From the IMG/VR virus record IMGVR_UViG_3300008117_000025, positions 62,001 through 126,000 of that record: a stretch of DNA of 64,000 nt. One strand, written 5' to 3'. Every line of letters begins with the position of its first letter. Within the stretch, counting starts at the first letter, position 1. The stretch comes from a virus. Both the position numbers and the translations under genes were made by a program. The notes beneath the pieces were generated by a model. The model ran no database searches, had not been told where the DNA came from, and saw nothing but the letters and a program-made list of their open reading frames with translations. Shown here one piece after another: positions 1 to 64,000 of this stretch.

Positions 1-20
1 TCGTCTCTGTTGATTTGCAT
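1..20 (-). CDS. start of a gene cut by the left edge
   Basis: An ATG at 18-20 (minus strand) opens a frame reading MQINRD that leaves the window. It lies two bases after the stop of the next upstream small gene, the tight spacing seen throughout this operon. Six residues are too few to name a product. In this context a further 7-deazaguanine gene such as GTP cyclohydrolase would be a natural neighbour, but nothing visible shows that. Confidence 0.35.
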
Positions 21-21
21 G

Positions 22-192
22 TTATACGTTTAATGTTTTTGATTTTACTCCAGAACGAATAGTTGCATCAATGGAATATTTTTTAAGTATTTCAGCTACC
101 AATCTACAATCTTCACTTTTAGTAAATTCATTCATGTTATCGACTGTGGTTTCAAGTTCTATCCAGAATTTTACCTCTATACTATTTTCCAT
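22..192 (-). CDS. small hypothetical protein, 56 aa
   Basis: The frame starts at ATG 190-192 and ends at TAA 22-24. The product is a charged, soluble 56-residue protein beginning MENSIEVKFWIEL and ending KTLNV. Its start overlaps the last codons of the preceding 37-residue gene by 11 bases, which supports translational coupling in the QueE operon. I do not recognise the family. The middle (residues 21-42) looks helical, and there is no membrane segment or metal motif. Its last five residues are the same as those of the QueE protein two genes upstream. Confidence 0.55.
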   Translation of the reverse strand: MENSIEVKFWIELETTVDNMNEFTKSEDCRLVAEILKKYSIDATIRSGVKSKTLNV

Positions 193-295
193 CTTTATCT
201 ATTTTATTAGCCCATTTAATAGCTAGCCATAGCATACCTAAAGGTATACCTGCAGCTACTATTATACCTAATATTAGATTAATTATATTATACAT
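182..295 (-). CDS. single-pass membrane peptide, 37 aa
   Basis: An ATG at 293-295 opens a 37-codon frame ending at TAG 182-184. Residues 4-27 are almost entirely hydrophobic (Ile, Leu, Ala, Val, Gly), followed by a short Lys/Asp-rich tail (KIDKDGK), which is the pattern of a one-pass membrane peptide with its C-terminus facing the cytoplasm. Its start overlaps the end of queE by 8 bases. The overlap at both ends and the clean hydrophobic segment argue for a real gene. Its function is unknown; small phage membrane proteins often act in superinfection exclusion or lysis control, but nothing here decides that. Confidence 0.55.
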   Translation of the reverse strand: MYNIINLILGIIVAAGIPLGMLWLAIKWANKIDKDGK

Positions 296-1124
296 TAAGT
301 GTTTTATTCCACGCAGCAATATGAAGACGAGTCAATCCACGGAAACGATATTTCTTAGCCATTTCTAAACAGAATTGAGTACGCTCTTCAAAATCTCTAA
401 CATCATCCAACCCAGGCATACAAACTACATTCTTAAGAGGTATATTAAGCGGTTTAACGAAATCTTCAAATATTTCCTTAATATCGTCTTCAGTACTAAT
501 AACGAATTTGAACTGGTAGTTTTTATGTTCCATAATGCGTTTAAGAGCGGCTTCGCTAAAGCGCTGAGATTTACTCATGCCTGAATTGGCTAGTTTAGGT
601 GAGCAGTTGATTTGATCAAGCATCACAAATAGCTTATCATCAATATAGACTGTACCATTAGTTTCAATTTCATAGTATGGCTTGACGGTATTGTCAAGGT
701 GCCTTGCAAGCCAATAATTAGTAAAATTAGTGATTGCTTGTTGATGACCTTTGATTGTTGGTTCACCACCAGTCCAGATAATATGAACATCACCATTCAA
801 AATATCATCATATACACCTTCTTCTTTCCAACGATTAATCAAATAATCAAATTCTTTATCTTCACCTCTCCACAACCACTGGCTTGTAGAATCACAAGTC
901 CAAGTTGCTTTACCTGTTGCATGTAAGTCACCTGTGAAGATTTCTCCGTCTTCTAGTTCTTGGTCTTTAGCGAGTTGATTTGTAAATGCTCTACTCATAC
1001 CGCAAGTTAGGTTACAAATACCTAAACGAACAAAGTAGGAGGGCACTCCCGAGGAGATACCCTCACCTTGGACAGAGTAGAAGTCACTAGATATTAATAA
1101 TTTGTTTGGATCGATTTTGCTCAT
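288..1124 (-). CDS. queE: QueE-like 7-carboxy-7-deazaguanine synthase
   Basis: This is a radical-SAM enzyme that would convert 6-carboxytetrahydropterin to 7-carboxy-7-deazaguanine, the third step of preQ0 synthesis. The N-terminal motif FYSVQGEG and the GGEP motif (about residues 119-122) are typical of QueE. I place the start at 1124 (MSKIDPNK), 278 residues, because it lies just before the QGEG motif. A start at 1172 would add 16 residues unlike the family. The cluster cysteines are C37, C41 and C77, giving CX3CX35C, so the loop before the third cysteine is much longer than the CX3CX2C or CX14CX2C forms I know. It sits downstream of the DpdA and QueC genes but beyond a terminator hairpin. 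Confidence 0.88.
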   Translation of the reverse strand: MSKIDPNKLLISSDFYSVQGEGISSGVPSYFVRLGICNLTCGMSRAFTNQLAKDQELEDGEIFTGDLHATGKATWTCDSTSQWLWRGEDKEFDYLINRWKEEGVYDDILNGDVHIIWTGGEPTIKGHQQAITNFTNYWLARHLDNTVKPYYEIETNGTVYIDDKLFVMLDQINCSPKLANSGMSKSQRFSEAALKRIMEHKNYQFKFVISTEDDIKEIFEDFVKPLNIPLKNVVCMPGLDDVRDFEERTQFCLEMAKKYRFRGLTRLHIAAWNKTLNV

Positions 1125-1250
1125 TTCAATAATGTTTTTATATAAGTAAAGATAAGACCAATATTTGGCCACTCAGTTATTGCTAGAAGACTAAGGTGTT
1201 TTTCACCACATAGTCCTAATGTATGTTCTATAACGTGTATCATAATCAAA

Positions 1251-1283
1251 AATTAAAAAAGGTCCCAACCGAAGTTGGGACCT
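1251..1283 (-). terminator. intrinsic terminator between HTH gene and queE
   Basis: Perfect 9-bp arms at 1261-1269 and 1274-1282 enclose a TTCG loop on the minus strand, the very stable C(UUCG)G tetraloop. A run of six T follows (plus-strand A at 1255-1260). This would end transcripts from the QueC/HTH side, so queE probably has its own promoter in the short gap or depends on read-through. Confidence 0.88.
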
Positions 1284-1294
1284 TAGGGGTGAAA

Positions 1295-1531
1295 TTAGGC
1301 AGTAGCCAATTCACTAGTTTTGGTACGGCGACGGGCCAAATTGTACATCGCATTAGCAAGGGTGTCATTTACACGACGATCACCACTTTTAACGTAGTTT
1401 ACAAAACGTGTAGTGTAACCTGTTTCTTCTGCGAGACGAGTGGTGTCTCCTTGGCGTTGACGAGCTTTGTAGAAGGCCAACTTTGCTGTTCTGTTCATGT
1501 AATTTGCACGAACGTTTGTTTGATAACTCAT
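1295..1531 (-). CDS. small HTH-like DNA-binding protein, 78 aa
   Basis: This is a basic 78-residue protein. Residues about 28-62 (TTRLAEETGYTTRFVNYVKSG and what follows) have the spacing and residue types of a Cro/CI-like helix-turn-helix: an Ala-Glu-x-Gly turn followed by a recognition helix with Arg, Asn and Lys. It lies directly after queC and before a strong terminator, so it is the last gene of its transcript. It may be a phage regulator. The fold assignment rests on the motif only, and no target site is visible. Confidence 0.6.
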   Translation of the reverse strand: MSYQTNVRANYMNRTAKLAFYKARQRQGDTTRLAEETGYTTRFVNYVKSGDRRVNDTLANAMYNLARRRTKTSELATA

Positions 1532-1546
1532 ATAACTGATTATTGA

Positions 1547-2446
1547 TTACGAATTGTGTTCTGCTAATACTTTTTCTACATGGGCTTTAGCTACTTCCCA
1601 ACTAACAGGTCCGGTTTCATCAGCATAATCTACAGGATCAGGACGACCTAATCTAATAAATGCTTCAATACGCTCTACTGATGCTGCTGATTTGTAATCT
1701 GAAAACCAATATCCTTCTTTTGATTCATATAAAACTATATCTCCATCTAATGTTTGAGCTTTAGGAATCCAAATTGGTTTATAAGATGTATTTGTGCGCT
1801 TATAGACTTCATCAAAGTTAAGACCAAGTTTTTGACAAGCCAACTCTCCATCTTTTAAGATATCAAATTTATTTACTTCAAGATAAGGAGTATAAATTGA
1901 TACTAAATGTGAATCCCAGTTACCAATAACAAAAGCATCAAAATCAGCATCTCTAAATTCTTGTCTACAATCAGGATAAATAGCATGATCACCAGCATGG
2001 ATTCCCATTGCAATTTCTACTGGTTGTCCTGTAGTACAATCATCTCCAATATTCTTAGTTGCAATTGAAAGTGCTACTGCTTGAATCAATGAACTAAAGA
2101 TCTTGTTGCGATTAGGAACAACTGTATCTTTCATGTTGTCTTGTTCATAATGTCCTTCAGGAACATCATCACCACCTTCAACAAGTGATGAATTAAGTAG
2201 TTTAGATAATCCATCTAATTTGATTACTTGGTGAGTTACATTACCATAAATTGCTTTTCCACCACAACCACAGTTTTTTTCATTTACATAAGCAACTAAT
2301 GATGCTGCTCGTTCTAATTCTACTTTATGTTTTTGACCATAATCAAAACCTAAAGCTGTTACATCGTAACCGTTTGCAAGGAGGTGGAGGAGTAGTGTTG
2401 ATGAATCCATTCCACCTGACAGTGATAATACTGCTTGTTTTCTCAT
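1547..2446 (-). CDS. queC: QueC-like preQ0 synthase with altered zinc site
   Basis: QueC uses ATP and ammonia to turn 7-carboxy-7-deazaguanine into its amide and then the nitrile preQ0. The PP-loop SGGMDSS (residues 10-16), the FDYGQKH motif and the HAGDHAIYPDCR motif are all present. At 299 residues it is longer than the usual 220-240. The C-terminal zinc-binding cysteines of the family (T-W-S-C-Y and C-G-x-C-x-x-C-V-E-R) align with TNTSY and DYKSAASVER, so the four expected Cys are replaced by Ser, Asp, Ser and Ser. An extra stretch lies between the two motifs. A Cys-rich insertion (NCGCGG, near residue 60) is also unusual. It may be a diverged QueC or an enzyme that stops at the amide. Confidence 0.85.
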   Translation of the reverse strand: MRKQAVLSLSGGMDSSTLLLHLLANGYDVTALGFDYGQKHKVELERAASLVAYVNEKNCGCGGKAIYGNVTHQVIKLDGLSKLLNSSLVEGGDDVPEGHYEQDNMKDTVVPNRNKIFSSLIQAVALSIATKNIGDDCTTGQPVEIAMGIHAGDHAIYPDCRQEFRDADFDAFVIGNWDSHLVSIYTPYLEVNKFDILKDGELACQKLGLNFDEVYKRTNTSYKPIWIPKAQTLDGDIVLYESKEGYWFSDYKSAASVERIEAFIRLGRPDPVDYADETGPVSWEVAKAHVEKVLAEHNS

Positions 2447-2475
2447 TTTGTTTAATAATTAAAATTAAGAGCGTA

Positions 2476-2688
2476 TTATTTTGTTACTCGATTAGCTCTA
2501 GAACCGAAATATTCTTTCAAAAATGTCTCAGGATATAACATTACATCTCCTGTATATTTATTATTAGATACAAACCTAGTTTCGTGTTTAATTTTTTTAG
2601 AAGAAGCTACAGTTGCTACTTCTTTTCCCAATTTGCTTCCTGCAGGGTAACCTAAATAATCAAAAAGCGATAACATTTTATCTGACAT
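2476..2688 (-). CDS. hypothetical protein, 70 aa
   Basis: This is a small basic protein starting MSDKMLSLFDYLG. The start at 2688 is preferred over 2709 because it removes seven poorly supported residues and leaves only an 11-base overlap with the end of the DpdA gene. Residues 7-20 (SLFDYLGYPAGSKLG) look like a short conserved core, and the rest is polar with many Lys. I do not recognise a family. It lies between dpdA and queC, so it may be an accessory to DNA modification, but that is inferred from position only. Confidence 0.6.
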   Translation of the reverse strand: MSDKMLSLFDYLGYPAGSKLGKEVATVASSKKIKHETRFVSNNKYTGDVMLYPETFLKEYFGSRANRVTK

Positions 2689-3463
2689 AACTTTTAAACT
2701 TTTGTACATTAAATTTAATATCTTCTATTTTGTCAGCCAAATCTTTTTCAAAATAATATTCAAGCTTTTCTTTTGGCTTCCAAGCTAAACCACTATCACT
2801 ATATTTTTCTCCTTCAGCACCTACTAGAATTGGATTAGATGTATCTACTGATTTGATAAATTTCCAATCTCCATAAGCCATAAACTCCTGAGGTAATGAG
2901 CATCCAAGAAGATGATGATGGTAGCTTTCACGAATTAATTTATGTTGAACTAATCGTCTAATAAATTCCATTCTACCATACATTTGAGATTTTAATTTAT
3001 CCATTCCAGTATATTCTTTCTCATATGCAATACTAGAGTGATTAAAAGCAATATGTTTATATCCTAAATCAACTAATGTTTGATATGTAGTCATTAATTC
3101 ACCCATATCTTTACCTTGACATACTGCCATTAAATTAACACCTTCGGGTAAATTATTTTTATAGTTAATCATCCAATGTTTAGCATTTCGAATAGTTACT
3201 ATTGAATCATTCCAAGCATCAGGAACAATAAAGATATCTGGTTGGAGAAAGTTAATTTTTTCTAGTAGATCTTCTGTTGTATGGTTTACACCTTCAAACA
3301 ACCCATTATCCATAATAATAAATCGTTTGTCTTTTTTTGCTTTAGTAAAGAACAACTTATATTGTTGTGATTTATCTAATAAGTGAGGAAGACAATAATC
3401 ATAATCATTCCACTCATAAGCATGATGCATTAAGCTGAGAGGCAGCTCATGTGATACTTTCAT
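2678..3463 (-). CDS. dpdA: DpdA-like DNA 7-deazaguanine transglycosylase
   Basis: This 261-residue protein resembles the phage DpdA family, relatives of tRNA-guanine transglycosylase that swap guanine in DNA for a preQ0-type base. Visible family features are MDNGLFE (residues 51-57), the PDAWND segment (81-86) expected to carry an acidic catalytic residue, LLGCSLPQEF (185-194), and SVDTSNP (205-211), a TIM-barrel-type sequence late in the protein. It lies among QueD-, QueC- and QueE-like genes, which is the classic context. The reading SVDTSNP, rather than the tRNA enzyme's zinc-site cysteines, fits DpdA better than Tgt. The exact modified base cannot be read from the sequence. Confidence 0.82.
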   Translation of the reverse strand: MKVSHELPLSLMHHAYEWNDYDYCLPHLLDKSQQYKLFFTKAKKDKRFIIMDNGLFEGVNHTTEDLLEKINFLQPDIFIVPDAWNDSIVTIRNAKHWMINYKNNLPEGVNLMAVCQGKDMGELMTTYQTLVDLGYKHIAFNHSSIAYEKEYTGMDKLKSQMYGRMEFIRRLVQHKLIRESYHHHLLGCSLPQEFMAYGDWKFIKSVDTSNPILVGAEGEKYSDSGLAWKPKEKLEYYFEKDLADKIEDIKFNVQKFKSYVR

Positions 3464-3651
3464 TGGAAACTCTTTAATTTATTCTTTAATTTTTCTAACT
3501 GGATTGTAATCCACCATTTTCCCATATTACTTGATGGTTGGTAGTTTTCCCAATACTCAAATTCACCTTCCCAATGCCCTTCAGTGTATGGGGGAGGAGC
3601 ATGTAATTCAATTTGTTTGCGAGCCGATTTCTTAGCCGTTTTTTTCTTCAT
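3460..3651 (-). CDS. hypothetical basic protein, 63 aa
   Basis: This is a 63-residue protein with a Lys-rich N-terminus (MKKKTAKKSARK) followed by an aromatic, Trp- and Tyr-rich section (residues 20-50). It overlaps the end of the QueD-like gene by 20 bases and the start of dpdA by 4 bases (ATGA), so it is likely translated with them. No family is recognised. The basic head could contact nucleic acid, which is inference only. Confidence 0.55.
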   Translation of the reverse strand: MKKKTAKKSARKQIELHAPPPYTEGHWEGEFEYWENYQPSSNMGKWWITIQLEKLKNKLKSFQ

Positions 3652-4099
3652 AAATAGCGGTATTTTTATTGTGTTCCATAAATTCTACTCTTGCTATTTT
3701 AACTCTACCGCTAGTTTCTTCTTGAACGAATACGTTCAATTTTTCAAATATATATTTAGCAAACTGTTCTGCCCCAACAGCTGGGATAATTCTGAGTTGG
3801 ATAATGCCTAGTTGGTCCATTGTTTTGAATCCACCTAATCCTGGATCGTCTTCTGCTATGATTGTAGTGTGATCAAACATATAATCCATCCAGGCTTTAG
3901 GGTTCATACCGTCAATAGTGCCTTTAGCACGTTTCATACCTCCAAAATCCCAAACCCAATTACGTTCGTCTAGTTCACCTTCGAACCATACTCTGAATGA
4001 TATTCCATAGCCATGGAGAAATCTACAGTGTGTACCTTCGGCTTTCCATTGACGGAACACACAACTAAAACCGTCAAATAACTTAGTTGATTGAAACAT
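3632..4099 (-). CDS. queD: QueD-like 6-carboxytetrahydropterin synthase
   Basis: QueD makes 6-carboxytetrahydropterin from dihydroneopterin triphosphate, the second step towards preQ0. The protein (155 aa) keeps the C-x3-H-G core (THCRFLHGYG, about residues 23-32), a WDFGGMK segment, the Asp-His pair FDHT (about 75-78) and a late Glu in EFMEHNKN, all expected in the PTPS/QueD fold. Two of the three usual zinc histidines appear changed: the first lies where FSCVFRQW is found, and HGH reads HGY. It overlaps the next gene and lies with dpdA, queC and queE. It may belong to a distinct PTPS-like subfamily rather than true QueD. Confidence 0.75.
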   Translation of the reverse strand: MFQSTKLFDGFSCVFRQWKAEGTHCRFLHGYGISFRVWFEGELDERNWVWDFGGMKRAKGTIDGMNPKAWMDYMFDHTTIIAEDDPGLGGFKTMDQLGIIQLRIIPAVGAEQFAKYIFEKLNVFVQEETSGRVKIARVEFMEHNKNTAIYEEKNG

Positions 4100-4311
4100 T
4101 ATTTTTCTTTTTTTATTGTTGTTGTTGATTTAAATAGAATTGTTGATAGTAGATTTAATCCTATTGCTTGCCACAATGTAATTTCAGGTAATTTGAATAT
4201 TACAGGCATTAACCAATTCCACAACAACATCAAAGGATAACCTAATATTACTATAACTATAGCTACCATTCCTAAAAACACAGCAATTGCTTCAAAACTA
4301 TTCTTCATCAT
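4099..4311 (-). CDS. two-pass membrane protein, 70 aa
   Basis: Two hydrophobic stretches are visible, about residues 8-32 and 48-60, joined by a short loop (LPEITLW) and followed by a Lys-rich tail (TTTIKKEK). This predicts a two-pass inner-membrane protein. It shares one base with the QueD-like gene downstream and overlaps the upstream gene by 14 bases, so it belongs to the same transcript. No recognisable family; holin-like size is a possibility, but no lysis cassette is seen around it. Confidence 0.6.
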   Translation of the reverse strand: MMKNSFEAIAVFLGMVAIVIVILGYPLMLLWNWLMPVIFKLPEITLWQAIGLNLLSTILFKSTTTIKKEK

Positions 4312-4483
4312 TTATTTGATTTTCTATTTCGCTTATATCTAATTTTACTTCAGCTAACGATTGTTCTATTTGAGATACTATTTCAAGTAACTCTCCTAAC
4401 ATTAATCCTTGTTGTTGTGGATTTGCAGTTTCAATACTTTTTTGTATTTCCAAAACGCGTTCGTGTATTTTATCTGTTTCCAT
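4298..4483 (-). CDS. hypothetical helical protein, 61 aa
   Basis: This is a 61-residue acidic protein with continuous heptad-like spacing of Ile, Leu and Val (residues 5-60), so it is probably a helical coiled-coil protein. A PQQQGL break near residue 23 suggests a helical hairpin. It overlaps neighbours on both sides by 14 bases, which supports expression within the operon. The family is not recognised. Confidence 0.55.
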   Translation of the reverse strand: METDKIHERVLEIQKSIETANPQQQGLMLGELLEIVSQIEQSLAEVKLDISEIENQINDEE

Positions 4484-4676
4484 TTTCTAAATTATCTTTT
4501 AAGTTAAGAAATTCTTTTGCCAATACCACATTTCCTTTTTCGTATTTTGGATTAAAAGGACAGTGCAAACATTTATTACCACAGCATTCTCCTCGTTGGA
4601 TGTGATAGAGGGCAGTGAAAACTACCCTCGTATCATCCATATAATAATGAACATCTTTTATAAATTCAAAAGCCAT
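4470..4676 (-). CDS. DUF5522-like cysteine-motif protein, 68 aa
   Basis: The central motif HIQRGECCGNKCLHCPF (residues 26-42) matches the CCGNxCxHCP signature of the DUF5522 family, common in Bacteroidota and other bacteria. The four to five cysteines would bind zinc or an iron-sulfur cluster. It follows the ribonucleotide reductase gene with one base between them. Its function is unknown. The family's frequency in Bacteroidota mildly supports the host guess. Confidence 0.7.
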   Translation of the reverse strand: MAFEFIKDVHYYMDDTRVVFTALYHIQRGECCGNKCLHCPFNPKYEKGNVVLAKEFLNLKDNLENGNR

Positions 4677-4677
4677 A

Positions 4678-6528
4678 TTATACTATCTCACAGCTTGCCC
4701 CAGAGCAAGCAACTTGATCACTAAGATTAGTTTCATCACTAAATTCTACTACTTTAGATAAATCAATAGAGTGAAGGTGTTGAGCCATTTCATCAAATTG
4801 TTCTTTAGTAATATCTTCAAACGGTGCTTGAGTATAAGTACCTCCAAAATAAGGTAATACTGATAAACCATTGAATGTTTCTTTATTTTCCCACATCCAG
4901 TTACCTACTACTTCCCATTCACCTTCTTGAACTGATACTGTAGCTGATACGTTGTTTGTATTTGCTCCTTTACGGTGGCCTTTTTTAACCCATTGAACGT
5001 TAAATTTCTTAGTACGTTCAAGCATATCAATTACGTTTTCATTTCTTAAAATAGAACCTTCTGGTGCTTTCTGAGGTACTGAAATTACAGCTTGGATAGT
5101 TGGTTTAAAGAAGTCATCTTCTACTAATTCAGGATGATTAACTGCAAGGTAAGAATAAATTGCTTCGTTTTTACCTACACGAATACGACGAATATAATAA
5201 TCATTGTGCCAAGCATGAATGCCAGATGATGTTCCTAATACTAATGAAGATGTACCTGATGGTTTAACTGTAGTAACACGAGCTGCTTTATTAACGCCAA
5301 TCTTTTCAGCTATTTCAGCATTTACTTCTTTAGCTAGATCAGCTGCTTCTTTTAAATTGTATTTTAATACAGCTCCAGAACCGATACCGGTCATTCCAAC
5401 ACCTAACAAAGCATCTCTTTCAGTTGTTTTCTGCCAGATCTCTCTTAAGTAATGGAAATCAGTGTATGCTGCTTGTAATGTGCCAATGAAAGCACCTACT
5501 TTTACTCTTTCGTTTAGATCTTCTTGTGATTCAACATTTGAAACGTTTACTTCACATAAGTTACAGAATTGATAAGGACGTAAAGCAATTTCACAACATG
5601 GGTTAGTACCCCAGTCTTTGTCGTTTGAAAAATAGATACCGGGTTCACCACTGCCGCTTAATTCAATTTTCTTCCACAATTTGCGGAATTCTTCTTCTGT
5701 GATCTTATGACGCAACACAACGGCAGAATTATTAGCGCGACCACGTTGTGGGTTTTCTTCCCACCAATTTCCAAACTTACAAGTCAACATATCTTCATCA
5801 TCCAAATCAAACAATGAAATTAATGCTGCTCTTCTAATACCACCACTTAATACAGCATCAGCAATGTGACAAGCCATATCGTGTGCTTCGATTGAGGTGA
5901 TTTTATCGCCATTCTTTTTGCGATCAAATACCTTCTGGAGATTAAATAGACATTCTTTCAATGGTTCAGGGCCAGGTGCTTTACCACCTACAGTAATTAA
6001 CTGAGCGCCTTTAGGGCGGATGTCTCTAAAGTCAAATAGTGGGAGTGGAGCGCCTTGAAAATATGCTTTACAAAGCATTCTGACGGCATCAGCCCATCCT
6101 TCAATACTATCTCCAATTAGATATCTTTTATGTTTAGTTGGTACTTTAATTTCTGGTAGTTGCTCAATATGGTGTGTTTGCACACTATATCCTACTCCAC
6201 AACCAGACAAAAGCAGAAACATTATTTCGCTAAATGAACGCCAGTCATCAAGAGGAAGAAAAGAGCAATTAAATATACGAGCATTATTAAGTTCAATGGG
6301 CTTACCTGCAAATTGCAAGCTGCGCATTGACGGAAGTACTTTTTTATCGTACACGAGTTTGTATGCTTCTTCGATTTCATTTTTTAATTGAGGGAATTTA
6401 GTTTGATGCATTTCTTTATTACGCGTAACTAATTCATTCCATGTTTCTCTCCTGTTAAATTCAGGTCTAAACTTAGCGTATTTCATGTAAGTAGTGATCT
6501 CGCTAAGTATACTTTGCGTTACATCCAT
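4678..6528 (-). CDS. nrdJ: class II (B12-dependent) ribonucleotide reductase
   Basis: This is a monomeric adenosylcobalamin-dependent ribonucleoside triphosphate reductase, which converts rNTPs to dNTPs for phage replication. Key residues are visible by analogy with the Lactobacillus leichmannii enzyme: N309-P-C311-C-E313 (the N-x-C-x-E radical site), the redox pair C88 and C322, and the C-terminal shuttle cysteines C608 and C613 (CSGASC). SGGIRRAAL and VKPSGTSS motifs also fit. At 616 residues it is shorter than the roughly 740-residue reference. A thioredoxin gene lies 15 bases upstream, the expected electron donor. A class II enzyme works with or without oxygen but makes the phage depend on host B12. 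Confidence 0.92.
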   Translation of the reverse strand: MDVTQSILSEITTYMKYAKFRPEFNRRETWNELVTRNKEMHQTKFPQLKNEIEEAYKLVYDKKVLPSMRSLQFAGKPIELNNARIFNCSFLPLDDWRSFSEIMFLLLSGCGVGYSVQTHHIEQLPEIKVPTKHKRYLIGDSIEGWADAVRMLCKAYFQGAPLPLFDFRDIRPKGAQLITVGGKAPGPEPLKECLFNLQKVFDRKKNGDKITSIEAHDMACHIADAVLSGGIRRAALISLFDLDDEDMLTCKFGNWWEENPQRGRANNSAVVLRHKITEEEFRKLWKKIELSGSGEPGIYFSNDKDWGTNPCCEIALRPYQFCNLCEVNVSNVESQEDLNERVKVGAFIGTLQAAYTDFHYLREIWQKTTERDALLGVGMTGIGSGAVLKYNLKEAADLAKEVNAEIAEKIGVNKAARVTTVKPSGTSSLVLGTSSGIHAWHNDYYIRRIRVGKNEAIYSYLAVNHPELVEDDFFKPTIQAVISVPQKAPEGSILRNENVIDMLERTKKFNVQWVKKGHRKGANTNNVSATVSVQEGEWEVVGNWMWENKETFNGLSVLPYFGGTYTQAPFEDITKEQFDEMAQHLHSIDLSKVVEFSDETNLSDQVACSGASCEIV

Positions 6529-6543
6529 TTCTAATTCGGTTTT

Positions 6544-6804
6544 TTAAATAAGTGATTTAATAAAATTGCTATAAGTAGTTTTGGGGTTAAGACCCACATA
6601 ACGTTGTACTGCTTTGCCATCGTGTTCAACTATAACAGTTGGAACAGAAGTAATCATATATTCCTGAACAGGATCAGGAGATGTATCTACATCAATAGTT
6701 TCAAAAGAAACATTGGGAAATTCATTTGCTAATTCATTAAATGCCGGAGCAAGCTGTCTACATGGGTTACACCATACGGCGGTGAACCTTTTAACCTTTA
6801 CCAT
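6544..6804 (-). CDS. thioredoxin-like protein, 86 aa
   Basis: This is a short thioredoxin with active site W11-C12-N13-P14-C15 and the cis-proline region SVPTVIV (about residues 53-59). The Asn-Pro pair between the cysteines differs from the classic Gly-Pro and may shift its redox potential. It is directly upstream of the class II ribonucleotide reductase and is the likely reductant for that enzyme's C-terminal cysteines. The ATATTTAT element 20 bases before its start suggests a promoter here. Confidence 0.9.
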   Translation of the reverse strand: MVKVKRFTAVWCNPCRQLAPAFNELANEFPNVSFETIDVDTSPDPVQEYMITSVPTVIVEHDGKAVQRYVGLNPKTTYSNFIKSLI

Positions 6805-6824
6805 AATTTTCTGATTGTGTAGTT

Positions 6825-6832
6825 ATAAATAT
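6825..6832 (-). promoter_or_regulatory. ATATTTAT element before thioredoxin/nrdJ
   Basis: The octamer lies in the 42-base gap between the helicase and thioredoxin genes, 20 bases before the thioredoxin ATG. It is the only copy found in front of a non-structural gene, apart from PhoH. Confidence 0.45.
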
Positions 6833-6846
6833 AGTATATACTTCAA

Positions 6847-8226
6847 TTAACTTTCAAGTTTAAAAAATTTCTTTTGGAGTAGTTGTCTTTCTTCTACATC
6901 TACACTTGAGAAATCATTTACCGGTTTATTGTTAGATATACTTGTTTCTATGTCGTCATCATCGATTGGATTAGCATCTACTTCAATGAATCCGTTTGAT
7001 GTATTGATTTTTGTCCTAAACGTCATTCCATCAGCTCCATATCTGTTTTTCATAATATGGAAACGTCCTGTACCATCAATTTTATCTTTACGTTTACGGG
7101 CTAAGGATATAATTATATCCCCAATCATTATTTTTTCATATGATCCAGCTGCATTATCGCCTTCAATAATATCTGATTTTGCAGCACCTCTATTTGCTTG
7201 TGAAGGTGACACAAGCGGAATACCTTTTTCTTTAGCAAACGATTTAGCAGCAACATAAACATCATCAATTTCTTCTTTACGATCTTTTCTTGAGCGTGTA
7301 CGCATATAATCAAGATAATCAATAATGATTAGGTCTGGTTTAAAATCGTTTTGGTGTTCTAGTTGCTGGAGGTGGGATTCTATTGTTTCAAATGATGCTC
7401 TTTTGGGTGGGTATTCTTTAATAATAACCTTACCTTTTACTTTTTTAACAATTTCATCTACTTCTGCTCTATGTAAATGAAGTTTATCTACTTCAATACC
7501 GGAAAAAACAGCATCGTATCTTTTACCAACATATCCTTCACCTAATTCAAGTGAATAATGTACTACGTTATACCCTAAAGCAGCAGCATAAGCACCCATT
7601 GCTGTAATAGCCCAGGATTTACCACCACCAGGATTACCAAACATTAATACTAGATCACCTTTGCCATATCCACCTTGTGTTAATTCATTAAATGTAGGCC
7701 AAGGGAATGGAATACACCCACGATCATCTTCACGGTATCTAGTTTCAATATCGATATTATAATCCAAACCGATTGTTTTATCTTCACCTGCTCGTACTGC
7801 TTTACTAATCAATTGAAGAATACTATCGAAATCATTCATTTCAAGTAACTGAACTGAATTTAGGATAGCGGTTTTTACTTGTTGGTTTCTACAGAATGAA
7901 CTAAATTCAGCTTCAACCCATTCCAAATCACTTTGATCAGATAATCTATATGCTTCTTTAAGTGATTCTACAACTGATATTCTTAATACTTCATTATCAA
8001 TTTTCTTCGCCTCAATAGACATTGTTTCTATTGTAGGTGTAGTATGATATTCTGAGAAGTATTTTTGGATATATTCTACAGTCCATTTATGAGCAGATGA
8101 TTCAAAATAATCTGAATCGAGAGAATCTATAATATTAATAAGGAACTGTCTTTGTGTTAGTAGAGCTCCTAATACTTTTACTTGAAAGACAGGACCATAT
8201 TGGTTCAATTTATTTAATGTTGTCAT
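6847..8226 (-). CDS. replicative DNA helicase, gp41/DnaB type
   Basis: This is a hexameric 5'-3' helicase that unwinds DNA ahead of the phage replication fork. The 459-residue protein has an N-terminal helical domain (to about residue 150) and a RecA-like domain with Walker A GNPGGGKS (197-204), a catalytic Glu in HYSLELGEG, and Walker B LIIIDYLDY. A late KNRYGADG segment gives the arginine finger/DNA loop region. It follows the flap nuclease by 9 bases in a replication operon. No primase is in this window. Confidence 0.93.
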   Translation of the reverse strand: MTTLNKLNQYGPVFQVKVLGALLTQRQFLINIIDSLDSDYFESSAHKWTVEYIQKYFSEYHTTPTIETMSIEAKKIDNEVLRISVVESLKEAYRLSDQSDLEWVEAEFSSFCRNQQVKTAILNSVQLLEMNDFDSILQLISKAVRAGEDKTIGLDYNIDIETRYREDDRGCIPFPWPTFNELTQGGYGKGDLVLMFGNPGGGKSWAITAMGAYAAALGYNVVHYSLELGEGYVGKRYDAVFSGIEVDKLHLHRAEVDEIVKKVKGKVIIKEYPPKRASFETIESHLQQLEHQNDFKPDLIIIDYLDYMRTRSRKDRKEEIDDVYVAAKSFAKEKGIPLVSPSQANRGAAKSDIIEGDNAAGSYEKIMIGDIIISLARKRKDKIDGTGRFHIMKNRYGADGMTFRTKINTSNGFIEVDANPIDDDDIETSISNNKPVNDFSSVDVEERQLLQKKFFKLES

Positions 8227-8235
8227 AACCTAAAT

Positions 8236-9264
8236 TTATTTAAAAGAATTTAGATAACCAAACAGTTGAGTTAACCATGATTGCACATTAGGAATACTTT
8301 CTCCTAATTTATCATTTGAATATAACTGTAAGAATATCGGCATATTTAATTCATAAGAATCGGTAAATGCTTTTTTAACTAATTGTTTATTCTCTGGTGA
8401 TAGAAATTCTCCATTCAAAGACATCAGTTGTTGATTAACAAATAATTGTTGTCTTCTCTCTACAACTGAAAGATATAATTTGTTTTCATTTATTAATTCA
8501 GCTGATTTTTCTATGATACTTTCTAAAGTAACTTTATTATTGCCTGTTAATTCTGGGAATAGTTTAATTAGTTTTTTAGGACCTAATCCACTTACCCCAG
8601 GTATATTATCAGATGAATCACCCATTAGTATTTTATAATTGAGGAAATTAGTGCTTGTAACATTAAATTCTTCAAATACATCTTTTGGTTTGTATATTTT
8701 CTTTTTAGTTGGAGAATATACTTCTACCTTATCAGATACTAATTGTAGGAAGTCTTTATCAGCAGACATGATAGTTACCTTTTGAGTTTCCTCATGTGCT
8801 TCGAATTTATTAGCTAAATAACCTATAATATCATCTGCTTCTAATCCATCTACACTTATAACTGAAACAGGAATACATTTTAAGTATTGAATCAAACGTT
8901 CCATTTGATTATTTATACTTTCTTGTTCTTCAATTTTAGATTGAAATATAGAGTAATTAGTAATGCGATTAACATTACGATTAGCTTTATAACCAGGAAA
9001 TAAATTTCGTCTTGCGTTTGACCCACCAACACCATCAAATACTACAACTACTTTAGTTGGATCTACCATTCGAATTGCATAACCAATTGACTTTAAAAAC
9101 CCGGTAAGACCACCAATGTGGTGGCCATCCGGATTTATATGGTTAATCATGGTAAAATTCCTTAAGAAGGCATTTAACCCATCTATGATTAAGATTGAAC
9201 TAAGTTCTTTGCGAATATCTGGTTGGATGTTGACGAGTAAATCTGTGTATTTACTCTTCGACAT
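8236..9264 (-). CDS. RNase H / 5'-3' flap exonuclease
   Basis: This is a FEN-like nuclease (342 aa), the counterpart of T4 RNase H, which removes RNA primers from Okazaki fragments. PIN-domain acidic motifs are visible: ILIIDGLNAF (about 25-34), VVVFDGVGG, GLEADDIIGY, and MSADKDFLQL. These are followed by the helix-hairpin-helix region MGDSSDNIPGVSGLGPKK. It overlaps the end of uvsX by 14 bases and precedes the helicase, so it lies in the core replication operon. The start at 9264 is consistent with coupling to uvsX. Confidence 0.92.
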   Translation of the reverse strand: MSKSKYTDLLVNIQPDIRKELSSILIIDGLNAFLRNFTMINHINPDGHHIGGLTGFLKSIGYAIRMVDPTKVVVVFDGVGGSNARRNLFPGYKANRNVNRITNYSIFQSKIEEQESINNQMERLIQYLKCIPVSVISVDGLEADDIIGYLANKFEAHEETQKVTIMSADKDFLQLVSDKVEVYSPTKKKIYKPKDVFEEFNVTSTNFLNYKILMGDSSDNIPGVSGLGPKKLIKLFPELTGNNKVTLESIIEKSAELINENKLYLSVVERRQQLFVNQQLMSLNGEFLSPENKQLVKKAFTDSYELNMPIFLQLYSNDKLGESIPNVQSWLTQLFGYLNSFK

Positions 9265-10336
9265 CTATTAAACCACTTATATCTTTTACGTTTTCAGTCA
9301 TTTCATCTTCTTCAACAACATCAAAATCAGATGATCCAAGAATCTGGAGCCATTCGCTTGAATGTTCTTTCTTGTAAATATCAATTGCTTTTTTATCGTC
9401 TTCGATAAATCCATGAACTGTCATTACAGTGGTACCTTTGGTTTGTACACCCGTAATATGATTTTTATCTACTGAAATTTTAGTACGCTTAGCGAACTCA
9501 ACGTCTTTACCGTTTTTGGTTGCTTTGATTTTACTTGTACCACTATTAGTTACATTACCAAATGTTACTACGAGTGAGGAATCAAAGAACATAGTATCAC
9601 CACCTTTATTTTTCAACTTAGGCATTTCCATTGGTACTGATGGTTTTGCAACCCATACCTTATTAACTGCCACAAATGTATTTGTGTATGGTTGATTTTC
9701 TTTACGTGACAATATAATTTTCTGATTGATAAAGTTACCAAACTGTTGAGACATTGCTCCAGCATTCCATTCGTTGTTGTTCTTTTGTGATTCAACAGAC
9801 AAACGACAAGGTACTGAACCTACTGAATCCCAAAGAAAACACAGGTCAAATGGTAATTTACCTTTTGCTTGTTCGTTAAGTAGATCAGCCATAAATGCTG
9901 CTACGTCTTCAATTGTATTTAGTGATCCTCTATCAACATAAATAAAGAAACCTTTATAATCGATAATTTCACCTGTTTCAGGATCAGCTACCGGTTGAAT
10001 TTCAAAGCCCATTTGTACGGCATGCTCCCAATTCCACTTCATCTCAGTAACAATGAAAACAGGCAATACACCCATTTTTTGTGCTGCTACTGCTGCTTCA
10101 AGCATTGCTGTTGTTTTACCTGTATCCGAGTGACCACGTAATAAAGTTATGTGGCCCATCGGAATACCAGGAATAGACAATACATCTTGAAAAGCTTTAG
10201 ACAGTGGAATCCATCTTTGCGGTTTAAATTTAACCGATTGATCTAAGAATTTAGATTTCTTGAAGGCATCTATATCGAATGACTTTTTAAGTGATTCCGA
10301 TACTACTGATGTTAAACTGTCTTTACTTTTAGCCAT
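9251..10336 (-). CDS. uvsX: UvsX/RecA-like recombinase
   Basis: This strand-exchange recombinase (361 aa) forms filaments on ssDNA and drives recombination-dependent replication. Walker A GHSDTGKT is at residues 68-75, a RecA-like Glu follows in FIVTEMKWNW, and a Walker B-like region is DLCFLWDSVGS. The Asp/Glu-rich C-terminus (from about residue 335) is typical of RecA-type regulatory tails. It lies two bases after gp32, its functional partner, and overlaps the RNase H gene. Confidence 0.92.
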   Translation of the reverse strand: MAKSKDSLTSVVSESLKKSFDIDAFKKSKFLDQSVKFKPQRWIPLSKAFQDVLSIPGIPMGHITLLRGHSDTGKTTAMLEAAVAAQKMGVLPVFIVTEMKWNWEHAVQMGFEIQPVADPETGEIIDYKGFFIYVDRGSLNTIEDVAAFMADLLNEQAKGKLPFDLCFLWDSVGSVPCRLSVESQKNNNEWNAGAMSQQFGNFINQKIILSRKENQPYTNTFVAVNKVWVAKPSVPMEMPKLKNKGGDTMFFDSSLVVTFGNVTNSGTSKIKATKNGKDVEFAKRTKISVDKNHITGVQTKGTTVMTVHGFIEDDKKAIDIYKKEHSSEWLQILGSSDFDVVEEDEMTENVKDISGLIDVEE

Positions 10337-10338
10337 TA

Positions 10339-11163
10339 TTAGTCGTTAAAAAGGTCATTAAATTTGTCTGCATTGCTTGTTTTACCAGTATTGTTTTCCA
10401 AAGCATAAGCCGGAGTAACTGGTTTGTTAATTTCAGCAATAAAATCATCCTCTTCATCCTTAGATGCGATTGGAGTTTCGGTTGCAGCTGCTTCTTCTTC
10501 AGGATTCAACCATTTAGCCAAAATGTCTTTAAGTGCATCATAAGTATACTTACGATTAATAGACAAAATGTCAGGTTGTTCATCAAGTACCTTTTCTACC
10601 AACGCAGCATCTTCAGAGATGGAAGTTGATTTTACTTTAGGACGAAGAGCACATTTAATACCTTTTCTACCAGCAACTATATCTTCAGTTGCTTCAACTG
10701 TAAAGTCACGACCGTCAGTGATGTCTGTAAAGTCACCATAATCATCATCAGCAGCGATACCGAGAAGTTGATCGTGTGTCAATTTACCAAATTCCCACAA
10801 ACGAGCACCCATATGCTCTTCACCACGTACAATTACAGCAGCAAAGAAACGAGATTTAGGGCTAATTTTGTTTGCCAATTGCCAATCTTCTTTATCAGAT
10901 GATTTACGAAGTTGCTTTGCAAAATCAACAATCGGATCTGCTTCTTCCCAGTTAGTCAAAGACAAAATTGGTCCTTTAGCGAATCCATAATGGAATTGTA
11001 CTTCGCGAATTGGCCATGCCTTATCAAACTTAGAAGGCAAAATGCGAATTTGGTGTTTGCCGGGCTTTGGTTTCCAGAAAATTTTTGTGTAATCGATTTT
11101 TTCACGTTGTTGCCCTTTATTTTGAGCAGCGGCTAACTTCTGCTTTACGAGGTTTAAATCCAT
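10339..11163 (-). CDS. single-stranded DNA-binding protein, gp32-like
   Basis: This coats ssDNA at the replication fork. The 274-residue protein has a gp32-type layout: a basic N-terminal segment (residues 1-25) for cooperative binding, an OB-fold core beginning with KIFWKPKPGKHQIRILP, and a long acidic C-terminal tail (about 225-274) ending DKFNDLFND, the site where T4 gp32 binds partners. The core lacks the clear zinc cysteines of T4 gp32. It begins the gp32-uvsX-RNase H-helicase operon, and a 14-base element shared with the polymerase leader lies 14 bases upstream of its start. Confidence 0.87.
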   Translation of the reverse strand: MDLNLVKQKLAAAQNKGQQREKIDYTKIFWKPKPGKHQIRILPSKFDKAWPIREVQFHYGFAKGPILSLTNWEEADPIVDFAKQLRKSSDKEDWQLANKISPKSRFFAAVIVRGEEHMGARLWEFGKLTHDQLLGIAADDDYGDFTDITDGRDFTVEATEDIVAGRKGIKCALRPKVKSTSISEDAALVEKVLDEQPDILSINRKYTYDALKDILAKWLNPEEEAAATETPIASKDEEDDFIAEINKPVTPAYALENNTGKTSNADKFNDLFND

Positions 11164-11177
11164 AACTGTTTTATTTA

Positions 11178-11191
11178 GAATTAAATATAAG
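11178..11191 (-). promoter_or_regulatory. shared leader element CTTATATTTAATTC before gp32
   Basis: On the minus strand this 14-mer is identical to one before the DNA polymerase gene (13285-13298). It contains ATATTTA, so it may be a replication-gene version of the ATATTTAT element. Confidence 0.45.
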
Positions 11192-11213
11192 AACCCTTAT
11201 TTAGACCACCAAA

Positions 11214-11552
11214 CTAAGAGATAGTCAAACTAAAATTTCCTGTTCCTCTTAAATAATATGTTGTGCCTGTTACTGCTGAAGCAGGAGCAAATGTAAGTGC
11301 AGATGAGCCAGGAGGAACAACAACCGAGGCAATATACGAGGACGAAACAAAACCCATTGATGATGATACAACCCATGTTCCTACAGTATTAGTAGGAGTA
11401 GAACCAGTATAAAAGCCATTTGGTTCTCTAACTGTTTCTAAAGTAAAGTAAGCAGAACCACCTGAGTTGGTAAATGCAAATGTTTTAGTACCAGATAAGT
11501 TTTCGCCTAATACGCCCTGTCCGGTCATTTGAGCTGCTGTATATGTTGCCAT
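11214..11552 (-). CDS. small virion-type beta protein, 112 aa
   Basis: This 112-residue protein is rich in Ser, Thr, Gly and Val, with no charged clusters, and ends FSLTIS. It looks like an all-beta Ig-like or decoration domain. Segments such as TKTFAFTNSGGSAYFTLE and SALTFAPASAVTGTTYYLR alternate hydrophobic and polar residues. It lies between a hypothetical gene and gp32, an odd place for a structural gene. Its function is unknown; capsid decoration or secreted adhesin are alternatives. Confidence 0.6.
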   Translation of the reverse strand: MATYTAAQMTGQGVLGENLSGTKTFAFTNSGGSAYFTLETVREPNGFYTGSTPTNTVGTWVVSSSMGFVSSSYIASVVVPPGSSALTFAPASAVTGTTYYLRGTGNFSLTIS

Positions 11553-11968
11553 TATTTACCTAAATCTATAATTTTATGAATAGAAGTGTCTAATTTGCGT
11601 AATTCAGGACCGGTATTGAGTAATATACAATTTTTATAATCAGCCCAATTAACAATAAATCTAGTATCTAACATACCATTATTTAATGATCTAATCAATG
11701 CATTAAGGGCATTAATTGTATATAATGTATTTGATTCTTTTTTGCGATGCAACAATATAGTGTTAGGCAATGGAGTATCTGCAGTATTACCCATATCGAT
11801 ATTATATGTGCACATTAATTCTTTGCTTTGAGGTGACTCAAGTACAAATATTTTATTGTACAATATTGTATATCGACGGTTTATGTCCGACAGCACAGTG
11901 TCTAGTTCGTCAGGTGTAGTAAATGTGCAGAATAGCTTGTTCAAATCGAAAAATATATTGTCTGTCAT
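11552..11968 (-). CDS. conserved-looking hypothetical protein, 138 aa
   Basis: This is a soluble 138-residue protein with a C-terminal section (INALNALIRSLNNGMLDTRF, about residues 83-102) that looks like a conserved core, followed by NWADYKNCILL. It is six bases from the end of the DNA polymerase gene, so replication or its control is a reasonable guess. No motif identifies an enzyme. ATATTTAT runs into its ATG (11967-11974), so that copy may simply be the start region rather than a promoter. Confidence 0.6.
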   Translation of the reverse strand: MTDNIFFDLNKLFCTFTTPDELDTVLSDINRRYTILYNKIFVLESPQSKELMCTYNIDMGNTADTPLPNTILLHRKKESNTLYTINALNALIRSLNNGMLDTRFIVNWADYKNCILLNTGPELRKLDTSIHKIIDLGK

Positions 11969-11974
11969 AAATAT

Positions 11975-13270
11975 TTATATTTTAGTTAAACCATGGTATG
12001 ATTTGCCTTGCTTGATGCTTATCGGATATTGCAACAGCTCTTTGATGGTAGTAAAAATTTCACCATCTTCTTTACTATAATCAAATAAAAACGCATCATA
12101 GGTATACAATACTATTTTGGTTTTTTTATCTTTTAAATAATCTAATACCAATTCGAGCAATTGAACATTAGTTAATGTTTCCGTGCTTTGGACCACATAA
12201 TTAAATAATTTTTGTGGGTTTATATCCTCTAATTGGTCACGTATAAATATTTTATTTTCAGTAGTAATGACTCCACCATATTGAAATGTATCCCACAGAT
12301 CATCAACATACATGGCTACTTCTTTAAAGAATGGCTTATCTTGATATTCGCTCCACACACCACCATATAACTGTTTAAATGTTAATTCTTTAGCTTCTTG
12401 TTGTGATACGCCGAGTAATTCACCTAAATAATCATATGTGTTTCTATCTTTAGGAAATTCAAATTTAACCATTTCACCTATCAAACGTGGATGATAACCC
12501 TGAAAATCGATTTCAACAAATTTATCATTTATTGGTCTATAACATTCACGTTCACCATTATCTTTATTTAATGCAGCAAAGTTGATACTATTACAGGTGT
12601 TAGAAGGGCGCGTAGTTGTATTGTATAAATTATATTGAGTGTATAATCTGCTCTTAGATAAGTTAAATTCGGGATATTGTATTTTATTTTGATAGTGGTT
12701 TATATAGCATTCTTTATCTACTTTAATGCCTTGTTTTTCAATTTGATAAAATATTTCAGTTGTTCTGAAGTTCTGGAATTGAAATGCTGTGTTAGTTAGG
12801 GTGTATTTTTGTATTGTGGGTAATGTAGCAGCAAATATTTTTTCACATTCCTCATAATGTTTGCTAATTGGAATTAGACAATTAATATTAGATAGATTAA
12901 TGTGGTGTCTATAATAATAATCAATACAATTATTACCTAGTGCTTCTGTTAAATTAACAAATTCAATTAAATGGGCATCAAATAATTTATTGGGGTAAGG
13001 AAACCAATGCATTGCTTCCTTTTTATCTATCACCCATATTCTATCAGTGTTGTTTACTAACCAACCAAATAATTCATCTTTATCCAGACTAAATGATTCA
13101 GTATGATCTAGGCACAGTATGTATCCTTTCTTATCATCAAGTGGTCTGATGTAGATAAGGCTTAAATCAGTAAGTGTAGGATGGAAGTTGTCGTTTTTAG
13201 GAATAAACCTAATAAAGCAATCTCCAAATTTAGATGGAAGTTGAGAGGGTTTCTCTATAACGTAAAACAT
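11975..13270 (-). CDS. short, divergent family A DNA polymerase
   Basis: The C-terminal half carries the ordered palm and finger motifs of polymerase I. TTRPSNTCNSINFAALNK (218-235) matches the TGRLSSxxPNLQNIP block. Motif A is EIDFQGYHPRL with D255. Motif B is K294-x7-YG (AKELTFKQLYGG). NYVVQSTETLT resembles the late Q-G-S-A-A helix, and motif C is YTYDAFLFD with D392. Both catalytic aspartates are kept, but the motif C Glu is Ala and the motif B Arg is absent. At 431 aa it is far shorter than the Klenow fragment, and residues 1-200 show no clear 3'-5' exonuclease motifs. It may be the replicative enzyme or a specialised one. T4 itself uses a family B polymerase. Confidence 0.78.
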   Translation of the reverse strand: MFYVIEKPSQLPSKFGDCFIRFIPKNDNFHPTLTDLSLIYIRPLDDKKGYILCLDHTESFSLDKDELFGWLVNNTDRIWVIDKKEAMHWFPYPNKLFDAHLIEFVNLTEALGNNCIDYYYRHHINLSNINCLIPISKHYEECEKIFAATLPTIQKYTLTNTAFQFQNFRTTEIFYQIEKQGIKVDKECYINHYQNKIQYPEFNLSKSRLYTQYNLYNTTTRPSNTCNSINFAALNKDNGERECYRPINDKFVEIDFQGYHPRLIGEMVKFEFPKDRNTYDYLGELLGVSQQEAKELTFKQLYGGVWSEYQDKPFFKEVAMYVDDLWDTFQYGGVITTENKIFIRDQLEDINPQKLFNYVVQSTETLTNVQLLELVLDYLKDKKTKIVLYTYDAFLFDYSKEDGEIFTTIKELLQYPISIKQGKSYHGLTKI

Positions 13271-13284
13271 ATTTCATAACCTTT

Positions 13285-13298
13285 GAATTAAATATAAG
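13285..13298 (-). promoter_or_regulatory. shared leader element CTTATATTTAATTC before polymerase
   Basis: This exact copy of the 14-mer lies 14 bases before the polymerase ATG, the same spacing as before gp32. The equal position and sequence suggest a shared promoter class for the two replication transcripts. Confidence 0.45.
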
Positions 13299-13320
13299 AT
13301 AAAATCTTTGACTTACAAAT

Positions 13321-13827
13321 TTAATCTGGAGGGGGTTCACTTATAATAAAAGACTTTATGCCGGGCATTTGTTTCTCAGCATCGTCTAGACTTTTTTGAT
13401 TTCCAAAATAACCTCCTTCAGGAAACTCAATACTAATTACTTGATAATAAGGATTATTTTGAAACTTATCAAAAGTATTTTTATCAATTTCTCTTATTAA
13501 TATGGGGTTAGAATTAATTTTTTTAGAAAAATATCTTATGCCTCCATTAATATTACTTTTATTAATAATAGAAGTAGGAATACTATTATTTAATTTTACT
13601 TTACTTAAAGATCCATAAATAAATGTTTTTGGATCTGTTAGTAGAGGATTTATATCTGTACTGTTTGCTTTAACTAGTTTTGGAGCATTAGTATTAAATG
13701 TTTTTCCTGCAAAGTATTTTCCATTAAATTCATAATAGTATCCTTGATAATATTTGTAATTATAATCAAATACGAATTCATTACCAGAGGTATATTTTGT
13801 TTCTATTATGTTTGATGGTATTCTCAT
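13321..13827 (-). CDS. hypothetical tail-region protein, 168 aa
   Basis: The start is taken at 13827 (MRIPSNIIETKYTSGNEF), which lies just after the hub stop. The earlier ATG at 13842 would overlap the hub and adds only five residues. The protein is Tyr-, Asn- and Lys-rich, with a YYQGYYYEFNGKYFAGK stretch near residue 25, and ends SEPPPD. It is the last gene of the baseplate block, and I do not recognise it. A baseplate or tail-tip accessory role is inferred from its position. Confidence 0.6.
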   Translation of the reverse strand: MRIPSNIIETKYTSGNEFVFDYNYKYYQGYYYEFNGKYFAGKTFNTNAPKLVKANSTDINPLLTDPKTFIYGSLSKVKLNNSIPTSIINKSNINGGIRYFSKKINSNPILIREIDKNTFDKFQNNPYYQVISIEFPEGGYFGNQKSLDDAEKQMPGIKSFIISEPPPD

Positions 13828-13828
13828 A

Positions 13829-16800
13829 TTAAAAAGGTGCATCGTTTATTTGAAAGTGCATCCAATCTTTTCCTAATTCTCTACCAAAACTTTTCCATCC
13901 ATACTTATACCAAATATCAATAAATTGTTTATATTCTGGTTTAGAGAATAGGGCTTTTCCTGTTGGGGTATTTAATCCGTTTTCGGCGGCATAAAAATCT
14001 ATGGCAATTCCCCAAGAGTGAATCGAAGGATTACCAGGACAACATCTTTTATCTCTAGGATTATATAGACCGGAATATTGATCTAGTTTTAATTTTTTAA
14101 TTTTATCTAAACCATAAGTCGCTAATATATCTTTAAGTACTTTTTCTAAACTATCTTTTACTAATTTATGTACTTTAAAACTATTTACAGGAGTACTATC
14201 ATAATATAAAGTATAAGGAAGAGTAAGAGTTACTAATTGGCTAGAATCACCAGGTTGGCCATATTTTGAAACTACACCAGATAAATTACTTCCTACTTTT
14301 AATTTAGATTTGTTTGCTTCAATTTTCATTGCATCTTGGGTTGTTATTTTTCCGTTATTAGGATTTATTTGTATTAATTCTGAGAAGCTAAGGGTTCCTT
14401 CAGGTTCATCTAATATTATTGTTTGGGCATCAATATTAGTTGTCCAATCATTGTTTTGAATTGAATGTCCAATACCTGTAATTGTATGTCCTAATTTTGA
14501 TCCTAATGCATCTCCTTTATAGCCTCTAGGTAATAATTCTTCGGGAATTCTAAATAGGTGACCTATTACTAATCCTCCAATACCATCCATTGTGACTGAT
14601 AGCTTAGTAGGGATGATGGCTCTATTTTTGGCTTTTGATTTGGTTAGATTTTTAAAGAAATTAATTAAATCTTTTAATGAATTTTTATAATCACCTGCTT
14701 TATCAGCATCAAATTTACCATCAATAAACCAACCATATTCTTGGTCTCCAAAAAAATCATATAATGATTGTAGAGCATCAGCTACATTTTGTGCTTGACT
14801 TTTAATTTTTTCAATATCAGGTTGATTTGGATCTATTGTTGGATCATCTTTTTTAGGAATAATTCTATCAACTAAACCTTTATTAAAATCTAACATTGTA
14901 TTATTATCAGTTGCCATTGCTCCACCTCCAACTTGAGCACCAATTGCTACCGTAGAAGATTGGTCAGGAAATATTTGAGATTCTAATTTGTATGATCTAA
15001 CTGTAGATTTAGTGTTATGCATTTCTAACTGAAATAAGTTATCATATACCTCCTTTTTAGATTTAGCATCAACATAATTTACATCTATAATATATGTTGT
15101 ATCTCCTTTAATTGGGTCAATAAATAAATCAAAATTACTTACATTACCTGTTGCGGATGAAATTTCAGATAGAACACTTTTTAAAAAATTGTATAAATTA
15201 ATATCTTTTTTTTCTTTAGTATCTAAAGCTTCTAAATTATTATCTAAAGCTAATCTAAATAAGAAATTTAAATTAACATATATATTTCCAATAATACCTA
15301 GTTCTGTATCCCAATTGTCTTGATAAAAATAGGGTCTAGAAATATTTTTTATATATTGTATATTTTCAATAGCTGTAGATTGGGATTTTTCTATTTCTTT
15401 TTTTTGCTTATCTAATTCTGCCTGTTGTTTAGCATCCTCAGCACGTTGAGCTGCTACAGGATCTGATTTGGTAGATTCAACATTAGATCCAAAAGCTTCG
15501 TTAACTTGTTGTGTACTTAAATTAGTAAGACGACTAGTTGTTAAGAAACTAAATAATGAGGTACTACCTCCAACACCAGAAGCAGCTAATGATTTTCCTA
15601 ATTTAGTATTATCAATATTATCTCCTTCATCAATAGCAACATTAATTAAATCTGTATATTGTGGCTTAACAACTTTATAACTAACATCTTTTAACTTTTC
15701 GTAATGGCGTTTAGTTAACGCTTTAATTGTATCTGGATCTTGTTGGGTTACTCTTTCAAGATAATCTACAACTGCTTGTTTATCTTTAATTTTTTTAGTA
15801 GGAATTGATATATAGTATAATTGGTCTAATACACTATCTAATTGGACATCACTTAATTTACTTGGAAATGTTATTAAATTATTAGATCCTGTTACATTTG
15901 ATGGTATTATAGTATCTGGATTGACTTTAAATCCATTAGCCCAAACGGGATTTTTGATAATGCAAATTGTTGGATCTACAGATAATTGAAGGGGATGAGC
16001 TGAGCAGAGTAAATAGCCGTCTCCAGTTAATGGGTTGGGTTTAGTATTGCCAATTGCATATTCTCTATCTAATACAGAGCATTTTAAAAATGCTTTTTTG
16101 CTATTAGAATCTACAAAAGTAACATAATTGTTGATTAAATTACATAAACCTTCTAAAGTAATATATACTTGTTCATCACTTGCTCCAATTTTTCCATTAC
16201 TACTAGCCTCTCCTTGCCCTCCAGCAATGTTAAGAGTTTTTTTATATAAATCATAATAACTAGTAGTACCATCGGGGCGACCATCAGCAATTACAAAATT
16301 GGCTCCTTCATCTTGTGTGCCTGGTTTTTTTAGGTTCATTATAGTAAATAATTCATAGAATAATCCTGCAAGGATATTTTTAGAATATATTTTCTTTATA
16401 TCAGGAAAACTTGATATTGATATTCCTTCTACTCTAGGTGCTATCAATCCTTTTTTAGATATCTCAGATATATTATTAAACGGAGCATAATTTACCTTTA
16501 ATGATTCTAATACTTCTCCTACTGATATTATAGTGGTGGTGCAATCATATCCTCCATCTTCGCGGGCAGACCAGCTATAATTTTTAATATATCCAAACAT
16601 TGCATCATAATTACCACCATAGGTTTCAACAGCGGTTTTATATATGCTTTCAAATAACTGATCTTTAGTTGGTTTCTTATTTATGATATCATTAGTAGAA
16701 AAATCTATATTGCTTTTTAATTTTTTATCACTACCTAAATAAGGTGCCCATCCCCATTCTATTAAAGCAGTATAGCCTGGGCGCATATATAGAAGTTCTA

Positions 16801-17209
16801 GGTCTTCTAGTTGTTTAATATCCCAAGCAACAAATTTAACTTCAACTTCTCTTAAAGAACCATATGCTGATTTGGGTTTTATGTCTACTCCTGTAATACC
16901 AGGCATGGGGCGAATACCCAATCTGTGGGGATTGCCATTAGGAGTAGCAATATCATATGAGGAATTTTTAGTCAAAACACCAGCTCTTAATTGGAGTTGA
17001 TTTTCGTATAATACTCCTCCTTGTAATATATATTTTTTAGCTAGAGCCCCGTTATCTTCATTTACATCTACTGCAGAAGACATTCTTACCCATGCATTGC
17101 GAGCATTAAAATATTGAATAGCATCAGGAGTACGTTCAAATATGGCTTCTTGCCTAGCCTTTAATTGATTTTGTATTTCAGGTTTAAACGTATCTTTAAA
17201 TATAGACAT
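13829..17209 (-). CDS. baseplate hub protein with C-terminal M15 peptidase
   Basis: This is a 1126-residue protein following the LysM-type baseplate gene. The C-terminal ~120 residues form an M15 (VanY/endolysin-type) peptidase with the zinc motif S-x-H1064-x6-D1071 (SIHSWGIAIDF) and H1118 (DWMHFQI). This would cut peptidoglycan peptides during tail penetration. The large remainder is likely a gp27/gp5-like hub: the N-terminus deals with gridded beta domains, and residues about 570-600 (QRAEDAKQQAELDKQKKEIE) form a charged helical linker. In T4 the hub lysozyme is a muramidase, so here an unrelated peptidase takes that role. The hub assignment rests on position and size. Confidence 0.78.
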   Translation of the reverse strand: MSIFKDTFKPEIQNQLKARQEAIFERTPDAIQYFNARNAWVRMSSAVDVNEDNGALAKKYILQGGVLYENQLQLRAGVLTKNSSYDIATPNGNPHRLGIRPMPGITGVDIKPKSAYGSLREVEVKFVAWDIKQLEDLELLYMRPGYTALIEWGWAPYLGSDKKLKSNIDFSTNDIINKKPTKDQLFESIYKTAVETYGGNYDAMFGYIKNYSWSAREDGGYDCTTTIISVGEVLESLKVNYAPFNNISEISKKGLIAPRVEGISISSFPDIKKIYSKNILAGLFYELFTIMNLKKPGTQDEGANFVIADGRPDGTTSYYDLYKKTLNIAGGQGEASSNGKIGASDEQVYITLEGLCNLINNYVTFVDSNSKKAFLKCSVLDREYAIGNTKPNPLTGDGYLLCSAHPLQLSVDPTICIIKNPVWANGFKVNPDTIIPSNVTGSNNLITFPSKLSDVQLDSVLDQLYYISIPTKKIKDKQAVVDYLERVTQQDPDTIKALTKRHYEKLKDVSYKVVKPQYTDLINVAIDEGDNIDNTKLGKSLAASGVGGSTSLFSFLTTSRLTNLSTQQVNEAFGSNVESTKSDPVAAQRAEDAKQQAELDKQKKEIEKSQSTAIENIQYIKNISRPYFYQDNWDTELGIIGNIYVNLNFLFRLALDNNLEALDTKEKKDINLYNFLKSVLSEISSATGNVSNFDLFIDPIKGDTTYIIDVNYVDAKSKKEVYDNLFQLEMHNTKSTVRSYKLESQIFPDQSSTVAIGAQVGGGAMATDNNTMLDFNKGLVDRIIPKKDDPTIDPNQPDIEKIKSQAQNVADALQSLYDFFGDQEYGWFIDGKFDADKAGDYKNSLKDLINFFKNLTKSKAKNRAIIPTKLSVTMDGIGGLVIGHLFRIPEELLPRGYKGDALGSKLGHTITGIGHSIQNNDWTTNIDAQTIILDEPEGTLSFSELIQINPNNGKITTQDAMKIEANKSKLKVGSNLSGVVSKYGQPGDSSQLVTLTLPYTLYYDSTPVNSFKVHKLVKDSLEKVLKDILATYGLDKIKKLKLDQYSGLYNPRDKRCCPGNPSIHSWGIAIDFYAAENGLNTPTGKALFSKPEYKQFIDIWYKYGWKSFGRELGKDWMHFQINDAPF

Positions 17210-17213
17210 AACA

Positions 17214-17516
17214 TTATCTTGCTTTATTGAACTGTTTAAATAAATTTAAAACACTATTTAAATCAGTAGGTATTCTTAATTGAGCACCAGGTGTAGGATA
17301 TAAGGCTCCTTTAGTAGCATTATTATTTGCTGCTGCTATTACCCACCATAAAGTAGCATCTCGATAATAGCTATATGCTAATGAGTCTAGTCTATCACCT
17401 ACAGTAGTAATAACATACACATCAGATTCTGATAAAGGAATGTTTGGGTAAAACTTTCCTTTATAGTATGGTCTGTAGTTTTTAGTTAATATAGTTGAAT
17501 TTTCGTAGCGATCCAT
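17214..17516 (-). CDS. LysM-like baseplate protein, gp53-type
   Basis: This 100-residue protein has a LysM-like core: VYVITTVGDRLDSLAYSYYRDATLWWVIAAANN (from about residue 33), ending in GAQLRIPTDL. This pattern is typical of small baseplate proteins next to the hub, such as the T4 gp53 wedge or the P2 gpX type. It lies 4 bases upstream of the hub gene. It probably anchors hub or wedge components and could touch peptidoglycan. Confidence 0.78.
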   Translation of the reverse strand: MDRYENSTILTKNYRPYYKGKFYPNIPLSESDVYVITTVGDRLDSLAYSYYRDATLWWVIAAANNNATKGALYPTPGAQLRIPTDLNSVLNLFKQFNKAR

Positions 17517-17527
17517 TTTAATTTATT

Positions 17528-19608
17528 TTAAAAATCCCCAGTTGCTCCACCACCACCAAAAGATCCTCCACCAAATTTTGTTACTTTTTTTAAATCATCT
17601 AATATATAAGGTTTTTTTACATATGTTTTATCAGGTCTATCTCTTAAATCAACACGACCTATAGGATCAAGGTAAGAACCTGTAGAAGGAGTAAGAGATG
17701 AAGTTACTGGTGGAGTTGGGGGTGGAGGAGGAGGAGAGGGTGGTGGTGGCGGAGGAGGAGTTATAGGGTCGGGTTCTTTAAAAATAAATCCACATTCTGT
17801 ATATTGTGGAAGATAATTATGGATTAATGTAAATCCAAAATCAACTTTTAGGTAAAATGCTAATTGCGCATCTAAATCCCAAGATGAATCTTGAATAGGG
17901 GAAAAATTTAGATTAGTTATAATACCAGGTTGATTATTAATATAATTACCTACTTTTAATTTAGTTATGATTCCACCTAATAAAAGATTGTCTTTATATT
18001 TACCTGCTAACGTAGAAGCTAATTCACTTAAATGACAATGTTTTATAAGTAATTCATTGTAATTATAACATGGTATATTAAATGAAATATTAGCGGTGCG
18101 TTTGAATTCATTAAATATATAAAAATTTTCAGCACGACCTATATATTTTGTAGAATTCCATCCACTATTATAGTCTTCAGAATAATTATTTATATATCCT
18201 AAAAACTTTAATACTGTTAAAGCATCGCCAGTAAATGGATCTAAAGGAGTAAATTGTAAAGCTAAAGTATCATCTTTAACAATAGTATCGTTTGTTCTAA
18301 CAAATACATTATATTGTTTTGCTTTTTTATTTACTTTATCAATAGGAGCTGTACTAAAGTAATTTTGATTAATGGTATTACCTTTATTTATTTTTTTTCT
18401 TAATTCAGTATATGTTTTTAAAGCAGGATTGCTATAATTTATAACATTCTGATTGAGACTTTTATTTATATCATTAATATCTTTTGGAATATCTGTAGAT
18501 CCATTTATGTTTGATAGCCCTAAATCAGCGCTCGCTGTTAATCCCCCTTCTGGTTTCCCGCCATCATAAGTGATGGGGTTATTAATTAATGAAGATGGAA
18601 TTGGTAGTTTAAATTTATTAGAAGATAAAGATGAAGAAGTATGATTAGATATTTCTATATCATTGCTTATTATTACTTTATTATCTTTTTTATTTTCTTT
18701 ATATTGTTTAAAAGTATTATCTATAAAAGATCCATTAACTTTTAAATCAGTATCTTTTACTAAATTAAAACTAGAACTAGCTAAATTAGAATTAGTAAGT
18801 AAAGATATACCAAAATCAAAACTACTGCTTATTTTAACTTCAGGAATATGTTTAGCATTATAATTTTTATTTTTGGCTTCATCTATTCTAAGACTATCAT
18901 TAGTGCGCTCAGGAGTTCTTTTAATTAGTGTTCTACCAATACCATAAACTGAATTAGGGCCGCCTATATAATCAGCAATTCTACTATTTTGAATATCATT
19001 GTAGACAGAATTTGCAAATGGGACACCTCCAGCAAAAGTAGCAGCTATTGCTCCTAGAGTTTTTTGTTCTTTTTTTCTTAATTTAATATTACCTTTATTA
19101 AGATCATAATTAGTACCTAAACCAAATCTATTTCTTAATCCAGTTAATCTGTTGTTTTCTTCGTTATTATTATTTTGAACAACAGCTAGGTATTTCGTTT
19201 GTTCATTTTGAACAGGTAATAAACCATGTCTATTAAAATGTTGACCAAAAGCATTGACAGGAATCTGTGCTAGTGTATTAATACCTAAATTGTAAATGCG
19301 GGTAGGTCCAACAGCGTTAACTATTTTATTTGCTGTATTTAAAACAAAATTACCAACATTTCTTAATAACCCACCACCTTTAGTAGGATTATTTGTTGAT
19401 AATTTTTTAGTTTCTAATTGAGGATTAGATAATTGTAAACCAATTTGTTTAACAATAAATAAAGGACCTTTTGGAAAGTCCTTAAGAAATTTCCCTATAC
19501 GGAAAGTATCAACAATTGAAGCATTAGCAGCACCTACAACACCACCTCTAACTAAACCATCCCGTACTTAAGTGATTTTAAGTCGGTTTTTAAATCAAGT
19601 AGGGGCAT
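17528..19608 (-). CDS. tail/baseplate protein, 693 aa, read across a -1 shift
   Basis: A 678-codon open frame ends at TAA 17528-17530 but has no ATG at its beginning. A good start lies just upstream in another frame at 19608 (MPLLDLKTDLKSLKYG), which stops 19 codons in. Joining the two by one -1 step at GGG (19561-19563) gives LKYGDGLVRGG, which reads like the common beginning of tail proteins in related phages. One extra G would restore the frame. The protein is Asn-, Lys- and Ser-rich and has a proline run (about 17710-17765) before the C-terminus. It lies between tape measure and hub, so it is probably a baseplate protein, exact role unknown. It may be a sequencing slip, a mutation, or real recoding. 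Confidence 0.75.
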
Positions 19609-19618
19609 TTATATTATA

Positions 19619-19921
19619 TTAGTAACGTCCTTCAGTTGGTCCTAGGTCCTTATATCTACGGCCTTGCTTAGATTTGTATACTTGTGATACAACTCCGTTT
19701 GGTTTAAGATTTGGAGCTTTAGTATCTAATTCATCCAGAGTAGATGGCTGTGGTTTGTTGGATAAATTGCCTTTAATTAGGCGCCAATCAACATTTGGAT
19801 TACCATCAACTGAATATAATTGATGAAGTGAATCAGGTGGGATTGGGTTTACACCAAATTGTTGTGGTTTGTTACCACCTAATCCTAAAATGCTACTTTT
19901 TAATTTGTCTAATAATCCCAT
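19619..19921 (-). CDS. small tail protein, 100 aa
   Basis: This basic 100-residue protein begins MGLLDKLKSSILGLGGNKP and is rich in Pro, Asn and Lys, with little predicted regular structure. It sits between the tape measure and a large tail protein, 10 bases from the latter's start. An ATATTTAT element precedes it. No family is recognised; position suggests a baseplate or tail-tip part. Confidence 0.6.
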   Translation of the reverse strand: MGLLDKLKSSILGLGGNKPQQFGVNPIPPDSLHQLYSVDGNPNVDWRLIKGNLSNKPQPSTLDELDTKAPNLKPNGVVSQVYKSKQGRRYKDLGPTEGRY

Positions 19922-19941
19922 GGTTTATCTATTTTATACGA

Positions 19942-19949
19942 ATAAATAT
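19942..19949 (-). promoter_or_regulatory. ATATTTAT element before the 100-aa tail gene
   Basis: The copy lies 20 bases before the ATG at 19921, in the gap after the tape-measure stop. Confidence 0.45.
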
Positions 19950-19953
19950 TTAA

Positions 19954-22470
19954 TTATGCTACTTTATATGAGCCTTGTACTAGTGTTGAACCTACTTTTT
20001 TACCATCCATGTTGATTGATGTATCTTTACTATACAATCTATCAACAGCTGCTCTTACTTCATTGATTGCTGCTATCATTGGGGTAAGATCTATTGATGG
20101 AGAACCATCCCCACCTAATATTTTATCAGCTTTGGGGGAATTTAGGGGAATTATTGCTTCAGGACCGGCTTCACCAACAGTTGCATTATTAATTTCACCA
20201 GTTACAATACCTCCTTCAGCAAATGCTGTTCCTTTAGCTAATCTTGTTACTAAACCAACACCAGCCAATGTAGCAGCTGTTGCTAAAATAGGACCTACAG
20301 GAAATATACCTCCTAAAGCCTTCCAAGCCCCTTGAGCCACAGAAAGAACAGCATTTATTAATAATTTAGCATTCATTGCTGCTATTAAACCCCCAATGCC
20401 TAATAATATTGGAGATAATGTTTTAAATCCTTCTACTATTAAACCAACAACATAAGAAATCCCTGTAATTACAGGGCTGATAATGTTAGTAAATATAGAA
20501 GCTATATTTGATACTAGATCAAATAATTGACCAAAAGGTCCAGCTACTAGATTACCTACTACATCCTGTATTTTTAATAAAGCCGCACTAAATTTCTCTT
20601 GTATTTGTTGTCTTTCAAGAGCTTGTTTTGCTTCTTCTTCTTGTATTTGAACTAATGATTTACCACTAGCTAGTGCTTCTTCTCTTTTTCTTAATGTTTC
20701 AGCTAATTGATCTGAGGTCATACCTACAGATTCAGCTAAGGCATTTTGTTGTAACCTATTCATTTTAGTAAACTCAGCTGCTGTACCTATATTTTTAGAT
20801 AATTCTTCAGCTAAAGTAACTTGATCACCAGCTAATGCTGCTGCTCTTGCTCTTTCAAGATTTATTTGTTTACCAGTTAATAATTCAGCTTTTAATTCAT
20901 TTTCAATTGATGAACCGAAATCAAGTAATTTATCACCAGCAGCAGCAACTTGTTCTAATGTCATACCAAATGCTTTAGCAGCTACTACTGCTTTAGCAAT
21001 TTGTTCTGGGTTGTTTCCTAGATTTGCTGCTAATTGTCCCGATACTTTGGAAGCTTCAGCTAATGCTGATTTAAAGTTAATTCCGACTTTAAGTTGATTT
21101 CTTGCTGCTGTTAATCCCCTAACAAAAGAAGAATAAGTTTCTTCAGAAGTTTTACCATTCAAAACAGCAAAACGTTGAATTTGAGCAGCTTCATCTGCTT
21201 GTAGACCAACTTGTTTAGTTAATTTAACTTGTGTTTCAAGCTGATCGGCAGAATATTGGGAAACATATCCAGTTGATTGGGCTAATTCTCCAAAAGCCTC
21301 AGTTATTGATTTAGAATTAACATTAATGTTAGGAGTAACCCCTGCTATAAAAGCAAAATTTTCTCTAAGTCTATCAGATCTGTCAGCTCCATATCCTATA
21401 ATTTTACCTAAATTAACAGCCTGTTCATTGGCTTGCAGAGCTTTATCTATAATAAAAGTAAGTATTGTGACTGGGTCTGTTAGTGATTTTTTAAGGCCAA
21501 CCCCCAATCCTTTAACAAATACTCCTAATGATTTAAATTTATTACCTAGATTGTCAGTTGAAGCAACGGCTTCTTGTTTTATTTTATATGATTCTTTTTC
21601 TAATGCTATTAATCGTTCTTGAGCTTGTTCTTGTGTTATAGAATTTCCTGCTTCATCTTTACCTATTTCTGCTAATCTTTTTTTTCTTTCATTTTCTAAA
21701 AGGTCATTTTTTACTTTTTCAGTAGATAAAGCATCTTGAATAAGCTTTTTATTAAAATCTTCAACAGCTTCTGTTGCTTCACCTACATTTAAAAAACTAG
21801 CTAATGAACCTCCATATTGAGAAACAAGTTTACCTGCAGCTTGGGCTAATCCTCCTAGATCTTTTCTAGTATCAGCTATTTGCTTAGTTAAATTTAATTC
21901 TTTTTCTAAAATAGGAATACCCGAAGATATAGCTTCAGTAGCATTAATTAGAAGTTCATTTTCTTTTAGTAGTTCTTGTAGTCTAGCTTTTTGTTTTGGG
22001 GTTCTTTCATCTAATGCATTTAATGCTTCGACTTCTCTTTGACGACTTGCTTCACTAGCTTTTAATCTCTGTACAACAAAATCTAATTCTTTTTTTTCAG
22101 CAGCAAGATTATTTTTTAATTTTTTAAATTTATTATCAGTAAGGTCATTATATCCTTTTTGATAAGAATTTAAATCCTGGGCAATGTTTGTAAATTCTTT
22201 AAATGCTCCTTTGCCTATTTTTAATAAAACATTTTGATTTTTTAATTCAGCTGTTATGTCTTGAAATGTTCTATAAATATAATCAGCATTATCTACAATA
22301 TCTTCATATTGTTTGTTTAATCTATCAACATATTCATTAAGTTTTTTAGTATCATTTCCGGCATTGCGAAATGCTTCTTGAAGGTCAATACCTAAGCCAC
22401 CTGCTTCTCTTAATTTTTTGTTAAGATCTGTTAATTGTTGTTGTAATTCTTGTACTGTAGGTTCTGCCAT
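19954..22470 (-). CDS. tail tape measure protein
   Basis: This 838-residue protein sets tail length and is ejected with the DNA. Residues 1-300 are long charged coiled coils, the middle is Ala- and Leu-rich helix, and about residues 630-745 hold several hydrophobic segments (for example GPILATAATLAGVGLVTRL), the membrane-active part typical of tape measures. A Gly-rich section (FAEGGIVTGEINNATVGEAG) follows, a common feature near the C-terminus. It is directly downstream of the chaperone-like frameshift gene, the usual order. It corresponds to T4 gp29 by role. Confidence 0.88.
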   Translation of the reverse strand: MAEPTVQELQQQLTDLNKKLREAGGLGIDLQEAFRNAGNDTKKLNEYVDRLNKQYEDIVDNADYIYRTFQDITAELKNQNVLLKIGKGAFKEFTNIAQDLNSYQKGYNDLTDNKFKKLKNNLAAEKKELDFVVQRLKASEASRQREVEALNALDERTPKQKARLQELLKENELLINATEAISSGIPILEKELNLTKQIADTRKDLGGLAQAAGKLVSQYGGSLASFLNVGEATEAVEDFNKKLIQDALSTEKVKNDLLENERKKRLAEIGKDEAGNSITQEQAQERLIALEKESYKIKQEAVASTDNLGNKFKSLGVFVKGLGVGLKKSLTDPVTILTFIIDKALQANEQAVNLGKIIGYGADRSDRLRENFAFIAGVTPNINVNSKSITEAFGELAQSTGYVSQYSADQLETQVKLTKQVGLQADEAAQIQRFAVLNGKTSEETYSSFVRGLTAARNQLKVGINFKSALAEASKVSGQLAANLGNNPEQIAKAVVAAKAFGMTLEQVAAAGDKLLDFGSSIENELKAELLTGKQINLERARAAALAGDQVTLAEELSKNIGTAAEFTKMNRLQQNALAESVGMTSDQLAETLRKREEALASGKSLVQIQEEEAKQALERQQIQEKFSAALLKIQDVVGNLVAGPFGQLFDLVSNIASIFTNIISPVITGISYVVGLIVEGFKTLSPILLGIGGLIAAMNAKLLINAVLSVAQGAWKALGGIFPVGPILATAATLAGVGLVTRLAKGTAFAEGGIVTGEINNATVGEAGPEAIIPLNSPKADKILGGDGSPSIDLTPMIAAINEVRAAVDRLYSKDTSINMDGKKVGSTLVQGSYKVA

Positions 22471-22488
22471 GATATAATGTTACATCAT

Positions 22489-22496
22489 ATAAATAT
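22489..22496 (-). promoter_or_regulatory. ATATTTAT element before the tape measure
   Basis: The copy lies 18 bases before the ATG at 22470 and right after the hairpin at 22499-22523, so a transcript could end and restart here. Confidence 0.45.
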
Positions 22497-22498
22497 TT

Positions 22499-22523
22499 AA
22501 AGCGCCTATTTTTTAGGCGCTTT
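22499..22523 (-). terminator. hairpin spanning the stop of the chaperone extension
   Basis: Ten-base arms at 22499-22508 and 22514-22523 enclose a five-base loop. The TAG stop (22506-22508) of the frameshifted frame lies within the stem. The T run that follows is short, so termination may be weak. Only ribosomes that shifted frame would reach and melt this hairpin. Confidence 0.55.
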
Positions 22524-22788
22524 AGCTACGTATGTTGGTGATTTAGATGGGGATATATTAGGACGAGATATATCTTTTCCTGATTTATTTTTCAACATAT
22601 TTTGTTGCTTTTCTGTTTCTTCTTTTTGTTTTTCGTAATATTCTCTTAATTTTTCAAATGTAAATTTACGCAACCAAAGAGGCATATTATAAACAGTATC
22701 CCAATCATATCCACCATTACTATGAAATACTATTTCATGTATTTGGGAAAATAGTATAGGTCTATATTCCAGAATCAGGCCAAAAAAA
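22506..22788 (-). CDS. 91-aa frameshift extension, gp51/chaperone-like
   Basis: The frame runs from the T7 tract (22782-22788) to TAG at 22506-22508 and has no ATG near its beginning. Its sequence includes GGYDWDTVYNMPLWLRKF and a helical KLREYYEKQKEE tail, resembling the second part of phage tail assembly chaperones and gp51-like proteins placed just before the tape measure. Entering this frame from the upstream gene needs a +1 (or -2) shift on the T7 tract, giving a 332-residue fusion. The frame is closed by a TAG about 30 bases upstream of the tract, so independent translation would need a non-ATG start or the internal ATG of NMPLW. A base-calling slip (T7 for T6) is the main alternative. 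Confidence 0.75.
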
Positions 22789-23505
22789 GTTAACAGATAT
22801 TGGAATATCTATGCCCTCCCCTACATAATCTACATCTTCTGGTATATATTTTAAATTAATGTCTGGGGATACTTTTGCATAGTATTGGCGTAGTGCTCTT
22901 GAATCTTTAGCGATTAAGTAATTATCAACAAAATCACGAATATCTTTAGCATCACGCTTACCTTCAACAGATGTAACCATATATTTTAAACGAGTTGTAA
23001 CATCAGTAGTTACATTTGGGTTAATTTTTTGCAACCCCTTAATTTCAGCTTCAATTTTTTGTTCATCACCATGTGTTAATAACTTAAAAGTAATATTGTT
23101 ACCAGAATGAGGTAGAGTGAAGGGAAATTCATTTATTCCGCGCTTATATAAAGATTCATCAATTATTTTATCTTCTAGCTTGGATAGATCAATAGTAATT
23201 TCTTTACCACCATAATTAATATTATAGTCTTTACCATAACCTAAAACACGAGCAGCAACTAATATTGCGTTTTTATCACCAATTAACAATTCGTTATAAT
23301 CAATTGGTGTAACAATTAATGATTGAAGTAATTTATCAATAACAATACCACTTTTAATGTAGTTTACATTGGTAAGGATATCTTCTTCCTTAGCTGTCAT
23401 ATACTTCATTTCAATTTCGCCTTTAGCAAGCGGTGAGGTCTCGGGGTACAATAAACCTTTTGAGGGTAATGTAACTGTTTCTGTTGGGATTTTTAATTCG
23501 GCCAT
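22762..23505 (-). CDS. gp26-like baseplate/tail assembly protein
   Basis: This 247-residue protein has the look of the T4 gp26-type family: N-terminal KIPTETVTLPSKGLLYP, then YMTAKEEDILTN and a long helical core, ending FFWPDSGI. Family members precede the tape measure and act in hub or tail assembly. Translation in the first frame stops at 22762, but a second frame overlaps the end and can be reached by a shift at the T7 tract just before the last six codons, the arrangement of tail assembly chaperones. A terminator and an ATATTTAT element lie upstream, so it starts a new transcript after the tube gene. Confidence 0.82.
   Translation of the reverse strand: MAELKIPTETVTLPSKGLLYPETSPLAKGEIEMKYMTAKEEDILTNVNYIKSGIVIDKLLQSLIVTPIDYNELLIGDKNAILVAARVLGYGKDYNINYGGKEITIDLSKLEDKIIDESLYKRGINEFPFTLPHSGNNITFKLLTHGDEQKIEAEIKGLQKINPNVTTDVTTRLKYMVTSVEGKRDAKDIRDFVDNYLIAKDSRALRQYYAKVSPDINLKYIPEDVDYVGEGIDIPISVNFFWPDSGI
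22782..22788 (-). promoter_or_regulatory. candidate frameshift site, T7 tract
   Basis: In the first frame the message reads AAC TTT TTT TGG; in the second it reads ACT TTT TTT GGC. A tRNA-Phe that slips forward by one base on the T run, before the TGG codon, enters the 91-codon extension. A -2 slip gives the same result. The site is placed exactly where chaperone shifts occur, near the end of the first frame. Confidence 0.6.
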
Positions 23506-23527
23506 AAACTATTTTATTTGTGTATAT

Positions 23528-23535
23528 ATAAATAT
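23528..23535 (-). promoter_or_regulatory. ATATTTAT element before the gp26-like gene
   Basis: The copy lies 22 bases before the ATG at 23505, just after the terminator at 23541-23569. Confidence 0.45.
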
Positions 23536-23540
23536 ATGCA

Positions 23541-23569
23541 GAAAAAAGGTGTCTGCGAAAGCAGACACC
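23541..23569 (-). terminator. intrinsic terminator after the tail tube gene
   Basis: Nine-base perfect arms (23548-23556 and 23561-23569) enclose a four-base loop, followed on the minus strand by six T. It ends sheath-tube transcripts. An A-rich stretch on the other side could also allow weak action in the opposite direction. Confidence 0.88.
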
Positions 23570-23594
23570 AAAAGAAAAAAATATGAAGGATCTT

Positions 23595-24083
23595 TTAGAA
23601 GTTGAGTACACAGTAATCCATAGCGATTGTTAAGGATAAAGTAATTGCAGCATCACCCTGGCTCCAGTCATATTCTCCGAAAGTAGCTGTTTTGCAATAA
23701 GCACCTTTGATAATCCACTCACCTACTACATCACCTACTGGGCCTAGAATGTCTAGTGTTAAATCTTTCTTATAAAAGTCGGAATATCCATCACGGCCTG
23801 TTACTGATTCGTGTGCTAAACGAGCCCACTCCATTACTGCTTGTGCGCCTGATGGGGTTACGGGATCGTATAATTCTAAAGTCATATCATTCCATTCAAC
23901 TTTACCTTTTACTTTACGGTAAACGTTGATGTGATCGAGTTTAATCATATTGGCTTCAAATCCAGGAGCTGATGCCTTTTTAATTAAATATGATGGAATA
24001 CCATCAATGTACATTATGAACCTATTGGGAACTTTTGGTTCAAAAGCGGTGAACATTATTTCGTTAGCGTCTAATACTGCCAT
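23595..24083 (-). CDS. tail tube protein, gp19-like
   Basis: This is the 162-residue tube subunit whose rings form the inner channel for DNA. The sequence fits the T4 gp19 family: VPNRFIMYIDGIPSYLIKKA near the N-terminus, KVEWNDMTLELYDPVTPSG in the middle and GEYDWSQGDAAITLSLTI near the C-terminus. It directly follows the sheath gene, the normal T4-like order, and is followed by a strong terminator. Confidence 0.93.
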   Translation of the reverse strand: MAVLDANEIMFTAFEPKVPNRFIMYIDGIPSYLIKKASAPGFEANMIKLDHINVYRKVKGKVEWNDMTLELYDPVTPSGAQAVMEWARLAHESVTGRDGYSDFYKKDLTLDILGPVGDVVGEWIIKGAYCKTATFGEYDWSQGDAAITLSLTIAMDYCVLNF

Positions 24084-24109
24084 TTTATTTTAATTTTTTA
24101 TTGCTATCA

Positions 24110-24117
24110 ATAAATAT
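24110..24117 (-). promoter_or_regulatory. ATATTTAT element before the tube gene
   Basis: The copy lies 26 bases before the tube ATG, in the gap after the sheath stop. It would let tube be made in excess of sheath. Confidence 0.45.
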
Positions 24118-24133
24118 TAGCAACTACATCCCC

Positions 24134-25843
24134 TTATGCAGGGAATGTAGCGCCGGTTGGTTGTACGTTAAAGTTCAAGATAATGAATTCAGCAGTCTTA
24201 GTTGGTTGGATGTAGATCTGGCCTACTAATTGGTTGCGATCAATTACATCAGGTGTATTATTGGAATCATCCATTACTACCTTGTAAGCATATAAACCTT
24301 GACGTTGTACTACTGATTCAAGGTATGGATTAACTTGAGATAAAAAGCGATTGCGAGTAACGTTAGTGTTTTGTTCAAATACTAAATTATTACCTACTTG
24401 ACCAATATAGTCTTTTAATGCAATCAACAAACGACGAACGTTTACACGGTCAAGAGCTGTTTGTTTTTTCTGCAATGTTTTCTGACCAAATACTACAACC
24501 CCTTCTCCAGGGAATGTAGCTAATGGGTTAACATTTGCTTCATATAATGTATCGCGATCGCTTTGAGATAATTTTCTTTCAGCACGTAATACTGAAGGAA
24601 CACCACCACGATTTAAACCGGCAGGTGCAAACCATTCAGCACCAACTTGGTCGTTGAATGCAAATACACCACCCATTACTGTTGGAGCGGGAGCCCATAC
24701 TGCTTTACCTAAACCTGAGCTGAATAATTGAACCCAGGGATAGTAAGTAGCTGCGTAGTTGCTTGGTTGGCCAGCAGCAGCATTAGCAGCAGCTGAAATT
24801 GAAGTACCATAAACACCGGTTCCTACAATTGCAATTGCATCACCACGTCCTTCAGCTGTTGAGATTAATTGTGAAGCAGCGCTACAATCTAAACCAACAC
24901 CAGGAGCAAGCAATACATTAAATTGGTATTCATCCTTATTAGTTAAAATACCAAAAGCAGTAACATAATCAGCCGGAGCAAATCCTTGAATATTAGTTGT
25001 AGTAATATTTTCGTTCATAAGTTGAACAGTAGCTGTTGCTGCAACAGCACCCCCAAATGAACCACTTCCTAGAGCTGGTAGGCTACCACTGTATTGGGTT
25101 GCTTTAAAATTACCGTTATTGTCAATAGAATCTACTTGTGGTTTAGATATAGATTTAACACGAATGTATTGAGAAGCATTTGCGTAAGAACCAACGTAAT
25201 TGATGATATTGTTTGTAGCATCATATACTGGTTTTGAATCGCCTATTACACGAGAAATGTAGTTAGGTAACATTGGATCTAATGATAAGTTAGCCCAAGT
25301 TTCTAGATAATTCCTTTGAGCATTATTATCATTACCAGCACGAACTGCTAAAGTAAAGGTACCGCTTCCAGTATTTACATTTGTAACTTCCCAACGAACA
25401 TTCATTGCACTACCACTAGGTAAGGCACCACCAACTTCAGTACCACCAGCACTGTTCATTTGATTGCCCCAAGCTAATGTTTCAAGTACAAATGAATTAT
25501 CAATAGAATCATCATCAATATCAGCTACTGAAGAACTTGCATAAGTACTAAGATTAGCACTGCCACTAATAATTCTGGTAACTAATAATGTCTGACCGCC
25601 ATTTTGGAAGAAATCCTTAGCGGCTAAAGAAGTTAAATATTCATAGTAGTAACTACCACTTTTGAATGTTTCTCCGAATTTGGATACATATTCACTATAA
25701 GAAGTAACATAGGTAGGAACAAATGGTTGACCCATTACGGTTGGACCAACAACAGCGGTTGCTGCACCTACGATACCTCTTTGAACCAATGATTGATCTG
25801 ATTCATTTTGGAATACGCCAGGAGATAAGATTTTTTCTGCCAT
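24134..25843 (-). CDS. contractile tail sheath protein, gp18-like
   Basis: This is the 569-residue sheath subunit that contracts to drive the tube through the envelope. The N-terminus KILSPGVFQNESDQS and the C-terminus, with PTKTAEFIILNFNVQPTG, are characteristic of sheath proteins, whose two ends link neighbouring subunits. The C-terminal domain includes WAPAGLNRGGVPSV and GEGVVVFGQKTL, which are conserved blocks. The middle (about 90-290) is a Ser/Thr/Asn-rich variable surface domain. The tube gene follows. Confidence 0.95.
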   Translation of the reverse strand: MAEKILSPGVFQNESDQSLVQRGIVGAATAVVGPTVMGQPFVPTYVTSYSEYVSKFGETFKSGSYYYEYLTSLAAKDFFQNGGQTLLVTRIISGSANLSTYASSSVADIDDDSIDNSFVLETLAWGNQMNSAGGTEVGGALPSGSAMNVRWEVTNVNTGSGTFTLAVRAGNDNNAQRNYLETWANLSLDPMLPNYISRVIGDSKPVYDATNNIINYVGSYANASQYIRVKSISKPQVDSIDNNGNFKATQYSGSLPALGSGSFGGAVAATATVQLMNENITTTNIQGFAPADYVTAFGILTNKDEYQFNVLLAPGVGLDCSAASQLISTAEGRGDAIAIVGTGVYGTSISAAANAAAGQPSNYAATYYPWVQLFSSGLGKAVWAPAPTVMGGVFAFNDQVGAEWFAPAGLNRGGVPSVLRAERKLSQSDRDTLYEANVNPLATFPGEGVVVFGQKTLQKKQTALDRVNVRRLLIALKDYIGQVGNNLVFEQNTNVTRNRFLSQVNPYLESVVQRQGLYAYKVVMDDSNNTPDVIDRNQLVGQIYIQPTKTAEFIILNFNVQPTGATFPA

Positions 25844-25887
25844 TTTGTATAATTGTTTTTGAAAATTTTAATAGGATTGACCTAATA

Positions 25888-25895
25888 ATAAATAT
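25888..25895 (-). promoter_or_regulatory. ATATTTAT element before the sheath gene
   Basis: The copy lies 44 bases before the sheath ATG, within a 76-base gap that otherwise holds only AT-rich sequence. Confidence 0.45.
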
Positions 25896-25919
25896 CCAAA
25901 AATCACTATAAAACGCAGA

Positions 25920-26189
25920 TTACTGTTGAATAGGCGTGATTTCTCCCGTTTCGGGATTAATAGAACCCGTTCCGTATTTATCCTGAAGGGATTTAATTAG
26001 GTCGTTTTCTTTTTGTTCAATTGTAGCAAGATCACTTAGCAATGTTTTTTTATTGCTTTCAAGTTTTTCGGCTTGCTCTACCAATGCTAAACGCTGCGCT
26101 TCAGCTACACCAATTTCGAATAGTGTTTGGTTGTACTTAGACTGGAGGTCTTTAATTGATTGTAATTCTTCTTGTGTTAGTTGTGTCAT
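25920..26189 (-). CDS. small coiled-coil protein, 89 aa
   Basis: Residues 5-68 form a continuous predicted coiled coil rich in Glu, Gln, Leu and Lys. The end reads KYGTGSINPETGEITP. The same end pattern (KYGDGSLDLNTGEIIP) is found in the protein two genes upstream, so the two are paralogues on either side of a zinc-ribbon gene. Function unknown; likely a virion or assembly factor because it precedes the sheath gene. Confidence 0.65.
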   Translation of the reverse strand: MTQLTQEELQSIKDLQSKYNQTLFEIGVAEAQRLALVEQAEKLESNKKTLLSDLATIEQKENDLIKSLQDKYGTGSINPETGEITPIQQ

Positions 26190-26195
26190 AACGTT

Positions 26196-26429
26196 TTATT
26201 TCTCCCATTTAGCTAATGGGCAAGCTTGAGGACCTGGTTTAGGGGAAAATACTTTTTTACTTAGTGGACAACCACATTGACCACAAATAAATGAATTAAT
26301 TGCAGTAATGTAAGTTTTTTTCTCACATGAATCACAAACAGTAGCACGATATTCGGCCACTGCTTGTTGTTCAGGTGTTGGGTTAGTAGCAGTAACCCAC
26401 GATTTAAATATTTCAGATATTTTGTTCAT
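26196..26429 (-). CDS. zinc-ribbon protein, 77 aa
   Basis: Two Cys pairs are visible, CDSC (about residues 31-34) and CGQCGC (about 48-53), with a further late Cys in PQACPLAKW, which is a zinc-ribbon arrangement. I take the start at 26429 (MNKISEIFKSW) rather than 26453, because it fits the small overlap with the upstream gene and removes a stray hydrophobic MKLFLLIP. Similar small Cys-rich proteins are common in T4-like phages. Function unknown; nucleic acid or protein binding is plausible. Confidence 0.72.
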   Translation of the reverse strand: MNKISEIFKSWVTATNPTPEQQAVAEYRATVCDSCEKKTYITAINSFICGQCGCPLSKKVFSPKPGPQACPLAKWEK

Positions 26430-26667
26430 CGGTATTAAAAGGAATAATTTCACCTGTATTTAAATCAAGACTACCATCACCATATTTAATAGAAAGTTTA
26501 TTATAATATTCCTGCTCTTGATTAGCAACATTTTTAAAAGAAGCAAGTAATGTTTCTTTTTCAATGCGATTTTTACCTAAAGCAAAAGTAATATTATCTT
26601 TTTGAGCCTTAAATGATTTAATCTGAAGTAATTCTTCTTCAGCAATAAACTTAGATTCGTCACTCAT
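26413..26667 (-). CDS. small coiled-coil protein, 84 aa
   Basis: An 84-residue helical protein, with a coiled coil from about residue 8 to 60 and a short tail KYGDGSLDLNTGEIIP. It is a paralogue of the 89-residue protein at 25920-26189. It shares a base with the upstream membrane-protein gene (stop/start overlap) and overlaps the zinc-ribbon gene. Function unknown. Confidence 0.65.
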   Translation of the reverse strand: MSDESKFIAEEELLQIKSFKAQKDNITFALGKNRIEKETLLASFKNVANQEQEYYNKLSIKYGDGSLDLNTGEIIPFNTDEQNI

Positions 26668-26969
26668 TATTTGGTCTTTTTAGAAGATTTTTTATTAGAT
26701 GTTTTTGCAGATTGCTTTGCAGGTTGTTGAACTGGTTGTTTTTTAGTTAAAACCTTTTTTTTAGCTTCTTTTAAAGTAGCAAGTTCTTCATCTGATGCAA
26801 TAGGTTCAACTGGTACTAATACTGGTGTTTCAGCTAGAACAACTGTTGGACGATCAGCGCCGTTGTCAGATACAACATCTTGTGGTGGGAATGAAGATTT
26901 CTTTTTGCTGTTTAAAATAACTGCAGCTACAATACCAGCTACAATAAGTACAATGATAAGTAATGTCAT
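26667..26969 (-). CDS. single-pass membrane protein, 100 aa
   Basis: Residues 2-20 (TLLIIVLIVAGIVAAVILN) form an N-terminal membrane anchor, followed by a Pro/Val/Glu-rich middle and a very basic C-terminus with many Lys and Ser. The topology would place the basic tail in the cytoplasm. It begins the small-gene run between the glycosyltransferases and the sheath gene and has its own ATATTTAT element. Function unknown. Confidence 0.65.
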   Translation of the reverse strand: MTLLIIVLIVAGIVAAVILNSKKKSSFPPQDVVSDNGADRPTVVLAETPVLVPVEPIASDEELATLKEAKKKVLTKKQPVQQPAKQSAKTSNKKSSKKTK

Positions 26970-26990
26970 AAAATTGTTTTTGTTTCGTAT

Positions 26991-26998
26991 ATAAATAT
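26991..26998 (-). promoter_or_regulatory. ATATTTAT element before the membrane protein gene
   Basis: The copy lies 21 bases before the ATG at 26969, between the last glycosyltransferase gene and the small-protein run. Confidence 0.45.
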
Positions 26999-27007
26999 AT
27001 AATAAGA

Positions 27008-29104
27008 TTATGAGACAACCAAAATTTTCTCTAAGGTTTTTATTACTCTATCTGAAGATATTTCTTTAGAACATTCAAATTGGTGTTGTGTTCCTTTATG
27101 TACGGGGCACCAATTCCAATCACCTGCATCTAGCCTATGTGAGTTGAAACAACCCCTACATTTACCTAAAGGTGCATCAATGTGGTAACAACTAGTAGGT
27201 TCAGTATATTCTTCAGTAAAGCCAGATACTATTATTGTAGGTGTATCTGTAGCCCATGATAGCCAACTTAATCCACTGCTAATTCCTATAAATGCTTCAG
27301 ATTCATTAAGTACTTTTACAGTTGATTCCATATCAAATGAGTCAGGATACTTAATTCCAGTTGGGTTTTTATTTCCCATATATCCGTTTTCTTCTCTAGA
27401 TAACATTACTACTTCATATCCTTGATCTTTACACCAATCAACTACTTCTTGCCACCCTGTTGGATTATTCCAATATTTAGCTTGTGCTGTACTGTGAACA
27501 GCAATAGCAATTTGTTTTTTCTTTGCAACTAATGGCTTTTTTAATTTTGGTTTTACTTCTATAAAATCTAATCCTAGAATATCAGATGCTGTTTTCTGAA
27601 GGTTTTGTTGTTTAATGTCAAAAGGATTTTTATTAAAGTCAACATTATCATCACTATTGTAAAACCACCCTATAACATACATTGCGTATAAATTGTAAAC
27701 TGTATCTCCCGGTTTAACAAATTCAATTTCTGGGTATTGTGATTGGAAGAAATAATTATGAAATGTAGAGCAAATAACTTTACATTTGTGTTTTTTTCTA
27801 AATTCTTCAACATATGGAAACCAAGCTAAAGTATCACCCAATGATTTAGAATCTAAAGCAATATATACTCTTTTATCTTTAAGATCTAAATCATGTTGAT
27901 ATAATAAATTACCATTCTCATCTTCAATCTTTATTCTCCAATCTATATAATATTGTTTACTTGTTCTAACCCAACAATTACTTTCTATTTCTTGAGAATA
28001 TTCTACTGTGTTTGTTTTTTTATTAATAAAGCTTACTTTATGTTTTTTATAAGGTGAGTCTAACACTTCAGCAAAAGGACCATTAATAAAATTAATATTA
28101 AATTTAGGAATGTTTACTTTTGAAGGTATTCCTAGTTTTTTTGTTGATTTATAAATAGATATTAATTGATCTTTCATATTTATTTTATTGTCTTCATATT
28201 TTTTTAATAAATCTTTTGTTCTATTTTTCCAAGATAAATCTAATGCCTGTTGTCTTGCCCTAGATGAATATAATGTATGTGAATTAAATTTAATTTTATT
28301 AAAAGCATCAACAATTTCATCTACATCTCGATTTACAGCTATCATTCCCTTTAGTAAGTTATTATCCTCAAAAGTTCCAATAACAGGTAAGCCAGAAGCT
28401 AACGCTTCTAATAATGTTAAATTAGGATGTCCAGCCTCTAATATAGAAGCATGGATAAATACACTATGTTCTTTGTATATATTTTTTAATTGTTCTTCAT
28501 TAAGATCATATAAAATAGTTAATTTATCATAATCTGAAGGGAAGGTATCAAAATAGTTTTTATTATTACTTGGTCCGGCTATTGTAATAGGTAAATCTAG
28601 TTGTTTTGCTGCTTCAATAGCATATCCAAATCCTTTTCTGTCTTCGGCTTGATTATGAATAAATCCATTATTTGCTACACATAATAATTTGTGTTCTTTA
28701 AATTCTCCCGGAGTAAAATAGTCTGTATTTACTCCATGTGAAAAATATTCAGGTATTCCTTCAAAGTAATCAACTAAAAATTTAGCAGGCACAAAGGCTT
28801 TTTTAGCATTCTTGATTGCTTGTAAATTTTCTTTATAGGCAGTAGAATCTTTTCCATATAAAAAGGCATGATGGTCATGCATAGTAAAATAATATGGTAT
28901 TCCACGTTCATGTGCTAAATTAGCTAAATTAGCAACATGAATATGTACTACATCATAATCTTTTACATCATCTAAATATAATATTTGTGAATCATGTCCT
29001 AATTCTAATAGGGCATTGTGTGTCTCCCATATAATTTTTTCTACGGCTCCCCATCCATTTGGGGGAATAGGAATTAAACCAGGCGTAACATTAATTATTT
29101 TCAT
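27008..29104 (-). CDS. GT4 glycosyltransferase fused to TibC-like heptosyltransferase
   Basis: The 698-residue protein has two parts. Residues 1 to ~290 resemble a GT4 enzyme (N-terminal PPNGWGAVEKIIWE and the donor-site HPNLTLLEALASGLPVIG near 235). Residues ~395-698 resemble bacterial autotransporter heptosyltransferases (TibC/Aah family): KSLGDTLAWFPYVEEF, ISSGLSWLSWATDTP, and the late metal-finger cysteines C649, C652, C666 and C678. Family members attach heptose to Ser residues of adhesins. Next to genes for long Ser/Thr-rich fibres, this suggests glycosylation of phage proteins. The sugar donor and target are inferred. It shares four bases with the upstream GT2 gene. Confidence 0.82.
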   Translation of the reverse strand: MKIINVTPGLIPIPPNGWGAVEKIIWETHNALLELGHDSQILYLDDVKDYDVVHIHVANLANLAHERGIPYYFTMHDHHAFLYGKDSTAYKENLQAIKNAKKAFVPAKFLVDYFEGIPEYFSHGVNTDYFTPGEFKEHKLLCVANNGFIHNQAEDRKGFGYAIEAAKQLDLPITIAGPSNNKNYFDTFPSDYDKLTILYDLNEEQLKNIYKEHSVFIHASILEAGHPNLTLLEALASGLPVIGTFEDNNLLKGMIAVNRDVDEIVDAFNKIKFNSHTLYSSRARQQALDLSWKNRTKDLLKKYEDNKINMKDQLISIYKSTKKLGIPSKVNIPKFNINFINGPFAEVLDSPYKKHKVSFINKKTNTVEYSQEIESNCWVRTSKQYYIDWRIKIEDENGNLLYQHDLDLKDKRVYIALDSKSLGDTLAWFPYVEEFRKKHKCKVICSTFHNYFFQSQYPEIEFVKPGDTVYNLYAMYVIGWFYNSDDNVDFNKNPFDIKQQNLQKTASDILGLDFIEVKPKLKKPLVAKKKQIAIAVHSTAQAKYWNNPTGWQEVVDWCKDQGYEVVMLSREENGYMGNKNPTGIKYPDSFDMESTVKVLNESEAFIGISSGLSWLSWATDTPTIIVSGFTEEYTEPTSCYHIDAPLGKCRGCFNSHRLDAGDWNWCPVHKGTQHQFECSKEISSDRVIKTLEKILVVS

Positions 29105-30201
29105 TTTATTATATTAATAATTGATTGATAAGCTGCAAAATAATAACATTGATAATATTGAGGTATTCTAGATAATAATATATTAGTATATGGATTTTCG
29201 GCTTGGTTCCAAATTACAAGTTGGCATTTTTTTATGTTGTATTGCCTATCAGTATTTAAAAAATAATCTAGATCAGATTCATCTCTTAATACACAAACTA
29301 ATGCATCCTCATCTCCATCTATTTTATTTATATTTAATTCATGATCAAAAAATAATTCTTTAAGTAATGAATATTTTTTAAAATCTAATTGTCTATCTAA
29401 GTAAACTATTTTTTGTTGAGTATTTACATTATTTAAATGATGATCCATTAAACATAAAGATTCTTTATGAATAGGTTCAAAATATCTATTAAATGTATCT
29501 ATATCTTTATTAATACGCCTATTATTAACTTTTTTTATTAATTCACTACCTTCATCTACAGATTCATTTGCATAGAAGGTATGAGATATAGAATTTTCTC
29601 TATAGTTATAATAATATAAGTTTCTAGGGAGATGAAGTATTTTACCTTGTTCCTCTAAAGTACACAATATAGCTAAATCATTATAATAATATTTCATCCA
29701 ACCATTTGGATTAAAATCATAATCTATATTTGGGTTATTTCTCCATGCTCTTAAATAAGTTAAATAACCACAAGTCATATTTTTTTGGTCTGTAAAATCG
29801 GGATTGTGAAAATTCATCCAGTTTCCATCTTCTCTAAATGCGTTTCCAGCACCAGCAATTGCTATTGTATCTGGAAATTTGGTGAAGAAGTGATGGTATA
29901 CTTCTAATGCTTTAGGTAGAGGATAATCATCTTGATCTGCTTGTATTATTATTTCTGCTTCTTTGCAAAAATTTTGTGGGTTATAAAACATTTCTTTTTT
30001 GAAAGATTGTTCTACATACTTTACCTTTCTATCCCTACTAGAAATATATGATAAAATTTCTTTAGCATCTTCCGCATCAGATGAAAAATCGTCAGTAACT
30101 ATCCATTCCCAATTTGTATATGTTTGGGATTTTATTTTCTCATATAGTCTAGAAATAAAATGAGAACCATTATAAAAACTAGTAATTATAGTAAATTTCA
30201 T
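29101..30201 (-). CDS. GT2-family glycosyltransferase
   Basis: The N-terminal domain (FTIITSFYNGSHFISRLYEK, a VTDDFSSD segment, and ADQDDYPLP near residue 92) is a GT-A fold family 2 transferase, with the DxD metal-binding motif. The C-terminal ~110 residues (from about 255) look like a separate, smaller domain with no clear match. It lies between two unknown GT-A-like genes and the heptosyltransferase fusion in one tightly packed run. Confidence 0.85.
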   Translation of the reverse strand: MKFTIITSFYNGSHFISRLYEKIKSQTYTNWEWIVTDDFSSDAEDAKEILSYISSRDRKVKYVEQSFKKEMFYNPQNFCKEAEIIIQADQDDYPLPKALEVYHHFFTKFPDTIAIAGAGNAFREDGNWMNFHNPDFTDQKNMTCGYLTYLRAWRNNPNIDYDFNPNGWMKYYYNDLAILCTLEEQGKILHLPRNLYYYNYRENSISHTFYANESVDEGSELIKKVNNRRINKDIDTFNRYFEPIHKESLCLMDHHLNNVNTQQKIVYLDRQLDFKKYSLLKELFFDHELNINKIDGDEDALVCVLRDESDLDYFLNTDRQYNIKKCQLVIWNQAENPYTNILLSRIPQYYQCYYFAAYQSIINIIK

Positions 30202-30202
30202 A

Positions 30203-31186
30203 TTATTTAAATTCTACAAAGCTATTGCTATTAATTATTTGATCTTTTGTATATGTTATAACAGTATTTCCTAATCTTATAGTAAGATGGTTATTTGATT
30301 GTAAATGAGAAGGGAGTGGATTGGATTCATATTGACTTAGTAAATTTATAGTATCAATAAATTCATCATTTATATATAAATCTGCATATTGATTTTCATG
30401 AACAATATCAATACTATTCATATAAAAATAAGCAAAATCTGATGTGTTTTTTATTTTTAATAATTTAATATCAAGCTGATTGTTATCATCTTTAAGTCTG
30501 TTAATGTTTATTTTACTATTGGTAAAATAGTCATAGACTTGAGTTCCTTGTATTAATAGAGCATTATCTAAATAATTGTTTTGTTTTAAATTACAATAAA
30601 AGAAATTCTCTAATACTCCAAAACTTCCGATTTGACCACATAAATTTTGATAATCACCTACTGTTTTACATATAGGAAAAACCTTATTGAAAAAATCTAC
30701 TTTAGTGTAGAAAAATATTGTTTGTATACAATTATCAATTAAAAAGAAAAATGCTTCTTTATTGTTTTTTATTGTTTCTAATTTGGTATTTTTTAGTTGT
30801 TCTATGTCTTCTTTAGAAAATATAGAATCCCCTTCTACATAATAAAATCCATCATAATAATCTTTAATAAACGAAACTGCGCTCATCATAGATTTATATA
30901 TAGCGTATGAGTGATGATTATGGCCATTTTCACCATAATGATATTCTAAATAAAATTTAGGAGTATGAACGTAAAAATAAACATTTTCATTTATAAAAAA
31001 CTCATTTCTAATATCGTAAATATAATAATTTACTAATGATTGTATTTCTATATCTGCAGGATAATGAGTTACAAGTAATATATCAAAATGTTGATTTAAA
31101 CTTAATATTGTATCTTTTAATATTTGTTTTCTACTATCAGTAGAAGGATATCCACCTATAACAACAAGATCTCTATTATTTGACAT
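30203..31186 (-). CDS. putative glycosyltransferase, paralogue A
   Basis: The 327-residue protein begins with a VVIGGYPSTDSRKQIL segment, then IYDIRNEFF, and has FYYVEGDSIFS (about residue 115), which resembles the DxD/ExD nucleotide-sugar site of GT-A enzymes. The C-terminal ~90 residues form a beta-rich domain (FAYFYMNSIDIVHENQYADL and onwards). It is related in layout to the next upstream protein (31190-32269). I cannot place it in a named family; a glycosyltransferase role is inferred from motif and context. Confidence 0.6.
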   Translation of the reverse strand: MSNNRDLVVIGGYPSTDSRKQILKDTILSLNQHFDILLVTHYPADIEIQSLVNYYIYDIRNEFFINENVYFYVHTPKFYLEYHYGENGHNHHSYAIYKSMMSAVSFIKDYYDGFYYVEGDSIFSKEDIEQLKNTKLETIKNNKEAFFFLIDNCIQTIFFYTKVDFFNKVFPICKTVGDYQNLCGQIGSFGVLENFFYCNLKQNNYLDNALLIQGTQVYDYFTNSKININRLKDDNNQLDIKLLKIKNTSDFAYFYMNSIDIVHENQYADLYINDEFIDTINLLSQYESNPLPSHLQSNNHLTIRLGNTVITYTKDQIINSNSFVEFK

Positions 31187-31189
31187 AAT

Positions 31190-32269
31190 TTAATTTAAAA
31201 CAAGTATGTTATTTATTAAATGTATATTATCTTTATTAATAATTACAGATCTAGTTTGATGATCATTCATAGTAATTTGTACTTCTACATTTTCTTCTGT
31301 TAAATCAAACGTTTCTACATAATTATCATTACTACTATATAAGTTATGTTCTATAATTTGTGGTTCTTGATTATTTCTTAGTATTTTAACAATAGATTTA
31401 TTATTATTTTCTGAACTACAATTCCATGTTATTATAGCAAATTTAGTATTGTCTGTAGGGGTATATTGTGGATCAACTCCTTCAACCGTATATCCTACTC
31501 TATGAATAGATGATATAAATCCATCTATTATCAGATCAGATTCTGAGGGGGATATAAGGGTATTCCAGGAAGAATCAGGGAAATCATCAAATATTATATT
31601 TGCTTGTTTATTTACTACATTATCAAACCCTCCTTCTGAGGATCTAACTATATTAAGAACAAACTCTTCAGCAATCATGAAATTTTCATCACTATTGAAA
31701 TTTCGTTTTGCTATAATATAATCATCTTCATTGTTTATTTTGGGGAAAATTTCAGTAAAATAATCTAAAGCAAAATACCAGAATTGGAAACAAATATATT
31801 TGTTTTGGTTTATATAGATGTATCCCTTTTTATTTTGTTCTTGGGTTTCAGCTATAATATTTTTAACATTTTCTATACTAGGAACTGTACAGTCATATTC
31901 TATTCTAAAAAAATGGGTATAACCTAAAGATAAGGCTAAATTAGTAGAATGATATAAATTAGACAAAACAGACAAACCATGTTTTTGAAATGCTTTAATT
32001 GCTATTGAAAAATATTTGTGGTTATCTCTATACCACATAGCAATAGTTTCTACATCTGAATAGTCTTTTTTAAATAGTCTGTTATTGTGATCGTATAGAA
32101 GATAATCTACTTCATCAATTAATGCTTGTTCAAATTTACTGTTTGTCACCAACATTATGGGGAGACCAGTTTTTTTAATAGAAGATAAATAATTTTTAAA
32201 AGTTCTTACACAATTGTCATTGTGAAAAAAAGCATCTACTATTATAATAGGTTTTATTTCTGGAGGCAT
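31190..32269 (-). CDS. putative glycosyltransferase, paralogue B
   Basis: The 359-residue protein has the same plan as its neighbour: IIIVDAFFHNDNCVRTFKNY at the N-terminus, a LYDHNNRLF segment, THFFRIEYDCTVPS near residue 120 (candidate metal/sugar site) and a C-terminal beta-rich domain ending INKDNIHLINNILVLN. The C-terminal domains of the two proteins share the pattern of alternating short beta strands. It sits between the four-domain transferase and paralogue A, separated by a few bases. Confidence 0.6.
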   Translation of the reverse strand: MPPEIKPIIIVDAFFHNDNCVRTFKNYLSSIKKTGLPIMLVTNSKFEQALIDEVDYLLYDHNNRLFKKDYSDVETIAMWYRDNHKYFSIAIKAFQKHGLSVLSNLYHSTNLALSLGYTHFFRIEYDCTVPSIENVKNIIAETQEQNKKGYIYINQNKYICFQFWYFALDYFTEIFPKINNEDDYIIAKRNFNSDENFMIAEEFVLNIVRSSEGGFDNVVNKQANIIFDDFPDSSWNTLISPSESDLIIDGFISSIHRVGYTVEGVDPQYTPTDNTKFAIITWNCSSENNNKSIVKILRNNQEPQIIEHNLYSSNDNYVETFDLTEENVEVQITMNDHQTRSVIINKDNIHLINNILVLN

Positions 32270-32273
32270 AGTG

Positions 32274-35200
32274 TTAGTTTATTCTTTTTAGGTATCCGTC
32301 TGGGTTGAAAGTAGAATTGGTTCCAAAATAATCACACCAATGTCTGTCTATAACAAAATCAGAATTTGTTTGCAAAAATTCATTAATAGCTTTACGAGGC
32401 CCTCCATTGTAAGTATCAGAAAGACCAGTAAAATCAATCACTCCATCTTCAACAATAAAGTAAGAATCTTTAGATACAATTTTACTAAATTTATTTAGGG
32501 ATTTTAATACATCTTCATAAGTGTGAGATCCATCATCTATAACTAGTATTTTTTCAAACCCTTTAGTATTTTTTTCTATATCATATTCTTCAAAACCACC
32601 ATAGAAAAACTTAATTTGACTATGATTAAATACTTTTTGATCGTGTATTTCATTATAGAGATTAATTGTATGAACTTCTCCTTTTCCTAATAAATACAAC
32701 AAATCAGCATAATATAAAGCTCCCCCACCCATATAGGTTCCGATTTCTATGATTAGGTCTGGTTTAATAGACATAATTAGCATTTGGTAGAGAGCATAAT
32801 CCATAGGGCATTTTAAATAGGGAACCTCCTTATATTGTACTGCAAAATGTCCACTATATATGTCTTGTAAATTTATATTAGATTCATGTACTAGGAAATT
32901 TTTATTCACATCTGGGTAAGCAGAGGTTATTACTTGGCTTTGCTTTGTAGTTACTTCTACTTTCCAGTCATGGCTTCTTTCTCCATAGGCACCATTGGGG
33001 GTAATTCTATAAACTCCTCCTACCCATTTATCATTTCTTCCTTTTCCTTTTTCTAAAAGTATAGTATTTAATGCCCAGTAAGCATCAAAAACATCTTCAT
33101 GGAAAAACCAATCAGGGAATTCCATGTCTTTAATAAGATTATTTCTAAACATAAAACCAAAAGAAATATAATTGGCTTTCATGTTATCTCTTAAGATTAC
33201 CTCTCCTTTTATACCCCAATAATAACTACTCATGAAATTATCATCACCAGGATTTTTTATATAATATCCAACACTGTAAACAGAATATTCTTTATTATTC
33301 TTTAAAAAGTTTATCTGTTTTTGTAATTTACTTTTATCGACATAGTAATCATCACCATCTAGAATAGTAACATATTCAGAACTAATTTTCTTTAAAAGAT
33401 CATAGGTCCTACGAATGACAGCTCCTTGATTTTTTTCATTTCTGTGTAGGATTACATTTGGAATATCTTTATATTTTTGTATGATATTCCAAGTATTATC
33501 TGTAGAGCAATCATCAGATATTAAGATATTGAAGTTAAATAATGTTTGTTGCATTAAAACACTATCAATACATTGTTCAATATATTCTTCATGATTGTAT
33601 GTAGGAATAAGTACAGTTAGTAACTTTTCCTCAGGAGATTTTTTAGCAAAAATAGTTCCAATAGGAGAAGATTTATATGCTTCTTCTATAATACTGTTGT
33701 TGTTTTCAGTATTTTGATCCCTAATTTGATCAACATCAAATCCCTTTTTAACTAAGGTTTGAATTAATTTTTCTACTCTTTCACCTTCATTATCATGAAA
33801 TTCTATAAGAAGATTATCTATTTTTTCAAAAATTTCATCTTCAAGATTTTCTATAATATCATATTCAGCCCCTTCAATATCCATCTTTAATAATGATAAT
33901 CTTTCAATATTATTTTGATCAAAGAATGTTTTTAAAGACACAGCAGGTACAGTTATTTGTTTTACCTCACTACCATTATTTTTAATATGATCTTCAGATA
34001 TACTTCCGATTGTAGTATTACTTGGGTCTATATAGAAAGTAAGATCTTCATCTTTAGTGTATATAGCTTTATCTATTACTTCTACATTTAAATCTTTTAC
34101 TAAGCAATTCAAATTAATTAACGATTCTTGATTAGGTTCAAATGCATAAACTTTTTTAGCTCCTTTATTAATTGCTAAAAGTGAAAATAATCCACTATTT
34201 GCTCCAACATCAAAAACAGTTTCCATTTTATCTAACTCATAGCAATCATATTTGTTCTGGAGGAACATTTCTCGATAATTGTTGAATAAACAATCAAATG
34301 GATTATCAATATTTAGTTTTACTTCTTTTTTAATAACATTTTTAACAAATAAATCCTTTAAAAATAAGAAGTTATCATTTTCATCATAAAATTCAACCGT
34401 TATAGTTCCTACAGCCGGGTCAGTAGCAAAATTTATGGATGATGTTGGTGTTGGAATTACCCACCAACTGCTATAGTTTATAAAAGTAACGGGAAACCAA
34501 TAGAGAGGAGCATTAGAATCTTTTTCCTTAATAGAAATTTTATAGGAATTAGGTTCAGCCCTTTTATAATTTATCGAAATTTTATTTTCTTCAGGTTGAA
34601 TATCAACATCAAAATAATTGCTTATGCTATTTGTGTTCATTTTTATATTTAGTTTGTTTAATATTTTTTCTATGTTTTGATTTTTATCACTAAAGTTTAA
34701 ATATTCAATATTATCGTACTTATTAAAGTAGTTTAAATATACGTCCAAATTATAAATTAAAGAAGGAACTCTCCAACTAATAGCTTCTCTAATTACTAAA
34801 GGCATTGTTTCTTTATCATTGATATGTCCTCTAGAAGTAAATAAGAATAGATCAGCCATTTGATAAAATGCATCTACATCACTTCTTTCTCCCCACCATT
34901 TACAGTTAGGAGGAAAATCCTTCATTATTGGTTCCCAATAATATTTAAAATTATCAGCTTGATTACCAATAAAATGGAATTGAATTGGATAATCCTGCAT
35001 TTGTTTTGCGTATTCAACAACTTCGGCTTGATTTTTTCTAGAGGTAAACAAACCTACATTAATAACATGTTTTTTATTAGGATCTAATCCTAACTCAGCT
35101 AATAATTCTTCTCTAGATTTTGTTTTTGTTTTGTATTCAATTGGGTATTCTACTAATTCACAAGGTATATTCAATGGTTTATATGCTTCAACTTGATATT

Positions 35201-35603
35201 GACTAACCATTGCAAAGTGATCAGGAAAGTGTTTTTTATTTGATATATCAAAACTAGAATCATGAGAAGTTTCAACTATCTTATATTTTCTATTTGAATT
35301 ATATAACTTTACAGCTAAATCATATGGCATAAACATTTCAGGAATTTCCTGGAGGTGAATAACATCTGGGTTTATTTTTTCAATATGTTCAAATAGTTTT
35401 TCTCTGGGTTCTCCTAGGGTAATTAGTCTGTTTCCCAATAAGTTGACGACTCTATTACGTTGAACTACTAAAACACCCCCTGTAATGTTATCCCATTCAA
35501 TACACCATACTTCACAACTTTCATTTAAAACCTCCATTTGTTTGTAAAGGTATTGAGGCATTCCTCCTGTAGATAGGTGAGGAGCAATAAAAAGTATTTT
35601 CAT
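32274..35603 (-). CDS. four-domain transferase: GT4, FkbM, GT2, second methyltransferase-like
   Basis: The 1109-residue protein has four recognisable units. Residues 1 to ~330 are GT4-like (MKILFIAPHLSTGGMPQYLY, LVIREAISWRVPSLI). Residues ~440-650 are an FkbM-type methyltransferase (VFDVGANSGLF near 464, KMDIEGAEYD near 578). Residues ~660-890 are GT2 (LTVLIPTYNHEEYIEQ, DDCSTDN, DGDDYYVD near 752). Residues ~930-1109 resemble cephalosporin hydroxylase-type methyltransferases (IIEIGTYMGGGALYY near 953, LVIDDGSHTYEDV near 1025). One chain could add sugars and O-methyl caps to a glycan. It is followed closely by three more glycosyltransferase-like genes. Confidence 0.85.
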   Translation of the reverse strand: MKILFIAPHLSTGGMPQYLYKQMEVLNESCEVWCIEWDNITGGVLVVQRNRVVNLLGNRLITLGEPREKLFEHIEKINPDVIHLQEIPEMFMPYDLAVKLYNSNRKYKIVETSHDSSFDISNKKHFPDHFAMVSQYQVEAYKPLNIPCELVEYPIEYKTKTKSREELLAELGLDPNKKHVINVGLFTSRKNQAEVVEYAKQMQDYPIQFHFIGNQADNFKYYWEPIMKDFPPNCKWWGERSDVDAFYQMADLFLFTSRGHINDKETMPLVIREAISWRVPSLIYNLDVYLNYFNKYDNIEYLNFSDKNQNIEKILNKLNIKMNTNSISNYFDVDIQPEENKISINYKRAEPNSYKISIKEKDSNAPLYWFPVTFINYSSWWVIPTPTSSINFATDPAVGTITVEFYDENDNFLFLKDLFVKNVIKKEVKLNIDNPFDCLFNNYREMFLQNKYDCYELDKMETVFDVGANSGLFSLLAINKGAKKVYAFEPNQESLINLNCLVKDLNVEVIDKAIYTKDEDLTFYIDPSNTTIGSISEDHIKNNGSEVKQITVPAVSLKTFFDQNNIERLSLLKMDIEGAEYDIIENLEDEIFEKIDNLLIEFHDNEGERVEKLIQTLVKKGFDVDQIRDQNTENNNSIIEEAYKSSPIGTIFAKKSPEEKLLTVLIPTYNHEEYIEQCIDSVLMQQTLFNFNILISDDCSTDNTWNIIQKYKDIPNVILHRNEKNQGAVIRRTYDLLKKISSEYVTILDGDDYYVDKSKLQKQINFLKNNKEYSVYSVGYYIKNPGDDNFMSSYYWGIKGEVILRDNMKANYISFGFMFRNNLIKDMEFPDWFFHEDVFDAYWALNTILLEKGKGRNDKWVGGVYRITPNGAYGERSHDWKVEVTTKQSQVITSAYPDVNKNFLVHESNINLQDIYSGHFAVQYKEVPYLKCPMDYALYQMLIMSIKPDLIIEIGTYMGGGALYYADLLYLLGKGEVHTINLYNEIHDQKVFNHSQIKFFYGGFEEYDIEKNTKGFEKILVIDDGSHTYEDVLKSLNKFSKIVSKDSYFIVEDGVIDFTGLSDTYNGGPRKAINEFLQTNSDFVIDRHWCDYFGTNSTFNPDGYLKRIN

Positions 35604-35623
35604 AACTTATAAAACTAATTTAT

Positions 35624-35809
35624 TTATATTTCATTATTAATAGGAGCGGCTTTATATTGTCTTTCTGTTGGATCAGCTGATTGTAATTCAGCTGCTTTAT
35701 CTATTGCCTCTTGTTCAGTAGGGTAGATATATTCTGGGTCATTTGGGTTTAATTTGGCAACCCAAATTTGATCGTTTCCAGGGATAAATTGCATTAATAC
35801 TATATACAT
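35624..35809 (-). CDS. small hypothetical protein, 61 aa
   Basis: A 61-residue soluble protein with WVAKLNPNDPEYIYPTEQEA followed by a helix (residues 33-45) and a polar end. It shares one base with the upstream GT9-like gene. The pattern of short strand, proline loop and helix looks like a compact folded domain. No family recognised. Confidence 0.55.
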   Translation of the reverse strand: MYIVLMQFIPGNDQIWVAKLNPNDPEYIYPTEQEAIDKAAELQSADPTERQYKAAPINNEI

Positions 35810-36765
35810 TATTGTTTATTTATACTGTTATAAATATCATTTATATTAAACATTTCATTTGCATCTATATAAGGACATTCATGTAATATACCATCTAAAT
35901 TATAATCAAACATATATGAATCGATTAATTTAAGACCACCTTGTTTTGGTGGATTTGCTACAATATTGTTATGGATATCATATCCAAACACAACAGGTGA
36001 TGTACCAACCCATAACACAGTTGATGGAAGTTTAAAAGCAGCCGCGGCATGTTGCATGCAAGAATCAATTAATACACGTTTTTTAGCGTTTACCATCATA
36101 GCAAACAATTCCATATTCGTCATTGCTTTATCTATTACTTCAACACCATCTAATTTTTGTGAATCAGGTCTAGTAATTTGAAATATATGGTAATCTTTTT
36201 TATACTTATCTACTATTTGTTGAGAATAATCATACGGCATATCTCTAGCCCAAGAATAACCATATTTTTGACCAGTTAATGGACCACCATTAGTTTGTAA
36301 TATCATTGTTGGTTTATCTCTTAACCACAAACCAGTAGTCATTTTTTGAGCCATATTGACAAATATCTGTGGTTGTTGTCCCGTATAAGGTATATTTAAA
36401 ATATCACACCAATTGTTTATCAGGTGTTTTCTGCGCAGAATATGGTCAGTTTGGTTATATGGTTCTTGTTTAAAGAAAAGCGTATCTTTATCTTTTATAT
36501 AATCATCATAAAAGTAGGATTTATTTCCTGAGAAATAAACTCTATCAATAAATGGATTATTTAGAAAACATTCTGGATGAGATACAACCATAATTAATTT
36601 TCTATCGGGGTATGTTTCTTTTATTGTTTGGCATAGTGCTGTTGCAGCAATATTTTTTCCTAATCCTCCATCAATATGCCAAACTAAATATTTTTCTGTT
36701 TTTGGTGTTTCCGGTACAGAAATAATATTACCTTTTTTCTTCGCTTGGTAAGTGTATCCTTCCAT
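35809..36765 (-). CDS. GT9-like glycosyltransferase
   Basis: The 318-residue protein resembles family 9 (heptosyltransferase-type) enzymes: WHIDGGLGKNIAATALCQTI near residue 30, where these enzymes have a Gly-Asp/Asn helix start, then PFIDRVYF, MILQTNGGPL and the donor-site region KRVLIDSCMQHAAAAFKLPSTVLWVG (about residues 230-256, shown in part). A second heptosyltransferase-like domain is in the protein at 27008-29104. It follows the oxygenase genes with a one-base overlap. Confidence 0.78.
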   Translation of the reverse strand: MEGYTYQAKKKGNIISVPETPKTEKYLVWHIDGGLGKNIAATALCQTIKETYPDRKLIMVVSHPECFLNNPFIDRVYFSGNKSYFYDDYIKDKDTLFFKQEPYNQTDHILRRKHLINNWCDILNIPYTGQQPQIFVNMAQKMTTGLWLRDKPTMILQTNGGPLTGQKYGYSWARDMPYDYSQQIVDKYKKDYHIFQITRPDSQKLDGVEVIDKAMTNMELFAMMVNAKKRVLIDSCMQHAAAAFKLPSTVLWVGTSPVVFGYDIHNNIVANPPKQGGLKLIDSYMFDYNLDGILHECPYIDANEMFNINDIYNSINKQ

Positions 36766-37427
36766 TATCCTACTTTATTAAATAATAATTCAGTTAAACT
36801 ATGTTCATCACCAATTTTACCTTTTGGTAAAACATTAAATGCTAAACTTTTCCTTGTTAATTTACTTTTATTTACAGGAACAGAGTGAAATACATAAGAG
36901 GGAAATAACAATAATAATCCTGGAGTGTAATTAACTGAAAATGAATCCCAAGCGTATTGTGATTTTCTTCTATCTGATTGATATTTAGGTGCTAGGTAAG
37001 AAACATTTGTTCCTACAATTGGTTTATGAAATGAAATTGCAGGAATATCTTCATCTTCCTCACCATAATAAAATACACCTGAAATTAGGCTATTAGGGTG
37101 AGTATGCATTGTGTGGTGTTGGCCTGGGGATTTGTGTGAGATCCATGATTGTGAGAATGCATATTCATCGTATGCATACATCAATATTTCTTTTGCAAAA
37201 TGGAGTAAGGATTGCATTATAAAATCAGCTAATGGTTTGCATTCTTTATGTTCTAGAATATAAGTATCTTTTGAATGAAAACCATATTCGCTTGCTTTAC
37301 CTCCATCAATTAACTCACAGCTATCTAGATGTTTAATTGTTTTATCTAAATCACCATCAGTATAGACTGCTGTAAACAGAGGTGATGGAAATAGAGGTAA
37401 TACTTCAATTGTTTCTTTATTTAGCAT
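36765..37427 (-). CDS. 2OG-Fe(II) oxygenase-like protein 5
   Basis: This 220-residue protein belongs with the two next upstream as a TIGR02466/2OG-FeII_Oxy_5-like protein: GQHHTMHTHPNSLISGVFYY (about residue 110) carries the first iron ligands, and FPSYVFHSVPVNKSKLTRKS supplies the distal His and an Arg for 2-oxoglutarate. I choose the start at 37427 (MLNKETIEVLPLFPSPLF) because it aligns with its paralogue's start. The paralogue at 37417-38070 shares this layout throughout, so the pair arose by duplication. The substrate is unknown. Confidence 0.78.
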   Translation of the reverse strand: MLNKETIEVLPLFPSPLFTAVYTDGDLDKTIKHLDSCELIDGGKASEYGFHSKDTYILEHKECKPLADFIMQSLLHFAKEILMYAYDEYAFSQSWISHKSPGQHHTMHTHPNSLISGVFYYGEEDEDIPAISFHKPIVGTNVSYLAPKYQSDRRKSQYAWDSFSVNYTPGLLLLFPSYVFHSVPVNKSKLTRKSLAFNVLPKGKIGDEHSLTELLFNKVG

Positions 37428-38070
37428 AACGTCCAAATATTATTTCACTAATAGTTTCTTGATCACCTAATGTACCTTTAGTTAATGCATTAATACCTAA
37501 TGCTTTTCTTACTCTATTAGTATTATTAGGAGGAACACCGTGCATCAAATGCGAAGGAAATATAATAAGATTATTCTGCTTAGGTTGAAAGTATATTTCT
37601 TCTTGTGAATAAAGATGATCTTGATAATCAGCACATATTGAAGGTTCTAAATAGGAACGATGATATGATCTTACCTCTTTACTAAAACATATTGCTGAGT
37701 CTCCTTCTTGTACGTCATAGTAAAATACACCTGCAATTAGTGTGTTTGGGTGAGTGTGTGCTTTGTGAAATTGCCCTGGCATTTTGTATGTTAGCCAGGA
37801 TTGGGCAAACTGTAATTCATCATATGCATATCTCATAATGCCAGTAGCAAATTGATTGAAATGATACATTACAAAATCTGCTAATGGTTTACAAACAGGA
37901 TTATCAATTATATAACTATTTTTAGAGATCATTCCATAGCCACTACCGTGTGCTTCATTCATTTCACAACTATCAAGGTATTTTACTATTTCAGTTGTGT
38001 CACCGTCATATGTTGTAACATATAATGGTGTAGGAAATAAACTAAAAACATGCACATTATCCTTATTCAT
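37417..38070 (-). CDS. 2OG-Fe(II) oxygenase-like protein 4
   Basis: A 217-residue protein with GQFHKAHTHPNTLIAGVFYY (first iron ligands) and FPSHLMHGVPPNNTNRVRKA (distal His and Arg). It shares N-terminal HVFSLFPTPLYVTTYDGD and whole-length layout with its neighbour at 36765-37427. It overlaps that gene's start by 11 bases and lies two bases from the next oxygenase gene. Family members are iron enzymes that use 2-oxoglutarate and oxygen to hydroxylate unknown targets. Confidence 0.78.
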   Translation of the reverse strand: MNKDNVHVFSLFPTPLYVTTYDGDTTEIVKYLDSCEMNEAHGSGYGMISKNSYIIDNPVCKPLADFVMYHFNQFATGIMRYAYDELQFAQSWLTYKMPGQFHKAHTHPNTLIAGVFYYDVQEGDSAICFSKEVRSYHRSYLEPSICADYQDHLYSQEEIYFQPKQNNLIIFPSHLMHGVPPNNTNRVRKALGINALTKGTLGDQETISEIIFGRYAK

Positions 38071-38072
38071 AT

Positions 38073-38660
38073 TTAAGCATTTAAAGGAACAAAATTAAAA
38101 GCTACAGATATTCTTTCTTTATGACTTTCATTACGTTCAACATGGTGTTTAACCCAACTGGGAAATAAATAGAATGTGGATGTTTTAGCTTGTTTGCTAC
38201 AATTAAGAGCATTTGCCATTGTTTGCTCATTAATGTCTTTTAAAAAGAACTCAGCATTATCTCCTCTATGCAATACTAAATCACCCATATTTTCATCAGG
38301 TACATCTACATAATATACTCCGGACAGTACACTTTTTTGGTGGTCATGGAGTAAATTATAGTCATGATGACCATTAATATTAATCCATAAATTACCAAAT
38401 TTTAATTGTGTACCTGTATAACGATAGCAAACATCATTTACAAACACAGTCATATCATCTATTAGTGTTTGGAGTGAATCGGGTACGGGAAAAAGTAATT
38501 CGTTGCTGTGCCACCCTCCTCTATTAGAGATAGTAGCACCAGGTTTCTTTTCACGTACTTTTAAACAGTATTGTTTAATTTCATCGTTATCAATTCCAGA
38601 AACAGGACATTCCCACACTGGTGTTGCAAACCATAATTGTTCAAAAACCTTAAATTCCAT
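38073..38660 (-). CDS. 2OG-Fe(II) oxygenase-like protein 3
   Basis: A 195-residue protein. The motif HHDYNLLHDHQKSVLSGVYYV (about residues 104-124, shown for its key His and Asp residues) and the distal VKHHVERNESHKERISV place it in the TIGR02466/2OG-FeII_Oxy_5 group. The N-terminal WFATPVWECPV is typical of that group. It is more distant from the pair downstream. It lies between a PKHD-type oxygenase and those two. Confidence 0.78.
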   Translation of the reverse strand: MEFKVFEQLWFATPVWECPVSGIDNDEIKQYCLKVREKKPGATISNRGGWHSNELLFPVPDSLQTLIDDMTVFVNDVCYRYTGTQLKFGNLWININGHHDYNLLHDHQKSVLSGVYYVDVPDENMGDLVLHRGDNAEFFLKDINEQTMANALNCSKQAKTSTFYLFPSWVKHHVERNESHKERISVAFNFVPLNA

Positions 38661-38672
38661 AACTATTATTTA

Positions 38673-39287
38673 TTATCTAAAGGGACGACCCCCTGTCCAA
38701 AAAACCAAACATTTTCTTGTTCCTTTTGTTATTGGTTTTACTCTATGCATACAGAAAGCAGGAAAAATAATTACATCACCTTTCTCTCTTGGTACAGTAA
38801 CAAAACCATCTTTACCACCCATCCAAATTTCAAATTCACCACCTTCATAATCAGTTGAATCTGATAATTGAACTGTCATTGCTAGTTTTCTTTTATTAAC
38901 ACCATATGCTCCAACATCCATATGCCAATCAAGATGACCTCCGTCTTCAGGATAAATAACATAGTGAATTGGATCAGTTACAACATCAATATCAAAATGA
39001 AATAAAGCATCGTTTGCTTGTAGTGCTAAAGGAAATAATAATTCATATAACCATTGAGAATGATTTGCTGGGGTGATGTAGGCAATATCTCTATTGTTTG
39101 TTCTGTAAGCATCTGTATCTGTACCTAATTCAGCAACACCTGTTCTGCCTTTAGAGAATTTGTAATTAGCATAAACCATATCCTCTAATTCTTTGATCAT
39201 TTGATCATTGAATACATTTTTAAAATAATAAAAATCATTCCAATTAGAAGTTGGTTTGAAATCGTTGTATGGTTTTAAAGGAAACAT
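38673..39287 (-). CDS. 2OG-Fe(II) oxygenase, PKHD type
   Basis: A 204-residue prolyl-4-hydroxylase-like enzyme with the full iron triad: H-x-D in GGHLDWHMDVG (about residue 122) and the distal His in FPAFCMHRVKPITKGTRK, followed by the Arg expected to bind 2-oxoglutarate. Strand DYEGGEFEIW is typical of the double-stranded beta helix. It is the best conserved of the five oxygenases. T4-like phages often carry such genes near tail fibres; a protein or sugar target is likely but unproven. Confidence 0.88.
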   Translation of the reverse strand: MFPLKPYNDFKPTSNWNDFYYFKNVFNDQMIKELEDMVYANYKFSKGRTGVAELGTDTDAYRTNNRDIAYITPANHSQWLYELLFPLALQANDALFHFDIDVVTDPIHYVIYPEDGGHLDWHMDVGAYGVNKRKLAMTVQLSDSTDYEGGEFEIWMGGKDGFVTVPREKGDVIIFPAFCMHRVKPITKGTRKCLVFWTGGRPFR

Positions 39288-39290
39288 AAC

Positions 39291-39875
39291 TTACTTTTTA
39301 TAATGGGTATACCACCCTGTAAAAATATATTTTGTTTGTGTTGGTGAAGGAATTCCTCGGTGGGTATGAGTCCAATCAGTAGGCCAAATTAATAATTTGC
39401 CTTGTTCTGGTTGCTCGACATGATTTTGGTAATAGAATTGAGTTCCACCTCCATCATTTACTGTATTAAGATAAACCATCCAAACAAGCACTCTTGCCGA
39501 AGCAGGAATGCCTGCTCTTTCACAGTGCCACCCATAAAATGCTTCCCCAGGCTCATAGCGTTGCATATTAAATAAGGTATCTAATCTAAAGTCATCCATT
39601 TTTTGGAATGCTTGCTCGTGTCTAAAAATATACTTTGATATATTTTCTTCAACAACATCAACTAGATATCTTAAAGGTTTTCCCCAATCTGGGTGTTGTA
39701 GAAAGGTTGGATCAAAAGAAATATCCATTGATTTCTTCACATCGTGCTTTTGTACAACTTCTTCATTGTACCTAAAAGCACCAGGTTGCTTTAATGGAGA
39801 TTGCTCAAATAATTCTATAACCTCTTCACAAAACCCAGGATCTAAAGCCTTAGGGTTTGAATATATAAATTGCAT
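39291..39875 (-). CDS. 2OG-Fe(II) oxygenase-like with HxE
   Basis: A 194-residue protein with the same fold pattern: YGWHCERAGIPASARVLVW, then NDGGGTQFYYQN and FIWPTDW-like LLIWPTDWTHTHRG, with KYIFTGWY near the end. The first iron motif reads H-C-E in place of H-x-D, which is rarer but can bind iron. It overlaps the upstream coiled-coil gene by one base and precedes the PKHD enzyme by 3 bases. Confidence 0.82.
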   Translation of the reverse strand: MQFIYSNPKALDPGFCEEVIELFEQSPLKQPGAFRYNEEVVQKHDVKKSMDISFDPTFLQHPDWGKPLRYLVDVVEENISKYIFRHEQAFQKMDDFRLDTLFNMQRYEPGEAFYGWHCERAGIPASARVLVWMVYLNTVNDGGGTQFYYQNHVEQPEQGKLLIWPTDWTHTHRGIPSPTQTKYIFTGWYTHYKK

Positions 39876-40561
39876 TACTGCTTATTTTGTAACTGTTTTT
39901 GTGCCATAACTGCTTCGTGAGTTAAAGCATTTTGTTGTTTCAAACGCTCCATTGTTTGAAGCTGTCCCATTACATTTGCTACTTCGGTTGGGTCTGAGTG
40001 TTCATTTAATGCGCTTGCTCTGTAGGCTAATCTATGGTGTAAGCTAACGGCTTGATGTGTATTTACTTCTTTTGTATCAAATGACCCATCATCCAATTCT
40101 GTTTTTAATTTAGACCAAGTTTGAATTTCACGAACACGATCGTGAGCTACTTGTTCCATACAAGCTTTATTATATAGATTTTGATCTAAATCAATTTGAA
40201 GTGACATAATCTCCAATTGATCAGCAGCTTCTTCAGCTTCTTTCATTTTTTTCTCTAATTTAAGGCGTTCAACAGTTGAACGTCTCATATCAAATGAAAG
40301 ATTCATTAATGCATCAAAGTGAGCTGACATTTCTCTAACTGATTGCCAGTACTTAGCTGCTACTGTTGGAAATTTACCATCGTTAAGAACTGAAACACGC
40401 ATTTCGGTTTCTGTTCTAAAGATTTGTTTCTTATTCCAGTTGTCAGCTAATTCTTCTTTTAATTGAAGAATTTGTTGTGCATCATTTGGTTTAAGGATAG
40501 CAAGGATGTTCTTTAAATCTTCTGTAACTTGTATTTGGTTGTTTTCTGTGTTTTCAGACAT
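39875..40561 (-). CDS. coiled-coil protein, 228 aa
   Basis: The 228-residue protein is almost wholly helical and charged. Residues 95-140 (STVERLKLEKKMKEAEEAAD and onwards) form a strong coiled coil, and the end is Gln-rich. It sits between small fibre-type genes and the oxygenases. Function unknown; it may be a tail-fibre assembly or chaperone-type protein, judged by position only. Confidence 0.6.
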   Translation of the reverse strand: MSENTENNQIQVTEDLKNILAILKPNDAQQILQLKEELADNWNKKQIFRTETEMRVSVLNDGKFPTVAAKYWQSVREMSAHFDALMNLSFDMRRSTVERLKLEKKMKEAEEAADQLEIMSLQIDLDQNLYNKACMEQVAHDRVREIQTWSKLKTELDDGSFDTKEVNTHQAVSLHHRLAYRASALNEHSDPTEVANVMGQLQTMERLKQQNALTHEAVMAQKQLQNKQ

Positions 40562-40613
40562 AACAGATTTATTTTTATAACTAAATATACGAAACTAAAT
40601 TTGTACTTCCAAA

Positions 40614-40868
40614 TTAAGGAAGTACAATTGGTTGAGGATAAGGCATTCCAGATTCAGCAGTCCAATCTGCTTGTGCTTGTGCAACAACAGCATCAACAGC
40701 AGCTTGTGCTTCTGCTTGTGTTTTTTCAATAGCACTAACACGTGTTGCCCAAGTTGTGTTTTCAGTTACCCAAATATCGGCAGGATATCCCGCAACGTGA
40801 GCTAATTCGTTATCTTCATGGGTAATGAATCCTTTACCCCAATTAGTAGCTTGATAATAATAAGGCAT
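40614..40868 (-). CDS. small protein next to the Kelch adhesin, 84 aa
   Basis: An 84-residue protein starting MPYYYQATNWGKGFITHEDN, with an Ala/Gln-rich helix (residues 46-70) and a proline-rich end (MPYPQPIVLP). It directly follows the repeat adhesin gene, and an ATATTTAT element precedes it. Small genes in this place often encode fibre chaperones or tip proteins, but no family is recognised. Confidence 0.6.
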   Translation of the reverse strand: MPYYYQATNWGKGFITHEDNELAHVAGYPADIWVTENTTWATRVSAIEKTQAEAQAAVDAVVAQAQADWTAESGMPYPQPIVLP

Positions 40869-40883
40869 ATTGTATTATTTACA

Positions 40884-40891
40884 ATAAATAT
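40884..40891 (-). promoter_or_regulatory. ATATTTAT element before the 84-aa gene
   Basis: The copy lies 15 bases before the ATG at 40868; its last base touches the stop codon of the Kelch adhesin. Confidence 0.45.
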
Positions 40892-43800
40892 TAATCTAAT
40901 AAAATAAAATATGTTCTGCCTCTAGCAGCAGCTGCTGATTCATAGAATGTCCAAAATATTGATGCTTGAGAAGAAGCAGCACCCAATGTTGGGTTAGAAA
41001 AGTATGAAGCAGTAGTTAAAATTCTAAATTCACCTCTTACACTTTGGTTAGTAATTACAGCGCCACCCGTAGTACCATCAGCAGATATTGTTGTATAGTT
41101 AGCTGTTGGTGTAAAAGTAGTAGTGTTTGTATTCTCAAATGCAACCCCTCTTATAAATAAATAGTTACCACTACCACTAGTTAAGTTGGCTAAGTTTATA
41201 CGAAGAGGTTGGGAAGTACCACCAGCTGCAGAAGATGTTACAGAACCTGTATAAGCGATGGCCCGCTGATCTGTAACAAATCTCCATCCAGTTGCTGCTT
41301 TGGCAGTAATAGATGCTGTAAAAGAAGCTGTGATTGCTGTGCCTGCAGGTATATCGTATGAAGCTGTTAAATAAAATAAAGCTAATGTTGAACCTGCACC
41401 TGCAGCATCGTTTGATGAACGTTCTGATATTTTTGACCATGTATTTCCTATTCCTGCAGCATCAACTGAACCGTTTGAATTAAGTTTGATGATACGATTT
41501 GGTTGTGGGGAGAATGAAGCAGAGTATGTTGTAAAACCACCTACTGCTATGATATCATCATCGGAGTGGATGTAATAATCTTCTACGTCTACTGCTGCGC
41601 CGAAGCCAGAACCTATGTTGAATGTAGTGTCTCTTGATCCACTTAATGATAAACGAACAGAACCACTAAATGTTGAACCAGAGAATTGAGTAAATGTACC
41701 TCCAATTAAAAGAGTATCTTCAGATGAGAAATATTCTTCAGTGCAAGAAACAATGGTTGGAGTACCTCCTCCAAAAGCTAAACCTGCATCTTGAGTGCCA
41801 GCTCCTGCTAATTGAATTCTACCAGTAATTAAAGCACCACCTGCTGTCCAAGTAGACCCATCATATTCTTCTGTACAACTTAGACTAGGAGATATAGCAT
41901 CTCCTCCTCCTACAGCTAAAGCGGCGTTTTGTGTACCTGCCCCTGCTAAACTATTTCTAGCAGTAATTAAAGTACCACCTGTTGCCCATGAAGTACCATC
42001 ATATTCTTCGGTACATGATACTGCAACTGAAACAAATCCACCAAAAGCAACAGCAGCATTTTGGGTGCCATCACCATTTAAATATTGTCTAGCAACTATT
42101 AAGTTCCCTCCGGCTGTCCAGGTAGAACCATCATATTCTTCTGTGTTATTTATGCATGCAGGAGCCGGTGCCCCAATACCTCCACCCATAACTAAAGCAG
42201 CATTTTGGATTCCTGCACGACCCATAAGCGCTCTAGCAGTAGCCATAGTTCCACCTGAGGCCCAAGTAGATCCATTATATTCTTCACTAATTCCTGTAGC
42301 TGTATTAGGTCCAACAAGAAGTCCACCAGCTACTAGAGCAGCATTTTGAGTACCCATACCTACTAACCAATATCTTGAGGTAATTAAATTACCTCCTGAA
42401 GACCAGGTAGACCCATTATATTCTTCTGCAAGATTACCAGCTGGAACACCTGGACCTCCACCAGCTGTTAAAGCAGCATCTTGGGTTCCGGTGCCGGCAG
42501 CAACTTCTCTAGCAGTAATTAAAGCGCCTCCTGCCGTCCAAACATCAACACCACTAGAAGGATAATTCACAACAACACTCCCAGTGTTATTCAATCCAGC
42601 ACCAATAGAAGCAGAAAATGCAGTATCTAATGTTCCATCAGTATTAATTTTTACTATACGGTTTATATTTGAACCGGAGTATGCTGTAAACGCTCCTACA
42701 GCAACGATGCTGTTGTCTGGTAGAACAGCGATGCTGTTGGCGGCTGCGTTGAAGCCTGCGCTACCTATGTTGAATGATGATGTTGAGATGAGGTCACCGG
42801 TAAGTGCATTGAGGAGAGCAATACGGTTACGTGTTGAGCCTGAGACTGAGGTGAAATTGCCTACTGCAAATAAGGAGGGGCTGTTATATTCTTCAGTACA
42901 AGTAAGAACCCCAGAAAATCCCCCACCAACTGCTAATGCTGTGTTTTGAGTGCCTACACCTGCTAGACTAAATCTATAAGTAATTAAATTATTACCATTC
43001 ACCCAAGAAGTACCATCATATCTTTCTGTAGAAAATTGTGTAATTGGTGTTTGAGATGATCCTCCAAATGCAAGAGCTGCATTTTGAGTACCTGCTCCTC
43101 CTAAATCAGTTCTAGCACAAGCCATAGTACCACCGGCTATCCAAGAGGTACCATTATATTCTTCTGTGCATGATAAACGAATTGTTGGACCCACCTGTGA
43201 AAATCCTCCAAATGCTAAGGCTTCATTTTGAGTACCTACACCTCCTAAATACCCCATAGCAGTAATTAAATTACCACCTGTTGTCCAAATAGACCCATTA
43301 TATTCTTCTACACTAGACCCAGCAGGTGTAAATCCACCAATAGCTAATCCTGCATTTTGGGTGCCTGCTCCTGCTGAAGCAAATCTAGAAACAATTAAAT
43401 TACCGCCTGCTGTCCAAGTAGAACCATCATATTCTTCTGTGCATGATACTGTTGTTGGTGTTTGTCCTCCAAAGGCTAGGCCTGCATTTTGAGTGCCGGC
43501 GCCTGCTAGATTATCTCTAGCATTAATTAAAGCACCACCTGCTGTCCATATAGAACCATTATATTCTTCAGTGCAGGATACTGCTACTGAGGGAAAACCT
43601 GTGCAATCTCCACCAAAAGCTAAAGCTTCATTTTGAGTGCCGGCGCCTGCTAGATTATCTCTAGCAGTTATTAGAGCTCCTCCTGCTATCCAAGCACCGC
43701 CATTATAAAATTGATAACATCTTACATCAACCGGACTAAAGCCATCGCCTATATTGAATGATGTATCTATAGCTCCACCTCCATCAATACGAGCACTACC

Positions 43801-46089
43801 ACTGTAGGTAATACCGTTGTAGCTGGTGAAGGCGCCGCCGAAGATGAGTTTGTTTGTGTATGTTGTACCAGTAATAGTATATTCTTCGGTGCATGCTACT
43901 GTAACGGGAACTGGTGTTGCTCCACCAAAAGCTAAAGCAGCATTTTGGGTACCGGCTCCTGCTAATGAACTTCTAGCAGTAATTAAAGTACCTTTTGCTG
44001 TCCATGAAGTTCCGTTGTATTCTTCTGTGCATCTGAATGTTAAACTTATAGTACTTCCACCAAAAGCTAATGCTTCGTTTTGTGTCCCAGCACCTGCTAA
44101 GCCTGCTCTGGCAACGATTAGTGTTCCTCCGGCTGCCCAAGTAGATCCGTTATATTCTTCTGTGCATCCTATTCGGATTCCTAGTGTATCTATTCCTCCA
44201 AAGACTAAAGCTGCATCTTGAGTGTCGGCACCTACTAGGCCAGATCTAGCAGTAATTAAAGTACCTCCTACTGTCCATGAAGTACCGTTGTATTCTTCTG
44301 TGCATGCGGTATTGGTAGGAGATACAAATCCACCAATAGCTAAAGCGGCGTTTTGTGTACCTGCCCCTGCTAAACCATTTCTAGCAGTAATTAAAGTACC
44401 ACCTGTTGCCCATGAAGTACCATCATATTCTTCTGTACAGGACAAACTTGTTGGATTATTTCCACCAAATGCTAATCCTGCATTTTGAGTACCGGTGCCT
44501 GCTAAGCTTGATCTGGCAACGATTAGTGTTCCTTCGGCTGCCCAAGTAGATCCATTATATTCTTCTGTACATGTTACATCTGCTGGGTTTGATCCTCCAA
44601 AAGCTAATGCTTCGTTTTGTGTCCCAGCACCTGCTAAGCCTGCTCTGGCAACGATTAGTGTTCCTCCGGCTGCCCAAGTGGCACCACCAACATATCCACC
44701 AGCAACATCTTGTACAATTATAGTACATACAGTATTATCAAAACCAGTACCTACATTAAATGATGGATCTTCAGTACCGTCTGGGTTAAGGCGAATAGCA
44801 CCATTAGGTATAGTGCCTACTGCTATGATTTTGTCTGAGATGCAAGTGGATGTTGTTGTGGCTGTGTATTCTTCTGTGCATGCGGTATTGGTAGAAGATA
44901 CAAATCCACCAATAGCTAAAGCTGCATTTTGAATACCAGCTCCAATATTAGCAGATCTAGCAGTGTTAAAAGTAACACTTATTGTTGACCAAGTAGTACC
45001 ATTATATTCTTCTGTGCATGTAGCAGGGGCTGTGCCGCCAAAGGCTAAAGCTTCATTTTGAGTACCAGCTGCCGCTACAATTCTAGCAGTATTCAAAGCA
45101 CCACCAGTTGACCAAGAAATACCATTATATTCTTCTGTACATGTTCTTGCGATTGGTGTTCCACCACCGATAGATAAGGCTGCATTTTGGGTTCCTGTAC
45201 CTGTTGCAGAATTTCTAAATGAATTAATTATGCTACCACCAGTAGTCCAAGAAGTACCATTATATTCTTCTGAAAGTCCTGGTGAGCTAGCAAGAATACT
45301 TAATCCAGCATTTTGGGTGCCTGTTCCTGCTGCATCATATTTAGCAATAGTCATTGCTCCTCCAGCTGCCCAAGTAGATCCATTATATTCTTCCGTAATA
45401 GTTTGTTGTGTAACTGCTGGGAGTGTAGTAGTTCCTCCTGCAGCTAAGGCTGCATTTTGGCTGCCAGCTCCTCCTATATATGATCTAGCAGTAATTAAGT
45501 TACCTCCTGCAGACCATGCAGATCCATTATATTCTTCAGTTAGATTACAAACAACCGAGCTGAGATCGCCTCCAAAAATTAAAGCTGCATTTTGAGTACC
45601 AGCGGATGTAAGATCTGCTCTAACATTAATAAATGCTCCTCCTACACTCCACACTCCGCTTCCACTATAATAAGACCCAGTTACATTAGGTTGTATAGCT
45701 AATTTAAAAACGGAGCCATCAACTAATCTATAATTAGGAATAAAACTAGTATCTAAAGTTCCATCTGTATGTAAACGAACAATATTAGGAGCATCTTGTC
45801 CATTATAAGTAGTAAAAGCACCACCAACCAATATTTTACCATCTGATTGTGATACTATTGAATATGCTGTATTATTAAAGCCTGTACCCTGCTGAAAGTT
45901 ATAGTTAATAGCGTTATCCCTTACACTAGTAACAAAGTTTGTTGCTGTACCTGCTGCTGAGTTATCTGCTGCAATAAACAATACTGCCAAATCACCAGAC
46001 CGTATAGCTTGTGAAGAAGTAAATGCAAGCGTTGTACCTGCAATTTTATTGTTAGTTGCTGCAAAGGATCCTGAACTTACTATTGCCAT
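40891..46089 (-). CDS. giant adhesin with nested Kelch and delta-60 repeats
   Basis: The 1732-residue protein has two repeat families. Delta-60/DUF5122-like repeats read VGGAFTTYNGQDAPN then HTDGTLDTSF. Between them lie 24 Kelch-like repeats of ~43-52 residues (for example GGTLIVARAGLAGAGTQNEA, then LAFGG and CTEEYNGSTW). The Kelch repeats form four groups of exactly six. Each group interrupts a delta-60 repeat at about the same place, just before the K-L-I-F-G-G-A-F-T strand. The N-terminus (AIVSSGSFAATNNKIAG) and the C-terminal ~200 residues are non-repeat beta domains. It is probably a host-binding tail fibre or tip protein. Confidence 0.82.
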   Translation of the reverse strand: MAIVSSGSFAATNNKIAGTTLAFTSSQAIRSGDLAVLFIAADNSAAGTATNFVTSVRDNAINYNFQQGTGFNNTAYSIVSQSDGKILVGGAFTTYNGQDAPNIVRLHTDGTLDTSFIPNYRLVDGSVFKLAIQPNVTGSYYSGSGVWSVGGAFINVRADLTSAGTQNAALIFGGDLSSVVCNLTEEYNGSAWSAGGNLITARSYIGGAGSQNAALAAGGTTTLPAVTQQTITEEYNGSTWAAGGAMTIAKYDAAGTGTQNAGLSILASSPGLSEEYNGTSWTTGGSIINSFRNSATGTGTQNAALSIGGGTPIARTCTEEYNGISWSTGGALNTARIVAAAGTQNEALAFGGTAPATCTEEYNGTTWSTISVTFNTARSANIGAGIQNAALAIGGFVSSTNTACTEEYTATTTSTCISDKIIAVGTIPNGAIRLNPDGTEDPSFNVGTGFDNTVCTIIVQDVAGGYVGGATWAAGGTLIVARAGLAGAGTQNEALAFGGSNPADVTCTEEYNGSTWAAEGTLIVARSSLAGTGTQNAGLAFGGNNPTSLSCTEEYDGTSWATGGTLITARNGLAGAGTQNAALAIGGFVSPTNTACTEEYNGTSWTVGGTLITARSGLVGADTQDAALVFGGIDTLGIRIGCTEEYNGSTWAAGGTLIVARAGLAGAGTQNEALAFGGSTISLTFRCTEEYNGTSWTAKGTLITARSSLAGAGTQNAALAFGGATPVPVTVACTEEYTITGTTYTNKLIFGGAFTSYNGITYSGSARIDGGGAIDTSFNIGDGFSPVDVRCYQFYNGGAWIAGGALITARDNLAGAGTQNEALAFGGDCTGFPSVAVSCTEEYNGSIWTAGGALINARDNLAGAGTQNAGLAFGGQTPTTVSCTEEYDGSTWTAGGNLIVSRFASAGAGTQNAGLAIGGFTPAGSSVEEYNGSIWTTGGNLITAMGYLGGVGTQNEALAFGGFSQVGPTIRLSCTEEYNGTSWIAGGTMACARTDLGGAGTQNAALAFGGSSQTPITQFSTERYDGTSWVNGNNLITYRFSLAGVGTQNTALAVGGGFSGVLTCTEEYNSPSLFAVGNFTSVSGSTRNRIALLNALTGDLISTSSFNIGSAGFNAAANSIAVLPDNSIVAVGAFTAYSGSNINRIVKINTDGTLDTAFSASIGAGLNNTGSVVVNYPSSGVDVWTAGGALITAREVAAGTGTQDAALTAGGGPGVPAGNLAEEYNGSTWSSGGNLITSRYWLVGMGTQNAALVAGGLLVGPNTATGISEEYNGSTWASGGTMATARALMGRAGIQNAALVMGGGIGAPAPACINNTEEYDGSTWTAGGNLIVARQYLNGDGTQNAAVAFGGFVSVAVSCTEEYDGTSWATGGTLITARNSLAGAGTQNAALAVGGGDAISPSLSCTEEYDGSTWTAGGALITGRIQLAGAGTQDAGLAFGGGTPTIVSCTEEYFSSEDTLLIGGTFTQFSGSTFSGSVRLSLSGSRDTTFNIGSGFGAAVDVEDYYIHSDDDIIAVGGFTTYSASFSPQPNRIIKLNSNGSVDAAGIGNTWSKISERSSNDAAGAGSTLALFYLTASYDIPAGTAITASFTASITAKAATGWRFVTDQRAIAYTGSVTSSAAGGTSQPLRINLANLTSGSGNYLFIRGVAFENTNTTTFTPTANYTTISADGTTGGAVITNQSVRGEFRILTTASYFSNPTLGAASSQASIFWTFYESAAAARGRTYFILLD
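41725..42550 (-). repeat. Kelch array 4, six units
   Basis: Six Kelch-like units, running from GVDVWTAGGALITARE to CTEEYFSSEDTLLIGG. Boundaries are approximate. It is flanked by delta-60 segments on both sides. Confidence 0.75.
42885..43710 (-). repeat. Kelch array 3, six units
   Basis: Six Kelch-like units between the delta-60 segment GDGFSPVDVRCYQFYN and the following LFAVGNFTSVSG. Boundaries are approximate. Confidence 0.75.
44060..44142 (-). repeat. 83-bp exact duplicate, copy 1
   Basis: Identical base for base to 44597-44679. The pair lies in units 1 and 5 of Kelch array 2. Confidence 0.85.
44597..44679 (-). repeat. 83-bp exact duplicate, copy 2
   Basis: Identical base for base to 44060-44142, 537 bases away. 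The identity at third codon positions shows a recent copying event. Confidence 0.85.
44870..45655 (-). repeat. Kelch array 1, six units
   Basis: Six Kelch-like units between QPNVTGSYYSGSG and SDKIIAVGTIPNG. Units here are more diverged than in array 2. Boundaries are approximate. Confidence 0.75.
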
Positions 46090-46102
46090 AACTTGTTTAT
46101 AA

Positions 46103-47818
46103 TTATTTTATAAAATCAACTTGCACACCTATTTCTGTTAGAGAACCAGTAAAGTTTACTATATTAAAATATAATGTATCTCCTATATTAAAATTTGTAT
46201 TTTGTAATGTTGAGCTTGATACCCAAGATCCAGTTATGTTAACGGAAAGGTTTGAAGCTAACAAAGTAGTTGCAGCAGTATTTTTAAATGCATTTACTAC
46301 TAAACCAGATCCACTATCTCTAAATCCTGCTACTAAACTAGCTGTGCAGGTAAATGGAGCTCTCCATCCTACAAATGAGCCTGTATCGGATTGAGCAACA
46401 AGGCTATTATTAATTATGACAATTGATTTAGAGAAGCTAGTAAAACCAGCACTTATACCACTGGTACCACTACTTCCTGTTTGACCACTAGTGCCGCTTG
46501 AGCCTGATGTAATACCAGGAGCGGATGTGCCTGAGGTGCCACTTGAGCCTGTTTGACCGCTTGTACCGCTTGAGCCTGTTTGACCTGAGGTGCCGCTTGA
46601 CCCTCGTGTGCCACTAGTGCCGCTTGATCCGCTTGTTCCGCTTGAACCATTTTGACCAGAAGTACCACTTGAGCCAGTTTGACCAGAAGTACCGCTTGAA
46701 CCTGTTTGACCGCTTGTACCACTTGAACCGGTTTGACCTGAAGTACCGCTTGAACCTGTTTGACCACTTGTGCCGCTTGAGCCTGTTTGGCCTGAAGTGC
46801 CGCTTGAGCCAGTTTGACCGCTAGTACCACTACTGCCTGTTTGACCACTTGTGCCACTCGAGCCAGTTTGACCGGAGGTACCGCTTGAACCTGTTTGACC
46901 GGAGGTACCGCTTGAACCTGTTTGACCTGAGGTGCCGCTTGAGCCATTTTGGCCTGAAGTACCGCTTGAGCCGTTTTGGCCACTAGTACCACTTGAGCCT
47001 GTTTGACCAGAAGTGCCACTTGAACCGTTTTGGCCGCTAGTACCGCTAGAACCTGTTTGACCGCTTGTGCCGCTTGAGCCATTTTGGCCTGAGGTGCCGC
47101 TTGAACCATTTTGACCAGAAGTGCCACTTGAGCCTGTTTGACCACTAGTACCACTAGAGCCATTCTGACCTGAGGTGCCACTTGAGCCTGTTTGGCCGGA
47201 GGTGCCACTTGAGCCTGTTTGGCCGGAGGTGCCACTTGAGCCTGTTTGGCCGGAGGTGCCACTTGAACCGTTTTGGCCGCTAGTGCCGCTTGAACCGTTT
47301 TGGCCTGAGGTACCGCTAGAGCCTGTTTGGCCGCTTGTGCCGCTTGAACCATTCTGGCCTGAGGTGCCACTTGAGCCTGTTTGGCCGGAGGTGCCACTTG
47401 AACCGTTTTGGCCGCTAGTGCCGCTTGAACCTGTTTGGCCGCTTGTGCCACTTGAGCCTGTTTGACCTGAGGTGCCGCTTGACCCCCGTGTGCCACTAGT
47501 GCCGCTTGAACCGCTAGTACCACTTGAACCATTTTGGCCTGATGTGCCAGAAGAGCCTGCAGTACCACTAGTTCCACTAGTAGCAGCTGTATATGAAGTT
47601 CCGTTTATATTGAGAGAACCAGTTATGTTTACTGAGCCCGTAAATTGATGTGTGTTACTTGATAGGCTACCAAAGCGAGTAGATCCTGTTACAAAATCAA
47701 TAGATGAAGTTATTGTTTGTACATTAAGTGTTTGAGCAGTAATTGTATTAGTTACAACTACACTACCTGTAACACTTAAATCGTTAAAACTACCCGAATC
47801 TGTATAAAATATTGGCAT
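46103..47818 (-). CDS. collagen-like fibre protein, 571 aa
   Basis: Residues ~1-75 are a beta-rich module (FTGSVNITGSLNINGTSYTA) shared with the next upstream fibre. About residues 77-450 are Gly-X-Y triplets, mostly in a nine-residue unit GQTGSSGTS or GQNGSSGTS, with Ser, Thr, Gln and Asn but no Pro or Lys. This would form a collagen-like triple helix. The final ~110 residues (SFSKSIVIINNSLVAQSD and on) form a C-terminal beta domain, a likely trimer knob. It is a side or tail fibre by composition and position. The Ser/Thr density makes it a good glycosylation substrate. Confidence 0.8.
   Translation of the reverse strand: MPIFYTDSGSFNDLSVTGSVVVTNTITAQTLNVQTITSSIDFVTGSTRFGSLSSNTHQFTGSVNITGSLNINGTSYTAATSGTSGTAGSSGTSGQNGSSGTSGSSGTSGTRGSSGTSGQTGSSGTSGQTGSSGTSGQNGSSGTSGQTGSSGTSGQNGSSGTSGQTGSSGTSGQNGSSGTSGQNGSSGTSGQTGSSGTSGQTGSSGTSGQTGSSGTSGQNGSSGTSGQTGSSGTSGQNGSSGTSGQNGSSGTSGQTGSSGTSGQNGSSGTSGQTGSSGTSGQNGSSGTSGQNGSSGTSGQTGSSGTSGQTGSSGTSGQTGSSGTSGQTGSSGTSGQTGSSGTSGQTGSSGTSGQTGSSGTSGQTGSSGTSGQTGSSGTSGQTGSSGTSGQNGSSGTSGSSGTSGTRGSSGTSGQTGSSGTSGQTGSSGTSGTSAPGITSGSSGTSGQTGSSGTSGISAGFTSFSKSIVIINNSLVAQSDTGSFVGWRAPFTCTASLVAGFRDSGSGLVVNAFKNTAATTLLASNLSVNITGSWVSSSTLQNTNFNIGDTLYFNIVNFTGSLTEIGVQVDFIK
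46450..47590 (-). repeat. 27-bp tandem repeat encoding Gly-X-Y triplets
   Basis: The DNA repeats with a 27-base period (nine residues, three triplets). Codons differ between copies at third positions, but Gly placement is unbroken over most of the block. Such arrays change length easily by recombination or slippage. Confidence 0.85.
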
Positions 47819-47826
47819 GATCTAAT

Positions 47827-47834
47827 ATAAATAT
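47827..47834 (-). promoter_or_regulatory. ATATTTAT element before the 571-aa fibre gene
   Basis: The copy lies only 8 bases before the ATG at 47818 and fills most of the 16-base gap after the giant fibre gene, the closest spacing seen. Confidence 0.4.
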
Positions 47835-50800
47835 TTAATTAGTTTCCCCATATGCTGTTGCTATCCAATATGTTGTTCCTGCTAATCCTACATTACTATT
47901 TGCATTTATAACAAAGCTACCAGATACTTTACTTTCTACAGTCCATGTTCTTGAATCTTCGCCTGTTATAACTACAGCATAGTTTGCATCAGCAAAAGCT
48001 GCAGCAAAAGTTATAGTTGATTTTCTAGGATTACCAGCAAAGGATCCTGCAGCTACTGATCCTGCTTTTGTTTTTAATCCAGAAACACCAGCATTTAAAG
48101 CATAAGAAGCAGTTGTTGCAAACGAAGCAGTACCTAATAATGAACCTGTAAAGTTAGTAGCAATTATTGAACTAGTTACATTCAAAATACCACCCGTAAA
48201 GCTCATACTTACAGATGCTGTTGCTGCATTAACTGTACCGTCTGATAATAGTATTCTTCCTGTAGCAGGACTATTAATTGTATTAAAACCAGTACCAGCA
48301 GTACCTGAGGAGCCACTTGTACCAGTAGAGCCTGATGTGCCACTAGAACCAGAAGTGCCAGATGAACCTGAAGTACCACTAGAGCCGCTTGTACCACTGG
48401 TGCCACTTGAGCCACTTGTGCCACTTGTGCCACTTGAGCCGTTTTGGCCTGAGGTCCCACTTGAGCCGCTTGTGCCAGACGATCCATTTTGACCACTAGT
48501 GCCACTAGATCCACTTGTACCACTTGAACCACTAGTACCTGATGAGCCAGATGTACCTGCTGTGCCTGAAGTACCAGTAGTTCCTGAAGTACCGCTTGTA
48601 CCTGTAGTACCTGATGTGCCACTAGTTCCACTAGTTCCTGAAGTAGCAGCTGTATAGGAAGTTCCGTTTATTGTAAGAGAACCTGATATATCTAAGCTGC
48701 CGCTTACTATAAAATTATTTGAAAATGAAGATGTTGCAGCATAGGATGCAGATGCAGGAATACCATTTACCCACAAACCAGCATTATAAACTAATGCTTG
48801 TCCTGTTGAAGGAGAAGAAATAGTTACATCACCTAAATCATTTAAGTTTGTTACTGCAGCACCACCACCACCTGAGGATCCGGCTGTGTTTCTGAATAGG
48901 CCAGCTTGGATTATTTTATTATTTGCTGTATCAGATAAATCAGTTGTATCACCTTTAGCAATAATGTAACCAATAAACGGTAATGCTAATTGACTAGTTG
49001 GTGATTCAACAAATTCTTCTGTTGTAATACTTTGAAGTGCTGTTGAAAGATTGTCATAAACATTTTGACCATAATAGACATATGATAAATTATTAACAAC
49101 ACCCTGGAATACTCTTTGTATTGTCCATTGACTTGCACTTACTGTTTGAAGTGTACCAGATCCATTGTCGTATTTAGTAGGATCAATAACTGTATAAGGA
49201 ACACCAGCATTAGTTGCAGCTCTATATCCCCCTGTTACTCCTGGATCTCTGTATACCCTAACTAAACTACCAGTAGCAATAGTAGTAGAATCATAAATTG
49301 AAGGTGAAGTTGGATTTTGACTATAAAAACCACCATAGCGATATGCTTGTCCAGAAGCAATACTAATTCTTAAACTGCTTGTTTGTGGAGTAATATCAAA
49401 TCCACTTATTTTTAATGGACCAAATGCTCTAACAAACTGATTTGATTGTTCTGATTGGCCATATGTTGTTACACGAGCATCAGCAAATGAACTAATACTT
49501 GATGTTGTTAAATTAAATATATAACCTAATGGGAATTGTTCATTATATTGTTGAGGAGTAAATGGAGAAGTTTGTTGTATTAAACTACCATTTGAATCAA
49601 TTAATAGATAAGTTACTTGAGATGAAGTTATATATTGAGCACTAGCTGTTATAGGGCCAAATTGAACATAGGTTGGATTTGTACTATTGTGTGAGCTGGT
49701 AATAGCATTGTGATCTATAATTAGACCAGCACCTGGTGTGACATAAAGTATAGAGCCGGAGAATGTGGTAACGCCACCCCAAACAATACCAGTATCAGTT
49801 CTTTCTTCTAACCAGTGTGTTTCCCAAAGAGCACTATTGTTTCTATAATGTAAATTTGGTATAGTATCATCTAAAGAAGAAGTTACAAAGAAATAAGATG
49901 AAGATACATTTGATCCACCTGGGTCAGTTCCAGGTTTTAATTCTAAATAGTTTCTAATTGCAAATATATTTGCAGAAGAAGCTGTTGAAGCAAAACTAGC
50001 TGTTGTTGCTGTAGCAGCATTACCACTTATAGATGCACTAATATATGATTCATTCTCCCATTTAGTAGAAGTAGAATTATATACTAATGCTTGACCGTCT
50101 GTAGGTCCTGATATCATTACATCAGATAAATCTACTAAACGAGTAGTTATTACTGATCCACCACCACCTGATCCTCCTACTGATCTAAATAGACCTCCAG
50201 GTACGATCGTGAAGTCATTAGCATTTGTAAATACACCACTTCCGTTAATTATAACAGCACCTAGATAAATTGCATTAGCAGCTGTATTAGGAGCTTCTAC
50301 GAATGGTTCTATGTTTATATTTGCAATAGCTTCAGATTCTGAACCGTAATAAGCATTACCATAATAAACAACTATTGCTTTAGCTACACTATTAGGAAAC
50401 CAGAATACTCTTTGAATAGTCCAGTTTAAATTTGCAGGTGGAGGTACTGCTGTTAATGTACCATTATTAGAATATTGTGTAGGGTCAATTGATGTAAATC
50501 CAGCTCCTCCGTTAGTTTGATAAACCCAAGTAGATCCTGATTGATAATATCTGTATATTTTAGAAATACTAGTTCCTGAGTCAACAGCATATGATGGTTC
50601 GTTTGGATCTATAGTATAATTAGATCCTGGAGAATAAGCGGTACCACTACCTACTACTAAACCACCTGTAGAAGATCCACTAGGTGTTAAAGTAAATCCT
50701 GATAATTTTAATGGACCAAACGCTCTATTGAATATATTTTGTGATTGTTCAAAACCATATGCTACAGAAGGCTGTGTTTTGACAGCATTAATTGTAGATC

Positions 50801-53800
50801 CATTTTGAAATAATACAACACCTATATTAATTAATGTATCAAACTGTCCATTACTAAAAGGAGTTCCTTGTTGGAAGATATTACCAGTCGAATCAACAGC
50901 AACAAAAGCTTGTTGGTAAGATGCTGTTAAAGGAGCAATACTAGCTGATAAATTGCCCCAGTTAAGGTATTGAATTGTTGGGTAAGGATTATCATTTAAA
51001 CTTGCATTTAAATCAACAATAATACCACTACCACTACTAATATTATATGTAGTAGATCCTGTAGCAGCTGTTATTACACCACCATTTAATAATCCAGTAT
51101 ATAAATTACCTTCTAACCAACGTAAACGAGTTGTATTAGAATATCCTCCTCCATTCTGAGAAAAATATAAGTCATTTGTAGATCCACTTACATAAATGTA
51201 AGAGGCAGATATTGAAGTATCTATATTTGTTGTTACAGGATCAAATCTATGATAACCTGATTGCCTAATATCACCATATATTTGTACTGATGCTGTTGCA
51301 GCTCCCGGTCCACTAGATCCAGAAATAGTAATACTACCTGATAATGAAGTATTTCCAAGTAATATATTGTTACCTATTTGGGTAGTAGAACCACTTACTA
51401 GGAAACTGCCTGTTATAGTTTGAATACCAATAAAAGTATTTGAACCGCTTGTATTTAATGAACCAGTTAATTTATAAGAGCCAATTAATTCTTTAGAATT
51501 AACCCAAACACTACCACTCTTTATAAATAAATCACCATATGATGAAGTAGTTGTACTATCAACTACATCATGTAATTCTCCTAATTCATATCCATTATCA
51601 ATCTTAATGTAGATTGAACCTACATTATTATCTATTCTTTCAGCATATCCTAATCTTACACCATGAAGTGGTGCTACAGGAGGAGTTTGAGTGAATTGAC
51701 CCGCTGAGCTACTTAAAAATATTAATTGACCTCCTACTAATCCTGTTGTATTTAATCCTCTTAAAGTACCTTCTGTTTGTACCCAACCTTCATCACCAGC
51801 GTTAATTGTTTCAGCAATAAAACCTAATGTATTAGCTGAACCTTGTTCAGCAGTTGCTGAAGCTAATTTAACAGCTATTCTATTACCTTGAGAGCCTGAA
51901 ATATATACTACTTGACCTTTAGTTAAGGTTCCACCACTATTATTGTAAACATATTGAAATAAATCTTCACCTATATTTAAAGTTACATTACCTCCAGCTA
52001 ATCCAAATTGTAAAGTACCTTCACCACTATCATATCCTAGTCTACCAAGAGCAGAAGCAAATGAAGCACTAGTATTAAAATCAATGTAATCTACATTAGT
52101 TATAGATCCTGATGTGTAATTTAATGAACCTGAAATATAAACAGATCCTGTTATATACAAAGCACTTCCACTATAAGTTAAATTAGCGGAAGCAGTTGCA
52201 GCATTTACACTACCGTCTGATAATAATATTCTGCCTACAGCAGGATCATATATTGTATTAAAGCCAGTGCCACTTGTGCCGCTAGAACCTGAAGTACCTG
52301 ATGAGCCAGAACTACCTGATGTTCCAGAAGAACCACTTGAACCTGATGTTCCAGATGAGCCACTTGTACCAGAGCTTCCTGATGTTCCTGAAGAACCAGA
52401 ACTACCACTTGTGCCTGAGCTTCCACTTGAACCTGAAGTTCCTGATGAGCCTGAACTTCCTGATGTACCACTTGAACCTGAACTACCACTTGTGCCTGAA
52501 GACCCAGAGGTACCGCTAGTTCCGGATGTACCAGAACTGCCGCTTGTACCAGAAGAACCACTTGTTCCTGAGGAGCCACTTGATCCTGCTGTACCACTTG
52601 TGCCTGAAGAGCCTGCGGTGCCGCTAGTTCCACTAGTAGCAGCTGTATATGAGGTTCCGTTTATAGTAAGGGAACCAGTTATATTTACTGATCCAGTAAA
52701 CTGATGGATATCACTTAATTCATCTCCAAATTTATTACTTCCACTGCTATATATAATAGAGGAAGTTATGTATTGTACATTTAAAGTTTGGGCAGTAATT
52801 GTATTAGTTACAGTTAAAGAACCACTAATAAAAGTACTACCAGTAATATTAAAATTACTATTACTATAAGTTAAATTGACAGAAGCCGTTGCTGCGTTAG
52901 CTGTACCATCTGAAAGTATTACTCTACCTTGAGAAGGAGAATTAATAGTATCAAAGCCTGTACCGCTTGTACCTGAACTTCCAGAAGAACCACTTGATCC
53001 ACTTGAACCTGATGTACCAGATGAACCTGAGGTACCACTAGATCCTGAAGAACCAGATGTACCTGAGCTGCCACTAGAGCCAGATGTTCCGGAGGAGCCG
53101 GAGCTTCCTGATGTGCCTGAAGAGCCAGAACTGCCTGAAGTTCCACTTGAACCCGAAGTACCTGATGATCCAGAGGTACCACTTGAACCACTAGAACCAC
53201 CAGTACCACTAGAGCCGCTTGTACCGGATGAACCAGAAGAACCTGCTGTACCGCTAGATCCTGCTGTACCACTTGTACCAGAAGAGCCTGCTGTACCACT
53301 AGTTCCACTAGTAGCAGCAGTATAAGAGGTACCATTTATAATTAAAGAACCAGTTATATCTACTGATCCGGTAAACTGGTGGGTATCTGTTAATAAAGAA
53401 CCAAATCTAGTTGATCCAGTTACATATTCAGTAGAAGATGTAATTGTTTGAGCGTGAATTGTTTGTGCTGTAAGAGTACCTCTTACTGTAAAATTATCTG
53501 CTGAAGAAGCGGTTGCTGCATTAGAAGCAGATATAATACTATTAGAACCATAAGGACCCCAAACATTAGCTCCTGTTATAAAAGATGCTGTTAATGCATT
53601 TTGTGCCCAACTAGAAGTACCATGTAAAGAACCAGTAATACCATTTAAAACAGTTAGTGAACCACTAATATTTAAAGAACCAGTTAATTCATGTTGATTA
53701 TTAGGATTTAATACTAATTTTTTATTTGCTTCTGTATCAGTACCACCAGCAAAAAACATTACTGGGTGGTTTGAGGCATTACCTATATGTAAGTGGTCTC

Positions 53801-54908
53801 CGGTAGAATATAGGTAAGCATCATTAGCCATACCTATAGCATTAGGTTGACTATAGTTACTACTATTGATACCCATATCAATGTAGTAACTAGATTCATT
53901 TCCTATATCATTAGTAGCAACTATATCAGCAGATGCTGTAGTTCCTGAATTTATATTTTGGATAGAAATTTGTGAGTAGTTATTTACATCTGATTCTGCT
54001 TGGATTAGATTGTATGTATTAGGAGCTGCAGGGGGAGCTACTATTCTTAACGCTGGTAGGGCAGGGCTTGCTGCGGAGCTTGTAGTATCAGTATTAAAAC
54101 TTGTTACACCTTCAGGATGAAACCAAATTTTAGCATTTGCTGTAGTGTCTAAACCACCATTAAATATAACAATTTTTTTATCAGCAGCAGCGTTTCCTAT
54201 ATAAAAGTCGTTTGCTTTAGAGAATAAATAACCATCATTTCCTAAACCAACAAAAAATGGATTATTATATGTACTACTATTAATACCAAAATCAACATAG
54301 TAATTATCTTCATCACCTATATCGTTTGTAACAACAATATCAGTTGATGCTAATGATCCACTACTTATATTTTTAAAGTTAACTTGAGAATAATTATCAG
54401 TATTGCTTCTACCAACAATTAAGTTATATGTTGTATCATCATGAGATACAATCAATAATGTTTCTGGGTTAAACTGGTCAAAAGAGCTAGTATTGATTGC
54501 AACACTACCGCTTTGATTGATAAGAAGTAAAGTAGTATTGCCTGAAGGGTCAGGAACATTATATGTTACTTCAAAAGCTCTCTCAGGATTAATGCTAACA
54601 CTAGCTGTAACACTACCTGTTACTATTCTGGAACTATCTACAACTGGTAGATTAGCTACATATGATGCTGTTAAAGCATAACTTGCGGTACCTAATAATG
54701 AGCCAGTAAATGAGCCTGAAAATGAGCCTGTAAATGCTCCTATTTTAGAGCCAATCGTAACAACTTCTTCACCGCTAGAACCTGACTTTTTCATAAAAGC
54801 CAGACCGTCGTATGTATTTAAAGCAATCTCTCCAAAATCAAGAGAAGAGGTAGTTGGTATTCTACCTGGTACCGCAGAACGGCGTAATTTTAAATATTGA
54901 TTCGACAT
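47835..54908 (-). CDS. giant collagen-like tail fibre, 2357 aa
   Basis: The N-terminus (LKLRRSAVPGRIPTTSSLDF, GEIALNTYDGLAFMKK) is a typical phage fibre attachment domain. The protein then alternates beta modules with three Gly-X-Y blocks of Ser and Thr (about 52.96-53.33, 52.26-52.64 and 48.30-48.65 kb). Each block follows the module ending INGTSYTAATSG and leads into TGFNTI..P..GRILLSDGT. Between blocks 2 and 3 lie two related long domains, each with a QSEQ/QSQN-F-RAFGPLKISGF segment. It is likely a long tail fibre trimer. The C-terminus has a beta domain ending IATAYGETN. Palindromes and an ATATTTAT element lie in its leader. Confidence 0.85.
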   Translation of the reverse strand: MSNQYLKLRRSAVPGRIPTTSSLDFGEIALNTYDGLAFMKKSGSSGEEVVTIGSKIGAFTGSFSGSFTGSLLGTASYALTASYVANLPVVDSSRIVTGSVTASVSINPERAFEVTYNVPDPSGNTTLLLINQSGSVAINTSSFDQFNPETLLIVSHDDTTYNLIVGRSNTDNYSQVNFKNISSGSLASTDIVVTNDIGDEDNYYVDFGINSSTYNNPFFVGLGNDGYLFSKANDFYIGNAAADKKIVIFNGGLDTTANAKIWFHPEGVTSFNTDTTSSAASPALPALRIVAPPAAPNTYNLIQAESDVNNYSQISIQNINSGTTASADIVATNDIGNESSYYIDMGINSSNYSQPNAIGMANDAYLYSTGDHLHIGNASNHPVMFFAGGTDTEANKKLVLNPNNQHELTGSLNISGSLTVLNGITGSLHGTSSWAQNALTASFITGANVWGPYGSNSIISASNAATASSADNFTVRGTLTAQTIHAQTITSSTEYVTGSTRFGSLLTDTHQFTGSVDITGSLIINGTSYTAATSGTSGTAGSSGTSGTAGSSGTAGSSGSSGTSGSSGTGGSSGSSGTSGSSGTSGSSGTSGSSGSSGTSGSSGSSGTSGSSGSSGTSGSSGSSGTSGSSGTSGSSGSSGSSGSSGTSGTGFDTINSPSQGRVILSDGTANAATASVNLTYSNSNFNITGSTFISGSLTVTNTITAQTLNVQYITSSIIYSSGSNKFGDELSDIHQFTGSVNITGSLTINGTSYTAATSGTSGTAGSSGTSGTAGSSGSSGTSGSSGTSGSSGTSGTSGTSGSSGTSGSSGSSGTSGSSGSSGTSGSSGSSGTSGSSGSSGTSGSSGTSGSSGTSGSSGSSGTSGSSGSSGTSGSSGTSGTGFNTIYDPAVGRILLSDGSVNAATASANLTYSGSALYITGSVYISGSLNYTSGSITNVDYIDFNTSASFASALGRLGYDSGEGTLQFGLAGGNVTLNIGEDLFQYVYNNSGGTLTKGQVVYISGSQGNRIAVKLASATAEQGSANTLGFIAETINAGDEGWVQTEGTLRGLNTTGLVGGQLIFLSSSAGQFTQTPPVAPLHGVRLGYAERIDNNVGSIYIKIDNGYELGELHDVVDSTTTSSYGDLFIKSGSVWVNSKELIGSYKLTGSLNTSGSNTFIGIQTITGSFLVSGSTTQIGNNILLGNTSLSGSITISGSSGPGAATASVQIYGDIRQSGYHRFDPVTTNIDTSISASYIYVSGSTNDLYFSQNGGGYSNTTRLRWLEGNLYTGLLNGGVITAATGSTTYNISSGSGIIVDLNASLNDNPYPTIQYLNWGNLSASIAPLTASYQQAFVAVDSTGNIFQQGTPFSNGQFDTLINIGVVLFQNGSTINAVKTQPSVAYGFEQSQNIFNRAFGPLKLSGFTLTPSGSSTGGLVVGSGTAYSPGSNYTIDPNEPSYAVDSGTSISKIYRYYQSGSTWVYQTNGGAGFTSIDPTQYSNNGTLTAVPPPANLNWTIQRVFWFPNSVAKAIVVYYGNAYYGSESEAIANINIEPFVEAPNTAANAIYLGAVIINGSGVFTNANDFTIVPGGLFRSVGGSGGGGSVITTRLVDLSDVMISGPTDGQALVYNSTSTKWENESYISASISGNAATATTASFASTASSANIFAIRNYLELKPGTDPGGSNVSSSYFFVTSSLDDTIPNLHYRNNSALWETHWLEERTDTGIVWGGVTTFSGSILYVTPGAGLIIDHNAITSSHNSTNPTYVQFGPITASAQYITSSQVTYLLIDSNGSLIQQTSPFTPQQYNEQFPLGYIFNLTTSSISSFADARVTTYGQSEQSNQFVRAFGPLKISGFDITPQTSSLRISIASGQAYRYGGFYSQNPTSPSIYDSTTIATGSLVRVYRDPGVTGGYRAATNAGVPYTVIDPTKYDNGSGTLQTVSASQWTIQRVFQGVVNNLSYVYYGQNVYDNLSTALQSITTEEFVESPTSQLALPFIGYIIAKGDTTDLSDTANNKIIQAGLFRNTAGSSGGGGAAVTNLNDLGDVTISSPSTGQALVYNAGLWVNGIPASASYAATSSFSNNFIVSGSLDISGSLTINGTSYTAATSGTSGTSGTSGTTGTSGTSGTTGTSGTAGTSGSSGTSGSSGTSGSSGTSGQNGSSGTSGSSGTSGQNGSSGTSGTSGSSGTSGTSGSSGTSGSSGTSGSSGTSGSTGTSGSSGTAGTGFNTINSPATGRILLSDGTVNAATASVSMSFTGGILNVTSSIIATNFTGSLLGTASFATTASYALNAGVSGLKTKAGSVAAGSFAGNPRKSTITFAAAFADANYAVVITGEDSRTWTVESKVSGSFVINANSNVGLAGTTYWIATAYGETN
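48295..48650 (-). repeat. Gly-X-Y block 3 of the giant fibre
   Basis: About 115 residues with Gly at every third position, mainly GTS, GSS and GQN triplets. It lies near the C-terminus of the giant fibre and is the block most like the one in the 571-residue fibre. Confidence 0.8.
52260..52640 (-). repeat. Gly-X-Y block 2 of the giant fibre
   Basis: About 125 residues of GSS and GTS triplets without Gln or Asn, between the INGTSYTAATSG module and GTGFNTIYDPAVGR. Confidence 0.8.
52960..53325 (-). repeat. Gly-X-Y block 1 of the giant fibre
   Basis: About 120 residues of GSS, GTS and GTA triplets, nearest the N-terminus, leading into GTGFDTINSPSQGR. Confidence 0.8.
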
Positions 54909-54911
54909 GTC

Positions 54912-54951
54912 TTAGTATATACTAACGGTAAAAGCTATATATATAGCCGTT
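54912..54951 (-). promoter_or_regulatory. paired palindromes in the giant fibre leader
   Basis: Two perfect 14-bp palindromes occur within 36 bases: 54912-54925 (TTAGTATATACTAA) and 54934-54947 (GCTATATATATAGC). The second is further framed by inverted AACGG/CCGTT at 54924-54928 and 54947-54951. They lie between the ATATTTAT element and the start codon, a natural place for an operator or an RNA structure controlling fibre synthesis. Confidence 0.5.
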
Positions 54952-54952
54952 A

Positions 54953-54960
54953 ATAAATAT
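54953..54960 (-). promoter_or_regulatory. ATATTTAT element before the giant fibre
   Basis: The copy lies 44 bases before the ATG at 54908, just upstream of the paired palindromes. Confidence 0.45.
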
Positions 54961-55175
54961 TAATAGTCGCCTAAATCTACAGTAAAGAAACTACCACTAT
55001 CACCAAATGTATCAATATTTTGAATTGTAAGTGAACCTGTAGTAGTTGGAGTTGAAGTAACAATAGCAGAACCAGATATAATTAAAGCATTATTCTCACC
55101 ACTAATAGTAAGTTGATTTGAACCACTATCATAGGACATATTAGATAATACTTGTTTTAGTTTTAAATGTGCCAT
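54960..55175 (-). CDS. small fibre-type protein, 71 aa
   Basis: A 71-residue Ser/Thr-rich beta protein (MAHLKLKQVLSNMSYDSGSN, then SLTIQNIDTFGDSGSFF). Its composition is like the fibre modules that follow. It begins one base after the stop of the tail completion-like gene. It may be a fibre attachment or cap protein; no named family. Confidence 0.6.
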   Translation of the reverse strand: MAHLKLKQVLSNMSYDSGSNQLTISGENNALIISGSAIVTSTPTTTGSLTIQNIDTFGDSGSFFTVDLGDY

Positions 55176-56447
55176 TTATACAAATTTACCTATTGCTAGA
55201 ATTTGATCTGCTACTCCTCCGTCATTACTAAATGTAATTGGTTCTCCTCCTACTCCTAACTGAGCTGGGTCTATAGTTAATGTGCAGGTTCCATCTCCAT
55301 TATCAGCAAAGCTAACTATAGAAGAAGAATCTATTAATTGACCATTTAAAAAGAAAGTAAAATTAGAAACAGTAGTTGCCGGTAAAGGAGAAGGTGCTGT
55401 TAAGAAAGAAGTATTAAAGGTTGCTGTGGAGTCAGTAAAAGATACAGCATACTCTGTTTTATTTGCTAATAAATAATTAGATAAATTCTCGGGGATAGTG
55501 ATTTGAGAATTAACATTCACATTGTAAGAATCAGCAAATGAAGTACCACCCATAGCTGTTTTTGGTGCTGATTTTCCTCCTGCTATTGATATTTCAGAAC
55601 TACTATCAGTTTCAAATGTAAATTTAATTTGAGCAGGAGAATAATGGATATTTGTATCTGATAGATGTTGATTAATAGAGTCTGCTATTAAATATCCATT
55701 TACTTTTAAGCTAACTGTAGTAGATGATATTCTATCTTCACCTGTATTAATAATATTTGTTATACCAAATGAATCTAATGATGTTCTAAATTGCCATCTA
55801 TTAGCATCACCCCAATATGAATCAGAAGCATATTCAATTGCTTCAATTAATTTATTGTTCTGTTCAACGTAGTTTGTTAATAAAACACAGTCATATGATA
55901 TAGTAACATAATCAGGAACTACAGAAACGTAAAATTGTTTTGATGGTGTTCTATTTGTTAAAACAGAAAATTGATCATATTGGTTTCTTTGATTATATCT
56001 AGTTTCAAAAGTTTGAAATAAAGAAGCTAAGTTACCATCTATTTTATTACCTAATGTTCTATTTTTTTCAACATTTGTTCTTTTAAACATTATAAGGGGA
56101 AAAACAGCTTTTCCATTAGTATCTCTGTAATATCCGTCAGCTTGAACTGATTGCCAGCGCTCAGGAGAACCATACATTACTTGAACAGCTATTCTATTTC
56201 CATCTTGTACTATTGTTGGTTTAATAACATTTTGAAAATAATGCATTAATGCATAATCAATATCCTCTAAACCAATAGCAATATCCTTTATCTTATCAGT
56301 TTTACGAGTAGTATTTAATGCTCTGTTTTCACGATGAGTAAATACATTTTGACTAATCGGTTTACCCTGATTAAGAAAAGGAGTAATAGTATCTTGTACT
56401 ATTTCTGCTTGGTTTTTTGGTATTGGTTTTCTATCTCTAGTAGCCAT
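55176..56447 (-). CDS. putative tail sheath stabiliser/neck protein, gp15-like
   Basis: This 423-residue protein contains IKDIAIGLEDIDYALMHYFQ (about residue 53), VQVMYGSPERWQSVQADGYY and FPLIMFKRTNVEKNR, blocks I associate with the tail completion or proximal sheath stabiliser of T4-like phages. The C-terminal ~140 residues form a beta-rich extension (TIPENLSNYLLANKTEYAVS). It comes after the neck genes and before the fibres, which fits a gp15-like role. The assignment is moderate. Confidence 0.62.
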   Translation of the reverse strand: MATRDRKPIPKNQAEIVQDTITPFLNQGKPISQNVFTHRENRALNTTRKTDKIKDIAIGLEDIDYALMHYFQNVIKPTIVQDGNRIAVQVMYGSPERWQSVQADGYYRDTNGKAVFPLIMFKRTNVEKNRTLGNKIDGNLASLFQTFETRYNQRNQYDQFSVLTNRTPSKQFYVSVVPDYVTISYDCVLLTNYVEQNNKLIEAIEYASDSYWGDANRWQFRTSLDSFGITNIINTGEDRISSTTVSLKVNGYLIADSINQHLSDTNIHYSPAQIKFTFETDSSSEISIAGGKSAPKTAMGGTSFADSYNVNVNSQITIPENLSNYLLANKTEYAVSFTDSTATFNTSFLTAPSPLPATTVSNFTFFLNGQLIDSSSIVSFADNGDGTCTLTIDPAQLGVGGEPITFSNDGGVADQILAIGKFV

Positions 56448-56827
56448 TATATTCTACCTCTTTTTTTAAGGTCGATTAACTTATCAAGAGCAGTCATTGC
56501 TCTAAATAATTTATTATGAAGACTATTTATTTCTTTTGCTACTGCTTTAATATCAGGATCAGGAGAAAAAGTAAATACATCAAATTCTTTTTTATTTTGA
56601 ATAATGTCTCTTTTAACCTGATCCATCTTAGGTAAATTAATTACCTGAGAAGCACTAGTAATTTCAGGGCGACTAGGATCAATAGGGATCATAATAGATC
56701 CTTTTGTAAATAATTCATCACGCTCTTCAGGAGTTAAATCAGCAATAGTAAGTTCTCTGCCTGATGGCTTATCAGCGTAAATTTTTTTTGGTTTCTCTAG
56801 TTCTTTTAAAATATCTATTAATTTCAT
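56447..56827 (-). CDS. hypothetical neck-region protein, 126 aa
   Basis: A 126-residue protein starting MKLIDILKELEKPKKIYADKP, with a polar middle and a C-terminal helix (residues 92-122) rich in Leu and Lys. It shares one base with the gp15-like gene downstream and lies five bases after the preceding gene. The MKLIDILKEL beginning resembles short N-terminal helices seen in prohead-region proteins of these phages, but its role is unknown. Confidence 0.6.
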   Translation of the reverse strand: MKLIDILKELEKPKKIYADKPSGRELTIADLTPEERDELFTKGSIMIPIDPSRPEITSASQVINLPKMDQVKRDIIQNKKEFDVFTFSPDPDIKAVAKEINSLHNKLFRAMTALDKLIDLKKRGRI

Positions 56828-56832
56828 AATAA

Positions 56833-57174
56833 TTAGTATGATCCTACTTTAATAATTGTTGGGTATCTAGGTATAAACTGCAACAAACCAGGAACTTTAT
56901 TTTTAGTTACAGCGTCTATACCAATTTCTTTAATTGATGTCTTTGCATCTCCTCTACCAATATATTTTATTTTAAGTAAAGAATATTCGTATTTGTCAGT
57001 TGCTTTAGCATTTAAAAAGTCACTTTGTTCAATAGTAACAACAACTACACCACTTAATGCTCTAATCTCATTATAAACTTCTACTTTATTTTGATCAGCA
57101 GCTGTTTTAATAAGTACATCACATCTAAAAATTGTGATACCTTCGTTTAATAATATTTTACCTAATAATCCCAT
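56833..57174 (-). CDS. hypothetical neck-region protein, 113 aa
   Basis: A 113-residue basic protein with an alternating alpha-beta pattern (TIFRCDVLIKTAADQNKVEV, ALSGVVVVTIEQSDF, YEYSLLKIKYIG), which looks like a ferredoxin-like fold. It shares one base with the upstream neck gene. It could be a small connector protein; I cannot name a family. Confidence 0.58.
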   Translation of the reverse strand: MGLLGKILLNEGITIFRCDVLIKTAADQNKVEVYNEIRALSGVVVVTIEQSDFLNAKATDKYEYSLLKIKYIGRGDAKTSIKEIGIDAVTKNKVPGLLQFIPRYPTIIKVGSY

Positions 57175-57785
57175 TAGCTATATTGAATTAAGTTAAGTCT
57201 TGTTGTTCTTGTTAAATGAGCACTTAAAGTAAATAATACAATTTGTCCTGGGGTTCCTAAGGAAGATCCTGCTCCTGTTCCTCCAGGTATTGTTATAAAT
57301 GATCTATCTACAGTAAATACTTCATAATATTTTTCTTGATCAGTTATTATATCACCTACTTCAGGAATAAAATCTAACTCTACTAATGCTATTTTTGATA
57401 TAGTAACTTTTATAGTTTGGTTTACATCAGGACCAAATTCAGTATCAGTATAAGCAAATTCACCTCTATCAATTAAACACCTTACTTCAACAGGAGGGTA
57501 ATACCATTTTTCTGTTGATTCACCATACATATTTACTTTAGTCTTATATAAATCAATTTTAAAATATCCAACTTTTTGGTTTGAATATTTTATAGCAGCA
57601 TCCGCTGCTTCATCAGGATATGTGTTAGGTCCACCACCTAATCCTGCACTTCCAGTTGGTGGTTGTGGAGGTGTAGTCGGTGCCCCTGGTTTGGTTGCTG
57701 AGGCAGTTGGAGCAGAATTTGGGAAATCTGCTAAATCACAGTCTCCTAGATTTATATATCGTTGTACTCCTCTAAACTGCTTCAT
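57174..57785 (-). CDS. neck protein, gp14-like
   Basis: A 203-residue protein with a Pro/Ala/Thr-rich, probably disordered region (residues 25-50) near the N-terminus. It then has IDLYKTKVNMYGESTEKWYY and CLIDRGEFAYTDTEFGPDVN, blocks that resemble T4-like neck proteins. The C-terminal part includes LDFIPEVGDIITDQEKYYEV, a beta-barrel type. It overlaps neighbours on both sides by one base. The proline-rich stretch is a notable addition. It probably joins the head to the tail. Confidence 0.68.
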   Translation of the reverse strand: MKQFRGVQRYINLGDCDLADFPNSAPTASATKPGAPTTPPQPPTGSAGLGGGPNTYPDEAADAAIKYSNQKVGYFKIDLYKTKVNMYGESTEKWYYPPVEVRCLIDRGEFAYTDTEFGPDVNQTIKVTISKIALVELDFIPEVGDIITDQEKYYEVFTVDRSFITIPGGTGAGSSLGTPGQIVLFTLSAHLTRTTRLNLIQYS

Positions 57786-59407
57786 TAGAAAACATATATT
57801 GGTAAAGGAATTTGTTGTAATGTATCACGCTGGAATTGAGATTCTTGTTGCTTGCGCTCTAATTGTCCTTTACGTGACGTTTCATTTAACATTTCCTTTA
57901 ACTCAGTTATTAATTGTTCTTTTTCTGTTCTAGAATCAGCTACTAATTCAGATCCTTGAAGTGAACCTACACCTTGAACATTTACATTTGCAAATTGAAT
58001 ACGAATGTGTGCTTCAATTTCACGACACAATGCTAAGGTATATTTAAAAATCCAAGTTCTACCTACAGTATTAATTTTAGCATAAATTGGATTACGATAA
58101 GGAACATTCATAATGTCTGTTACAACATTGTTTCTAGTATCCTTGATAACACTAAATTTATCACTTATAGTAACATATTCAAAAAATAAATTCTTATCCA
58201 TTGTAGGGATAGGAAATATTTTTAATTTATTATTTACTAAATTAAATGAATAAGCTGATTTTCTTATTTGATCATTAAATTCAATTGCTTGGATTTTTTG
58301 TACATCAAAATGAATTGGCATTAATAGGAAATTAACACCAGGAGAAAATTGACCAAATCCAAAAGTCTCAAGTAATGATTGTATACCAGTACCTGTACCT
58401 GCATATGGATCAAAGTAACGAACGATTGCAGGGGGTTCTTCATAAAATATTCTTCTAATTTCAATTCTATCACCAGGATCTAATGATGCTGAAGCTGCAG
58501 CCCATACATTTAAATCGTAATCTTGAACTCCCATAGACATTGAAACAGAACCAGTTAATACAGTGTATTTTCCTCCTACTCCTGTTTCTGATGCATAATC
58601 TTCAGCAATAGTAGTTGTTAATGTAGCAAGATTATTGCTTAATATTTTATTATTTAATTCTGGTTCTAGGCTATCTTGAATATAAATTGTTGGAATTGTA
58701 TTTCCTCCAAATATAGGGGATCCACCTGCTATATTATAGTCTGAGGTGAAAACATATACATAACTTTCCCCAGGAGTAATAACTCCATCTACTGTTGGTC
58801 CTCCCAATCTATTTAATTGATTATAGACAAAAGCACTTAAATCAATAATATTCCCTGAAACAGAGTCAGTGTATTCAGTTGCAAATGTAATTGATTTTAC
58901 ATAGTCTTTATTGGGTAAAACAAAATCAGAAACAGATGCAGAAATAATATACACATTACCATCATCAACTGATTGAGAGAAAGTTGCATTATATTCAATA
59001 TCGGCTTGAGTGGCCCATCTAGGTCCTGACCAATTTACAGGTGAGTTTATATCAATGCTATCAACATAAGTAACAGTAGCGTTATTAAGTTGAGCTGATG
59101 GAGATCCCTCCATGTTAAGGTACTGGTCTCTAATTTTATATTGGTAAACTAGATTACCATAAGTAGTAACTGCTTCTTCAAAAGCAGCATATACTGTTAA
59201 GTCAGAAATATTAAGTTGTGTATTACCTAATCCACTAGCGCCTAAACGTTGTGCAACAAAACGTGCACAGTTTTTAGCATCACGAACAAACTCAGGATCG
59301 TTATCGTAATATTCAAATGGTGTATTACATTTAACAGGATTTAAATACGATGTATCACCGTAATATTCATCCCACAGTCTTTTTAGATTGATTGCTTTTG
59401 CGGCCAT
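57785..59407 (-). CDS. putative neck/head completion protein, gp13-like
   Basis: A 540-residue protein. Helical N-terminus: KRLWDEYYGDTSYLNPVKCN and DLTVYAAFEEAVTTYGNLVY (about residue 70). The middle (150-300) is a Ser/Thr-rich beta insertion, and the C-terminus (residues 495-530) is a charged helical tail rich in Gln and Lys. Position right after the PhoH-like gene and before the gp14-like gene suggests a T4 gp13-type neck or portal-end protein, though it is longer than the T4 one. It overlaps the PhoH gene by 41 bases. Confidence 0.6.
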   Translation of the reverse strand: MAAKAINLKRLWDEYYGDTSYLNPVKCNTPFEYYDNDPEFVRDAKNCARFVAQRLGASGLGNTQLNISDLTVYAAFEEAVTTYGNLVYQYKIRDQYLNMEGSPSAQLNNATVTYVDSIDINSPVNWSGPRWATQADIEYNATFSQSVDDGNVYIISASVSDFVLPNKDYVKSITFATEYTDSVSGNIIDLSAFVYNQLNRLGGPTVDGVITPGESYVYVFTSDYNIAGGSPIFGGNTIPTIYIQDSLEPELNNKILSNNLATLTTTIAEDYASETGVGGKYTVLTGSVSMSMGVQDYDLNVWAAASASLDPGDRIEIRRIFYEEPPAIVRYFDPYAGTGTGIQSLLETFGFGQFSPGVNFLLMPIHFDVQKIQAIEFNDQIRKSAYSFNLVNNKLKIFPIPTMDKNLFFEYVTISDKFSVIKDTRNNVVTDIMNVPYRNPIYAKINTVGRTWIFKYTLALCREIEAHIRIQFANVNVQGVGSLQGSELVADSRTEKEQLITELKEMLNETSRKGQLERKQQESQFQRDTLQQIPLPIYVF

Positions 59408-59981
59408 TATTTAAGTAGTATTTAACACGTATAAATATACTTAATCTATCTTTCAAGTCAATTTGTGCAGTATCACCACATATGAGCATTTTACTACCTT
59501 CACATATTCTTCCTAATAATAATTCCATTTGTCTGTGGGTGATGTTTTGACCTTCGTCAACTACTACAGCGCAGTTAGTAAGGTTACGACCACGCATAAA
59601 TGCTAATGGAATAACTTCAATGTGCCCTTCCATTATTTCTTTATCGATTTTTTCTTTATTGTATAATCGATACATGTTGTCATAAATGGCTGCTGTGTAT
59701 GGAGCTAATTTAGCATCTTTATCGCCAGGAAGATATCCAATTTCTTCTCCTGATGTTACAGCAGGGCGAGTAAGTATTACTTTCTCTACTTCATGGCGAA
59801 ATAATAAGTCAAGAGCAACTTGCGCTGCTAACATTGATTTACCACTACCAGCACTACCTTTTAATACTGTAATTTTATTTTGGAGGACAATTGCTTTAGC
59901 TTCTTTCTGCTCTTCGTTGAGAGTAACCGCAAATTTAATCGGATTTTTGAAGCTCTTCTTTTTGGGAAGGTGATCAGTCAT
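59367..59981 (-). CDS. phoH: PhoH-like ATPase
   Basis: A 204-residue P-loop ATPase with Walker A GSAGSGKS (42-49), LTRPAV, GYLPGDKDAKLAPY and Walker B VVVDEGQN, all typical of PhoH. PhoH-like genes are common in marine and freshwater phages; the role is uncertain, with RNA helicase or nuclease activity proposed for relatives. It sits between the capsid gene, with its double terminator, and the neck genes and has its own ATATTTAT element. Confidence 0.9.
   Translation of the reverse strand: MTDHLPKKKSFKNPIKFAVTLNEEQKEAKAIVLQNKITVLKGSAGSGKSMLAAQVALDLLFRHEVEKVILTRPAVTSGEEIGYLPGDKDAKLAPYTAAIYDNMYRLYNKEKIDKEIMEGHIEVIPLAFMRGRNLTNCAVVVDEGQNITHRQMELLLGRICEGSKMLICGDTAQIDLKDRLSIFIRVKYYLNNGRKSNQSKKTVG
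59431..59438 (-). promoter_or_regulatory. ATATTTAT element inside phoH before the neck gene
   Basis: The copy lies within the 3' end of phoH, 23 bases before the ATG at 59407. It is kept despite being coding sequence, which supports a function. Confidence 0.45.
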
Positions 59982-59995
59982 GTAACACGTTTGCT

Positions 59996-60003
59996 ATAAA
60001 TAT
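59996..60003 (-). promoter_or_regulatory. ATATTTAT element before phoH
   Basis: The copy lies 14 bases before the phoH ATG, just after the T run of the capsid terminator. Confidence 0.45.
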
Positions 60004-60010
60004 AAAAAAA

Positions 60011-60060
60011 AAGCCCAACCTTACGGGGTTGGGCTTAATTTACTAACCTTACGGGGTTAG
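60011..60060 (-). terminator. double hairpin terminator after the capsid gene
   Basis: Two tandem hairpins share the core AACCTTACGGGGTT. The distal one (60011-60020 with 60027-60036) has 10-bp arms and is followed on the minus strand by nine T. The proximal one (60043-60048 with 60055-60060) has 6-bp arms and the same loop sequence. Together they would end the abundant capsid transcript. Confidence 0.9.
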
Positions 60061-60073
60061 ATTATATGTTGGA

Positions 60074-61693
60074 TTAGAGGGTATTTAAACCAGCAACATA
60101 TACTTTACCATAGTAGTCAGGACGGATCATCTTCTTAGCGTAACGAGTCATCAAACCTTTTCTAGGAGTGAAGGTTGTTGGATCGTAAAGAAGTGGAGTC
60201 ATGATCAATGGAACGTATGGAGCGAATACAGCACCGCACTCAAGGAACTGAGCACCTTTGTAACCCATGAGGATTACGTTCTCAGTCATGTATGGGTTCT
60301 TGTATACTTTGTAGCGGCTGTTCAAAGAACCAACTTTCTGAATACCGAAGTTGAATTCCATTTTCTCGCCGTCACCATCAGAAGCAAATCCAGGAATAGA
60401 TTCAAGGATAGTAGCTACAGAAGGAGAAGTAATAAGGAAATTAGCACCACCACGTAAAGTTAACTGATGGATTGTGTTGGAAACTTTCTGTAATTTAGTA
60501 CCTAAAGTTTGGAACCAACCGCCTTGAGTGTTGTAGTAGCCAAGATCAGTAGCAGCACCAGTAGAATCTAAAGACTTGTTATTAACAGCAGTCCAACGAT
60601 CAACAGTATAAGCATTCTGGATTAACATGTCAAGGATTTCGAGGTCGATTTCCATAGAGATGTACTGAGAAAGGATACCAGTTAATTCAGCTTCAGCATC
60701 AATGCTATGATAAGCATTCAAATCCTGAGCGAATTCTGGAGTCCATTGTGCTTTTAACTTACGAGTTTTAGCAACGATAGCTTCAGATTTCAACTGAACG
60801 TCAATAGAAGGGATGTCGATAGTAGCAGGAGCATTTGTAGCACCAACTTTGGTTTTTCCGTCTTCAAAATCACCACGGCTGTCAGGAGTGTTTTGGATGT
60901 CATAATACAATGTTACGCCACCAACTAAAACACCAGCAGCAATGTTGGTAACTTTAGAAGTAGGAACAATAAAGGAAGCGGTAGTGTTAGCAGCATTGAT
61001 AGTAGTGAAAGCCTGTAATACATCAGTAACACCAAGGGTAGAACCAGAAGCGATTACGAAAGCACGAACACCATTTACATCAATGTTTGAAGGAAGAGCA
61101 ACGTTAACTTTGTAGTAGCTAGTCACAGAAGCTGAGTAGTTAGAATCAAAGTTAAAGTCAGACCAACCGATAGAGCTAGTAACAGCAGCTACACCAGAAG
61201 CGGTGTATTGGTTAATAGAGTAACCAAAGCGACCAGCACCATACAAAGAAGCGGTGTTAGCGAAATCAGTTACATTGTTAGTTGGAGCAGCGCTATAGAG
61301 AGAATCACCAACACGAAAAGGTTTAATACCGTTAGCATATTTGAAATCAAGATAGAATACAAGACCAGAAGGTAAGTTCATTGGTTGTACACTAACGAAT
61401 TCTTTAGCTGCGATTTCACCAAATACGCGGCGAACTAAAGGCAAAGCAACACCAGCCCAGTTCTCACTGTTGTATCCACCACCAGACATGCTGTTAGTTC
61501 CACCAGTTACGTTAGCTTCGGTTACTAATTGTTTTGCTTGGTTTTCAAGCAACATTGCCATTGTGTTTTTGTCAGTAGTAGAGCTAATACCTTCTAAAAG
61601 GCCAGATTTAGCCCACTTGCTTGACAACTTTTTTGCATCATCCATCACCACTTTATATTGGTTAGATGATTCGAGGAGTTGTTGTACGTTCAT
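60074..61693 (-). CDS. major capsid protein, gp23-like
   Basis: The 539-residue protein forms the head shell (T4 gp23 family). Recognisable blocks: GGGYNSENWAGVALPLVRRV and FGEIAAKEFVSVQPMNLPSG near residue 80-120, then RKLKAQWTPEFAQDLNAYHS in the middle, and a conserved C-terminal end with PLIMTPLLYDPTTFTPRKGL and RYAKKMIRPDYYGKV. The N-terminal ~65 residues should be removed by the prohead protease, as in T4. The gene lies between scaffold and a strong terminator. Confidence 0.96.
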   Translation of the reverse strand: MNVQQLLESSNQYKVVMDDAKKLSSKWAKSGLLEGISSTTDKNTMAMLLENQAKQLVTEANVTGGTNSMSGGGYNSENWAGVALPLVRRVFGEIAAKEFVSVQPMNLPSGLVFYLDFKYANGIKPFRVGDSLYSAAPTNNVTDFANTASLYGAGRFGYSINQYTASGVAAVTSSIGWSDFNFDSNYSASVTSYYKVNVALPSNIDVNGVRAFVIASGSTLGVTDVLQAFTTINAANTTASFIVPTSKVTNIAAGVLVGGVTLYYDIQNTPDSRGDFEDGKTKVGATNAPATIDIPSIDVQLKSEAIVAKTRKLKAQWTPEFAQDLNAYHSIDAEAELTGILSQYISMEIDLEILDMLIQNAYTVDRWTAVNNKSLDSTGAATDLGYYNTQGGWFQTLGTKLQKVSNTIHQLTLRGGANFLITSPSVATILESIPGFASDGDGEKMEFNFGIQKVGSLNSRYKVYKNPYMTENVILMGYKGAQFLECGAVFAPYVPLIMTPLLYDPTTFTPRKGLMTRYAKKMIRPDYYGKVYVAGLNTL

Positions 61694-61724
61694 TTTTAAA
61701 CGATTTAAAATTGGGTTTTGTTAA

Positions 61725-62843
61725 TTAAAATTTATTAATACCTGCTAACATTTGCCATCTAGCAACAGTATCGTTTACTTCAACGATTTGTTTTTTAGGG
61801 GCTACACCAGCAGCTTTAGAAGCAAATCCTAATGATTCTTTGATTGTGCTTTTCTTAGATTTTGCAATAGCACCATTCATTGATTCAAAAATAGCTTTAG
61901 CTTCTTTTGTAGTAGTTGCTTTATCGAATTGAGCAATTACTTTGAGTTTTTGTGATTCGTTCAAATTCTTAGCTTTGAAGATTTTGTTAACGTAAAGTAA
62001 CTTAGCATTGAGTAAGTTAGTTTCGTTTAATTCGTTACGAAGAGCATTGATAGTTTCAATTGCTTCTTTCATTTCTTTTTCATCTTCTTTTTTCTTCTTG
62101 TCGTCTTTTTTCTTAGCTTCGTACATATCATCTTTATCGTCGTCAGCTTCGTCTAAGGCATCAAGTTCAGCTAATAATTCTTCTAAATCGAAATCTTCTT
62201 CGATTTCTTCATCACCAGCTTCAGCGTCAACGTTTACAGCCACTTCATCTTCACCACCCATGTTACCCATGTCAGCGCTCATATCACCCATTTCTGGGGC
62301 TTCGCCACTACCCATTTCGGCAGAGATAATGTCTTTGATAATGTCTTTCAATTCGTCAACTGTTAAGTCGGTAATTTTGTCGGCTTCTTCAGCTTCTTCT
62401 TCTTCGGATTCCTCTTCTTCAGATTCTTCCTCTTCAGATTCTTCTTCTTCGCCTTCTTCAGCTTCATCAAGATCTTCTTTATCTTCTTTTTTACCTTCTT
62501 CAAGTTCATCTTCTTTACTTAATTCAGCTAAAATTTCAGATAAATCGAAATCTTCTTCAAGCTCATCGTCGCCTTCTTCTAATGAGGCGTGTAATTTTCT
62601 AGCATTAACGCGTTGAATGTCATCGGTAGCATAGTTGTCTGTTCCGAGTTCCATTTCATCAAGCTCTTCCTTGTCTTTAGCTTCGTCTAAATCTTCATCC
62701 ATTTCTTGTAACTTTGCAGCTAACATGGATTGAAGTTTTGGAGCAAGAGCTTCTTCAAGGGCAGCTTTAGCGTTTGCTAAGGCAGCTTCGCGAACGGCTT
62801 TAGCGTCGGCGATAGCCTCTTTGAATAAGTCTTTGTTTGACAT
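61725..62843 (-). CDS. prohead scaffolding protein, gp22-like
   Basis: A very acidic 372-residue protein. Glu-rich runs (about residues 125-165) and helical C-terminal half (LRNELNETNLLNAKLLYVNK, ESQKLKVIAQFDKATTTKEA) match T4-like prohead core scaffolds, which guide capsid assembly and are then degraded. I take the start at 62843 (MSNKDLFKEAI): AAGGAG lies 9 bases before it (62853-62858), one of the few clear ribosome sites here. A longer frame to 62927 adds an unlikely N-terminus. The end reads VARWQMLAGINKF, sharing a motif with the next upstream protein. Confidence 0.88.
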   Translation of the reverse strand: MSNKDLFKEAIADAKAVREAALANAKAALEEALAPKLQSMLAAKLQEMDEDLDEAKDKEELDEMELGTDNYATDDIQRVNARKLHASLEEGDDELEEDFDLSEILAELSKEDELEEGKKEDKEDLDEAEEGEEEESEEEESEEEESEEEEAEEADKITDLTVDELKDIIKDIISAEMGSGEAPEMGDMSADMGNMGGEDEVAVNVDAEAGDEEIEEDFDLEELLAELDALDEADDDKDDMYEAKKKDDKKKKEDEKEMKEAIETINALRNELNETNLLNAKLLYVNKIFKAKNLNESQKLKVIAQFDKATTTKEAKAIFESMNGAIAKSKKSTIKESLGFASKAAGVAPKKQIVEVNDTVARWQMLAGINKF

Positions 62844-62852
62844 AAAATTGTT

Positions 62853-62858
62853 CTCCTT
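62853..62858 (-). promoter_or_regulatory. Shine-Dalgarno AAGGAG before the scaffold gene
   Basis: A full AAGGAG, nine bases from the ATG, which decides the start. Most other genes here lack one. Confidence 0.7.
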
Positions 62859-62956
62859 AAATTTAATTGAGGAAATAAGATTATTAGGAAATCTTAATAG
62901 GGGGTTTGTAATATACCCAGGTTGCATAAAGAATGGGCAACCTATTTAGGATGCCC

Positions 62957-62964
62957 ATAAATAT
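62957..62964 (-). promoter_or_regulatory. ATATTTAT element before the scaffold gene
   Basis: The copy lies in the 150-base gap upstream of the scaffold, 113 bases before the chosen ATG, the longest leader of the set. Confidence 0.4.
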
Positions 62965-62993
62965 ATGTAGATATGTAAAAACGCAAACTGTTT

Positions 62994-63590
62994 TTAAACA
63001 GCTGCTATCTTTTGTGCTAGTGCTATTACCTCAGATGTTTTAAAAGCGGATAAACCACCTTCTAAGCCTTTAACTATGGCAGTATGTGCATCTACTGCTC
63101 CCATTCCACTTGATATAGCAGCAGCTGCTAATATAGCAGCATATACACCATGAGCAGCATCATATAATTGTGATGATTTATCTTGTACTTCTTGTCCTTT
63201 AAATTTTTTAGGAAAAGATTTTTGTAAAATAACACCGATGGCATCTACGTATGCTTCTTCTAATTGATGACCCCAATGTTTAAGAGCATTACCTACTGCT
63301 GTTCCTTGTTTTTTATCTTTTTGAAAAATAGAAGCAATACCATTTACAGCTTTACCAGCTAAATTTATTAATCCAGGAGCACCAGCAATTAGGCCTAAAG
63401 CTAAACCAGCGGCTTCATCAATTTCACCATCATTTGGAGATAATTGAACTGAGTTTGCTCCTGATTTAAGCATATTTAGTGCTAATTTTAGTCCTTGTTC
63501 AGCATCTTTATCAGCTACAGGATCAACTTGTTCGGCTTCAGTAATAATACCGGCTAATTGTTGCCAACGTTTTGCTTCTTGTATTAACAT
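62994..63590 (-). CDS. unknown head-region protein, 198 aa
   Basis: I place the start at 63590 (MLIQEAKRWQQLAGI) because AGGAG (63601-63605) lies 10 bases before it; the ATG at 63599 would be only one base away. The N-terminus carries RWQQLAGI, shared with the end of the scaffold. Residues ~65-100 are Gly/Ala-rich and hydrophobic (LALGLIAGAPGLINLAGKAV) and ~145-185 again Ala-rich, so it may contact membrane or pack inside the capsid. Position between protease and scaffold suggests a prohead core or internal head protein. Confidence 0.6.
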   Translation of the reverse strand: MLIQEAKRWQQLAGIITEAEQVDPVADKDAEQGLKLALNMLKSGANSVQLSPNDGEIDEAAGLALGLIAGAPGLINLAGKAVNGIASIFQKDKKQGTAVGNALKHWGHQLEEAYVDAIGVILQKSFPKKFKGQEVQDKSSQLYDAAHGVYAAILAAAAISSGMGAVDAHTAIVKGLEGGLSAFKTSEVIALAQKIAAV

Positions 63591-64000
63591 AGTGGACATA
63601 CTCCTGTTGCGTTACAAATAATTTCAGTTATTAAGCTATTTACTTTGCTATAATCTTTTATAGAACCAAATTTCTTTGACTCAGCTAATTGCATATATGC
63701 TTGTGGAGTTGAAGGTACTGATACTAGATCCCAACACAATAGTTCGAAATCATCTTGTACTTCAACTGTTTCGCCTAATTGCTTAACAGAGCCCATACCA
63801 CGAGATGAAATACCAAGTGGAATACCAGACATTACTAATGCTTTAGCGATATTGCCTGAAGGTGTAGGTAATAATTGTAATTTACCCATTAAATCATTTC
63901 CTTTCCACCATACCTCAGTAATAACGTGGGAAGTATTTGCAAGGTTTACAACAGATGCTTCAGGATGATCGAGTTCTCCTAAGGCAGTACGTGTTTTTAC
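63584..64000 (-). CDS. prohead protease, gp21-like, cut by the right edge
   Basis: The open frame enters from the right edge. It reads RTALGELDHPEASVVNLANT and then continues to IPLGISSRGMGSV. These match T4-like prohead proteases: the conserved Leu-Asp-His-Pro carries the catalytic His, and SSRGxGS the catalytic Ser region. The ATG at 63889 is internal, not the true start. The C-terminus ends CNATGVCPLC. This enzyme cuts scaffold and capsid during head maturation, and it lies upstream of the scaffold and capsid as in T4. Confidence 0.88.
   Translation of the reverse strand, partial: VKTRTALGELDHPEASVVNLANTSHVITEVWWKGNDLMGKLQLLPTPSGNIAKALVMSGIPLGISSRGMGSVKQLGETVEVQDDFELLCWDLVSVPSTPQAYMQLAESKKFGSIKDYSKVNSLITEIICNATGVCPLC

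Follow-up and report, generated by a model that had tools for sequence, protein, structure and literature searches.

The stretch of viral DNA analysed here (the window, 64,000 nucleotides) belongs to a large tailed virus of bacteria, which appears to produce a helper protein of tail assembly in two lengths. Both forms are very probably encoded by one tail assembly chaperone gene on the minus strand, through a programmed +1 ribosomal frameshift that joins a 0-frame gene of 247 codons to an extension in the +1 frame (frame B). This reading of the gene, placed before the tape measure by the first-pass annotation, finds support in the fact that both frames and the slip site are conserved and under selection. 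That ribosomes slip here, in which direction and how often, and what the protein does, are inferred.

The chaperone gene (23505–22506) follows the tail tube gene and precedes the probable tape measure gene. The features are as follows.

24134–25843, minus strand: tail sheath (context; phrog_23, E = 1.5e-72).
23595–24083, minus strand: tail tube protein (context; phrog_4542, E = 9e-22).
22762–23505, minus strand: 0-frame product of 247 aa, the short form of the tail assembly chaperone, gp26-like and of the T4_baseplate/phrog_150 type (open reading frame and phrog_150 match).
22815–22819, minus strand: GGAGG (anti-SD-like) element, 29 nt before the slip codon (synonymous-recoding test).
22809–22811, minus strand: TAG closing the +1 frame 5′ of the slip site (sequence).
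22782–22788, minus strand: T7 run containing the slip site (sequence; common to 81 of 81 loci).
22788–22786 and 22785–22783, minus strand: the two Phe codons of the slip site, 0 frame.
22785–22783, minus strand: TTT, putative slip codon in the P-site, with TGG at 22782–22780 in the A-site and 22782 as the skipped base.
22506–22781, minus strand: +1-frame extension of the long form, 91 aa and stop (omega 0.12, hhalign chain, AF2).
22762–22781, minus strand: dual-frame overlap from the slip site to the 0-frame stop (omega: +1 frame 0.37, 0 frame 1.1).
19954–22470, minus strand: probable tape measure protein, 838 aa (context; position and length; the equivalent in phage immuto is annotated as tail tape measure).

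The gp26-like frame runs from 23505 to 22762 and ends in ISVNFFWPDSGI followed by the stop at 22764–22762 (247 codons; last residues SVNFFWPDSGI), as the first-pass annotation had read it, and the junction of the two frames reads GTT AAC TTT TTT TGG CCT GAT. The second frame of 91 residues, said to be entered at the T7 tract (22788–22782), is the open reading frame 22781–22506. As had also been noted, it lacks an ATG at its start and is blocked just 5′ of the tract by the TAG at 22811–22809; from just past that TAG, it stays open until a stop ending at 22506, with no ATG, GTG or TTG ahead of its conserved core. Conceptual translation with a one-base skip gives a product of 332 aa, the length given earlier for the fusion.

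In the mechanism that we propose, the majority of ribosomes would end at 22764–22762 and release the short form. In some, the P-site Phe-tRNA on TTT 22785–22783, with TGG waiting, would shift one base forward and re-pair on the overlapping TTT, after which GGC CTG would be read in the +1 frame to give the long form. By analogy with lambda gpG/gpGT, as described in a review, the tape measure protein would be coated by many short and few long copies, and the long form might recruit tail tube subunits through its additional helical C-terminus.

In the 182,846-base record, a phrog_150-type gene and a match to frame B each occur once, so that, provided the record is complete, a long form encoded there needs the frameshift; the record may be incomplete, and a second long gene may lie outside it. 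Flavobacterium phage immuto has the matching gene order, its gene in the tube position being annotated as a tail completion protein. The gene order of Rhodothermus phage RM378 is not that of the window, and in RM378 and XacN1 the gene after the pair carries no tape measure annotation. A PHROG search at E 0.01 gave no match for the probable tape measure protein of the window, and no tRNA genes were found within the window. Elsewhere on the minus strand, adjoining the baseplate genes, 13829–17209 encodes a 1126-aa protein whose residues 975–1123 match the endolysin family phrog_17001; it is perhaps a hub protein with a peptidase domain. Four large genes at 27008–32269, also on the minus strand, lie upstream of the tail sheath gene, and by eye at least the first two are glycosyltransferase-like.

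Several observations argue for the frameshift. First, the relation between the frames is conserved. A scan of viral contigs keyed to frame B confirmed 593 loci, and a scan of bacterial genomes added one relative, in a contig of an uncultured bacterium MAG; a plasmid search for relatives gave no match. Among the best 80 of the viral loci and the bacterial one, 81 of 81 have a single CTTTTTTTGGCCTGA, the identical T7GG site and the +1 relation, with extensions of 84–95 codons. To avoid depending on frame B as the key, a second scan relied solely on patterns drawn from the N-terminal part of the gene and confirmed 594 loci, on contigs partly shared with the first. Among the best 80 of these, 79 keep the +1 frame open for 40 codons or more beyond the 0-frame stop, and in the remaining locus (L149) it is open through all 19 codons before the contig ends. 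A third scan, seeded from the relatives in Bacillus phage SP-15, Streptococcus phage GXN1 and Listeria phage LIS04, gave 35 loci, with a +1 relation in 29 and a −1 relation in 3; in the other 3, the gene leaves the contig. The first-pass annotation had proposed comparing relatives for both frames and the T tract and had named one plain gene as the outcome that would speak against a frameshift; this outcome was seen in 0 of 115 loci (108 with +1, 3 with −1, 3 leaving the contig and 1 ending early).

Second, the handover between open frames is confined to a few codons. A pattern fixing the slip codon and the next codon found 159 of 159 loci; removal of L165, in which the pattern fell elsewhere, and of duplicates and loci with short flanks left 143 distinct loci. 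Across these, counting from the codon after the slip codon, the 0 frame is free of stops from codon −30 to +2 and has many stops later, the +1 frame contains stops through codon −4 but is clear from −3 to +30, and 141 of 143 loci carry a −1-frame stop at codon +1. The handover thus falls within codons −3 to +2 (six codons). The observation is real and not an assembly error.

Third, purifying selection switches from the 0 frame to the +1 frame at the slip site. In tests on 71 loci, with 400 sampled pairs per test and pairs below 60% identity skipped, omega in the 0 frame was 0.40 upstream of the site, 1.1 in the overlap and 2.3 downstream, and in the +1 frame it was 1.08, 0.37 and 0.12, respectively. 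The −1 frame gave 1.29, 1.46 and 0.87. Because the 0 frame shows no protein-level constraint in the overlap, the last residues of the short form look dictated by the +1 frame.

Fourth, the codons of the site are more uniform than codon usage predicts. The window site is AAC TTT TTT TGG C. Among the 143 loci, which were found by a pattern fixing codons −1 and 0, codon −2 is TTT in all, codon −1 is TTT in 135 and CTT in 8, and codon 0 is TGG in 140, TAC in 2 and TTC in 1. Codon usage would place TTTTTT for the two Phe residues in about 46 of 72 close loci, and it is found in 72; in the wide loci, 41 of 72 are expected and 63 observed, the other form of codon −1 being CTT. Upstream, the comparison within the 72 close loci takes those with the most frequent residue at each position: at codon −3, all 61 Asn are written AAC, against 29% in the family background, and at codon −4, 90% of 58 Leu are written CTT, against 13%. 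The SP-15-like scan's 29 +1 loci comprise 18 with TTT TTT CGN or TTC TTT CGN, 6 with TTA/CTA TTY AAT CCC AGT, 2 with CAC or CAT, 1 with TGG and 2 without a recognized site. In the TTA/CTA TTY AAT CCC AGT loci, the slip point is more probably CCC_A; in this subgroup of SP-15-like loci (L112, L115–L117 and L121–L122), it seems to have moved downstream.

These variant sites bear on the direction of the shift, which the first-pass annotation had left as +1 or −2. The frame relation itself stood; within it, +1 is favoured. In a −2 shift, the Phe tRNA would slip two bases back on the T run and the product would be one residue longer (333 aa). TTT TTT T permits such re-pairing, phage Mu uses −2 frameshifting according to a review, and the CTT TGG variants do not separate the two directions. 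The homologous TTC TTT CGN sites speak against −2: there, a Phe tRNA slipping by −2 would place its anticodon on TCT, mispaired at the middle base. Further, UUU_CGU is a +1 site in influenza A virus, where slippage producing PA-X was demonstrated by mass spectrometry, and CTT_T (CUU_U) is the +1 motif of prfB, both according to published work. We therefore prefer +1 and regard −2 as improbable.

A separate second gene, begun at a non-ATG start or by reinitiation, is less probable still, and we consider it very unlikely. Microcystis phage Mel-JY01 is annotated in this way, with a start 5′ of the T run, and an ATG, GTG or TTG lies within the interval in 59 of 143 loci (ATG in 23, only GTG or TTG in 36). 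The other 84, the window included, have no such codon. Among the best 80 loci of the frame-B scan, there are also 6 in which one codon alone stands between the last +1-frame stop and TTT TTT GGC, and the +1-frame codons ahead of the slip site show no protein-level selection (omega 1.08). ATG-started second genes in relatives, the other outcome that the first-pass annotation had counted against a frameshift, are thus not general, yet they occur as potential starts in those 23 loci and in the distant Vibrio phage QD01, where an ATG overlaps the stop and reinitiation is possible.

Slippage of RNA polymerase on the T7 run, yielding U6 transcripts that join the frames, would suit the T7 run present in most loci of the window's clade. 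It is disfavoured, to the point of being a slim prospect, because loci and isolates with TTT CTT TGG or TTC TTT CGN keep the frame relation without a long T run; the immuto isolate, for example, has TTT CTT TGG. The variant sites CTT TGG, TTT CGN and CCC A likewise exclude a homopolymer artefact. Nothing was found to support a single plain gene broken by a sequencing or assembly indel; that reading is extremely improbable, given that the relation is repeated in independent contigs and isolate genomes and that each frame is under its own selection; the earlier argument against a simple base error is borne out by the same contigs, named isolates and variant sites.

A GGAGG element usually occupies positions −37 to −33 from the A-site codon, followed by 29 nt and then the slip codon. 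Of the close loci, 71 of 72 carry the element, and of the wide loci 48 of 72, where synonymous recoding, with amino acids fixed and this gene family's usage as the codon background, predicts 1.3 and 5.1. Across lineages, it is encoded by differing amino acids. GGAGG is thus conserved beyond coding need, a claim that rests on the recoding test, given that the window's coding strand holds 72 copies, many of them, by eye, in Gly-Gly codons; an initial idea that GGAGG is rare genome-wide was wrong. Among 38 window genes, GGAGG or AGGAG occurs at most 22 nt before the start in 1, and a four-base SD core in 4. The SD of prfB lies 3 nt upstream of its site; the spacing here is too long for a stimulator of the prfB type.

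Wide loci without GGAGG mostly have a DLTFFP-like stretch upstream. In sixteen of them (L152, L160, L162, L163, L166, L174, L176–L178, L181, L186, L190, L193, L194, L196 and L199), this stretch, a second T-rich one, lies about 52–57 nt 5′ of the slip site.

For RNA structure, 40 loci were sampled at each of eight offsets and compared with mononucleotide shuffles: the mean z ranged from −0.65 to −1.14 at the four offsets lying downstream and from +0.35 to −0.5 at the remaining four. Alifold, run on 60 of the 83 non-redundant sequences, gave no consensus structure spanning the slip site. We therefore do not claim a downstream stimulatory RNA structure.

The 0-frame protein is homologous to T4 gp26 and gp51, because all three match phrog_150 (window gene, E = 5.8e-9; gp26, E = 6.7e-71; gp51, E = 2.6e-84); direct profile comparison of the small window-family alignment with gp26 or gp51 gave no link. 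Pfam family PF12322 scores 18.5 bits on the window protein, under the cut-off of 24.5; it is above the cut-off in SP-15, RM378, QD01, XacN1, LR756508 and L116 and absent from the immuto and Mel-JY01 proteins. T4 gp26 and gp51 are themselves paralogues: hhalign gives E = 3.2e-20, and their global score of 72 compares with at most 32 in 200 shuffles. Past the end of gp26, gp51 continues in a C-terminal extension.

By profile comparison, the +1 extension resembles this C-terminal extension of gp51. In hhalign, each value being a single pairwise comparison, frame B of the window clade matches that of the SP-15 clade (A7–A9, E = 2.4e-6), SP-15-clade frame B matches the gp51 tails combined with Vibrio-type second open reading frames (A9–A10, E = 1.2e-5), and window-clade frame B matches the latter directly (A7–A10, E = 2e-4). 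Frame B against gp51 alone gives E = 0.26, with the register unchanged. Both gp51 and the QD01 second open reading frame match phrog_634, baseplate hub assembly catalyst. Frame B alone matches no Pfam family, and its best PHROG is a tail assembly chaperone (phrog_32580) at E = 0.22. Appending frame B to the window protein did not lengthen the phrog_150 match; appending it to that of LR756508 moved the end of the match from profile position 233 to 273.

AF2 models the short form with a pLDDT of 92.4 and the extension, helical in the model, with a pLDDT of 78. A sequence search of the PDB with the fusion gave a best E of only 0.44, and Foldseek on the short-form model gave E-values of at least 0.81. 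Compared with 521 PDB chains in VIA, the short-form model is closest to YqbN (Z 6.0, r.m.s.d. 4.1, 87 aligned), in a range, Z 4–6, that can arise by chance. YqbN we take to be a tail assembly chaperone. Next come the HK97 tail assembly chaperone 2ob9 (Z 5.0, r.m.s.d. 4.6, 98 aligned), again at a Z where chance arrangements occur, and the PICI protein of unknown function 5ir0 (Z 4.1, r.m.s.d. 3.2, 69 aligned), with the following chain at Z 2.1. The fold search with frame B gave only unrelated proteins, largely ones involved in cell death, at VIA Z values up to 5.2; these matches were taken as chance.

We examined the junctions in 15 phage records, the T4 gp26/gp51 type excluded. A clear +1 relation is present in 7 (immuto, Microcystis Mel-JY01, Rhodothermus RM378, Bacillus SP-15, Listeria LIS04, Streptococcus GXN1 and uncultured LR756508) and a weak one, an open +1 frame without a recognized site, in Alishewanella Slickus01. 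The remaining 7 have a −1 relation: Vibrio QD01, Xanthomonas XacN1, Prochlorococcus P-HM2, Synechococcus S-CAM1, Pelagibacter HTVC008M, Stenotrophomonas Bhz51 and uncultured LR756511. In P-HM2, S-CAM1, HTVC008M, Bhz51 and QD01 (L216, L217, L218, L221 and L089), the homologous FF codons lie in T TTT TTC or T TTT TTT and are followed by the −1 extension; no clear FF site is present in LR756511. The short open reading frame at the −1 extension is annotated as gp51 or baseplate hub assembly catalyst in P-HM2 and HTVC008M. Six of the records with a clear +1 relation are annotated, and in all six the fusion is left out, so that the long chaperone is missing from their protein sets.

The short and long chaperones thus seem to arise here through a +1 shift, in cyanophages and Vibrio phages through what looks like a −1 shift at the same FF codons, and in T4 from two genes. 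A bolder joint proposal, possible rather than probable, would be that the direction of frameshifting changed in evolution at a homologous pair of Phe codons (+1 in window-type and SP-15-like phages, −1 in cyanophages and Vibrio T4-type phages, two genes in T4), both proteins being kept while the decoding mechanism was replaced, and that GGAGG about 29 nt 5′ acts in the +1 clade as a stimulator of an undescribed kind, in a phage whose genes mostly lack an SD. The family points to homologues of the two T4 genes being produced from a single gene by a +1 shift, and it supplies many natural +1 sites (UUU_UGG, CUU_UGG, UUU_CGN and CCC_A) for studying bacterial +1 rates.

According to a review, the G–T frameshift is conserved in long-tailed phages except T4 (Atkins 2016). 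T4 gp26 and gp51 are reported to be tail assembly chaperones in another paper, the title of which proposes a mechanism other than frameshifting for T4-like phages (Vladimirov et al. 2022); −1 poly-T signals of T4-like phages are in print in a source citing that work. Published work also describes +1 frameshifts in tail chaperones as very likely in HSTV-2 and proposed in the HF1 haloviruses. Within the portions of open-licence PMC papers covered, we found no description of a +1 shift in the phrog_150 family, which may be published elsewhere.

Among known systems, lambda gpG/gpGT is likened by role: the frameshift there is −1, whereas here it would be +1 and the first domain is a 247-aa T4_baseplate-family protein. 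T4 gp26 and gp51 share the homologous protein, and the gp51 C-terminus resembles the window's +1 extension, but T4 has two separate genes and the window's record, which may be incomplete, has one, with no separate gp51-like gene found. In Enterobacter phage EC-F2 (L209), the gp51-like gene follows a gp54-like gene, unlike in T4. P-HM2, S-CAM1, HTVC008M, Bhz51 and QD01 share the gene role and a T-rich site with the window and its relatives, in which the shift is instead +1 and the usual next codon is TGG, TAC or CGN. For the HF1-group haloviruses, a +1 shift has been proposed at TTT-CGC in tail chaperones (PMC7230728), which shares role, direction and the SP-15-like TTT_CGN motif; for halovirus HF2, homology is not supported, its proteins matching phrog_14268 and phrog_12163 and none matching phrog_150 at E 0.01. 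Finally, published accounts of prfB (CUU_U) and influenza PA-X (UUU_CGU) describe P-site slippage on YUU_U or UUU_C, like that proposed for the window site, although, unlike prfB, the window has no SD 3 nt upstream and carries the sense codon TGG, not a stop, in the A-site.

Follow-up and report, generated by a model that had tools for sequence, protein, structure and literature searches.

The genes between positions 27008 and 54908 of a sequence window from a large, aquatic, T4-like phage probably encode a protein O-glycosylation system that acts on the phage's own tail fibers or other long virion fibers, and we place the probability of this reading at roughly 0.6. The most informative component is a 698-amino-acid protein that, judged by its sequence, is a true TibC/Aah-type domain fused to a glycosyltransferase family 4 (GT4) domain, with catalysis being predicted. 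Since the known members of the TibC family have proteins as substrates, the domain serves as a strong marker. Given that TibC relatives in phages usually reside beside fiber genes, and sometimes also with sugar donor genes, glycosylation of the phage's own fibers, and not only alteration of the host surface, is probable. We infer that the fibers are the acceptors, along with the residues modified, the sugar used and the order of the steps.

In the proposed pathway, cytoplasmic fiber proteins that await assembly would receive a first sugar on Ser or Thr residues from the TibC-type domain. The fused GT4 domain, a second GT4 domain, and the GT2 and GT-A-like domains would then extend the glycan, and FkbM and CmcI-type methyltransferases would O-methylate it. 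The 2OG-oxygenases of the block may hydroxylate fiber residues or sugars.

Organization of the gene block

The window analyzed here is a stretch of 64,000 nucleotides, located at 62001-126000 in a virus record of 182,846 bases (IMGVR_UViG_3300008117_000025, termed G000). It carries a T4-like Gp23 major capsid protein, found with PF07068, that shares 61% identity with its counterpart in Flavobacterium phage immuto and 50% with that of Microcystis phage Mel-JY01. Because of these resemblances, the host is likely a member of the Bacteroidota. The features relevant to our interpretation are as follows.

60074-61693, minus strand: T4-like major capsid protein Gp23, which places the phage (PF07068, 1.3e-78)
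47835-54908, minus strand: 2357-aa fiber with three Gly-X-Y blocks of 39, 41 and 39 triplets (PF01391 and block count)
46103-47818, minus strand: Ser/Thr-rich Gly-X-Y fiber of 571 aa with one block of 117 triplets (PF01391 and block count)
40891-46089, minus strand: propeller-type, fiber-like repeat protein of 1732 aa with DUF5122/delta-60 and kelch-type repeats (sequence and profile matches)
40601-40627, minus strand: terminator-like hairpin between the fiber and enzyme blocks (consensus match only)
39291-39875, minus strand: 2OG-Fe(II) oxygenase (Pfam PF13640)
38673-39287, minus strand: 2OG-Fe(II) oxygenase (Pfam PF13640)
38073-38660, minus strand: 2OG-Fe(II) oxygenase (Pfam PF13759)
37417-38070, minus strand: 2OG-Fe(II) oxygenase (Pfam PF13759)
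36765-37436, minus strand: 2OG-Fe(II) oxygenase (Pfam PF13759)
35809-36765, minus strand: weak GT9-like protein (phrog_8954, 1.6e-7; RfaC, E 0.013)
32274-35603, minus strand: GT4, FkbM methyltransferase, GT2 and RMNT_CmcI methyltransferase domains in one protein (Pfam)
31190-32269, minus strand: putative GT-A-like companion domain, copy 1 (model with pLDDT 62 and Foldseek)
30203-31186, minus strand: putative GT-A-like companion domain, copy 2 (homologous to 31190-32269)
29101-30201, minus strand: GT2 glycosyltransferase (PF00535, 3.2e-12)
27008-29104, minus strand: GT4 domain (residues 1-305) fused to a TibC/Aah-type O-heptosyltransferase domain (residues 351-694; TIGR04414, PDB 4rap/4rb4)

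All open reading frames named in a preliminary description of this DNA were recovered at the same coordinates on the minus strand. All main genes from 54908 down to 27008 lie on this strand, with fibers first and enzymes after. The 2357-aa fiber, the 571-aa fiber and the 1732-aa propeller-type repeat protein are followed by two small genes, the five 2OG-Fe(II) oxygenases, the weak GT9-like protein, the 1109-aa GT4-FkbM-GT2-CmcI protein, the unnamed domain in two copies, the GT2 protein and, last, the 698-aa GT4-TibC fusion. The largest gap among the enzyme genes (35604-35808, 205 bp) contains a 60-codon open reading frame, and the hairpin at 40627-40601 may separate the fiber genes from the enzymes. 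A near-identity search of phage records with the enzyme block returned no match.

Two other genes of this phage were observed in passing. In the baseplate region of the window (13829-17209), the last 150 residues of a 1126-aa protein match phage endolysin families. At 154381-156123 of the full record is a protein that, judged by eye from its sequence, resembles an outer-membrane TonB-dependent receptor, which is an unusual gene for a lytic phage.

Both Gly-X-Y proteins are real Ser/Thr-rich fibers, as originally proposed, with Ser and Thr accounting for 185 of the 351 block residues in the 571-aa protein and for 223 of 357 in the 2357-aa protein. The longest run in the latter is 41 triplets, compared to no more than 6 in 200 shuffles. 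A 'FTGSVNITGSLTINGT' segment flanks Gly-X-Y sequence in the window fibers. The 1732-aa protein was ruled out as a Gly-X-Y protein; it is a delta-60/propeller-type repeat protein (DUF5122) with a long array of 'GGTLITARSGLAGAGTQNAALAFGG...CTEEYNGTSWTAGG' repeats broken by delta-60/DUF5122 repeats.

A TibC/Aah-type domain in the 698-aa protein

The TibC/Aah-like domain first proposed from sequence motifs is well supported. Residues 351-694 match TIGR04414 (hepto_Aah_TibC) with 292.9 bits against a cut-off of 200, and a stand-alone phage copy scores 285.6 bits against the same cut-off, whereas the LPS heptosyltransferase I model (WaaC/RfaC) reaches just 30.5 bits on the 698-aa protein, below its cut-off of 185.3. 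By sequence, the protein matches the TibC structures PDB 4rap/4rb4 at 1.8e-59. Its AlphaFold model (mean pLDDT 72) matches 4rap in Foldseek with E 2.8e-30 and a TM score of 0.82 of the target, and contains the TibC fold, with strands at 334-417 forming the N-terminal beta-barrel, followed by a GT-B-like catalytic fold.

In the bacterial TibC protein, Asp110 is the base, Thr226 and Lys230 bind phosphate, Arg286 contacts the adenine of ADP-heptose and relates to ADP-sugar specificity, and the iron finger helps to recognize the acceptor (PMC4358343, whose residue numbering is used here). The window domain retains Asp110, Thr226, Lys230 and Trp305 as well as Cys339, Cys342, Cys358 and Cys370. Residues and neighbors were counted for 128 non-redundant viral copies or loci among the matches listed. 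Asp110, Trp305 and each of the four iron-finger cysteines are present in 128/128 copies, Thr226 is Thr or Ser in 128/128, and Lys230 is found in 127/128. Part of this conservation is by construction because Trp305, Lys230 and Cys358 sit inside peptide motifs that were used to find some of the loci; Cys339, Cys342 and Thr226 are outside the motifs of the viral scans.

The position of Arg286 is more variable. It is Thr in the window domain, and the 128 viral copies include 64 with Val, 32 with Arg, 16 with Thr and 11 with Leu. We considered loss of this arginine as a sign of a donor other than an ADP sugar, but this argument is weakened because phages that carry HldE-like genes have Val or Leu at the same position, and thus the loss need not exclude ADP-heptose. 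Most phage copies also carry Tyr-Met rather than Phe-Val at the tip of the thumb.

Partner enzymes

The two GT4, two GT2 and two methyltransferase domains and the five 2OG-oxygenases of the preliminary description all proved to be correctly assigned. Its GT9-like protein fared less well: a weak match to phrog_8954 (1.6e-7) exists, but the best RfaC match is E 0.013 and there is no Pfam match, and this gene is too weak a candidate to serve as evidence. The description had also overlooked a domain that is present in two copies (30203-31186 and 31190-32269). The former copy has no match in Pfam, PHROG or NCBIfam. For the latter, the best Foldseek matches are nucleotide-sugar transferases (E about 1e-5, TM 0.3-0.5), and so the domain is predicted, with low confidence, to have a GT-A-like fold resembling those of nucleotide-sugar transferases. 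A more specific resemblance to collagen galactosyltransferase/LH3 was dropped, since the Foldseek similarity of the low-confidence model is generic to GT-A folds.

Several of these partners recur in other phages. The domain at 31190-32269 shares 55% identity with the C-terminal part of a protein in another TibC locus (L012:5172-8948), and the first 899 residues of the 1109-aa protein are 67% identical to L012. The unnamed domain of 30203-32269 is found in 43/128 viral TibC loci. The GT4 family of the 1109-aa protein is near TibC in 104/128 loci, and the family to which the GT4 domain of the 698-aa protein belongs occurs in 40/128, fused to TibC in 14 loci and separate in others. The occurrence of the same GT4 family in fused and separate forms constitutes Rosetta-stone evidence. 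An oxygenase similar to that at 38673-39287 adjoins TibC in two further loci (L062 and L076).

Distribution of TibC relatives

Three motif scans of IMG/VR each yielded at least 555-577 confirmed viral relatives, and similar motifs applied to 84,980 bacterial and archaeal genomes yielded six. The phage forms are either stand-alone proteins of 382-385 aa or are fused to GT4, methyltransferase or other domains. Among named phage records, TibC is present in Microcystis phage Mel-JY01 (PP395634) and in three uncultured megaphage records. By tblastn against phage records, a stand-alone TibC match was obtained in only 4 records, none of them a cyanophage. In a literature search that covered mainly open-access papers, no phage was reported to have a TibC-type enzyme.

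Association of TibC with fiber genes

Using a simple composition rule (at least 250 aa and at least 20% Ser plus Thr), we found a Ser/Thr-rich fiber-like gene near TibC in 66 of the 78 viral loci with adequate flanks, and directly adjoining it in 20. In two phages of the clade with stand-alone TibC (G001 and G003), the gene order is tail fiber (Gp53-like_C), tail-fiber chaperone (PF16778), GT4-methyltransferase, TibC, HldE-II-like and HldE-I-like. The tail fiber of this clade is giant, and its chaperone is also assigned to tail fiber assembly by PHROG. In L012, a fiber with an S74 chaperone directly adjoins the TibC module, and a 2803-aa collagen-type fiber is next door to TibC in L077. Other clear examples are L038, L011, L082, L041 and Mel-JY01. 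In the 735-kb megaphage LR756501, 99 bp separate the TibC module from a Gly-X-Y fiber gene, which is the sole fiber-like gene (at least 250 aa) from 423 kb to the end of the record.

A within-genome permutation on 12 large contigs gave combined Fisher P values of 0.006 for fiber-like genes, called by the same composition rule, and 0.005 for Gly-X-Y genes. However, 3 of the 13 TibC copies are no closer to fiber-like genes than average, namely those of the window and G003 and the second copy of G013. The enzymes had been described as lying next to the fibers, and they do belong to the same co-directional run, but 17.0 kb separates the TibC gene from the nearest Gly-X-Y gene. In the window's own genome, closeness does not exceed chance: TibC is no nearer to fiber-like genes than an average gene is (fraction 0.56). 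A second Gly-X-Y fiber cluster of this phage lies outside the window, at 44.6-60.1 kb of the record. A same-strand-run (operon) statistic could not discriminate, given the long co-directional gene arrays in these genomes.

Co-occurrence of TibC-like and Gly-X-Y genes in related phages, which the preliminary description proposed to check, holds in part. Gly-X-Y blocks are present in 68/128 non-redundant viral TibC loci, a count that is limited by the lengths of the flanks, and Ser/Thr Gly-X-Y sequences occur somewhere in 10 of 12 whole TibC records. However, the pairing is not universal: the stand-alone TibC clade has an adjacent tail fiber and no Gly-X-Y block near the enzyme. Gly-X-Y was thus rejected as an obligatory partner, and the earlier view that the Gly-X-Y block itself is the acceptor is not supported by these distributions. 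In a control set built from the terminase of this clade, consisting mostly of short contigs, Gly-X-Y was found in 1 of 4 TibC-positive records and in 0 of 6 TibC-negative records, one of the latter being the genome of Flavobacterium phage immuto; these numbers are too small to weigh either way. TIGR04415, the repeat that canonical TibC acceptors carry, was detected in 0 of 30 records, with no match in the window fibers, while an E. coli control was positive. If the fibers are acceptors, their recognition must therefore differ from that in bacterial systems. In sum, the fiber-glycosylation proposal retains a genuine TibC domain and a recurrent fiber association in unrelated phages, whereas Gly-X-Y as the acceptor and proximity in its own genome are not supported. 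The methylated sugars, greater stability and escape from proteases that the description also proposed are speculative.

Two fiber genes of TibC phages deserve separate mention. The 2802-aa tail fiber of G003 (L345:11244-19652, minus strand) has, near its C terminus, a match to an intein splicing domain (PF14890, 2.4e-7) that is below the cut-off. Mel-JY01 has a long Gly-Ser-Ser/Gly-Thr-Ser fiber open reading frame (L001, 635-3052; 805 aa from a TTG codon) that its GenBank record seems mostly to miss, with a minus-strand 'hypothetical protein' annotated over most of it.

Sugar donor

An HldE-like gene pair adjoins TibC in 19/128 viral loci. HldE domains I and II are the best NCBIfam families for these genes, although the scores of 100.7 and 116.9 bits fall short of the curated thresholds of 181.5 and 345. 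Unlike HldE (RfaE) itself, the phage version is divided between two short genes. No match to HldE domain II occurs in the window's own record, which carries, at 24.9-30.8 kb, GDP-mannose 4,6-dehydratase-like, GDP-L-fucose synthase-like and dTDP-glucose 4,6-dehydratase-like genes. Because no HldE was detected but genes for GDP-fucose and a dTDP-sugar are present, heptose is not supported as the sugar of this phage, and its first sugar may be heptose or another nucleotide-activated sugar. More broadly, the region at 19.9-34.5 kb of the record, outside the window (L325-L326), is a second sugar-gene cluster with several likely glycosyltransferases, and it is near the second Gly-X-Y fiber cluster.

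Comparison with known systems and alternative explanations

The closest parallels are the bacterial autotransporter heptosyltransferases (BAHTs) TibC and Aah, which modify proteins and adjoin the gene for their acceptor autotransporter (PMC4358343). The phage domain passes the TIGR04414 cut-off, has the same fold, and keeps the catalytic Asp, the beta-phosphate Thr/Lys, the Trp and the four iron-binding Cys residues; moreover, its gene is often beside one for a long Ser/Thr-rich repeat protein. The differences are that it is phage-borne and frequently forms fusions with GT4 or methyltransferase domains, that Arg286 is mostly replaced and the thumb tip is Tyr-Met in most copies, and that the AIDA/TibA acceptor repeat is absent. 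Mycobacteriophages Che8, Corndog and Myrna offer a second parallel, with phage-encoded glycosyltransferases that decorate proteins of the phage's own virion (Freeman et al. 2023, cited by PMC12619734 and PMC12363180). There, the acceptors are capsid and tail tube proteins, whereas the predicted acceptor of the window system is a tail fiber; these two accounts, in their accessible parts, do not mention TibC.

Pelagimyophage and cyanophage clusters in host-recognition regions likewise carry glycosyltransferases, sugar kinase/rfaE-type genes and oxygenases among tail-fiber genes. The available sections of the corresponding papers (PMC7029224 and PMC7824862) make no mention of TibC, and their authors interpret the clusters as agents of O-chain modification, with PMC7029224 treating the rfaE-containing clusters of pelagimyophages and PMC7824862 extending the O-chain reading to jumbo phages and cyanophages. 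By analogy, the glycosyltransferases of the window could remodel the surface of the infected cell, at its LPS O-chain or capsule, and thereby exclude other phages, with the fiber neighborhood representing a shared 'host recognition' island whose parts diversify together. GT4, GT2, FkbM and NDP-sugar genes are indeed typical of polysaccharide loci, and this explanation is plausible, yet we consider it unlikely. The domain scores 292.9 bits to TibC/Aah and about 30 to LPS heptosyltransferase I (cut-off 185), and the protein-binding iron finger is fully retained. To our knowledge, every member of the TibC family characterized to date glycosylates proteins. Fiber glycosylation is also favored because BAHTs act on the protein products of neighboring genes (PMC4358343) and because adjacency to fibers is seen repeatedly.

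A protein acceptor need not be a fiber. TibC might instead act on host proteins such as surface adhesins, or on another phage protein such as the capsid or sheath, in which case proximity to fibers would be incidental to late-gene order. The absence of the TibC acceptor repeat from phage records (0/30) fits this idea, as does the finding that fiber proximity is no better than that of an average gene in the window genome and several large contigs. Nevertheless, direct fiber adjacency recurs in different phages and the combined P values are small, which leaves such a target quite improbable. Even harder to credit is a role unrelated to protein, such as DNA hypermodification or production of a secreted sugar metabolite. 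Phage glycosyltransferases often glucosylate DNA (PMC12619734), and metabolite clusters of phages include 2OG-oxygenases and methyltransferases (PMC7824862). However, the window cluster showed no base-modifying partner enzyme, and both the iron finger and the fold of TibC are features of enzymes with protein acceptors.

Implications

Extending the fiber-glycosylation reading beyond this phage is more tentative, and we regard it as slightly short of an even bet. On this broader proposal, a TibC-type O-heptosyltransferase and its GT4/methyltransferase partners, with HldE-like donor synthesis in some lineages, might form a widespread, previously unreported pathway that glycosylates tail fibers, and many phage 'LPS-type' clusters located by fiber genes might serve fiber decoration rather than host-surface modification. 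The proposal offers a testable alternative to the usual view that glycosyltransferase clusters among tail-fiber genes alter host LPS. If it is correct, phage-made glycans on receptor-binding fibers would constitute a post-translational layer on host recognition and fiber properties.
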